Of a DNA stretch of 29,405 nucleotides, positions 1 through 29,405 are shown piece after piece; position 1 is the first letter of the stretch; every line of letters begins with the position of its first letter. Origin of the DNA: Candidatus Zixiibacteriota bacterium (GTDB taxonomy: Bacteria; RBG-13-66-14; B26-G2; WVWN01); the NCBI GenBank assembly GCA_030613505.1, contig JAUWLW010000037.1, positions 1-29,405 on the forward strand, read 5' to 3'. Both the position numbers and the translations under genes were made by a program. Below the pieces are notes generated by a model that was not told where the DNA came from, did not search any database, and saw nothing but the letters and a program-made list of their open reading frames with translations.

Positions 1-2
1 TA

Positions 3-242
3 GAAGACGCCTGGGTAGTTTGGGAATGCTTAACCGAAGGCGATCCGCTGGGTGACGACGTAACCAACTTATTCGGCTACTACGAGATCTACCGAACAGA
101 ATCGGGATGGTTAGACCACTCAGGCCACGACTTCAAGGGCACTGCTACGCATCCTGATTACTACGACGCGTACGCATGGATCGACGATTTTTCTTACCAG
201 GTTATCCCTTATACCCGAAATTTTTATATGACGCCGAAATAG
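3..242 (+). CDS. 3' end of a protein with an fn3-like C-terminal domain (partial)
   Basis: An open frame runs from the window edge to TAG at 240-242, giving the last 79 residues of a larger protein. The pattern YYEIYRTES, then a DD and YQVIPYT near the end, resembles the C-terminal half of a fibronectin type III domain, where Y-x-I-Y-R and Y-x-V strands flank a loop. Such domains are common in large exported proteins, but the N-terminus and any signal peptide lie outside the window. It ends in MTPK and lacks the SLGRVKALFR tag of the other exported proteins here. The domain call is by eye. That the frame is coding is supported by its length without stops and by the terminator that follows it. 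Confidence 0.55.
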   Translation, partial: EDAWVVWECLTEGDPLGDDVTNLFGYYEIYRTESGWLDHSGHDFKGTATHPDYYDAYAWIDDFSYQVIPYTRNFYMTPK

Positions 243-366
243 CGGGCGCCTTTAATGCCGGGTCTCGTTAAAGCGTAAGCGGAGTTGGTTATCCGGGTAG
301 AAAGTAGCATGTGGGTGGTCGTCGTACGTTAGGTTGAGACAGTAAACTCGGCCGTCCGAAGACGTA

Positions 367-395
367 GGGGCCGGCCTTCAGGTCGGCCCTTTTTA
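367..395 (+). terminator. Rho-independent terminator upstream of the first NHL gene
   Basis: GGGGCCGGCC (367-376) pairs with GGTCGGCCCT (381-390) over ten base pairs, two of them G-T, around a TTCA loop. A T-run follows. It separates the partial gene at the window start from the NHL gene at 463. The rest of 243-462 shows no convincing gene. Confidence 0.8.
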
Positions 396-416
396 GTGGA
401 ATTGTGAAAGGCGCTG

Positions 417-454
417 TGTTACAGTACAGCGTAAGGGGCAATAACAGAGGAGGT
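417..454 (+). promoter_or_regulatory. Extended -10 promoter element and strong ribosome binding site for the NHL gene
   Basis: TGTTACAGT at 417-425 matches an extended -10 box (TGn plus TACAGT). No good -35 box is seen 17 bases upstream, which fits an extended -10 promoter. AGGAGGT at 448-454 lies 8 bases before the ATG at 463 and is a near-perfect Shine-Dalgarno sequence. Similar TGnTAyAGT elements occur at 6391 and 29308. Confidence 0.4.
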
Positions 455-462
455 CCGGTGAA

Positions 463-1434
463 ATGAAGAGGGTAACGACGATTGTGGCCGCGGCGCTGGC
501 GCTGGCGGCCGTTTGCGCTTCGGGCGATTGGGTCTACGAGGGTCAGTGGGGCTCCCTTGGCTCGGGCGACGGCGAATTCGCCAGGCCTAACGGCATTGAC
601 GTGGCCCCGGGCGGCAGGGTCTACGTCGCCGATCTCGCCAACCACCGGATCCAGTACTTCAGCCCCATAGGCAAGTTCCGCGGGAAGTGGGGTTCGCAGG
701 GCTCCGGTTACGGCGAATTCAACATGCCCTGGGACGTCGCCGTAGGCGTTAATGGCCACGTCTACGTGGCCGATACGTTCAACTACCGGATCCAGCATTT
801 CAACGGCACCGGTTCGCTGTACAACATATGGGGCTCCGAAGGTACAGGCAACGGCCAATTCAAAAGAGCCGTTGGCATAGCGGCATCCCCGGACGGCAAT
901 ACAGTCTACGTCGTAGATTTGATGAACTGCCGGATCCAATATTTTAACCGTTACGGCTTATACCTCGGCCAGTGGGGGTCGTTGGGCTCCGGCAACAGCC
1001 AGTTCCAAACGCCAGAAGGTATCGCGGTCGCGCCGAACGGTAACGTCTACGTCGCCGACACTGGCAATATGCGGATTCAATACTTCACCTCGAGCGGGTC
1101 CTTCCTCGGCAGGTGGGGTTCAGGTGGTACGGGCGACGGCCAATTCAGATTGCCTAAGGACGTTGGCGTCGCGCCGAACGGCGACGTCTACGTCGCCGAC
1201 AGCGACAATTACCGTATCCAGTACTTCACGGCTTCGGGTTCCTTTCTCGGCAAGTGGGGCTCGCAAGGGTCGGGCAAAGGGGAATTCGAACAACCTTTTA
1301 ACGTGGCCGTAAACCCCTCCGGCGATAGGGTTTACGTCTCCGATTACGACAACCACTGGATCCAGTACTTCAAGTGGGTTAACGTCGCCGTGACGCCTAC
1401 TTCCCTCGGCCGCGTCAAGGCGCTATTCAGGTAA
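463..1434 (+). CDS. Exported six-repeat NHL beta-propeller protein with C-terminal SLGRVKALFR tag
   Basis: A 323-residue protein. Residues 1 to about 20 form a Sec signal peptide (Lys-Arg, then an Ala/Val/Leu core ending at Ala-Ser-Gly). The rest is six NHL repeats of about 47 residues, each with a W-G-S-x-G-S/T-G-x-G-x-F strand, a V-Y-V-A-D strand and N-x-R-I-Q-Y-F. Six repeats make one closed beta-propeller, a fold that usually binds proteins or glycans; no catalytic residues are evident. The last ten residues are SLGRVKALFR, directly after the last blade with only a short linker. The start is set by AGGAGGT 8 bases upstream. It appears monocistronic, with terminators on both sides. Its closest relative in the window is the protein at 19379, of almost the same length and repeat pattern. 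Ligand and surface location are inferred. Confidence 0.9.
   Translation: MKRVTTIVAAALALAAVCASGDWVYEGQWGSLGSGDGEFARPNGIDVAPGGRVYVADLANHRIQYFSPIGKFRGKWGSQGSGYGEFNMPWDVAVGVNGHVYVADTFNYRIQHFNGTGSLYNIWGSEGTGNGQFKRAVGIAASPDGNTVYVVDLMNCRIQYFNRYGLYLGQWGSLGSGNSQFQTPEGIAVAPNGNVYVADTGNMRIQYFTSSGSFLGRWGSGGTGDGQFRLPKDVGVAPNGDVYVADSDNYRIQYFTASGSFLGKWGSQGSGKGEFEQPFNVAVNPSGDRVYVSDYDNHWIQYFKWVNVAVTPTSLGRVKALFR
1402..1434 (+). other. C-terminal tag SLGRVKALFR, copy 1
   Basis: Codes for the last ten residues plus stop (TAA) of the NHL protein at 463. The tag is preceded by VAVTPT. Codons differ from the other three copies at several third positions, and Leu uses CTA here. Confidence 0.85.
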
Positions 1435-1450
1435 CGGCACATCTTCCAAG

Positions 1451-1480
1451 AAACGCCCGGTTTGCGCCGGGCGTTTTATT
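1451..1480 (+). terminator. Rho-independent terminator after the NHL gene
   Basis: AACGCCCGG (1452-1460) and CCGGGCGTT (1467-1475) form a perfect 9-bp stem with a six-base loop, followed by TTTTATTT. Confidence 0.85.
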
Positions 1481-1550
1481 TAAGAACTCCGTGGCATTTA
1501 CCTCGCGACGCCATAATTTTGACTTCCGCCCGCTGCCTACCGTTGTTAAT

Positions 1551-4127
1551 ATGCAAGCCGTTATGTTCCGCTCCCGACGCTCTCCGGCCGCGGCCTTTAT
1601 TATCGCCCTGTTCTTCGTCTCCGGCGCCGCGGGCCTGGTGTACGAGGTCGTCTGGATGCAAATGCTGGCGGTGACGCTGGGCGGGACGGCGCCGGCGGTG
1701 GCCGCGGTGCTGGCGGCGTTCATGGGCGGCCTCGCCCTCGGCAGCGCGTTCGGCGGCCGGGCGGTGGACCGCTTCGGCAAGCCGCTTTTGTGGTACGCCG
1801 GCCTGGAGTTATTCGTCGGCCTGTACGCGCTCGCGTTCCCCTTTATTTACCGGGCGGCGGACGGCCTGTACTTCGCCGCGTACGAGCCGGGCGCGGCCGG
1901 CGCGCTGCACCTGCTGCGTTTCGGCGTCGCGTGCTTGCTCTTGCTGGCGCCGACGGCGGCGATGGGCGCGACGACGCCGGCGGTGGTCGCGGCGTTGAGG
2001 GAGTACGGCGGCGGTACGTCGCGGTCCTTTTCGGGCGCGTACGCCGCCAATACGGTAGGCGCCGCGACGGGGGTTTTGCTGGGCGGCTTCTGGCTGCTGT
2101 GGGCCGCCGGCGCGAGCTTGACGCTCAAGGTCACGGCCTCGGTGAACCTGGCCGTCGCCGTCGCGGCTTGCGTCGTCGCGCTGCGGCAGCGCGGCGAGGC
2201 CGTCGCGGCCGAGGCGGCGCCGGCGGTCCCGCCCGGGCGAAGGGCGCCGACGTGGCGGGCGGCGGCCGCGGCCTTTATCGCCGGCGGGGCGGCGCTCGCG
2301 GCGCAGGTACTCTGGACGCGGGCGCTGGCCAACGTCGTGGGCTCGGCGACGTACGCGTTCGCGGCGACGCTGGCGGTTATCCTGTTAGCGATAGCCGCGG
2401 GCGCGGCGGTCCACCGCCGGGTGGGGCCGGAGGTGGGCGGCTCGTCCTTGTTCTACGGCGCGTGCTGCCTGGCGGCGGGGGCCGGCCTCGCGGCCAGCGT
2501 CGTAGCCCTGCGCGGCGCACCCTATCTTTTCCTGGTCGTGTACGGCGCCGCGGGCGGCGGCTTCGGCGTCGCGCTGGCGTTGGTGTTCGCCATAGCCGCG
2601 TTCGTTCTTTTCGTACCGTCGTTCTTCCTGGGTATAATCCTGCCGGTGACGGTAGCGGCGGCGCGGCGACGGGCGGCCGGGAAGCGGGTCGGGTACCTCT
2701 ACGCCGCCAATACCGCGGGCGCGATCGCCGGCAGCGTGGTCGGGACGTTTTTATTGTTACCATGGCTCGGGCCGGCGGGCGGCCTGCGCCCGGTGGCTTT
2801 GGCGGCGATAGCGGCGGCCTTCGTGTGGGGCGTCTCGCGACGGCGCGTCTTCTGGCAAGGACCTTTGGCCGTAGCGCTCGCCGCGTTGGTCGTCGTCGCC
2901 CCCGGGCCCAGCCCCCATACGCTCGCGCTCGGCGCCGGCATAAGCCCCGGATACTACCTCGACGAGGACGGCAAACCCACCTTCGACGAAGCGGCGCAAG
3001 AGGAGTTGTTGTTCTACGAGGAGAGCGTCGACGCCTCGGTGGCCGTCATCTCGTACGGGCCGATTCGCTCGTTGAAGATAAACGGCAAGACCGTCGCCTC
3101 CACCAACTACGACGACGTGCGGGTCGAGCGGGCGTTGGGCGAGCTGCCGCTGCGGGAATTCGGCGAGATAGGCGTCGACAGCCGCGACGTCGCCGATGAC
3201 GTGCTCGTTATCGGCCTCGGCACCGGCATCACGCTGGGCGCGGTGACGAGCGACCCCCTGCTTAGGAACGTCGTGTGCGTTGAAATCAACCCGGCCGTCG
3301 CCGCGGCGTCCCGTTATTTCGACCACGCCAGCGGCGCTCCCTTGGACGACCCCCGCGTCGAGCTAGTCCGCGAGGACGGCCGCTCGTACGTCCTCGGCAC
3401 GAAGAAACGGTTCGACGTCATAACGTCCGACCCGATACACCCCTGGACCAAGGGCTCGTCGTCGCTTTTTACGGTCGAGCACTTCCGCAACTGCGCGCGG
3501 ATTTTGGAGCCCGGCGGCGTGATGGCGCAGTGGCTGCCGCTGTACCAGCTTGCGCCCGAGGATTATCTGACCGCGGTCCGGTCTTTCGCCGGCGCTTTCG
3601 ATTACGTCAGGTTGTACTACACCGGCCGCGATACCGTCCTAATCGGTTCGAAAACCCCCTGGCTCGAGAAGAAAATAACGCGACCTTATTTGATAGCGAG
3701 TGACGAGGCCGTCCACAAACTCGTCGCCGACGTGGAACCCAATACCGAGGACCGGTTGATTCTGGAGTACACGGCGCCGCGCTCCCTCTACGAGAAGACG
3801 GACGTGGACAACCTGGCGACGCTGGCGGACCTGCGGGCCGAAGGAGGCGACGACGAGCATCGCGCGGTTACGGCGTTGATCGAGGGCCGGCTGTCGTACC
3901 TGAGGGGTGAGGAGGACGAGGCCGTAGCGGCGTACCGGCGAGGCCTGGCGCTATGGCCGGAGAACGAGGACCTACGCCAGGCGCTGGCCGATATTTATTT
4001 CGAGTGGGGTATGACGGCCGCGGAGGCGGGCGACGACGCCCGGGCGCGGGAGTGGTTCGGCGCCGTGTTGGAGCTTGCGCCGGGCGACGAGGCCGCGGCG
4101 GCTAATCTTGAGGCGCTGGAGGGGTAG
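1551..4127 (+). CDS. Fused polytopic membrane / spermidine-synthase-like protein with C-terminal TPRs
   Basis: About 858 residues. The N-terminal half is a run of roughly twelve to fourteen hydrophobic segments starting FFVSGAAGLVYEVVW, the usual opening of the 'fused MFS/spermidine synthase' family. A soluble SpeE-like Rossmann domain follows, with the SAM-loop motif VIGLGTGITLG (about residue 553), an acidic strand end VCVEINP, and DPIHPWTKGSSSLFTVEHF, which matches the family's D-P-x-H sequence and gatekeeper region. The last 90 or so residues form two TPR-like helical pairs. Family members are thought to transfer aminopropyl or related groups, but the substrate of the membrane-fused forms is not established. 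The frame is open back to GTG at 1491, but that lies next to the terminator. ATG 1551 or 1563 better fits the family start; neither has a clear Shine-Dalgarno sequence. Its last 26 bases overlap the convergent gene at 4102. A paralogue is at 12273. Confidence 0.85.
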   Translation: MQAVMFRSRRSPAAAFIIALFFVSGAAGLVYEVVWMQMLAVTLGGTAPAVAAVLAAFMGGLALGSAFGGRAVDRFGKPLLWYAGLELFVGLYALAFPFIYRAADGLYFAAYEPGAAGALHLLRFGVACLLLLAPTAAMGATTPAVVAALREYGGGTSRSFSGAYAANTVGAATGVLLGGFWLLWAAGASLTLKVTASVNLAVAVAACVVALRQRGEAVAAEAAPAVPPGRRAPTWRAAAAAFIAGGAALAAQVLWTRALANVVGSATYAFAATLAVILLAIAAGAAVHRRVGPEVGGSSLFYGACCLAAGAGLAASVVALRGAPYLFLVVYGAAGGGFGVALALVFAIAAFVLFVPSFFLGIILPVTVAAARRRAAGKRVGYLYAANTAGAIAGSVVGTFLLLPWLGPAGGLRPVALAAIAAAFVWGVSRRRVFWQGPLAVALAALVVVAPGPSPHTLALGAGISPGYYLDEDGKPTFDEAAQEELLFYEESVDASVAVISYGPIRSLKINGKTVASTNYDDVRVERALGELPLREFGEIGVDSRDVADDVLVIGLGTGITLGAVTSDPLLRNVVCVEINPAVAAASRYFDHASGAPLDDPRVELVREDGRSYVLGTKKRFDVITSDPIHPWTKGSSSLFTVEHFRNCARILEPGGVMAQWLPLYQLAPEDYLTAVRSFAGAFDYVRLYYTGRDTVLIGSKTPWLEKKITRPYLIASDEAVHKLVADVEPNTEDRLILEYTAPRSLYEKTDVDNLATLADLRAEGGDDEHRAVTALIEGRLSYLRGEEDEAVAAYRRGLALWPENEDLRQALADIYFEWGMTAAEAGDDARAREWFGAVLELAPGDEAAAANLEALEG

Positions 4128-5175
4128 GCGCGAGGTCTGCGCAGGCAAGCAGCGTTTGCAGTTGGCCCGGCCGGTCGTAGGGCCAAATGAACTCGGCAGC
4201 GGCCTCGTGGGCGCGGGCCGCTACTTCCGCCGCTACGTCCGGATTATGTAAGACGAAAATAATCCGGTCCGCGAGCGCCTCCGGGTCGTCCGGGGGGGCG
4301 AGGAAGGCCGTCTCGCCGTCGCGTACGAGGAACGGGACGCCGCCCACCGCGGCGGCCACCACCGGCACGCGGGCCCACATCGCCTCCAGCACGCTGTTGG
4401 GGTGGTTGTCGTCGCGGGTGGAGTTGACCACCAGCGTCGCCCTTTGCAGGTATGGTATAAAGTCCTCGTGGGGGAGGAAGCCGTGGAACCGCACGCGGCC
4501 CGGCGCGATCTCCCGGGCGAGGCGCTCGAGCTTGGGCCGGTCCACGCCGTCGCCGCACAGGTGGAGCTCGGCCTCGGGGAACTCGCGGACGACTTTCCCG
4601 AAAGCGCGTACGGCCACGTCGACGCCGCCCACGTAGTCGTGGCGCCGGGGACACAGGATGAGCGGCGGCCCGTCGGCCCCGGCCGCGCGAACGGGCAACC
4701 GGGACACGTCGACGATGTCCGGTACGACGCAAGCCCGCATCCCGAATTTCGCGAAGACGCCCTGGAGGTAGCGCCCCGGGACGACGACGGCCCGCGCGAG
4801 GCGGGAGATGGGGCGGACGAGCCATCCCCACTTGCGAAAGAAGAACCGCGCCAGGCCGCCCTTGTACATCAATATCGCCGGCGCGCCGAAGAGCCGCGCG
4901 ACGACGAGCGGTACCGTCGAGAAAGCGAAGAACGACGCGTACGAGCCGCCGAAGATTAATACCAAATCGCAGCGCCGCAGCTTGCGCAGCTCGCGCAGGA
5001 CGTGCAAGAAACGCAGCGAGCGCGGCTTGCGCCGGCCGAAGGGGTTGGTATTAATCGTGACGACGTGTGCGCCGTCCCGGGCCAGGATCTCGGCGAGCAT
5101 CCGTGCCTGGTGCGGCATTCCGCCGGGCGGCGGCGGGAACGCGGCGACGATAGCTACTTTGGTCTTTGACGGCAC
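4102..5175 (-). CDS. Glycosyltransferase family 4 (GT-B fold)
   Basis: A 357-residue protein, the only clear minus-strand gene here. It begins with KVAIVAAFPPPPGGMPHQ, the typical first beta strand and glycine-rich loop of GT4 enzymes. The middle carries ARAVVVPGRYLQGVF and the interdomain strand LILCPRRHDYVGGVD. The C-terminal GT1/GT4 signature is RVRFHGFLPHEDF, then NSTRDDNHPNSVLEAMWARV (the E-x7-E-like donor site) and VPVVAAAVGGVPFLV. Such enzymes move sugars from nucleotide donors to lipid or polysaccharide acceptors at the inner membrane; the acceptor cannot be told. The start is GTG at 5175 with AAGGA about 11 bases upstream. It overlaps the convergent gene ending at 4127 by 26 bases and diverges from the NlpC/P60 gene across about 100 bases. 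Confidence 0.88.
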   Translation of the reverse strand: MPSKTKVAIVAAFPPPPGGMPHQARMLAEILARDGAHVVTINTNPFGRRKPRSLRFLHVLRELRKLRRCDLVLIFGGSYASFFAFSTVPLVVARLFGAPAILMYKGGLARFFFRKWGWLVRPISRLARAVVVPGRYLQGVFAKFGMRACVVPDIVDVSRLPVRAAGADGPPLILCPRRHDYVGGVDVAVRAFGKVVREFPEAELHLCGDGVDRPKLERLAREIAPGRVRFHGFLPHEDFIPYLQRATLVVNSTRDDNHPNSVLEAMWARVPVVAAAVGGVPFLVRDGETAFLAPPDDPEALADRIIFVLHNPDVAAEVAARAHEAAAEFIWPYDRPGQLQTLLACADLAPTPPAPQD

Positions 5176-5278
5176 CGGTAATTTAATCCTTGAAATTTCG
5201 ACCGTTTTAACCTAATCATTCTATAAGGAATAGCAATAAAAGTCAAATGCCGTGGCGCCGACGAGCCGCGGCGAGGAT
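5176..5278. promoter_or_regulatory. Divergent intergenic region, AT-rich, probable back-to-back promoters
   Basis: This is the only divergent gene pair in the window. The segment is strikingly AT-rich against its surroundings. On the + strand TATAAG at 5222-5227 is a possible -10 box, but no good -35 box is at the right distance. Promoters for both flanking genes are inferred to lie here. Confidence 0.35.
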
Positions 5279-6298
5279 ATGAAGGCCAGAATAATATTGC
5301 TAATTACGGCCTGGGCGACGGGGAGCGCCGCCGCGGGTTGGTTCCAAAAAGCCGACTGGCTGGCGGCGGTGACGTACCGCCAGGCCGAGGACGCGATCTA
5401 TTTCGACACCACCGGCGAGCTGCCGCCGCAGGTGAAGGTCGTCGCCCAGGGCGCCCCCAACCTCATAAAGCTCGAGCTCGTCAACCTGCGCATAAACCCC
5501 CGCATCTATACGTTATCGCCGCGCGACGACGTCGTTATCGACATCCGCTTGGAAGGTTTCGAGGAGCGCGGCCGCTCGCGCGTCGAGGTCGCTGTCGACC
5601 TGGCCAAGCCGTTCGAGTACGAGCTCGAGCGGCGCCAGGTGGAGGGCGGCGTCTCGCAGGTAATATTGCGATTGACCAACGTCGACGTGACGCGCGTCCA
5701 ACCCGACGCGGCCGGCAAGGCGCCGCTGTACGCCCGCCCCGCGGCCGGCGCCCCAATAGTGGCGTACGTCCACTACCATACTCGCGTCGAGGTTTACGAC
5801 TACGCGAAGGAGATGTACCTGGTAAAGCCGCCCGACGGCACGCTGGGTTGGGTCAAGGGGGAGAATTTAAAGATAGAGGGCGATAATCCTTTCGTAAAAG
5901 AGGAGCCCCTTCCGCTTCCCACCACGCCCCGGAGCGAGATCGTCGCCACCGCCAAGAAGTACCTGGGCGTGCCGTACGTCTGGGGCGGGACGTCGGCGGA
6001 CGGCTTCGACTGCTCGGGCCTGGTCCAGACGGTCTTCGCCGAGAACCGCGTATCGCTGCCGCGCGGTTCCGGAGACCAGTACCGCAAGGGCCGCAAGATT
6101 TCCAAGGGGGGTATGAGGCCCGGCGACCTGGTGTTCTTCCGGACTTATACTTCCGGGCCGTCGCACGTCGGCATCTACGCCGGCGACGGTAAATTTATAC
6201 ACGCCGAGTCGTCGCCGCGCGGCGTTACCGTAACGCCGCTGAGCCAACCGTACTGGGACGAGCGCTTCCTCGGCGCGCGGACGTGGCTCGCGGACTAG
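5279..6298 (+). CDS. Exported NlpC/P60 family peptidase with AMIN-like and SH3 domains
   Basis: A 339-residue protein from ATG 5279, chosen because it puts a Sec signal peptide (MKARIILLITAWATGSAAAG) at the very N-terminus; GTG 5252 would add nine residues before it. Residues about 25-135 resemble an AMIN-type envelope-targeting domain, and about 145-200 an SH3_3-like domain (LYARPAAG, then GWVKGENLKI). The C-terminal 120 residues are NlpC/P60. Catalytic Cys is at about 245 in DGFDCSGL, His at about 296 in SHVGIY, and a third His at about 308 in FIHAES. The family cleaves gamma-D-Glu to diamino acid bonds in peptidoglycan, so this is probably a periplasmic cell-wall hydrolase. It has no SLGRV tag. 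The GAGGA at 5273 is very close to the start, so the exact start is slightly uncertain. Confidence 0.9.
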   Translation: MKARIILLITAWATGSAAAGWFQKADWLAAVTYRQAEDAIYFDTTGELPPQVKVVAQGAPNLIKLELVNLRINPRIYTLSPRDDVVIDIRLEGFEERGRSRVEVAVDLAKPFEYELERRQVEGGVSQVILRLTNVDVTRVQPDAAGKAPLYARPAAGAPIVAYVHYHTRVEVYDYAKEMYLVKPPDGTLGWVKGENLKIEGDNPFVKEEPLPLPTTPRSEIVATAKKYLGVPYVWGGTSADGFDCSGLVQTVFAENRVSLPRGSGDQYRKGRKISKGGMRPGDLVFFRTYTSGPSHVGIYAGDGKFIHAESSPRGVTVTPLSQPYWDERFLGARTWLAD

Positions 6299-6369
6299 TT
6301 GGGTTTTACGTAGAACGAAACCCGGGCGAGTCTAATAATATTTAGACGTTACGCCGGCGCAAATAACGT

Positions 6370-6399
6370 TTGGCGCGATCTTTCGCCGTATGTTATAGT
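6370..6399 (+). promoter_or_regulatory. Sigma-70-type promoter for the fumarase-beta gene
   Basis: TTGGCG (6370-6375), an 18-base spacer, and TATAGT (6394-6399) preceded by TG at 6391-6392 make a good housekeeping-type promoter with an extended -10 element. Predicted transcription start is near 6406, about 65 bases before the GTG start. Confidence 0.5.
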
Positions 6400-6470
6400 G
6401 GCACAATCGGGCCGTGCCCCTCTTCGGCGCGGCGGCGTTGTATTTACTTCCGGCGTGGAGGTGCTTTGTC

Positions 6471-7025
6471 GTGGCGATTAAATTGAATATTCCGGTGGAA
6501 GACGCCGACGTCGTCAAGAATTTAAAGGCTGGGGAGGAGGTACTCCTGACCGGCCGCATGTACACCGCGCGCGACGCCGCGCATAAAAAACTCATCGACC
6601 TACTCGATAAAGGCGAGCCGCTTCCGGTCGACCTGAACGGCGCGTGCATTTACTACGTGGGGCCGTCGCCGGCGCGCCCCGGCAACGTCATCGGCTCGGC
6701 CGGGCCTACCACCTCAGGCCGGGTCGACCCCTATACGCCCAAGCTGCTGGAGCAGGGCTTGAAGTTGATGATCGGCAAGGGGAAGCGTAACGACGACGTA
6801 AAGAAGGCCATACAAAAACACGGCGCGGCGTACCTGGCCGCCACCGGCGGCGCCGCGGCGCTGCTGGCCGACCGCATAAAAGCCGCGTGCATAGTGGCGT
6901 ACGAGGAACTGGGGCCGGAGGCCATCCGCGAGCTGACGGTGGAGGACTTCCCGGCGGTGGTGGTTAACGACGCCGCCGGCGGCGACGCGTACGTCGAGGG
7001 CGCGAAGAAGTACAACCGCGAATAG
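6471..7025 (+). CDS. Class I fumarate hydratase beta (C-terminal) subunit
   Basis: 184 residues from GTG 6471, chosen for GGAGGTG at 6457-6463 with 7-base spacing. It matches the C-terminal half of iron-sulfur class I fumarases and L(+)-tartrate dehydratases: LLTGRMYTARDAAHKKL, YYVGPSPARPG, GSAGPTTSGRVDPY and MIGKGKRN are hallmark segments of the swivelling beta domain. In two-subunit forms it pairs with an alpha subunit that holds the 4Fe-4S cluster to interconvert fumarate and malate. No alpha subunit gene is in this window; upstream is the NlpC/P60 gene. Its stop TAG is directly followed by the ATG of the Tat-NHL gene, so the two are co-translated. Fumarase versus tartrate dehydratase cannot be settled from the beta subunit alone. 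Confidence 0.9.
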   Translation: MAIKLNIPVEDADVVKNLKAGEEVLLTGRMYTARDAAHKKLIDLLDKGEPLPVDLNGACIYYVGPSPARPGNVIGSAGPTTSGRVDPYTPKLLEQGLKLMIGKGKRNDDVKKAIQKHGAAYLAATGGAAALLADRIKAACIVAYEELGPEAIRELTVEDFPAVVVNDAAGGDAYVEGAKKYNRE

Positions 7026-7964
7026 ATGTCGGCGGACGAGAAGGAAACGGGTCGCGTAAGTCGGCGCGAGTTTTTAAAGGCCGGCGCCGCCGCGGGCGCG
7101 TTTGCGGTCCTGGCGGGCGCGTTCCCCGAGGTGGTATGGGCCGGGGAGCGCGGGCGGCCGGACCTCTCCGGCCTGGGCGAACTCGTCAACCCGTACGACG
7201 TGGCCGTGGCGCCCGACGGGACGGTGTACGTCGCCAACGCCGGCCGCTACGGCGTCGTGCGGCTCGCCGCGGGAGAGGGCCGTTACCTGGGCACCGGGCC
7301 CGGGACCGCCGACGGCCGGTTCAACTTCCCCATGGGCGTGGACGTCACGGCCGACGGCGGCGTCTTCGTCGCCGACACCAACAACGGCCGCATTCAAGTG
7401 TTCGACGCCGACGGCGTTCACGTACGGACCTTCGGGCGGCTGGGCTACCTCGACGGCGAGTTCCTCCGGCCGAAGAGCGTTTGCCGCTACGAGGCCGGCG
7501 CGCTCGTGGCCGATACCCGCAACCACCGCGTCCAATACGTCGACCTCCAGAGTACGAGGTTGGCCTCCGACGAGCCGGTCACGCGCGCCATATTGGGCGG
7601 CCTGGGCGACGGCCCCACGGACCTCAAGCTGCCGCGGTACGTCGCGGCCGACGCCGAGAAGCGCATTTACGTGGCCGACGCCGGCCACGCCGTCGTGAAA
7701 GTGTTCGACCTCGGCGGCGACGTGACGGCGACGCTCGGGCGGGGCATTTTGCTGGAACCGGCGGGTATCGCGACCGCCGACGGGACGACCTTCGTAGCGG
7801 ACGCCGGCGCGGCGCGCGTGGTGGCGTTCGGTAAAAACGGCCGCAAGCTCGGCGCGCTTAAAGGATTGACGGGTTTGAAAGAGCCGCGCGGCGTCGCGCT
7901 GGCCGACGGGTACCTCCTCGTCGCGGACCCGAAGGCGGCGCGCGTCTTCGTGGCCGAGGTTTAA
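7026..7964 (+). CDS. Tat-exported NHL beta-propeller protein
   Basis: 312 residues. The N-terminus carries a twin-arginine motif, SRREFLKAG, followed by an Ala-rich core ending near VVWA, so it is exported folded and may be membrane-anchored. The rest holds about six NHL-type blades (for example VYVANAGRYGVV, VFVADTNNGRIQVF, YVADAGHAVVKVF). Tat export suggests it folds or takes a cofactor in the cytoplasm, but no cofactor motif is visible. It ends in RVFVAEV with no SLGRV tag, unlike the Sec-exported NHL proteins at 463 and 19379. It begins on the base after the fumarase-beta stop. Its role is unknown; a link to fumarase is only by position. Confidence 0.82.
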   Translation: MSADEKETGRVSRREFLKAGAAAGAFAVLAGAFPEVVWAGERGRPDLSGLGELVNPYDVAVAPDGTVYVANAGRYGVVRLAAGEGRYLGTGPGTADGRFNFPMGVDVTADGGVFVADTNNGRIQVFDADGVHVRTFGRLGYLDGEFLRPKSVCRYEAGALVADTRNHRVQYVDLQSTRLASDEPVTRAILGGLGDGPTDLKLPRYVAADAEKRIYVADAGHAVVKVFDLGGDVTATLGRGILLEPAGIATADGTTFVADAGAARVVAFGKNGRKLGALKGLTGLKEPRGVALADGYLLVADPKAARVFVAEV

Positions 7965-7968
7965 CGCT

Positions 7969-8325
7969 GTGAACGGCGATTACGGCATATTGTTCTACGG
8001 TACCGCGGCGCTCCTTCTGAGCGCGATGGTTGGCCTGGAGGTCTACCGCCTGCGGGCCGGGAAGCGCGGCCGCTTCCGGCGCTTTGTCGCCGGGGAGGCC
8101 GCCTTCGGCCTGGCGCCGCTTAACGCGGAAGTCGAGCTCGACGACGGCCGCGTCGTCGAAGCCACGGTGCCCGGCTGCACGCAATGCGTCTGTCGCTTCA
8201 AGGCCGGCGACGCGGTAGTGGTTACGACGGCCGCGGGCCGTCATTACGTCGGCGCCGGCATCGGCCGCACCCGCCGCTCGGGGCGCGAGTGCGCGCGCGA
8301 AGCCGCCGAGGAAGCCCCTTCGTAA
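7969..8325 (+). CDS. Small single-span membrane protein with a CxxC(V)C motif, unknown function
   Basis: 118 residues from GTG 7969, four bases after the previous stop. Residues about 7-25 form one membrane segment. The remainder is soluble, with a beta-rich stretch LNAEVELDDGRVVEATVPGC and the motif CTQCVC at residues 69-74, which could bind a metal or form a disulfide. A basic C-terminus includes a further Cys. The beta-rich part reminds me weakly of NfeD/OB-like domains, but I do not recognise a family. Tight spacing places it in the fumarase-beta/Tat-NHL operon. Confidence 0.6.
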   Translation: MNGDYGILFYGTAALLLSAMVGLEVYRLRAGKRGRFRRFVAGEAAFGLAPLNAEVELDDGRVVEATVPGCTQCVCRFKAGDAVVVTTAAGRHYVGAGIGRTRRSGRECAREAAEEAPS

Positions 8326-8365
8326 AGGTATTCCAACAACGGAGTTTTACGCTTAACGCCCCCAT

Positions 8366-10033
8366 ATGGCTTTCACGGTAATAGGATACGCTACCCTCGC
8401 GGTCTTCGTCGTCGTCCTGGCCCTGACGCTCTTCAGGAAGATAAACCTCCCCATCCAGACGATCCTCATCCTCATAACGTTGTTCAACGTCGCCGTGGCC
8501 GCCGGCTACCGGCTGATGACCGAGGGGCGCCCGGGCGCGCTCCTCCTGGGCAGCGAGCTCCTGAGCGGGATCATACTCCACCCCATAACGGCGCTCCTGG
8601 CGGGGCTTTTCCTGGCCGGCGCGCTCACGGCCTCGGGCGGCTTCGACGCGCTGAAGGTCATCATCGAGTGGCTCAAGAAGACGCCGTTGGGCCTGCCGGG
8701 CACGATGGTCATCCTCATCAACCTCCCGCTCATCGCGATGTTGCCCTGCGGCCGGATCCTGGGCGCGGCGATGTTGCCGCTGCTGTTCGCCTTCGGCCCG
8801 GAGGAGATGCGGGTCGTCTCCAAGGGCCAACTCATCGTCCTCATCGGCGCGTTCGCGCGCAACGCCTTCGGCTCGTGCGGCCCCTCGCCCATCGGCGGCG
8901 TGGGCCAGATAGGCGAGGGCTTTCTGGGCGCGCACTTCGCGACGGCGAGCCTGGGCATCCTGCGCGGGCCGCAGTCCTTCGCGCTGCTCCTCGGCACCGC
9001 GTTCATGGCGCTGTTCCTCAAGATAATCACGACGCGGATTTACCCCGAGGACTCGGCGCTTCGCGACGCCTTGCCGGGCGAGGCGGCCGAGGCGCCCAAG
9101 GCCACGGCGCCGACGCGCGGGTACCTCTCGCTCGCCATCTTCGCCGTCGCGCTGCTGGTCTCGATATTCCAGCCCTTCGGCAAGTATCCGGTGCAGACGG
9201 TCCTCGTCGCGGCGTGCCTCCTCATCATGGTCTTGTGCCGGGTTAAGCTCACCGACCTAATGGCCGGGATATTGCTCATGCCGGTGACGGCGATGGCCGC
9301 GGGTTTCCTGGCCGCGGGCTCGCTCTACCTGACGGGCGGCTTCGACGCGCTGAGCAGCCTGCTCAAGGGGCTGTCCGACTTCCGCGTGCTGGGCGTCGCC
9401 GGCATGCTCGCCATCTTCGTCCAGATACAGACCATCATGCCGCTGAGCTGCTCCCGGATATTGACCGCGGCGTTGGTGCCGACGCTGTACCTCTTCGGCC
9501 CCGCCGGCTTCGGCCTCGTGACCTGGACCCAGCTCGCCATCGTGATGTCGGCCTATATGATAAACGCCACGACGTCGTGCGCGGCGTCGCCGCTGGGCGG
9601 CGCCGGCATGATGGCGGAGGGGACGCTGCGCGCGGAGACCGGCTACCTCAAGGGGGCGTTCTCTTTCGCGGCCATGGCGGTGATGGCCCCACTTGCGGCC
9701 ATCTTCATGAAGTTCATCAACCTCGAGATCTTCACGCCCGAGGGCTTCACGCAGAACCTGCCGGCGTTGCTCGTCGGCGCCGCGGTCGTCGTGGTAATCA
9801 ACCTGGTAATGATTAAGCTCGTCGGCGTGCTCGCCGGGACGAACATCCAACGGGGGTGGAACGTCCAGTTCGGCGCGTTTTTGTTGACCGGCGCGCTGGC
9901 GGGCGCGATGCTGGCCTACGCGCTGTACGATTTCGCCTGGGGCGCGGCGGCGCAGGGGGCCTTCGGCGGCCTGGTCGCGGCGTTGCTCATCGGCGTTATG
10001 ACGCCCAGGGCGGTTAACGTCCCGAAGACGTAA
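8366..10033 (+). CDS. Polytopic membrane protein with two-fold internal repeat, transporter-like
   Basis: 555 residues, highly hydrophobic, about twelve to fourteen membrane segments. The two halves are clearly duplicated with an offset of about 234 residues: GGFDAL at residues 91 and 324, then P-x-x-C-x-R-I-L-x-A-A, then FGP, then a Cys motif GSCGPSPIGGVGQIGEG (Cys171) matched by TSCAASPLGGAGMMAEG (Cys405). Paired re-entrant Gly/Pro/Ser motifs in two inverted or parallel halves are typical of secondary transporters of the ion-transporter superfamily, so solute or ion transport is the best inference. I cannot name the family or substrate. The start ATG has no clear Shine-Dalgarno sequence; a terminator follows. 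The nearby fumarase subunit is the only hint towards a dicarboxylate, and it is weak. Confidence 0.8.
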   Translation: MAFTVIGYATLAVFVVVLALTLFRKINLPIQTILILITLFNVAVAAGYRLMTEGRPGALLLGSELLSGIILHPITALLAGLFLAGALTASGGFDALKVIIEWLKKTPLGLPGTMVILINLPLIAMLPCGRILGAAMLPLLFAFGPEEMRVVSKGQLIVLIGAFARNAFGSCGPSPIGGVGQIGEGFLGAHFATASLGILRGPQSFALLLGTAFMALFLKIITTRIYPEDSALRDALPGEAAEAPKATAPTRGYLSLAIFAVALLVSIFQPFGKYPVQTVLVAACLLIMVLCRVKLTDLMAGILLMPVTAMAAGFLAAGSLYLTGGFDALSSLLKGLSDFRVLGVAGMLAIFVQIQTIMPLSCSRILTAALVPTLYLFGPAGFGLVTWTQLAIVMSAYMINATTSCAASPLGGAGMMAEGTLRAETGYLKGAFSFAAMAVMAPLAAIFMKFINLEIFTPEGFTQNLPALLVGAAVVVVINLVMIKLVGVLAGTNIQRGWNVQFGAFLLTGALAGAMLAYALYDFAWGAAAQGAFGGLVAALLIGVMTPRAVNVPKT

Positions 10034-10058
10034 GGCCGTACGCAACGGTACGACGTAG

Positions 10059-10083
10059 GCCGCCGTATTAGCGGCGGCTTTTT
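10059..10083 (+). terminator. Rho-independent terminator after the duplicated membrane protein
   Basis: GCCGCCG (10059-10065) and CGGCGGC (10072-10078) form a 7-bp stem with loop TATTAG, followed by five T. Confidence 0.85.
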
Positions 10084-10103
10084 AACCTTCGGACTACGGA
10101 GTA

Positions 10104-11603
10104 GTGGTTAGACTTCTATTCATCATTAAGGGGACCGCGCTGGTCGAGCGCTACGGCGTGATGATGCTGGCCGCGGCGCTCAAGCGTGCGGGGCACCGGG
10201 TAGAGCTGGCCCGGGCGCGGCGGCTGGGCCTTGAGCGATTGCGCCGAAAGATTGCGGAGTTCGAGCCGGCGGCGCTGCTGTACAGCGCCATGACCGGCGA
10301 ACATCAATACCTGTTGGATATCAACAGGCGCTTGAAAGAAAGCTACCGCGGCGTCTCGGCCTTCGGCGGTCCCCACGCGACGTTCTTCCCGGAGATGATT
10401 TCCGAGGAGGGCGTCGACGTCGTATGCCGCGGCGAGGGCGAGGGCGCCGTCGTCGACTTGGCGGACGCGCTGACGGAGGGCGGCGACTTCGGCCGCGTCG
10501 CCAACCTGTGGGTGAAGCGCGACGGCGACGTCGTGCGGAACGAGCTGCGGCCGCTGGTGGAGGACCTGGACGCGCTGCCCTTCGCCGACCGCGAGATACT
10601 TTACGAGGGCGACGCCGACCTGCGCGACCACCCGACGAAGATCTTCTTCGCCATGCGGGGCTGCGTCTTCCGCTGTACCTATTGCTTCAACCACCCCTTC
10701 AACGACATGTCCCGGGGCCTGGGGCGGGGGTGCCGCACGCGCAGCGTGGACGGCTTCCTCGCGGAGATGAAGTACGTGAAGGCGCGGTGGCCGCTGCGCT
10801 ACATGCAAGTCGACGACGACACGTTTCTATTGCACAAGCGCTCGTGGCTCGAGGAGTTTGCGGACCGGCTGCCGCGCGAGGTGGGCGTGCCGTTTATGTG
10901 CAACGTGCGGGTGGATTTGATAAACGACGACAACGTCCGACTACTCAAGGCCGCAGGCTGCCACGCGGCGTGGATGGGCGTGGAGAGCGGCGACGAGCGC
11001 GTCCGCGGCGACGTCCTCAAGCGGCCACACACCGACGAAGAGATAGTGGCCGCGGTTACGCTGCTTCGGCGGCGCGGCATCCGCGTCGCGACGCAGAACC
11101 TCTGCGGCCTGCCGGTGGAACACCCGGTCGCCGTCGACGAGAAGACCCTTGCCCTCAACGTCGCCTGCCGGCCCGACTTCGCCTGGTCGTCGATATTTTA
11201 CCCCTATCCCAGGACCGAGCTCGGCGAGCGCGCGGTCGACGGGGGGTATTACGACGGCTCGCTCGCCAACGTGCCCGAGACCAACAAGATAAACACCATG
11301 CTCACCTGGGGCGACGAGAGGACGACGCGGCGAGTGGAGAATCTTCACAAGTTCTTCGGCGTCGTCGCGGAGTATCCGTGGTTGTGGCCGCTCGCCCGCC
11401 GCCTTATCAACCGAAAACCCAATCGTCTGTACGTGCTAATATTCTTTTTATGGTACGGCTACTGTTGGAAGACGAGGATCGAGAAGATACCGTTCGCGCC
11501 CAAGACGGTGTTCTCTCTTTTAAAAACCTTGGTCGAATACCTGCGCGGCGTCAAGGAGCTCGCGCCGCCGCCGGTCGAGGCCGCGCCGGCCGAGGTTTGT
11601 TGA
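10104..11603 (+). CDS. B12-binding radical SAM protein
   Basis: 499 residues. Residues 1 to about 130 are a Rossmann-like cobalamin-binding domain (MVRLLFIIKG, then AFGGPHATFFPE and DVVCRGEGEGAVVDL, the usual G-G-x-H and G-E-G-E of this family). The radical SAM core starts near residue 180 with MRGCVFRCTYCFN, giving the cluster cysteines C187, C191 and C194 in CxxxCxxC. Later markers are QVDDDTFLL and AAWMGVESGDERVR, the family's S-G-x-E-like strand. Members of this group (class B radical SAM enzymes and BchE-like enzymes) carry out methylations, ring closures or other difficult carbon chemistry; the substrate is unknown. GTG 10104 is taken as the start because it places the first beta strand at the N-terminus. 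The next gene starts immediately after the stop. Confidence 0.88.
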   Translation: MVRLLFIIKGTALVERYGVMMLAAALKRAGHRVELARARRLGLERLRRKIAEFEPAALLYSAMTGEHQYLLDINRRLKESYRGVSAFGGPHATFFPEMISEEGVDVVCRGEGEGAVVDLADALTEGGDFGRVANLWVKRDGDVVRNELRPLVEDLDALPFADREILYEGDADLRDHPTKIFFAMRGCVFRCTYCFNHPFNDMSRGLGRGCRTRSVDGFLAEMKYVKARWPLRYMQVDDDTFLLHKRSWLEEFADRLPREVGVPFMCNVRVDLINDDNVRLLKAAGCHAAWMGVESGDERVRGDVLKRPHTDEEIVAAVTLLRRRGIRVATQNLCGLPVEHPVAVDEKTLALNVACRPDFAWSSIFYPYPRTELGERAVDGGYYDGSLANVPETNKINTMLTWGDERTTRRVENLHKFFGVVAEYPWLWPLARRLINRKPNRLYVLIFFLWYGYCWKTRIEKIPFAPKTVFSLLKTLVEYLRGVKELAPPPVEAAPAEVC

Positions 11604-12167
11604 TTGCCGCCGATGTGGCTCGCGCTGGCATATATCGCCGCGTTCGTGGTCGCCCGGATTTTAACCTCCGCCGGCAGGCCCCGGCGTACGTTCGGCGACC
11701 TTTTTAGGGCGTTCCTCGACCCGACGTTTCACTTGTTGGCGCTGACGTCGCTTGCCGCGGTCGCGATGCCGGTTCTGGAGTACGTCGTACTAAGGCCGCG
11801 GCAGTGGCTGCCGTTAAACGCGGCGGGGGCGGCGTTGGTCGTCGGCTCGGGGGTTTTGGCGTACGTCGCCAATCGCACGTTGGACGCGGCGTTCTCGCCG
11901 TACGTGGACGCCCGGGCGGCGGACAAGAGGATAGTAACCGCCGGCATATACGGCCGCATTCGGCACCCGCTCTATACCGCCGGTTTTATGTTGACGGCGG
12001 GCGCCGCGCTTATGTTATGTTGCGTAGTTTCGTGGTTCTTCACGCTGCTCTGCTGGGCGGCGGTCGTCGTACGGACGTTGCGCGAGGAGCATCTGCTCAA
12101 ACGCAATATGGACGGGTACGTCGACTATATGCGGCGGACGAAGCGCTATATACCGGGTATAATTTGA
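11604..12167 (+). CDS. Membrane methyltransferase-like protein (ICMT/PEMT-type)
   Basis: 187 residues from TTG 11604, directly after the radical SAM stop; GAGGT ends 7 bases upstream, and ATG 11613 is an alternative start. Four or five hydrophobic segments are followed by TAGIYGRIRHPLYTAGF, the signature of the isoprenylcysteine carboxyl methyltransferase/phospholipid methyltransferase superfamily, and REEHLLKRNM..YVDYMRRTKRYIPG, the usual E-E-x-x-L and Y-x-x-Y tail that helps hold SAM. It is likely a SAM-dependent methyltransferase on a membrane lipid or lipid-like substrate. Coupling to the B12 radical SAM gene suggests both act on one product, which is inference. Confidence 0.82.
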   Translation: MPPMWLALAYIAAFVVARILTSAGRPRRTFGDLFRAFLDPTFHLLALTSLAAVAMPVLEYVVLRPRQWLPLNAAGAALVVGSGVLAYVANRTLDAAFSPYVDARAADKRIVTAGIYGRIRHPLYTAGFMLTAGAALMLCCVVSWFFTLLCWAAVVVRTLREEHLLKRNMDGYVDYMRRTKRYIPGII

Positions 12168-12272
12168 CGTGGCGGAGGGAAACGTATATCCCGGCGGCGC
12201 AGGTACTACCGGCGGCGTTTTATCGGGCGGCCCGGGCTCCGGCCCCGCCGGCCTTGGCGTAACTTTTTTGAC

Positions 12273-14579
12273 GTGACTATGGACGACAATAAACTAACGC
12301 GTTATTTCGGGCTCGGTGCTCTGGTCGCGGGCGCTCTGGCGTACGTTTCTTATCTGCGGGGAATTCTGGCCGTAACCGGCGGGGCGGACGCCGCCGTCGT
12401 CGCGGCCGGTGCGGCTTCCCTCGGCTTGGCGGTGGGTGCCGCGCTCGCGACGCTGGCCGGGGAGCGCGCGGGCCGCAAAGGGCGCGCCACGCAGGCGTTT
12501 AACGCGCTGCTCTTCGGCGCTGCGGCCTTCGTCGTCGGCGCCGCGGTGGGGTATTTGCCGCTGGGCGCGGGCGGCCTCGCCGGCGCTGGTGGGTGGTTGG
12601 TTGTCGTCGCGTACCTGTTGGCCGCGGCGTTGCCGCTCGGTTTCGTCGGCTTCGCGCTGGCCGTCGCGTTCCGCGCGTACGCCGACGAGCCCACGCGCGT
12701 GTACGGCGCTTTTCTGGCCGGGGGCGCCGTGGGCGTAATCCTCGCCGCGGCGGCGTTCGCTTTGTTGGGCCACGCCGCGGCGCTCGGGCTGGCGGCGGTT
12801 CTGGCGGCCGCGGCCGCCGCTGCGTTGAATATTGGTCGGGCCAAGGTTAAATTCGCGGCGCCCGCCGCTTTGGCGACCTGCGCCGTCGTTTTGCCGTTGG
12901 CGGTGCCTTTCGTTTTCGGTCTGGCGCCGGCGCGGGACACCTTCCTGGATGCTTCCGGCGGCGCCGTCGCCGATGCGGCGTGGAGCGCTTCGGCCCGGGC
13001 CGAGGTCGTGGCCCCGCCCGCCGCCGAGAAATCGGCCCCCGCGTTTACGGTATTCGACGCCGACCTCGTGAAGGAGTTACCCGGCCACGAGTGGCTTACG
13101 GTCGACGGCCGCGGGGGCGCTCCCCTGGCGCGGGAAGCGCCGTCGAGAGAATTCGCCAAAAAGTACGTCGCCGCCCTGGCGGGCCGCGTCAAAGCTCCCG
13201 AGAAGGCGCTGGTCGTGGGCGGCGCCGGCTTCGACGCGCTCGCGCTGGCCGCTCTGGGCGCCGGCAACGTCGACTTAGTAGTGGACGACGCGGCTTACGA
13301 CCTTATAAAAAACCTGGGCTACCCGGAAGTACTCCTGCGTAAAAACCGGGTCACGCTTCGAGGCGGCAACGGCCGCGCTTTCCTGAGGGGTTCCGGCGGC
13401 TCGTACGACCTCATCGCCCTTTCGCCCTCGGTCGTGCCGGCGCCGGTCGAACCGCCGTCCGCGTTGAACGCGGATTACCTCTTGACGGTGGAAGCTTTCC
13501 GGGAGTACTACCGGCGCCTCGAGCCGGCGGGCATAGTAAGCTTTACGGTCCGCGAGGGGGCGCAGCCGGCGTACGGCCCGAACCTCGCCGCGACCGTCTT
13601 CCGGGCTTTCGCGGAGGAGGGCGAGCTTAGGCCGGCCGGTTGCGTCGCCGTCTTCCGGCGGGGCGACGCCGTGACGGCGCTCGCGAAGCGCGGCGGCTTC
13701 GGCGACCTCGAGCTCGAGGGGCTGGTGGGCGTCGCCGGCGAGGAGTTCGAGCCGGTCTACCTGCCGGGGCGTAAATCGCCCGGCGGGGACTCGGCTGACG
13801 CGTACGCGGCCTCGTTAACGTCCGCCGGCAAACACGACCGCCGCCCGGCGCGCGACGACCGGCCGTTCCCGTGCGCCCGCGGGGGGCAGGGCCGGGTTAG
13901 CGGCGCGGCCGCGGCCGCGGCTTCCGTCGTAATCGCGGTGGTGTTTCTCGCGCTCCCGCTCTACGGTTTTAGAAAGCGCCAGGTGCGGACCGGCGGGAAG
14001 GCGGCGTTCGCCCTTTACTTCGTGCTCGTCGGCGCGTCCTTCGCGGCGCTGGCGGCGGCGCTCGGGCCCAAGGTCGCGTTCTACCTCGGCGGTGGCGCCT
14101 GGAGCGGCCCGGCGGCGCGAACGATGCTGTTGGCCGTCGCCGCGGCGGGGAGCCTATGGGGCGGCGCCGTTGTGCGCGGGCGGCGTTGGTTGCCGTTCGC
14201 GGTCGTCGCGGGGGCGACGCTGCTCTGCCTTATCGCTTACGATGCCGTCTTCGCGGCGACGGCGGGTTGGCCTCTGTGGGTCCGGTTTTACGTCGCGGCG
14301 ATTTTGGTGGCTTTAGTGGTATTCTTCCTGGGCGCCTTGGCGCCGATGGGCCTTGCCGCGGCGGCGGGGCGCGAGCCGGCGACGTTGCCCTGGTGTTGGG
14401 CGGCGTACCTCTTCGGCTTCGCCTTCGCCGCGGTGGGCGCGCTGCCGGCGGCGACTGTTGTCGGATTCCGAATAATTTTGGCGGCGGCGGCGTTGATTGT
14501 GATGGTTGCGTGGGGCGCCTTCGTGCGGGCGGCCCGCAGTCACCTGCCGCCCGTGGCCGCGGAGGCCGAGGCGAAATGA
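12273..14579 (+). CDS. Fused membrane / spermidine-synthase-like protein with degenerate SAM-binding domain
   Basis: 768 residues from GTG 12273 (ATG 12279 is equally possible; no good ribosome site is seen). About seven membrane segments come first, then a soluble domain at about residues 240-500, then about seven more membrane segments and an Ala/Glu tail. The soluble part looks like a spermidine-synthase Rossmann domain: ALVVGGAGFDALALAALG, VDLVVDDAAYDLIKNLGYPE, YDLIALSPSVVPAPVEPPSA and LTVEAFREYYRRLEPAGIVS line up with the same blocks of the protein at 1551. It has lost the G-x-G-T-G loop, the D-P-x-H motif and the acidic E at the ribose strand, so it is probably not an active aminopropyl transferase. 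Membrane segments surround this domain, whereas in the paralogue they precede it. The stop overlaps the start of the TPR gene (ATGA). Confidence 0.8.
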   Translation: MTMDDNKLTRYFGLGALVAGALAYVSYLRGILAVTGGADAAVVAAGAASLGLAVGAALATLAGERAGRKGRATQAFNALLFGAAAFVVGAAVGYLPLGAGGLAGAGGWLVVVAYLLAAALPLGFVGFALAVAFRAYADEPTRVYGAFLAGGAVGVILAAAAFALLGHAAALGLAAVLAAAAAAALNIGRAKVKFAAPAALATCAVVLPLAVPFVFGLAPARDTFLDASGGAVADAAWSASARAEVVAPPAAEKSAPAFTVFDADLVKELPGHEWLTVDGRGGAPLAREAPSREFAKKYVAALAGRVKAPEKALVVGGAGFDALALAALGAGNVDLVVDDAAYDLIKNLGYPEVLLRKNRVTLRGGNGRAFLRGSGGSYDLIALSPSVVPAPVEPPSALNADYLLTVEAFREYYRRLEPAGIVSFTVREGAQPAYGPNLAATVFRAFAEEGELRPAGCVAVFRRGDAVTALAKRGGFGDLELEGLVGVAGEEFEPVYLPGRKSPGGDSADAYAASLTSAGKHDRRPARDDRPFPCARGGQGRVSGAAAAAASVVIAVVFLALPLYGFRKRQVRTGGKAAFALYFVLVGASFAALAAALGPKVAFYLGGGAWSGPAARTMLLAVAAAGSLWGGAVVRGRRWLPFAVVAGATLLCLIAYDAVFAATAGWPLWVRFYVAAILVALVVFFLGALAPMGLAAAAGREPATLPWCWAAYLFGFAFAAVGALPAATVVGFRIILAAAALIVMVAWGAFVRAARSHLPPVAAEAEAK

Positions 14580-16357
14580 TACCTCGGGTTATAACTATTT
14601 CGTTGGCGTGGGCCGTTTTGTGCGCCGGCCCGGCGCTCGCCCAGGAGAGCGCGGACGAGATGTTGGAGCGCGCTTCCCAACTCGAGCAGGAGGGGAAAAT
14701 CGCCGAAGCGGTCCAGCTCTACGGCGAGGTCCTCGAGAAGTACCCCGACAACGCGCGGGCGCACAACAACTTCGGCGCCGTGCTGCTCCGGGCCGGCAAG
14801 GTGGAGGAGGCCAAGTTCGCGTTCGAGAAGGCGTCCGAGCTCGACGCCGCGTACGATACGCCGTTGAGCAACCTCGGTTACATATATCTGGTTATTGACG
14901 AGGACTACGAAAAGGCGCTGCCGCCGCTCCTCGCGGCGTTGGAAATCAACCCCTCCAACGATTCGGCGTTGAACAATTTGCGGGCTTTTTATATCGTTCA
15001 GGACAAGTACGCCGAGGCCGCGGCGGGGTGGGAGCGGCTGAGCCGCGCCGCGCCGGACAACGCGCGCATTAAACGCGACCTGGCCGACATTTACGTCAAG
15101 CTGGGCGATTTCGCCGCGGCCGAGAAGTGGGCCAAAGCGACGCTCGCCCTCGACGCCGACAACGTCGACGCCCGCCTTAACCTCGCCTTCGTATACCGTT
15201 TTACCGGCCGACTGGCCGACGCCGAGAAGCTTCTCGTCAAGCTGGCGCAAGCCCAGCCCGACGTGGCCGACGTACAGATCGCGCTCCGCGACGTCTACTA
15301 CGCCGGCGGCAAAGTCGAGGAGGCGCTCGAGCCGGCGAGGGCGGTCATAGAGCTAGAGCCGTCGACGCCGGAGAACTACCTCGCGCTGGGCCGGTTATAT
15401 TTCGAGCTGAGGCGGTACGACGAAGGCCTCGCCGTGTGCGGCCGCGCCCTCGAGCTGCGGGACGACGCCGTGGGACGCAACTTGAAAGGGTGGGGGCTCT
15501 ACCGGGCGGGCCGGTTGGACGAGGCCGAGGCCGAGTTAAGCCTGGCGGTCGCGCGCGACGACAAGTTCGCCGACGCCCACCGCAACCTGGCCGACGTTTA
15601 CTATCAGAAGTGGCTCTTCGTGCAGGCCCTCGACCATTACGACAAGGCGTACCGTATTAACCCGCGCGACGGCCGGGCGCTGGTTATGACCGGATATTGT
15701 TACTACCAGTCGGGGGATGCCGAAAAAGCGGAAGCCGTGTTCGACGAGGCGCTGGCGGCATTTCCCGACAACGTGAAAGCGTTGAACGGCAAGGCCGCGG
15801 TAGCGCGGGCCCGCGGCGACAAAGAGGGCGCGCTCGCTTACTCCGTGAAAGCGCTCGAGGCGTCGCCCTCGAACGCCGAGGCGCTGAACACCGCGGGCGT
15901 GCTCTCGGCTGAGACCGGCGACTTCGAGGCGTCGTATAATTATCTAAAAAAGCTGGTCGCCATGGGTCCGGAGCCGGCGTACGCTTACGCCAACTTCGGC
16001 GTCGCCGCGGTGCGCACCAGCCGTTGGCTCGAGGCGCGGGACGCCTTCGCCGCGGCCGCGGCCAAGGACCCCCGGGACTTCCAAGCCCAGGCGGGTTTGG
16101 CGCTGGCCGCGACCGAGTTGGAGGAACTCGACGAAGCCGAGGCCGCCTTGGCCGTGGCCGAGGAGATTAGCCCGATAAACCCCATAGTGTTGTACGGCCG
16201 GGCGCTGCTCGCCGAGGCGCGGGGCGACGCCGCGAGCCGGGACGAATACATAAGTCGCGTCCTCGCCCGCAAGAAGGAGTGGGACGATAAGGGCATGGTG
16301 GCGGACGTCTTGACGGCGTTCGTCTTCGAAAAGGCCGAAGCGGCGGCCGACGAATAA
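14576..16357 (+). CDS. Exported TPR-repeat protein (593 residues)
   Basis: Begins in the ATGA overlap with the upstream gene. Residues 1 to about 22 are a Sec signal peptide ending GPALA before QES. The whole mature part is tandem TPR motifs of 34 residues, more than a dozen, with the standard A-x4-Y/F, A-x-x-N/L and P spacing (for example KYPDNARAHNNFGAVLLRAG and FADAHRNLADVYYQKW). TPR arrays are protein-binding scaffolds; here it would act in the periplasm or at the outer membrane. No enzyme domain or SLGRV tag is seen. Overlap with both neighbours shows one translational unit with the degenerate spermidine-synthase-like protein and the next TPR protein, so a common complex is plausible. 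The paralogue at 1551 carries TPRs fused to its own C-terminus, which supports that idea. Confidence 0.88.
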   Translation: MIPRVITISLAWAVLCAGPALAQESADEMLERASQLEQEGKIAEAVQLYGEVLEKYPDNARAHNNFGAVLLRAGKVEEAKFAFEKASELDAAYDTPLSNLGYIYLVIDEDYEKALPPLLAALEINPSNDSALNNLRAFYIVQDKYAEAAAGWERLSRAAPDNARIKRDLADIYVKLGDFAAAEKWAKATLALDADNVDARLNLAFVYRFTGRLADAEKLLVKLAQAQPDVADVQIALRDVYYAGGKVEEALEPARAVIELEPSTPENYLALGRLYFELRRYDEGLAVCGRALELRDDAVGRNLKGWGLYRAGRLDEAEAELSLAVARDDKFADAHRNLADVYYQKWLFVQALDHYDKAYRINPRDGRALVMTGYCYYQSGDAEKAEAVFDEALAAFPDNVKALNGKAAVARARGDKEGALAYSVKALEASPSNAEALNTAGVLSAETGDFEASYNYLKKLVAMGPEPAYAYANFGVAAVRTSRWLEARDAFAAAAAKDPRDFQAQAGLALAATELEELDEAEAALAVAEEISPINPIVLYGRALLAEARGDAASRDEYISRVLARKKEWDDKGMVADVLTAFVFEKAEAAADE

Positions 16358-17541
16358 TGATGAAACGCTTAATGTCGTTTTCTCTGGCGTTGGCCCTTTG
16401 CGGGGCGGCGGCCGGCCACGAGCACGAGGCCGAGCCGGCGGCGGACGATTTTCGCGAGCGCGCGCTCGAGCTGCTGCGCGCGCGCCAATCGGAGAAGGCG
16501 GCGGCTTTCTTACAATACGCGCTGGACCATTATCCGTTGGACGTCGCGTTGAATCTGCTCTACCTCGACGTGCTGCGCGAGGAGGGATTGGAGATCATCG
16601 GCCAGGCTTGGTACGAAGAGAACGCCGAACAAGTCGCCGACGAGGCCATACTATTATATGCCCTGGGACGCCTGGCCGAGGACGACGCCGAGAGCCGCGC
16701 CTATTACGAACGCGCGCTGGCCGCGGACGAGGGCTTTACGCCGGCCCGCGTCGGCCTGGCGGAGCTGGTCTACCGCCGCGGCGATTTGGACGCCGCCCGG
16801 CTTGAGCTCGAGCGCGCGTTAAAACAAGGTCGGGACGATTGGCGGGCGTACGCCCTCCGGGGAGAGCTGTTCCTGGCGCAAGGTGAGGTCGAAGACGCGG
16901 CCCGCGATTTCAAGCGCGCCCTCGACGACGACCCGTACGCGCCGGCGACGCACGCCGCTTTCGGCGACGCTTATTTAATCGCCGGCGACGCCGACGCCGC
17001 TCGCGACGAGTACCGGGAAGCCATAGCCTGGTGCGACGACCGCGGCGAATATTACCTCGGCCTCGGCAAGGCCCAGGAGGCGTTGGGCGAAGTTGACGCC
17101 GCGCGGGTGGCGTACGCCGCCGCGGCCTCGCTGGCATCCGGAAACTTAGCGGTCGCGGTCGAGGGGCGCAAAGCCGCGGGGCGGTTGGCCTTCCAGGCCG
17201 GCGACATGGTCGAGGCCACGGACCACATCACCTGGGCGGCGATGTTTGCACCCGACGACGCCGAGCTGCGGGCGTACGTAGGCAGACTATATTTAAGCGT
17301 CGGCAGGCCGGCGGAGGCCGCGGCGGAATTTGCGCACGCGACGGAGCTTGAGCCGGACGACGGTTTTTATTGGTATTTATTGGGGATGAGTCAGGTTAAG
17401 GCGGGGGAATTCGGGCGTGCTGAAAAGAGCCTGGAGCGGGCGGTCGAGCTTGTGCCGGACGAAGCCGCCGCCGACGTTACTCGCGAACTCGAGGCGGTGC
17501 GCGCCGCGCTAGCGGAGAGGTCGGGGGAACAGGAGGAATAA
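16357..17541 (+). CDS. Exported TPR-repeat protein (394 residues)
   Basis: Starts one base inside the previous stop (TAATG). Residues 1 to about 20 are a Sec signal peptide (MMKRLMSFSLALALCGAAAG) followed by a His/Glu-rich HEHEAEP. The remainder is about ten TPR motifs; clear ones include ARLELERALKQGRDDWRAYA and AGEFGRAEKSLERAVELVPD. No catalytic domain. A Cys at position 15 is within the signal core; a lipobox (L-x-G/A-A-C) is not convincing, since LALC is not followed by the usual spacing. It is the third gene of the 12273-17695 set and probably a scaffold working with the 593-residue TPR protein. Confidence 0.85.
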   Translation: MMKRLMSFSLALALCGAAAGHEHEAEPAADDFRERALELLRARQSEKAAAFLQYALDHYPLDVALNLLYLDVLREEGLEIIGQAWYEENAEQVADEAILLYALGRLAEDDAESRAYYERALAADEGFTPARVGLAELVYRRGDLDAARLELERALKQGRDDWRAYALRGELFLAQGEVEDAARDFKRALDDDPYAPATHAAFGDAYLIAGDADAARDEYREAIAWCDDRGEYYLGLGKAQEALGEVDAARVAYAAAASLASGNLAVAVEGRKAAGRLAFQAGDMVEATDHITWAAMFAPDDAELRAYVGRLYLSVGRPAEAAAEFAHATELEPDDGFYWYLLGMSQVKAGEFGRAEKSLERAVELVPDEAAADVTRELEAVRAALAERSGEQEE

Positions 17542-17542
17542 C

Positions 17543-17695
17543 ATGCCGTTCTTCATATCTTTTCTGTTTGCGGGCACCGTCAGCGGCGTCATCATAGCGT
17601 TCGCGCTGGACATGCGTTCGCCCAAGCAGCTGCTGCAGGGCGCGGTGGGCGGCTTCATAACCGGTTTGATTATCGCGCTGTTGCTGCCGCGCTAG
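17543..17695 (+). CDS. 50-residue two-span membrane protein, unknown
   Basis: ATG 17543 has AGGAGG at 17531-17536, 6 bases upstream and inside the end of the TPR gene, and stops at TAG 17693-17695. The product has two hydrophobic helices (about residues 3-22 and 33-48) separated by a short polar hairpin, LDMRSPKQLLQ, and ends in PR. The strong ribosome site, one-base gap to the TPR stop and coding-like composition make it a real gene. I do not recognise a family. It may be a small subunit or stabiliser of the membrane protein encoded at 12273; that is inference from position only. Confidence 0.7.
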   Translation: MPFFISFLFAGTVSGVIIAFALDMRSPKQLLQGAVGGFITGLIIALLLPR

Positions 17696-17719
17696 CGGTA
17701 GCCCGTCGCGAATAAACGG

Positions 17720-17748
17720 TTGCGGCGAGCTACGGGTTAATTTAGAAT
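17720..17748 (+). promoter_or_regulatory. Sigma-70-type promoter of the redox operon
   Basis: TTGCGG (17720-17725), a 17-base spacer and TAGAAT (17743-17748) fit the housekeeping consensus well. Predicted start is near 17755, leaving only about 12 untranslated bases before ATG 17767, which has no Shine-Dalgarno sequence; the transcript is nearly leaderless. An imperfect hairpin at 17698-17733 overlaps the -35 box and may end the upstream operon, but it has no T-run. Confidence 0.5.
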
Positions 17749-17766
17749 AATAGAAAAATTTCGCCT

Positions 17767-18348
17767 ATGGCCGAAGACGAGCGAGAAGAAGAAAAGCCGC
17801 GCGTGAAGTGGATCCCGCGGTCGCGCGACGTCGACAAACCGGCGGCGCTCCCCGGCATTCACCGCTACGCGCCGTTCACGAACTTGACGGACCGGATGAC
17901 GACGCCCGCGCTCAACCGCGCCGTCATGGTGGGCATCGGCGCCGCGGTGGCGCTGGACGTCCTACGCCCCATCGCGCTCGGGATGTGGGACGCGGCGTAC
18001 TGCTACGAGTGCCGGGCGTGCTACGCGACGCTGGAGAAATGCCCGGCGTCGATAACGTTTCAGGCCGAGCTCACGGTAGCGTGCCGCACGATGGATTACC
18101 GCCGCTTCGTCAAGAACCGCGGCCTGCTGTGCATCCGCTGCGGGAACTGCAACGGCTTCTGCGTCCAACACCTCAACCTGGCCGACATCTTCGGCAAGAT
18201 GGGGGTGGCGACGGCGCGCGCCGTTCGCGAGGGGAAGGTCCCGTTCGACGTCGTCGAGGGGGCCATCTACGAGGGCGTAATAGGTCGCGAGTATATCGAC
18301 GAAATCTACGAGTGGTACCGCTCGAGCGGGGGGCGCCGCCTTGGCTAA
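17767..18348 (+). CDS. Membrane-anchored protein with two Cys clusters, redox operon
   Basis: 193 residues. A charged N-terminus (about 47 residues) is followed by one membrane segment at about 50-73, then two iron-sulfur-type Cys sets: C79, C82, C85 and C92 (CxxCxxC then six residues before CP), and C122, C125, C128 and C132 (CxxCxxCxxxC). The second is a standard 4Fe-4S ferredoxin motif. The first has an unusually long last gap. There is no signal peptide and the N-terminus is acidic, so side of the membrane is unclear. It overlaps the FMN-binding gene by 8 bases, so the two are made together and probably pass electrons to each other. It is a short electron-transfer protein rather than a known named subunit. 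Confidence 0.8.
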   Translation: MAEDEREEEKPRVKWIPRSRDVDKPAALPGIHRYAPFTNLTDRMTTPALNRAVMVGIGAAVALDVLRPIALGMWDAAYCYECRACYATLEKCPASITFQAELTVACRTMDYRRFVKNRGLLCIRCGNCNGFCVQHLNLADIFGKMGVATARAVREGKVPFDVVEGAIYEGVIGREYIDEIYEWYRSSGGRRLG

Positions 18349-19318
18349 GTTCCGGCTATCCTTCACCAACCGGTGGCTGCGGCTCGCGTTCGTGCTGGCC
18401 GTCGTGGCCTTGGCGTTCGCGGGCGCCCGGCTCTTTGCGCTCGGCCTGCTCTACGTCTGCCTGGCGGTGTGGGCGTTCAAGCGGTGGCGGGAGCACAAAC
18501 GCGGCCTGGCGTACGTGTTGGCGGCGGCGCTGGTCGTGGGCGTGGCCCTCTACGGCTTCGCCGCGTTCGAGGTGTGGAGCATGCGGGCGTGGCGGGCGCG
18601 GCACTTCGGCGACGCCGTGTTGCTGGCCGCGGACGGCACGTACGAGGGCGAGGGTACGGGGAGGCGCGGCCCGGTCAAGGTGGCGGTAACGGTAAAGGAA
18701 CAGAAAGTCGCGGATTTCGAGGTATTGGAGCATTACGACACGATCCCTATCGCGTCGGCGGCCTTCGACGAACTGCGGGAACTTTTACAGGGCCGCGCCG
18801 ACGTCGACGTGGACGCCGTCACCGGCGCGACCATGACCTCCTACGGCGCGGTCAACGCCGCCCGCGACGCCGTGTGGAAAGGCGTCGCCGACGCGCCCCG
18901 GCTCTCGTGGATATCGAAGATAACGCTGTGGTTCGCCAGCCTCAAGGTCCAGAAGGTGACGATTCACTCGCTGGCGGTCCTGTTCATCGTCGTATTGCTC
19001 TTCGACTACACCATTCAGGCGGCGTTGGTGGAGGGCACCGGCCAGTCGCTCAACTGCATGGATTGCCAGACCTGCGTCGGCGCCTGTCCGGTGAAGAGAG
19101 TGGAGGGCAAGCTCTTCCCGATGGAGATGGTCCTGAGGGCGCGGCTGGGCGACTACGACGAGGTGGCTAGGTTGATGGAGTACTGCGTGGGGTGCGCCAA
19201 GTGCGCCGCCAAGTGCCCGGCGGGGATAAGCGCGCCCAGCGTGGCCGCCGCGGTGGCCCAGTACCTGCGCAAGCAGAAGCGGGAGGAAGAGGCCGAGTTC
19301 TTCGAGGAGCGGGTGTAG
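18341..19318 (+). CDS. Membrane flavoprotein: FMN-binding domain plus two 4Fe-4S clusters (NosR/RnfG-like layout)
   Basis: 325 residues from TTG 18341. Two or three membrane segments span residues 9-75. An FMN-binding domain (RnfG/NqrC/NosR type) covers about 85-190: it has the strand GDAVLLAADGTYEGEGTG and the flavin attachment motif DAVTGATMTS at 158-167, where FMN is joined through phosphate to a Thr, expected at T164. A further membrane segment lies at about 205-227, then two clusters in LNCMDCQTCVGACP and EYCVGCAKCAAKCPAG. This order (outside flavin, membrane helix, inside ferredoxin) is a reduced form of NosR and predicts electron transfer across the membrane. The enzyme that attaches FMN (ApbE) is not in the window. 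Confidence 0.87.
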   Translation: MAKFRLSFTNRWLRLAFVLAVVALAFAGARLFALGLLYVCLAVWAFKRWREHKRGLAYVLAAALVVGVALYGFAAFEVWSMRAWRARHFGDAVLLAADGTYEGEGTGRRGPVKVAVTVKEQKVADFEVLEHYDTIPIASAAFDELRELLQGRADVDVDAVTGATMTSYGAVNAARDAVWKGVADAPRLSWISKITLWFASLKVQKVTIHSLAVLFIVVLLFDYTIQAALVEGTGQSLNCMDCQTCVGACPVKRVEGKLFPMEMVLRARLGDYDEVARLMEYCVGCAKCAAKCPAGISAPSVAAAVAQYLRKQKREEEAEFFEERV

Positions 19319-19378
19319 CGGCCTTCGTTAATACAGGGTTCGGTTTCCCGTCGGCGTTAACTCGAGGGGCGATGCGTG

Positions 19379-20347
19379 ATGGGGCGTTGCGTTTTGGCGG
19401 GTTCGGTCGCCGCCGCTGCGTTGCTGGGAGCGGCTTCCGGCGAGTTCTTGTACGAGAACGAGTGGGGCTCTTTCGGTACCGGGCCCGGGCAATTTAATCA
19501 GCCGTTCGGCGTCGACTGCGACGTGAGGGGGAACGGCCTCGTATACGTAGTCGAGTATCTAAACCATCGAGTCCAGTATTTTACGGCTACCGGCGGCTAT
19601 TTGGGGCAATGGGGGTCGTACGGGACCGGGGACGGCGAGTTCCGTTACCCGTGGGGCGTAAAGGCGAGGTGGGGCCGCGTTTACGTGAGCGACACCCGCA
19701 ATCACCGCATCCAGTACTTCACGCACGCGGGAAGTTTCCTCGGCAGGTGGGGGCGGTACGGAGCGGGTGACGGCCGGTTCAGCAATCCGCGCGGGATCGC
19801 GGTTACGCGGGAAGGTTGCGTCTACGTCGTCGACTGCTTAAACCACCGCATCCAATATTTCACGAGCGACGGCTCTTTTTTAGGGAAATGGGGAACGAAG
19901 GGCGACGGCGACGGCCAATTCAACGGCCCCCGGGGGATTTTAATCCCGCCGTCAGGCAAGGTTTACGTTGCGGATAAAATGAATAATAGGATCCAGTATT
20001 TTACGCCGGACGGCGTATTTCTCGGGAAGTGGGGCCGAGAAGGCAAAGGGAACGGCGAGTTCACAGGCCCGCGCGGCCTCGCCGGGCCGGGGGACGGCCG
20101 GATCTTCGTGACCGACGAATATCGCGACCGCGTGCAGTACTTTACGCACGACGGTAGTTTTCTCGGCGCGTGGGGGATGCGCGGCTCGGGCCCGGGCGAG
20201 TTTCGCTTGCCGGCGAGTTGCGCGTTCGGCCCCTACGGTTGGTTTTACGTGGCCGACGAGAGGAACCACCGCATTCAGTATTTCCGGGAATCCCGGCCCG
20301 CGGTGGAATCGGATTCCCTCGGGCGCGTGAGAGCCTTGTTTAAATAA
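19379..20347 (+). CDS. Exported six-repeat NHL protein with C-terminal SLGRVRALFK tag
   Basis: 322 residues from ATG 19379 (GTG 19376 also possible; GAGGGG at 19364-19369 serves both). Signal peptide residues 1 to about 20, then six NHL repeats of about 47 residues with W-G-x-x-G-x-G-x-G-x-F, V-Y-V-x-D and N-H-R-I-Q-Y-F, closely like the protein at 463 and of nearly equal length. It ends SLGRVRALFK. It sits inside the redox operon, two bases before the heptaheme cytochrome start, so it is likely made with the electron-transfer proteins. NHL propellers bind other proteins; a docking role for a cytochrome or an outside partner is my inference. Confidence 0.88.
   Translation: MGRCVLAGSVAAAALLGAASGEFLYENEWGSFGTGPGQFNQPFGVDCDVRGNGLVYVVEYLNHRVQYFTATGGYLGQWGSYGTGDGEFRYPWGVKARWGRVYVSDTRNHRIQYFTHAGSFLGRWGRYGAGDGRFSNPRGIAVTREGCVYVVDCLNHRIQYFTSDGSFLGKWGTKGDGDGQFNGPRGILIPPSGKVYVADKMNNRIQYFTPDGVFLGKWGREGKGNGEFTGPRGLAGPGDGRIFVTDEYRDRVQYFTHDGSFLGAWGMRGSGPGEFRLPASCAFGPYGWFYVADERNHRIQYFRESRPAVESDSLGRVRALFK
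20315..20347 (+). other. C-terminal tag SLGRVRALFK, copy 2
   Basis: Last ten codons plus TAA. It differs from copy 1 by two conservative changes (Lys to Arg, Arg to Lys) and by several silent changes (GGG, GTG, AGA, TTG, TTT). Confidence 0.82.
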
Positions 20348-20349
20348 TA

Positions 20350-21117
20350 ATGGCGCTAACGGTCAAGATAGGGAAAAAGCTAATCGTTGGGACGGCGGTC
20401 GTCGTGGCGGCCGGCGTCGGGGGCTTCGGCCTGTTGGAGTTCTCCAGCTCCGACGCGTTCTGCTACCTGTGCCACTTCGACGCGCGGTTCCAGGAGCCGT
20501 GGCGGGCTTCGGCGCACTTCAAAGAGGGCGTCCACTGCAAGGACTGCCACTTCGGCCCGGGCGTCTTCGGCCTGGTGGACGCCAAGTGGCTGGGCGCCAA
20601 GGACGCGGTCATCGCGCTCACCACCGCCGAGGATTTCAACAACCTCGAGATATACGCGCAATCGAAGGAAGAGAAGTGCGAGAAGTGCCACAACGCTTAT
20701 AAGAAGGTGAACGTCGTGGCCGGGGAGGACCTCGAGCCGGCGCTCGCGGCCGGCGTCGACGCGCTGTCCTACGGCCACCAGCGCCACGACGAAGTGCGGG
20801 AGGTCTGCGGCCGCTGCCACGACGAGGCGGTGTTCTTCGCCAGCCGCAACTATATGACGTGCGATTCGTGCCACGGCGGCCTGGTCCACAAGTCGGACCA
20901 AAAGTACGAGCGCGCCGTCCCGCGGGCCGATACCTGCAGCCGCTGCCACACCGGCCGCGTCCATGTGTGGGGCGCCAAGGCCGTGGGCCTGGACGACGGC
21001 GGCGTCTTCTTCTTTAACGATTGCCCGGCCAACGAACGCACCATACGCGACGGCGTCGTCCCGCCGTCGGCCAATTGCGACCGTTGCCATCCACCGCTCA
21101 CTCGAGTGGAGGAGTGA
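20350..21117 (+). CDS. Seven-heme c-type cytochrome with N-terminal membrane anchor (NapC/NirT-like)
   Basis: 255 residues. Residues about 9-29 form an uncleaved signal anchor; the rest is outside the cytoplasm. Seven CxxCH heme motifs are present, reading CYLCH (38-42), CKDCH, CEKCH, CGRCH, CDSCH, CSRCH and CDRCH. The first two, with FCYLCHFD and a following DCHFGPG, fit the start of the NapC/NirT/NrfH family, which takes electrons from the quinone pool or a membrane partner and hands them to periplasmic reductases. The family usually has four or five hemes, so the C-terminal hemes may be an extension. It starts two bases after the NHL gene. It is the likely outside-facing end of the chain made by this operon. 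Confidence 0.88.
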   Translation: MALTVKIGKKLIVGTAVVVAAGVGGFGLLEFSSSDAFCYLCHFDARFQEPWRASAHFKEGVHCKDCHFGPGVFGLVDAKWLGAKDAVIALTTAEDFNNLEIYAQSKEEKCEKCHNAYKKVNVVAGEDLEPALAAGVDALSYGHQRHDEVREVCGRCHDEAVFFASRNYMTCDSCHGGLVHKSDQKYERAVPRADTCSRCHTGRVHVWGAKAVGLDDGGVFFFNDCPANERTIRDGVVPPSANCDRCHPPLTRVEE

Positions 21118-21131
21118 GGTGAGCTAGCGCT

Positions 21132-21602
21132 ATGTCGCCGTATTTCAATTACGAGCCGCCGCCCTACCAAACCACGTTGGACATCGTACTCGACGAGAAG
21201 TTCCCGCCCGTGGCGCGGTGCCGCCTCCTCTCCGAGGGGATAAAGCCGTACCACCGCCTGGCGCTCGTCGAGGTCGAGATAGCGGGCGACAAGGGTTGCA
21301 TCGGCTGCGGGAATTGCGTCGACTCCTGTCCCATACTCCGCCGCGAGCCGGAGCGCCTGCAGAAGACGGAGCAGCGAACGTCGATGGCGCTGGAGTCGGT
21401 GGTGGGCGAGGACTGCGAGCAGTGCTACGCCTGCATCCTGGCCTGCCCGCAAACCGAGACCAACGTCAAGGACTTCGTCGTGGACACGCGCGTCCCGGAG
21501 GTCATCGCGCCGTCGAAGACGCTGACTTATTTGGATAAATATTTAATGGCCGTGGTGGCGATAGCCATCGGCGTTTTGCTCGGCCTGTTTTTGAGGACGT
21601 AA
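21132..21602 (+). CDS. Ferredoxin-type protein with C-terminal membrane anchor
   Basis: 156 residues. Two 4Fe-4S motifs, GCIGCGNCVDSCP and DCEQCYACILACP, are followed by a single hydrophobic tail at about residues 136-154 (LMAVVAIAIGVLLGLF) ending in RT. There is no signal peptide, so the clusters face the cytoplasm and the tail anchors it. GAGGTG about 10 bases upstream supports the start. It probably links the soluble 2Fe-2S/4Fe-4S protein encoded next to the membrane flavoprotein encoded at 18341. Confidence 0.83.
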   Translation: MSPYFNYEPPPYQTTLDIVLDEKFPPVARCRLLSEGIKPYHRLALVEVEIAGDKGCIGCGNCVDSCPILRREPERLQKTEQRTSMALESVVGEDCEQCYACILACPQTETNVKDFVVDTRVPEVIAPSKTLTYLDKYLMAVVAIAIGVLLGLFLRT

Positions 21603-21646
21603 TAGCGAATCCCTCGCGCGGCGAACCAGCCGAGGAGGATATACCG

Positions 21647-22330
21647 GTGGAAGAGGTCGAAAAGGTAACTATCAGCATTATGGGCCGGGAGTACCGCGTG
21701 CCCGCGGGCCTTACCATCCTGCAGGCGATGGAGTTATCCGGCTACCGGTTGGTGCGCGGCGTGGGCTGCCGCGGCGGCGTGTGCGGCGCCTGCTCGGCTG
21801 CGTACCGCGTCGCGGGCGACTATCACCTCAAGTCCGGCCTGGCGTGCCAGACCGTCGTCGAGGACAATATGGAGCTGGTCCAGCTGCCGTTCTTTCCGGC
21901 CAACAAGGCCGTGTACGAAATAGAGACGACGGTGCCCACCGAGAAGACGCTCCTGGAACATTATCCCGAAATAACCCGCTGCATGGGCTGCAATTCGTGC
22001 ACGCTGATCTGTCCTCAGAACCTCGAGGTTATGGAATATATGTCCGCGGCGCTCTGCGGCGACGTCGAGAAAGTGGCCAAGCTCTCGTTCGAGTGCATCC
22101 TGTGCCGGCTGTGCACGACGCGCTGCCCGGCGGACGTGGTCCAGCCGTTCGTCGCCATTCTGGCGCGGCGTCTCTACGGCCGTCACCTGGCGCCGTCCTC
22201 GCCCCACCTTGCCAGGCGCGCCGGCGAAATCGAGGAGGGCGGGTTCGAGGCCGATATCGGCGAAATGAAGAAGAAGAGCGCCGACGAGCTGCGGGAGTTG
22301 TATAAAGCCCGGGACATCGAGCCCCAATAA
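21647..22330 (+). CDS. 2Fe-2S plus 4Fe-4S protein (SdhB/FrdB/HdrC-like)
   Basis: 227 residues from GTG 21647 with AGGAGG 8 bases upstream. The N-terminus is a plant-type 2Fe-2S ferredoxin: VPAGLTILQAMELSGY, then C41, C46, C49 and C67. The C-terminal part has two 4Fe-4S motifs, RCMGCNSCTLICPQ and ECILCRLCTTRCPAD, in the arrangement of fumarate/succinate dehydrogenase iron-sulfur subunits and HdrC-like proteins, although FrdB has one 4Fe-4S and one 3Fe-4S. It is soluble. It likely collects electrons from a cytoplasmic dehydrogenase or thiol/fumarate-type reductase and passes them to the membrane-anchored ferredoxin. The catalytic flavoprotein is not in the window. Its stop overlaps the start of the next exported protein (TAATG). 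Confidence 0.85.
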   Translation: MEEVEKVTISIMGREYRVPAGLTILQAMELSGYRLVRGVGCRGGVCGACSAAYRVAGDYHLKSGLACQTVVEDNMELVQLPFFPANKAVYEIETTVPTEKTLLEHYPEITRCMGCNSCTLICPQNLEVMEYMSAALCGDVEKVAKLSFECILCRLCTTRCPADVVQPFVAILARRLYGRHLAPSSPHLARRAGEIEEGGFEADIGEMKKKSADELRELYKARDIEPQ

Positions 22331-23205
22331 TGGCCAGGGTAATCATATGCGCGGCCGTCGCGGCCGCGGCGGCCTTCTCGGCCCACGCCACCCACGGCAT
22401 CCTGCTCGTCTCGGACCAGGTGGACGGCGTCGCCGACCCACAGCCGTTCGACCGCTATTACATAAGGGCGCTACGCGACGCCTACCCAAAAGCAAAAGTC
22501 ACGTACGTGGTGTGGAACCACTGGGAGCAGGGCGAGCCGACGTTCGAGGATTTACGTAAATACAAAGTCGTAATCTGGTTCACCTCCACCTCCGGCGACG
22601 CCCCCGCCTCCGACCCCCTGCGCGGCAACATTACGCTCTCGCCGTCGGAGCAGGAATCGCTCGTCGCGTTCCTGAGCCGGACGCCCGGGACGACGACGCT
22701 GATGCTCTCCGGGATGTACATCGCCTGGAACTGCGTCGCCGACGCCGTCCGCGAGAAGCAACTGTACAAGCCGCTGTTCTCCGACTACCTCAAGCTCAAA
22801 TACCCCCACGACAACTTCGACAAGTGGATCACGGTGGAGGACAATTGGAGGCTCGTCGGCGAAGCCGGGTGCCCCATCTTCAAGGGGAATACTTATGCCA
22901 TCAATTGGCGCCACCACCGGAACTTCCCGGACCAGCTCGAGCCGGCGGCGGGCGGCGGTTCGGCCCGGTGGGAGGACGCCGGCCGCAAGCGCCACCACCG
23001 CGCCGTAATCCGCGCCCGGGGGGAAAAATCTAACGGCGGGACGTACAAGATCGTCCTCTTCTCCTGCCCCTTCGAGAACATCCAGCACGACGGCGACCGC
23101 GCCGAGGTCATGAGGAATTTCTTGGAGTGGGCGGGGGGTTGGCCTTTCGAGGAGGTCGCCGTCGAGCCCGCCAGCCTCGGCCGCGTCAAGGCCCTCTTTC
23201 ACTGA
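22330..23205 (+). CDS. Exported protein with Rossmann-like (GATase1/ThuA-type) domain and C-terminal SLGRVKALFH tag
   Basis: 291 residues, starting one base inside the previous stop. Signal peptide residues 1 to about 20 (MARVIICAAVAAAAAFSAHA). The mature part begins HGILLVSDQVDGVADPQPFD, has YYIRALRDAYPKAKVTYVVW, LRKYKVVIWFTSTSG and TTTLMLSGMYIAWN, the beta strand and helix order seen in class I glutamine amidotransferase-like domains of exported proteins in FCB-group bacteria, where 'L-x-x-Y-x-V-V-I-W' and 'L-x-L-S-G' are common. The usual catalytic Cys of true GATases is not at the expected place, so it may be a binding domain. It ends SLGRVKALFH. Translation coupled to the redox protein at 21647 suggests it belongs to that operon. 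Confidence 0.78.
   Translation: MARVIICAAVAAAAAFSAHATHGILLVSDQVDGVADPQPFDRYYIRALRDAYPKAKVTYVVWNHWEQGEPTFEDLRKYKVVIWFTSTSGDAPASDPLRGNITLSPSEQESLVAFLSRTPGTTTLMLSGMYIAWNCVADAVREKQLYKPLFSDYLKLKYPHDNFDKWITVEDNWRLVGEAGCPIFKGNTYAINWRHHRNFPDQLEPAAGGGSARWEDAGRKRHHRAVIRARGEKSNGGTYKIVLFSCPFENIQHDGDRAEVMRNFLEWAGGWPFEEVAVEPASLGRVKALFH
23173..23205 (+). other. C-terminal tag SLGRVKALFH, copy 3
   Basis: Last ten codons plus TGA, after AVEPA. Ser uses AGC and the last residue is His, showing that the final position only needs to be basic or polar. Confidence 0.82.
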
Positions 23206-23230
23206 AATCCTTTCCGCTTCCGGGAGATAA

Positions 23231-23896
23231 ATGAATCTCTTCGACGCCATCATAGAACCCGTAGGTGCCTGGGTCATGAACGTAATCTCGACGCTCGGCT
23301 ACGCCGGCGTCGTCGTTTGTATGGCCATCGAGAGCGCCTGCATCCCGCTGCCCTCCGAGATAATCATGCCGTTCGCGGGAAGCCTGGTGGCGACCGGCCG
23401 GTTCGACCTGTGGCTGGTCTCGCTGGCGGGCGCCTTCGGCTGCCTGGTGGGCTCTGTCGTCGCCTACGCGGCCGGCTACTACGGCGGCCGGCCCTTCATC
23501 CAGCGCTGGGGAAAGTGGATCCTCCTCTCGGAGCGCGAGCTCGCCTGGGCCGATTGGCTCTTCAATAAATACGGCTCGCCGACGGTCTTCATCGCGCGCT
23601 TGCTGCCGGTGATAAGGACTTTCATAAGCCTGCCGGCCGGCATCGCGCGGATGCCGTTCGGCAGGTTCTGCCTTTACAGCTTCGTGGGGTCGTTCCCCTG
23701 GTGCCTGGCGCTGGCGTACGTCGGCCTGAAAATGGGCGAGCGTTGGCACGACATCCGCGGGTACTTTCACAAGTTCGACCTCGTCATCGGCATCGTTATT
23801 CTTATCGGCATCGTCGCCTGGTTGTATTTACACTTCTCGCACGTGCGGAGGCGAAAGGCGCGGGCGGAAGCGGCCGGCGGCGACAAGAAAGATTAA
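23231..23896 (+). CDS. DedA family membrane protein
   Basis: 221 residues, with GGGAG just before ATG 23231. It carries the DedA (SNARE-associated/VTT) marks: IESACIPLPSEIIMPFAG near residue 35, the acidic E-x-x-P motif, a hydrophobic core, FIARLLPVIRTFISLPAGI (R-x-x-P-x-x-R-x-x-x-x-x-P-A-G) around residue 120-140, and a final membrane helix with a basic tail. DedA proteins act as proton-coupled lipid or small-cation flippases/transporters that recycle undecaprenyl phosphate or phospholipid. It follows the tagged exported protein by 25 bases and may be in the same transcript. Length is normal for the family. Confidence 0.92.
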   Translation: MNLFDAIIEPVGAWVMNVISTLGYAGVVVCMAIESACIPLPSEIIMPFAGSLVATGRFDLWLVSLAGAFGCLVGSVVAYAAGYYGGRPFIQRWGKWILLSERELAWADWLFNKYGSPTVFIARLLPVIRTFISLPAGIARMPFGRFCLYSFVGSFPWCLALAYVGLKMGERWHDIRGYFHKFDLVIGIVILIGIVAWLYLHFSHVRRRKARAEAAGGDKKD

Positions 23897-23981
23897 CGTG
23901 CGTTCCGAACACGCGCACATGTACTTGGCCCGCGGGTCGGCGGGGAAGGGGGGCGCCGCCGCGGCCCGGGCGGCGTGCTCG

Positions 23982-24057
23982 TCGCTTCGCCGCGAGCTGA
24001 GGATATGGTGTCGGCGCCTCGCCCGGAGGCTGCGAAGCGAACCGGCGCGCGAGGCGC
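23982..24057 (+). other. Interleaved inverted repeats with pseudoknot geometry, between the DedA and PseG-like genes
   Basis: TCGCTTCGC (23982-23990) pairs perfectly with GCGAAGCGA (24032-24040), and GCGCCTCGC (24014-24022) with GCGAGGCGC (24049-24057). The order A-B-A'-B' is that of an H-type pseudoknot. A weak 60-codon reading frame over 23898-24080 has no ribosome site and Arg/Ala-rich content, so I read the segment as non-coding. Function unknown; chance pairing in GC-rich DNA is possible. Confidence 0.35.
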
Positions 24058-24070
24058 ACCACTCGAGCGG

Positions 24071-24086
24071 GCGGCCTTAAGGCCGC
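24071..24086. terminator. Perfect palindrome hairpin, possible terminator
   Basis: GCGGCC, TTAA, GCCGC-containing arm GGCCGC: a 6-bp perfect stem with a four-base loop, followed by an AT-rich stretch TTAATAATTTATT but no pure T-run. It may end the operon upstream or work in both directions. Confidence 0.4.
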
Positions 24087-24102
24087 TTAATAATTTATTG
24101 TG

Positions 24103-25110
24103 ATGGATACCGTCTGGTTCCGAGTGGACGGCGGCCCGACTATCGGGCTGGGCCACGTGGGCCGCGTTACGGCGCTGGCGGCGGAGGCGGCGCGTCGCGG
24201 CGTTCGCTGCCGCTTCGCGTTGAACGACGACGAGACGGCGCGCGCGTTCGTCGCGAGCCGGGGCTTCGGCGACGTCGCGACCGTTACGCCGTCGCTCGAG
24301 GACGAAGTCGCGTTTTTAACGGACGCCGTCGGCGGCGCGCCGCTGGTTACGGACTTGCGCGGGAAGGACCCGTCGTTCTACCGGGGCCTGCGCGAAGGCG
24401 GCGTATGGGTGTGCGCCGTCGACGACATGGGCGAGGCCGTCGTCGCGCAACTCGTCCTGAACTGCGGCGCCGCGGAGCCGCCGCCGCAATACGAAGAGCT
24501 TTGGCCGCCGCAGCGTTTTCTCTTGGGGCCGCGGTACGTGCCGCTGCCGCCCGCCTACGCCGACGACCCGCCCGCCGCGGACGACCCGGGCCGGACGCGG
24601 CTGCTCATAACTTTCGGCGGCTCCGACGTCGACGATTATACCCGACTAGCCCTCGCGGCCCTCGCCGAGCTCGAGCCCGTCGACGTCGACCTGGTTTTGG
24701 GGCCGGCGTACCCCCACGTGGAGGCGGCGCGTGAGCTCGCGGCCGAAAGTCGCCACCGCGTCGACGTTCACGCGCCGGCGCGGGACATGCTGCCGCTGTA
24801 TCGCCGGGCCCGCGTCGCGCTGGCGGCCGGCGGCATCACGCAGTACGAGCTGCTGAGCCAGCGCGTTCCCACCGTCTCCGTCCCCCACGTCGCCCGCGAG
24901 AAGGCCGAAAGCGACGCCTTCGCGAAACGCGGCGCCGTGGTCACGTATGGCGTCGCGGAGCTACGGCCGGGGGGCGCCGTAATACGCGAAGTGCGCCGCC
25001 TGTGGGAGGACGACGAGCGCCGCCGGGCGATGGCGGAAGCGGGGCGCGCCCTCATCGACGGCCGCGGCGCCGCGCGTGTCCTCGACGCAATAATAGAGAT
25101 GGCCGCGTAA
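24103..25110 (+). CDS. PseG/SpsG-like nucleotide-sugar hydrolase or glycosyltransferase
   Basis: 335 residues from ATG 24103 (GTG 24100 just before). The N-terminus has WFRVDGGPTIGLGHVGRVTALA, the G-x-G-x-G-H-x-x-R loop of UDP-2,4-diacetamido-trideoxy-sugar hydrolase (PseG) and spore-coat SpsG proteins. Further marks are AVDDMGEAVVAQLVLN, RTRLLITFGGSDVDD and the C-terminal nucleotide-binding block RVALAAGGITQYELLSQRVPTV. PseG removes UDP from a sugar during pseudaminic acid formation, so a role in surface sugar synthesis is likely. No other Pse genes are nearby, so the exact substrate is open. The next gene starts four bases after its stop. Confidence 0.82.
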   Translation: MDTVWFRVDGGPTIGLGHVGRVTALAAEAARRGVRCRFALNDDETARAFVASRGFGDVATVTPSLEDEVAFLTDAVGGAPLVTDLRGKDPSFYRGLREGGVWVCAVDDMGEAVVAQLVLNCGAAEPPPQYEELWPPQRFLLGPRYVPLPPAYADDPPAADDPGRTRLLITFGGSDVDDYTRLALAALAELEPVDVDLVLGPAYPHVEAARELAAESRHRVDVHAPARDMLPLYRRARVALAAGGITQYELLSQRVPTVSVPHVAREKAESDAFAKRGAVVTYGVAELRPGGAVIREVRRLWEDDERRRAMAEAGRALIDGRGAARVLDAIIEMAA

Positions 25111-25114
25111 CGGT

Positions 25115-25984
25115 ATGTTGGCCGAGATAGAAACAGCGCTCGGCAAGGGCGCCGCGCGAGCGGTGGCGGCTAGGCCGGCGGTTACGTTAGCCGACGAGGT
25201 TTACGCCCGGGCGCTGGCGGCGCTGTGCCGGGAACGCGGGTGGCGCCTCCACCCGTGGGCGGGCGGCGAGCCGCCGTCGCCGGACCTTCCGCCGGAAACC
25301 GTTTTGGTAACGCCCGGGCCCGGGCTGACGGGGGAGTTCGCCCTCGCCGCGGACGATTATTATTGCGAGGCGCCGGCGCCGATGACCCTCGGCGAGCTCG
25401 AGGGGAAGCTTGAGGGGACGCCGCTGTGGCTGCCGTTCGCGGCGCCGGCCGGCGCGGCGACGGCGCTGGGCGAATTAGTCGCGCGGTACCCGGCCAACGC
25501 GTTCGCGCCGGCGTACGGCGAGCTCCATCGCCTTCTCTTCGGCCTTTCTTTCGTAAACGACGACGGCGAGCTGGTGTCGACGGGCCGCAGGACGATAAAG
25601 GGCGTCGCCGGCTACGACTTATCCAAGCTCTTCTTGGGCTCGCGCGGTAGCGCCGGCCTGATAACGCGCGTGCGGCTCCGCCTATTCCGGCGCCCGGCGG
25701 AAGCGGTTTTTTGGCGCACGCGGGGCGCAACGCCGGGCGACGCGGCTTCGGGAGGGCGTGTTTGCCGGCTCGAGGCGGACGGCGAGACGCTGCTCTACGC
25801 CGACGGCCACCCGGGCGACGTCGACGCTGCCGCGGAACGGCTCCGGCGCGCGATGCCGGACCTGGCCGAGGTATCCCGCGGCGACGCCGCCAGCCGCGAT
25901 TTCGCCGCGGCCGTAGCCGCGCTGCCGTACCGGCCGCCCGCCGAACCTCCCGCCGCGCCGGCGTTCTCCGATTTATTTATTTAA
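25115..25984 (+). CDS. GlcE-like FAD-binding protein (glycolate oxidase accessory subunit type)
   Basis: 289 residues. The middle is an FAD-binding type 4 (PCMH) domain of the GlcE kind: FGLSFVNDDGELVSTGRRTI, then KGVAGYDLSKLFLGSRGSAG and LITRVRLRLFRRPA, the strongly conserved GlcE blocks. The N-terminal segment, which in GlcE forms the first FAD loop (P-x-G-x-G), is represented by LPFAAPAGAATALGE and looks divergent. The whole is shorter than the roughly 350 residues of E. coli GlcE. GlcE works with GlcD and GlcF to oxidise glycolate or D-lactate, but no such genes are near. It may be a remnant or a solo enzyme. It forms a pair with the PseG-like gene and is followed by a terminator. Confidence 0.78.
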   Translation: MLAEIETALGKGAARAVAARPAVTLADEVYARALAALCRERGWRLHPWAGGEPPSPDLPPETVLVTPGPGLTGEFALAADDYYCEAPAPMTLGELEGKLEGTPLWLPFAAPAGAATALGELVARYPANAFAPAYGELHRLLFGLSFVNDDGELVSTGRRTIKGVAGYDLSKLFLGSRGSAGLITRVRLRLFRRPAEAVFWRTRGATPGDAASGGRVCRLEADGETLLYADGHPGDVDAAAERLRRAMPDLAEVSRGDAASRDFAAAVAALPYRPPAEPPAAPAFSDLFI

Positions 25985-26008
25985 GCCGGCAACTTCGGGG
26001 CCGGTTTT
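25983..26008 (+). terminator. Rho-independent terminator after the GlcE-like gene
   Basis: CCGGC (25986-25990) pairs with GCCGG (26000-26004), extended outward by G-T and A-T pairs to eight in total, and ends in TTTT. Overlaps the stop codon. Confidence 0.7.
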
Positions 26009-26036
26009 ACGTATTTATTATTGAGGAGAGGCGGGA

Positions 26037-26660
26037 GTGGTTTGCCCTCACCTCGATTTATTCGCCGCTATGGAAGCCGCGGTATCCGCAAATGAAGCCG
26101 ACGCCGACAGCGCCCTCGCGCAACGCGCGGCCGCGGGTGACGAGACCTCGTTCGAAGACCTCGTCAACAAATATAGCCGCCGCATATTGGACTATTGCCG
26201 GCGGCTGGTAGGCGACGCTACCGTAGCCGAGGACCTGGCGCAAGAAACTTTCGTAAAATTTTACCTCGGCCTATCCGGCTTTGACCCCTACAAGCGCGTT
26301 TCTCCCTATTTATATCGTATCGCTCACAACCACTGTCTCGATTGGCTCCGCAAGAAGAGGGTGCCGACGGTCCCGCTGGTTTGGGAAGATGAAGAGGGGC
26401 GAGGACTCCGGGAGGCGGACGTGCCGGACCGGACGCTGGCGCCGGACGAACTCGTCGAACGGCTCGAGGTTCGGCAGGTGATCGACGACGCGCTGGCGGC
26501 GCTCCCGCCGACGTACCGCGGCGCGCTCATTATGCGGCACCGCGAGGGGATGTCGTACGAGGAAATTGCGGAGGCGCTCGAGATGCCGCTCGGGACCGTG
26601 AAGGCGCGCATCCACCGCGGCCGCGAAAAGCTGCAACAAAAACTGGCAAAATACGTATGA
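26037..26660 (+). CDS. ECF-type RNA polymerase sigma factor
   Basis: 207 residues from GTG 26037 with GAGGAG 8 bases upstream. Region 2 is SFEDLVNKYSRRILDYCRRL, then DATVAEDLAQETFVKFYL (the conserved D-A-E-D-x-x-Q-E-x-F block) and YLYRIAHNHCLDWLRKK, which melts and reads the -10 box. Region 4 is ALPPTYRGALIMRHREGMSY, then EEIAEALEMPLGTVKARIHR, a helix-turn-helix for the -35 box. An acidic linker of about 40 residues separates the regions. The next gene is a zinc-finger anti-sigma factor, so activity is probably held by that partner until an envelope signal arrives. Likely target: this operon and the envelope genes it controls. Confidence 0.93.
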   Translation: MVCPHLDLFAAMEAAVSANEADADSALAQRAAAGDETSFEDLVNKYSRRILDYCRRLVGDATVAEDLAQETFVKFYLGLSGFDPYKRVSPYLYRIAHNHCLDWLRKKRVPTVPLVWEDEEGRGLREADVPDRTLAPDELVERLEVRQVIDDALAALPPTYRGALIMRHREGMSYEEIAEALEMPLGTVKARIHRGREKLQQKLAKYV

Positions 26661-26677
26661 GATAATGGAGAACGACG

Positions 26678-27277
26678 ATGGCGGAAAAATGCCCGAAAAT
26701 TAAAGGTTTGATGCACGCGGCGCTCGACGGCGAGCTTGACGCGGAAGCGCGGGTCCGTTTCGACGAGCATCTCGCCGCTTGCCCGCGGTGTCGGCGCGAG
26801 TACGAGGTTTTGACGGGGGCGGTTGCCGCGTTCGAGGCCGCGCCCCGGCTCGAGCCCTCGTCCGACTTCGCGGCGAGCGTAATGAATCGTGCCCGCCTCG
26901 CGAAAAGCCGCCAGGCCCGCGTCCGGCGTGCGTTCGCGCGCGTTACGATAGCCGCGTCCGCCGCGGCGGCCGCGGCTGCGGCCGGCGCGTGGGCGTGGTT
27001 ATTCAAACCGGCGCTCGGGGCCGCGGCGGCCGGGGCTTTTAACGGCCTGGTGACGGCTGTGGTCGACTACTGGAAGGTCGCCCGGGCCCTCGCCGTCCCG
27101 GCGGACGTGATTGGGAAGCTCGCCTCGGCGCTGGGGTCGGCGGGTTCGCAGCTCGCCTGGGAAGGGCTCAAGTCATCGTCGCCGGTTTACGCGGGCGCGT
27201 TCGTCGCCGTCGCGTTCTTCTACCTGGTGTGGCGCGTCGGCTCTCGGGCCGCGGCGCCGCTGGTACGGATCATATAA
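26678..27277 (+). CDS. Zinc-finger (ZAS-type) anti-sigma factor
   Basis: 199 residues, starting 18 bases after the sigma gene, with GGAG before the ATG. The N-terminal domain holds C5 and then H31, C35 and C38 in HLAACPRC, the zinc-binding anti-sigma motif (H-x3-C-x2-C). Membrane segments lie at about 88-108 and 168-185. The N-terminal domain should face the cytoplasm and hold the ECF sigma factor; the loop between the two helices is short and Ala-rich and could sense the envelope. It is one of the clearest partner assignments in the window. Confidence 0.88.
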   Translation: MAEKCPKIKGLMHAALDGELDAEARVRFDEHLAACPRCRREYEVLTGAVAAFEAAPRLEPSSDFAASVMNRARLAKSRQARVRRAFARVTIAASAAAAAAAAGAWAWLFKPALGAAAAGAFNGLVTAVVDYWKVARALAVPADVIGKLASALGSAGSQLAWEGLKSSSPVYAGAFVAVAFFYLVWRVGSRAAAPLVRII

Positions 27278-27316
27278 AAGCTTTTTTATTCCCGATCTTT
27301 AATTAAGGAGAGAAAA

Positions 27317-28420
27317 ATGAAAGCGCTATTGCCTATCACGGTCCTCCTAACGCTGAACTTGGCCTTCGTCGCGGCGCAGCCCGCTCTCGCGCAGGAGCCC
27401 GAGACGGCGGCCGCGGCGACCGCGGCGACCGGCGAAACGGCCGCCACGGCCGAGACCGCGGCGACGGGCGAAACGGCGCTCGCGGAGCCGCGCGTGAAAG
27501 TTGAAGTGCGTTGCGAGGAGGGCGACGGCGAGGACCGCGTAGCCTTCGGGCAGGACCTCGTTATAGAAGAGGGGGAAGTCGTGGAAGGCGACGCCGTATG
27601 CATCGGCGGTAACATGACCGTCAGGGGAACGGTGAACGGCGACGTCGTGTGCATCGGCGGCCACCTCCGCGTCGAACCCACCGCCGTCATCTGCTGCGAC
27701 GCGGTGAGCGTGGGCGGCACCGCGGACATCTCGCCCCAGGCCGAGGTCGGCGGCGAGCGAGTGAGCGTCGAGGGCGACATCCCCGGCCTGAAAGGCCTTA
27801 AGTGGTTCGGCGTACTGGGCGAAGCCGCGAGCGACCTCTCCAAGCGGATCGTGGAAGTGGTGAAGGAGGTCGTCTTCTTCGGCTTCCTGATGTTGGTCGC
27901 GCTCTTGCTCACGGTGTTCCTGCCCCGTCAGTTCGGCCGCGTCGACGAGCACCTCGACGGCGACTTCCCGCGCTCGGCGCTGCTGGGCGTGGGGATAATG
28001 ATCCTGTTGCCGGTGGCGCTGGTCTTCATGGCTGTATCCATCATCGGCATCCCGTTGATTCCCATAGTAATACTCGCCGCCGTCGTGGCGATATTCGTCG
28101 GCTACGTCGTGATGGCGCGGATAATAGGCCGCCGGCTCGTCGGCGAGAAGCACGTTATGTTCCAGATCTTCATCGGCCTGCTCCTGCTGCACGGTGCCGC
28201 GCTTCTGGGCGACATAATCGCGTTGCCGGGCGGCCCGATGGAGACGATCGGCGGCATATTCACCGGCGTCGGCAAGATAATCTTCATCGCCGCCTCCGGG
28301 ATAGGCATGGGCGCCGTCGTCTACTCGCGCTTCGGCAAGCGGACCCTCGCGGAGACGGAGGCCGCGCGCGAGGCGAAGAAGAACAACAATAAAACCTCCC
28401 CTCCCGCGAAAGCCGGGTAG
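27317..28420 (+). CDS. Bactofilin-like polymer-forming domain fused to membrane helices
   Basis: 367 residues with AAGGAGA before ATG 27317. Signal peptide residues 1 to about 25, ending ALAQ. Residues about 28-56 are a low-complexity Thr/Ala/Glu repeat of the type TAATGETA. About 65-145 is a right-handed beta-helix of short turns: GDAVCIGGNMTVRGTVNGDV, then VCIGGHLRVEPTA and AVSVGGTADISPQA, as in bactofilin/polymer-forming proteins. The last part has five or so membrane segments and a basic tail. Proteins of this layout (beta-helix, then membrane region) often follow an ECF sigma/anti-sigma pair, so it is the likely output or sensor of that system. Whether it polymerises outside the membrane is inference. 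A terminator follows. Confidence 0.82.
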   Translation: MKALLPITVLLTLNLAFVAAQPALAQEPETAAAATAATGETAATAETAATGETALAEPRVKVEVRCEEGDGEDRVAFGQDLVIEEGEVVEGDAVCIGGNMTVRGTVNGDVVCIGGHLRVEPTAVICCDAVSVGGTADISPQAEVGGERVSVEGDIPGLKGLKWFGVLGEAASDLSKRIVEVVKEVVFFGFLMLVALLLTVFLPRQFGRVDEHLDGDFPRSALLGVGIMILLPVALVFMAVSIIGIPLIPIVILAAVVAIFVGYVVMARIIGRRLVGEKHVMFQIFIGLLLLHGAALLGDIIALPGGPMETIGGIFTGVGKIIFIAASGIGMGAVVYSRFGKRTLAETEAAREAKKNNNKTSPPAKAG

Positions 28421-28441
28421 ATCTGCAAGGGGACGTTTGAG

Positions 28442-28468
28442 AACCCGGCCGCAAGGCCGGGTTTTTTT
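28442..28468 (+). terminator. Rho-independent terminator after the ECF operon
   Basis: AACCCGGCC (28442-28450) and GGCCGGGTT (28455-28463) form a perfect 9-bp stem with loop GCAA, followed by a T-run to 28468. Confidence 0.9.
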
Positions 28469-28505
28469 CGGGCCGTTTTGCGTAGCGTCGCGCGCGAATA
28501 CGTCT

Positions 28506-28551
28506 TATACTGAGTGGAGAAATAATCCGGCGTTAAGGGAAGCGAGGAGGT
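28506..28551 (+). promoter_or_regulatory. Putative -10 box and strong ribosome site for the small exported protein
   Basis: TATACT at 28506-28511 is a good -10 box, with no convincing -35 box at 17 bases. AGGAGGT at 28545-28551, 6 bases before ATG 28558, is a near-perfect ribosome binding site, as for the tagged gene at 463. Confidence 0.4.
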
Positions 28552-28557
28552 ATTAAC

Positions 28558-29199
28558 ATGAAAAAGCTGACTCTTTTAATAATCCCATTTGCGGCGCTCG
28601 CGGCTTTCACCGGCGCGGCGGGAGCGACGGGCGTTCAGGTTACGGTCGACAACGGCTCCACGCAGAACCTGTTCCCGTGGTGGCCCATGGCCTTCCCGAG
28701 CGGCTGCCGCATCCAGATGCTCTTCGACCGGGAGGCCATCGACTACGCCGGCGCGGTGAACGAGTTCGAGCTGCAGAAGAGTTCGGCCGCGACGAGCACG
28801 TACGCCGGCGCGAAGTTCTACCTCTGCCATACGAGCCTGTCCGCTTTGACGACCAACTTCCAAAACAACTACGGCGGCAACACCCCCGCGCTCGTGGCCT
28901 CGTTCTCGAGCTACAACCTGCCGCCGCGCAGCGGCTTCTATCCGGTCCCGATGGCGACGACCTTCGCCTACAACAACGTCGACAACCTCATCCTGGAGAT
29001 AACGTACGAGAGCAGCTCGGGCGCCGGCGCGGGGCTGTACTGCGGCAGCATGTCGACGCACCACCGCTGCTTCGGTCGCGGCAGCTCCGCGGAGAGCGGG
29101 ACCGTCGACTACTGGGGCTACAACGCGCGCCTCTCGTTCTCGTATTACCCCGGCGTAGCGCCGGCCTCCCTCGGCCGCGTGAAGGCTTTGTTCCGGTAA
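28558..29199 (+). CDS. Small exported protein with beta-rich domain and C-terminal SLGRVKALFR tag
   Basis: 213 residues. Sec signal peptide residues 1 to about 22 (Lys-Lys, hydrophobic core, ending AAGA). The mature part is rich in Ser, Tyr, Asn and Gly and looks all-beta: VQVTVDNGSTQNLFPWWPMA, FELQKSSAATSTYAGAKFYL, NVDNLILEITYESSSG, and YWGYNARLSFSYYP near the end. This carries the feel of carbohydrate-binding or jelly-roll surface domains found in exported proteins of related phyla, but I cannot name a family. Four Cys could form two disulfides. It ends SLGRVKALFR after GVAPA. It stands alone between terminators with a strong ribosome site, so it may be highly expressed. Confidence 0.82.
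   Translation: MKKLTLLIIPFAALAAFTGAAGATGVQVTVDNGSTQNLFPWWPMAFPSGCRIQMLFDREAIDYAGAVNEFELQKSSAATSTYAGAKFYLCHTSLSALTTNFQNNYGGNTPALVASFSSYNLPPRSGFYPVPMATTFAYNNVDNLILEITYESSSGAGAGLYCGSMSTHHRCFGRGSSAESGTVDYWGYNARLSFSYYPGVAPASLGRVKALFR
29167..29199 (+). other. C-terminal tag SLGRVKALFR, copy 4
   Basis: Last ten codons plus TAA, identical in protein sequence to copy 1 but with different codons (GTG for Val, GCT for Ala, TTG for Leu, CGG for Arg). Confidence 0.85.
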
Positions 29200-29218
29200 C
29201 CGCCGCGGCGCCGTTTTT

Positions 29219-29251
29219 GTAGGGGCGACCGGCGAGTCGCCCCTACTTTTT
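29219..29251 (+). terminator. Long palindromic terminator, first of two in tandem
   Basis: GTAGGGGCGAC (29219-29229) and GTCGCCCCTAC (29236-29246) form a perfect 11-bp stem with a six-base loop, with T-runs on both sides (TTTTT before, TTTTT after), so it can end transcription on either strand. The GTAGGGGCGAC-type palindrome resembles dispersed intergenic repeats I have seen in uncultured bacteria, but copy number here cannot be judged. Confidence 0.8.
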
Positions 29252-29258
29252 CTCTGCG

Positions 29259-29285
29259 GGTCGGCCTTCGCGCCGGTCTTTTTTT
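29259..29285 (+). terminator. Second tandem terminator
   Basis: GGTCGGC (29259-29265) and GCCGGTC (29272-29278) form a 7-bp stem with two G-T pairs around CTTCGC, followed by seven T. Confidence 0.75.
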
Positions 29286-29307
29286 GTTTTAACTATTTGT
29301 TATTTTC

Positions 29308-29346
29308 TGCTATAGTTAGTATTAGAGGGCAGTAGCCCGAGGAGGT
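29308..29346 (+). promoter_or_regulatory. Extended -10 promoter and strong ribosome site for the last gene
   Basis: TGCTATAGT at 29308-29316 is an extended -10 box, in an AT-rich stretch, with a weak TTTAAC 17 bases upstream. GAGGAGGT at 29339-29346 is 8 bases before ATG 29355. The layout repeats that of the tagged gene at 463. Confidence 0.5.
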
Positions 29347-29354
29347 AAAGGGAA

Positions 29355-29405
29355 ATGAGTAAGCTCGCGATAACTACGGCCGCGGCGCTCGGCGCGCTGG
29401 CGGCC
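29355..29405 (+). CDS. 5' end of an exported protein (partial)
   Basis: Seventeen codons to the window edge: MSKLAITTAAALGALAA. A basic start followed by an Ala/Leu core is the beginning of a Sec signal peptide. The promoter and ribosome site match those of the tagged, singly transcribed genes, so I predict, without proof, that this gene also ends in the SLGRV tag. No domain can be read. Confidence 0.6.
   Translation, partial: MSKLAITTAAALGALAA

Follow-up and report, generated by a model that had tools for sequence, protein, structure and literature searches.

A short C-terminal tag on unrelated Sec-exported proteins of Candidatus Zixiibacteriota and other phyla, and its association with the type IX translocon SprA

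The analysis we present concerns a short tag at the very C-terminal end of Sec-exported proteins, found in the genome of a Candidatus Zixiibacteriota bacterium (assembly GCA_030613505.1) and in other phyla. That it is a protein-level signal, as the initial annotation of this DNA had suggested, is strongly supported because the tag recurs, its position is exactly C-terminal, its carriers have signal peptides and unrelated folds, no family model covers it and it reappears in other phyla. Since it is almost confined to genomes with the type IX secretion system (T9SS), it would seem to be an undescribed label that directs proteins to the cell surface, its mechanism being as yet unproven. The reading we favour, with moderate confidence only, is that of a short and new sorting signal at the C-terminus, recognized by the type IX translocon or by PorV-type carriers, this recognition being inferred and not demonstrated.

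In the window, that is, the whole stretch of 29,405 nucleotides that was analysed (contig JAUWLW010000037.1), four open reading frames end exactly in the tags claimed for them and run immediately into a stop codon, one of the four stops being different (Table 1). The likeness had been said to reside in the protein and not in a DNA repeat, and synonymous codons do differ throughout the four tags (GGC/GGG, GTC/GTG, AAG/AGA, GCG/GCC/GCT, CTA/CTC/TTG, TTC/TTT); a copied repeat is thus ruled out by the many silent positions at which they diverge. The description of the four carriers as unrelated has to be narrowed: unrelated folds are indeed present, but two of the proteins are homologous NHL propellers, so the window displays three unrelated carrier folds and not four. 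The proteins at 22330 and 28558 match no Pfam family above threshold and resemble neither each other nor the NHL propellers; the domain of the former, without a Pfam match, was called GATase-like in the initial annotation, and the latter belongs to a paralogous family with at least 13 members in the genome. The ends of the open reading frames also bear out that the Tat-type NHL protein, the NlpC/P60 protein and the TPR proteins of the window lack the tag. Between positions 17767 and 22330, genes for Fe-S, FMN-binding and NapC/NirT cytochrome c proteins, which form an electron-transport cluster, are interleaved with those of tagged proteins.

Table 1. Tagged proteins and tags of the window, a tag-less NHL protein for contrast, and paralogs with an in-frame UGA elsewhere in the same genome
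Feature	Position	Strand	Remarks
Sec signal peptide and NHL beta-propeller protein, tag-terminated	463..1434	+	PF01436, E 2.2e-47; ORF list; AlphaFold2
Tag SLGRVKALFR, preceded by VTPT	1402..1431	+	stop TAA directly after
Tat-type NHL protein without tag (contrast)	7026..7964	+	TAT_signal PF10518, TIGR01409
Second Sec signal peptide and NHL beta-propeller protein, tag-terminated	19379..20347	+	~50% identical to the 463 protein
Tag SLGRVRALFK	20315..20344	+	stop TAA directly after
Sec signal peptide and domain without Pfam match, tag-terminated	22330..23205	+	own similarity cluster
Tag SLGRVKALFH	23173..23202	+	stop TGA directly after
Sec signal peptide and beta-rich domain without Pfam match, tag-terminated	28558..29199	+	
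Tag SLGRVKALFR	29167..29196	+	stop TAA directly after
UGA paralog, same genome	L031:~4730-5503		
UGA paralog, same genome	L041:~3740-4485		
UGA paralogs, same genome	L047, ORFs ending 2743, 4265, 5065, 5743		

Over the whole source genome (2.86 Mb), a strict degenerate DNA pattern gives 72 matches against 1 for the reversed pattern, and a looser one, with one more codon and the stop, 127-128 against 0 for the control; these counts come from DNA pattern searches and from the stretches read around the 72 strict places. Three other genomes of the genus contain 58-85 matches to the strict pattern and 83-139 to the loose one, and other families of the same class 9-21 loose matches. The recurrence that was to be expected of a genuine tag, in this genome and in its relatives, is therefore found, in the source genome far above the reversed-pattern control. 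Nor is the motif an internal one: upon six-frame translation of the stretches read in the source genome, a single residue separates the stop codon from each of the 81 matches to the core [LFWYIM]G.[VIM][KRN]A[LIMVF][FYW], and no internal copy is found among the 81. A logo of 80 tails from this genome reads [AG]-V-x-P-x-S-[LF]-G-[RK]-V-[KR]-A-L-[FY]-[RKE] followed by the stop, with the G and the A invariant and the S retained in 79 tails; the consensus of the genus is identical from the V onward.

A home-made caller detects a signal peptide in 66 of the 88 tag ORFs of the source genome, to be compared with 69 of 177 other long ORFs of the same regions. In six more tag ORFs the signal peptide lies upstream of an in-frame UGA, and in two it is obvious to the eye but lacks a standard start codon; what remains are ORFs cut at a contig edge, short pieces left by frameshifts or chance matches to the loose pattern. 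A Sec signal peptide is present on nearly every carrier that could be read. Once signal peptide and tag are removed, the 66 full proteins fall into 10 unrelated similarity clusters, and the Pfam census consists mostly of NHL domains and propellers, with one cupredoxin and many proteins without domains. The initial proposal would have been refuted by an equal abundance of the motif in cytoplasmic proteins or by its being the end of a larger domain common to all carriers; the tag is absent from proteins clearly devoid of a signal peptide, and it does not terminate any larger shared domain.

The search for tag patterns was extended to 386 genomes, in which the form that crosses phyla is [ST]-[LFW]-G-x-[IVL]-K-[AST]-[LMI]-[FY]-[RKHEN]-stop, with a narrower consensus that has [RK] as its last residue. 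Multiple copies, in the W, L or F form, are found in the unrelated families f74 (25-38 copies), f71, f139, f30, f104, f178, f163 and f219; when K-[AST] is allowed, the W form reaches 48, 37, 31, 21, 19 and so on copies per genome, so that up to 48 proteins of a single genome are marked in other phyla. Outside the phylum of the source genome the W form spans 26 families. Among 43 tagged ORFs sampled from genomes of other phyla the tag is terminal in all 43 and a signal peptide is called in 37, and the bodies of 37 carriers from these phyla form 26 clusters. In genome G004 (L078, L079), a variant family ends in FG[RKN]IKAFF plus 3-7 extra residues, and in that related family the motif is thus not strictly terminal.

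Several families have only one or two matches, one of which falls in the same small protein, made of a signal peptide, an FN3/Ig-like sandwich and the tail TWGSIKA[LMI]FR. The tag is the same, but it is borne by a single conserved protein in each genome and not by a multitude of carriers. Among named genomes, a scan yields 286 stretches encoding [IV]xxTWGSIKA, 279 of which encode this single-copy protein, and the 80 stretches kept come from Ignavibacteria, Kryptonia, Calditrichota, KSB1, Neomarinimicrobiota, Zixibacteriota and records that bear no label beyond Bacteroidetes or bacterium. The protein family is an undescribed one and has no Pfam or NCBIfam model, and a fold search of the PDB returns only generic Ig/FN3-like sandwiches. 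In Ignavibacteria its gene is often located just upstream of a maf-like gene, in a neighbourhood made up mainly of Maf, a UPF0104-like membrane protein and other housekeeping genes (named by eye); in two Calditrichota (L129:1-3155, L130:7664-11243) it follows the gene of a large patatin-Omp85-like outer membrane protein, also identified by eye. No secretion partner was found in the conserved neighbourhoods of the two groups. This protein is possibly the ancestral bearer of the tag or a component of the machine.

These carriers allow us to judge the most economical explanation, according to which the tag is merely the inherited end of one duplicated gene family and has no signalling function. 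Such an expansion would fit the largest cluster of the source genome, a loose set of beta-propellers that accounts for 49 of the 66 tagged proteins, but the nine other clusters have only the tag in common, the carriers of other phyla are no less diverse, the codons of the window tags differ at silent positions, and the single-copy family keeps its tail practically invariant on a body with only ~35-45% identity to the reference. For the set as a whole this explanation is refuted, because the carriers are unrelated, and we regard it as having next to no chance of being correct.

Among the tagged paralogs of the 28558 protein in the source genome, six contain an in-frame UGA at one conserved site, in most of them within the context ...GC-UGA-G..., the signal peptide preceding the UGA and the tag following it without a change of frame. 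A similar SECIS-like hairpin can form in each of the six, ~15-20 nt after the UGA, and is absent from that place in seven paralogs that lack the UGA. Furthermore, a tRNA-Sec gene is detected in the genome at 66.7 bits (gathering score 47). These paralogs are probably a new selenoprotein family, and gene callers would consequently miss part of the tagged set.

Short C-terminal tags on unrelated exported proteins are already known, and the one reported here appears to be undescribed. The tags of the PEP-CTERM/exosortase, LPXTG/sortase, GlyGly-CTERM/rhombosortase and MYXO-CTERM/myxosortase systems are likewise short, C-terminal and carried by many unrelated exported proteins per genome, but their tails are tripartite and include a transmembrane helix and a basic tail, neither of which is present in our tag. 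Indeed, direct reading of the tails reveals no hydrophobic segment before the C-terminus, and an NCBIfam scan finds no match to TIGR04183, TIGR04131 or other C-terminal sorting tails in any of 64 tagged proteins, in agreement with the earlier statement that the tagged proteins have neither a membrane helix nor an Ig-like tail. That no known family model would account for the tag was equally correct, since none in Pfam or NCBIfam reaches the tagged tail. The strings TWGSIKA, GSIKALF, GSIKAMF, GRVKALF and WGRIKAL were not found in the literature searched. We consider the tag as new because it lacks the features that define those known classes against which it was tested, has no model and is not found in that literature.

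The closest likeness is with the type A C-terminal domain (CTD) of the T9SS (TIGR04183, Por_Secre_tail), which is also C-terminal, is borne by many unrelated Sec-exported carriers in the same genomes, has a basic/hydrophobic stretch at its end and tracks SprA. That domain is, however, an Ig-like one of ~70-100 residues read by PorV, whereas the tag comprises ~10 residues on a flexible linker, lies outside the folded propeller and goes with no match to the type A profile. The type B (TIGR04131) and type C (cl41395) CTDs offer a precedent for alternative signals using the same translocon with carriers of their own, PorP/SprF in the case of type B. They are about 100-200 residues long, unlike the tag, and the type B profile matches none of the 64 proteins; the type C CTD is a ~100-residue domain related to the ChiA C-terminus, and the region common to the tagged proteins covers only ~16 residues.

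As for the structure of the tag, the AlphaFold2 model of the NHL protein at 463 has a propeller with pLDDT above 90 and a disordered end (the last 13 residues, 311-323) outside the fold, and that of the single-copy protein has a well-modelled sandwich followed by a C-terminal helix, the tag, predicted with only modest confidence (pLDDT 64-72). The tag was described as amphipathic; the hydrophobic moment is as compatible with a strand as with a helix, and amphipathicity therefore leaves its structure unsettled. The tag could also be a site of attachment or processing, cut or joined to a lipid or a sugar in the manner of PorU-processed CTDs and of exosortase or sortase tails, and not an export signal. 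Invariant residues within the last ten positions and an exactly terminal placement would suit the substrate of an enzyme, with the V-x-P-x linker as a plausible spacer, but the membrane helix and basic cluster of exosortase, rhombosortase and LPXTG tails are missing and no family model matches. We hold this possibility to be quite improbable, while noting that it is compatible with sorting by the T9SS.

The partner of the tag was said to be unknown, and none is demonstrated here; the search is nevertheless narrowed, because the tag and the type IX translocon SprA tend to occur in the same genomes. The SprA_N domain (PF14349), sought in the same 386 genomes, is present in 107, those of the source phylum included. 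The W form occurs in 49 of the 386 genomes, 45 of which have SprA. Outside the source phylum, SprA is present in 40 of 43 genomes with the W form against 56 of 329 others (Fisher 1.3e-23), the three exceptions having single matches at the level of the reversed control, and it is present in all 15 genomes with at least two W tags. With the first pattern, SprA is found in 26 of the 28 genomes with at least two tags and, outside the source phylum, in 16 of 16 against 80 of 356; the two genomes without a SprA match are G004 (89% complete) and G002 (78% complete). The best candidate for the secretion gene that was to be looked for as following the tag across genomes is SprA. On the other side, 55-62 of the 107 SprA-positive genomes have no match with these tag patterns, so the T9SS alone does not require the tag. 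Moreover, the lineages bearing SprA are related, so that the genome counts overstate the number of independent events and shared ancestry could explain part of the association.

The SprA of the source genome scores 313 bits with the TIGR04189 equivalog model (cut-off 200), and its A6 profile matches PDB 6h3i (SprA) at 5e-35; judged from its sequence, it is certainly a bona fide SprA. In two species of the genus, sprA is adjoined by divergent tagged NHL genes just upstream. It is followed by two MotA/ExbB-type genes (L259:2912-11362 in the source genome; L262:5132-12573) and, in L259, by two ExbD/TolR genes after this pair, which suggests that an ExbBD-like motor serves the translocon in this genus. 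The T9SS has been described as confined to Bacteroidota (PMC10202324; PMC4793230); SprA_N and Por_Secre_tail CTDs occur in the source phylum despite this label. Barrels of the PorV/PorQ family, to which the known carriers belong, have about 10 paralogs in the source genome, and PorV_fam paralogs exist in every tag-positive genome tested. Classic Por_Secre_tail CTDs coexist with the tag in the source genome (48 matches), and the two are never together in the 64 tagged proteins scanned. The idea that the tag is the final motif of these CTDs is not convincing, their ends (e.g. ...TKKMVIAR) being different from it. A replacement of the tag by a CTD in NHL orthologs could not be shown either, because the NHL relatives outside the source order carry neither at their end.

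The main rival of the T9SS reading accepts a true C-terminal sorting or retention signal and assigns it to another, undescribed machine of the envelope in the same phyla, such as a periplasmic receptor for C-terminal peptides, a protease or a transferase, the link with SprA being phylogenetic. All the evidence of a signal fits it equally well, the presence of CTDs and tag in one genome makes a second machine conceivable, and no consistent clustering of tagged and PorV-family genes, hence no physical link, was found, but only scattered cases (G082, G223, G220). To this can be added that co-occurrence is not mechanism, that known CTDs tolerate C-terminal extensions (PMC11285876), unlike the tag, and that G004 and G002 have tags without a SprA match. 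Against the other machine stand the presence of SprA in every multi-tag genome outside the phylum, across several families, the tagged genes next to sprA in the source genus and the fact that no alternative machine has been identified. We consider it unlikely, without being able to dismiss it.

Canonical T9SS substrates combine a Sec signal peptide with a signal at the C-terminus, which attaches to the loops of a carrier within the SprA pore; its terminal motif and a conserved lysine are important, and a stretch of 22 terminal residues can be enough (PMC10202324; PMC10994853; PMC11285876). The known CTDs are Ig-like (PMC11285876). In the T9SS reading that we favour, Sec would first carry the tagged proteins across the inner membrane, and the tag on its flexible linker would then be recognized at the outer membrane, on the periplasmic side, most likely by SprA together with one of the ~10 carrier barrels of the PorV/PorQ family. 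The ten-residue tag would replace the much larger Ig-like CTD, and, by analogy, its invariant central K/R, terminal aromatic residue and base may constitute the minimal signal bound by a PorV-type barrel or by SprA. Binding to PorV loops or to SprA, passage through SprA, the final location and any cleavage of the tag are matters of inference, no binding or export data and no experiment being at hand. A more elaborate version, which we put forward tentatively and would not ourselves bet on, is that of a peptide-type T9SS signal which, in at least 26 families outside the phylum, does with ten residues the job of the Ig-like CTD of Bacteroidota and is derived from, or shared with, a single-copy exported FN3-like protein that would itself be part of the translocon.

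In conclusion, the tag would open the surface proteome of many uncultured phyla, in which many exported proteins are unannotated, to study from sequence. If the T9SS does read it, the tag gives a measure of how little a type IX signal needs, and the active system extends well beyond Bacteroidota. Some Ignavibacteria are cultured, and the presence of the single-copy tagged protein in this group makes the question testable.
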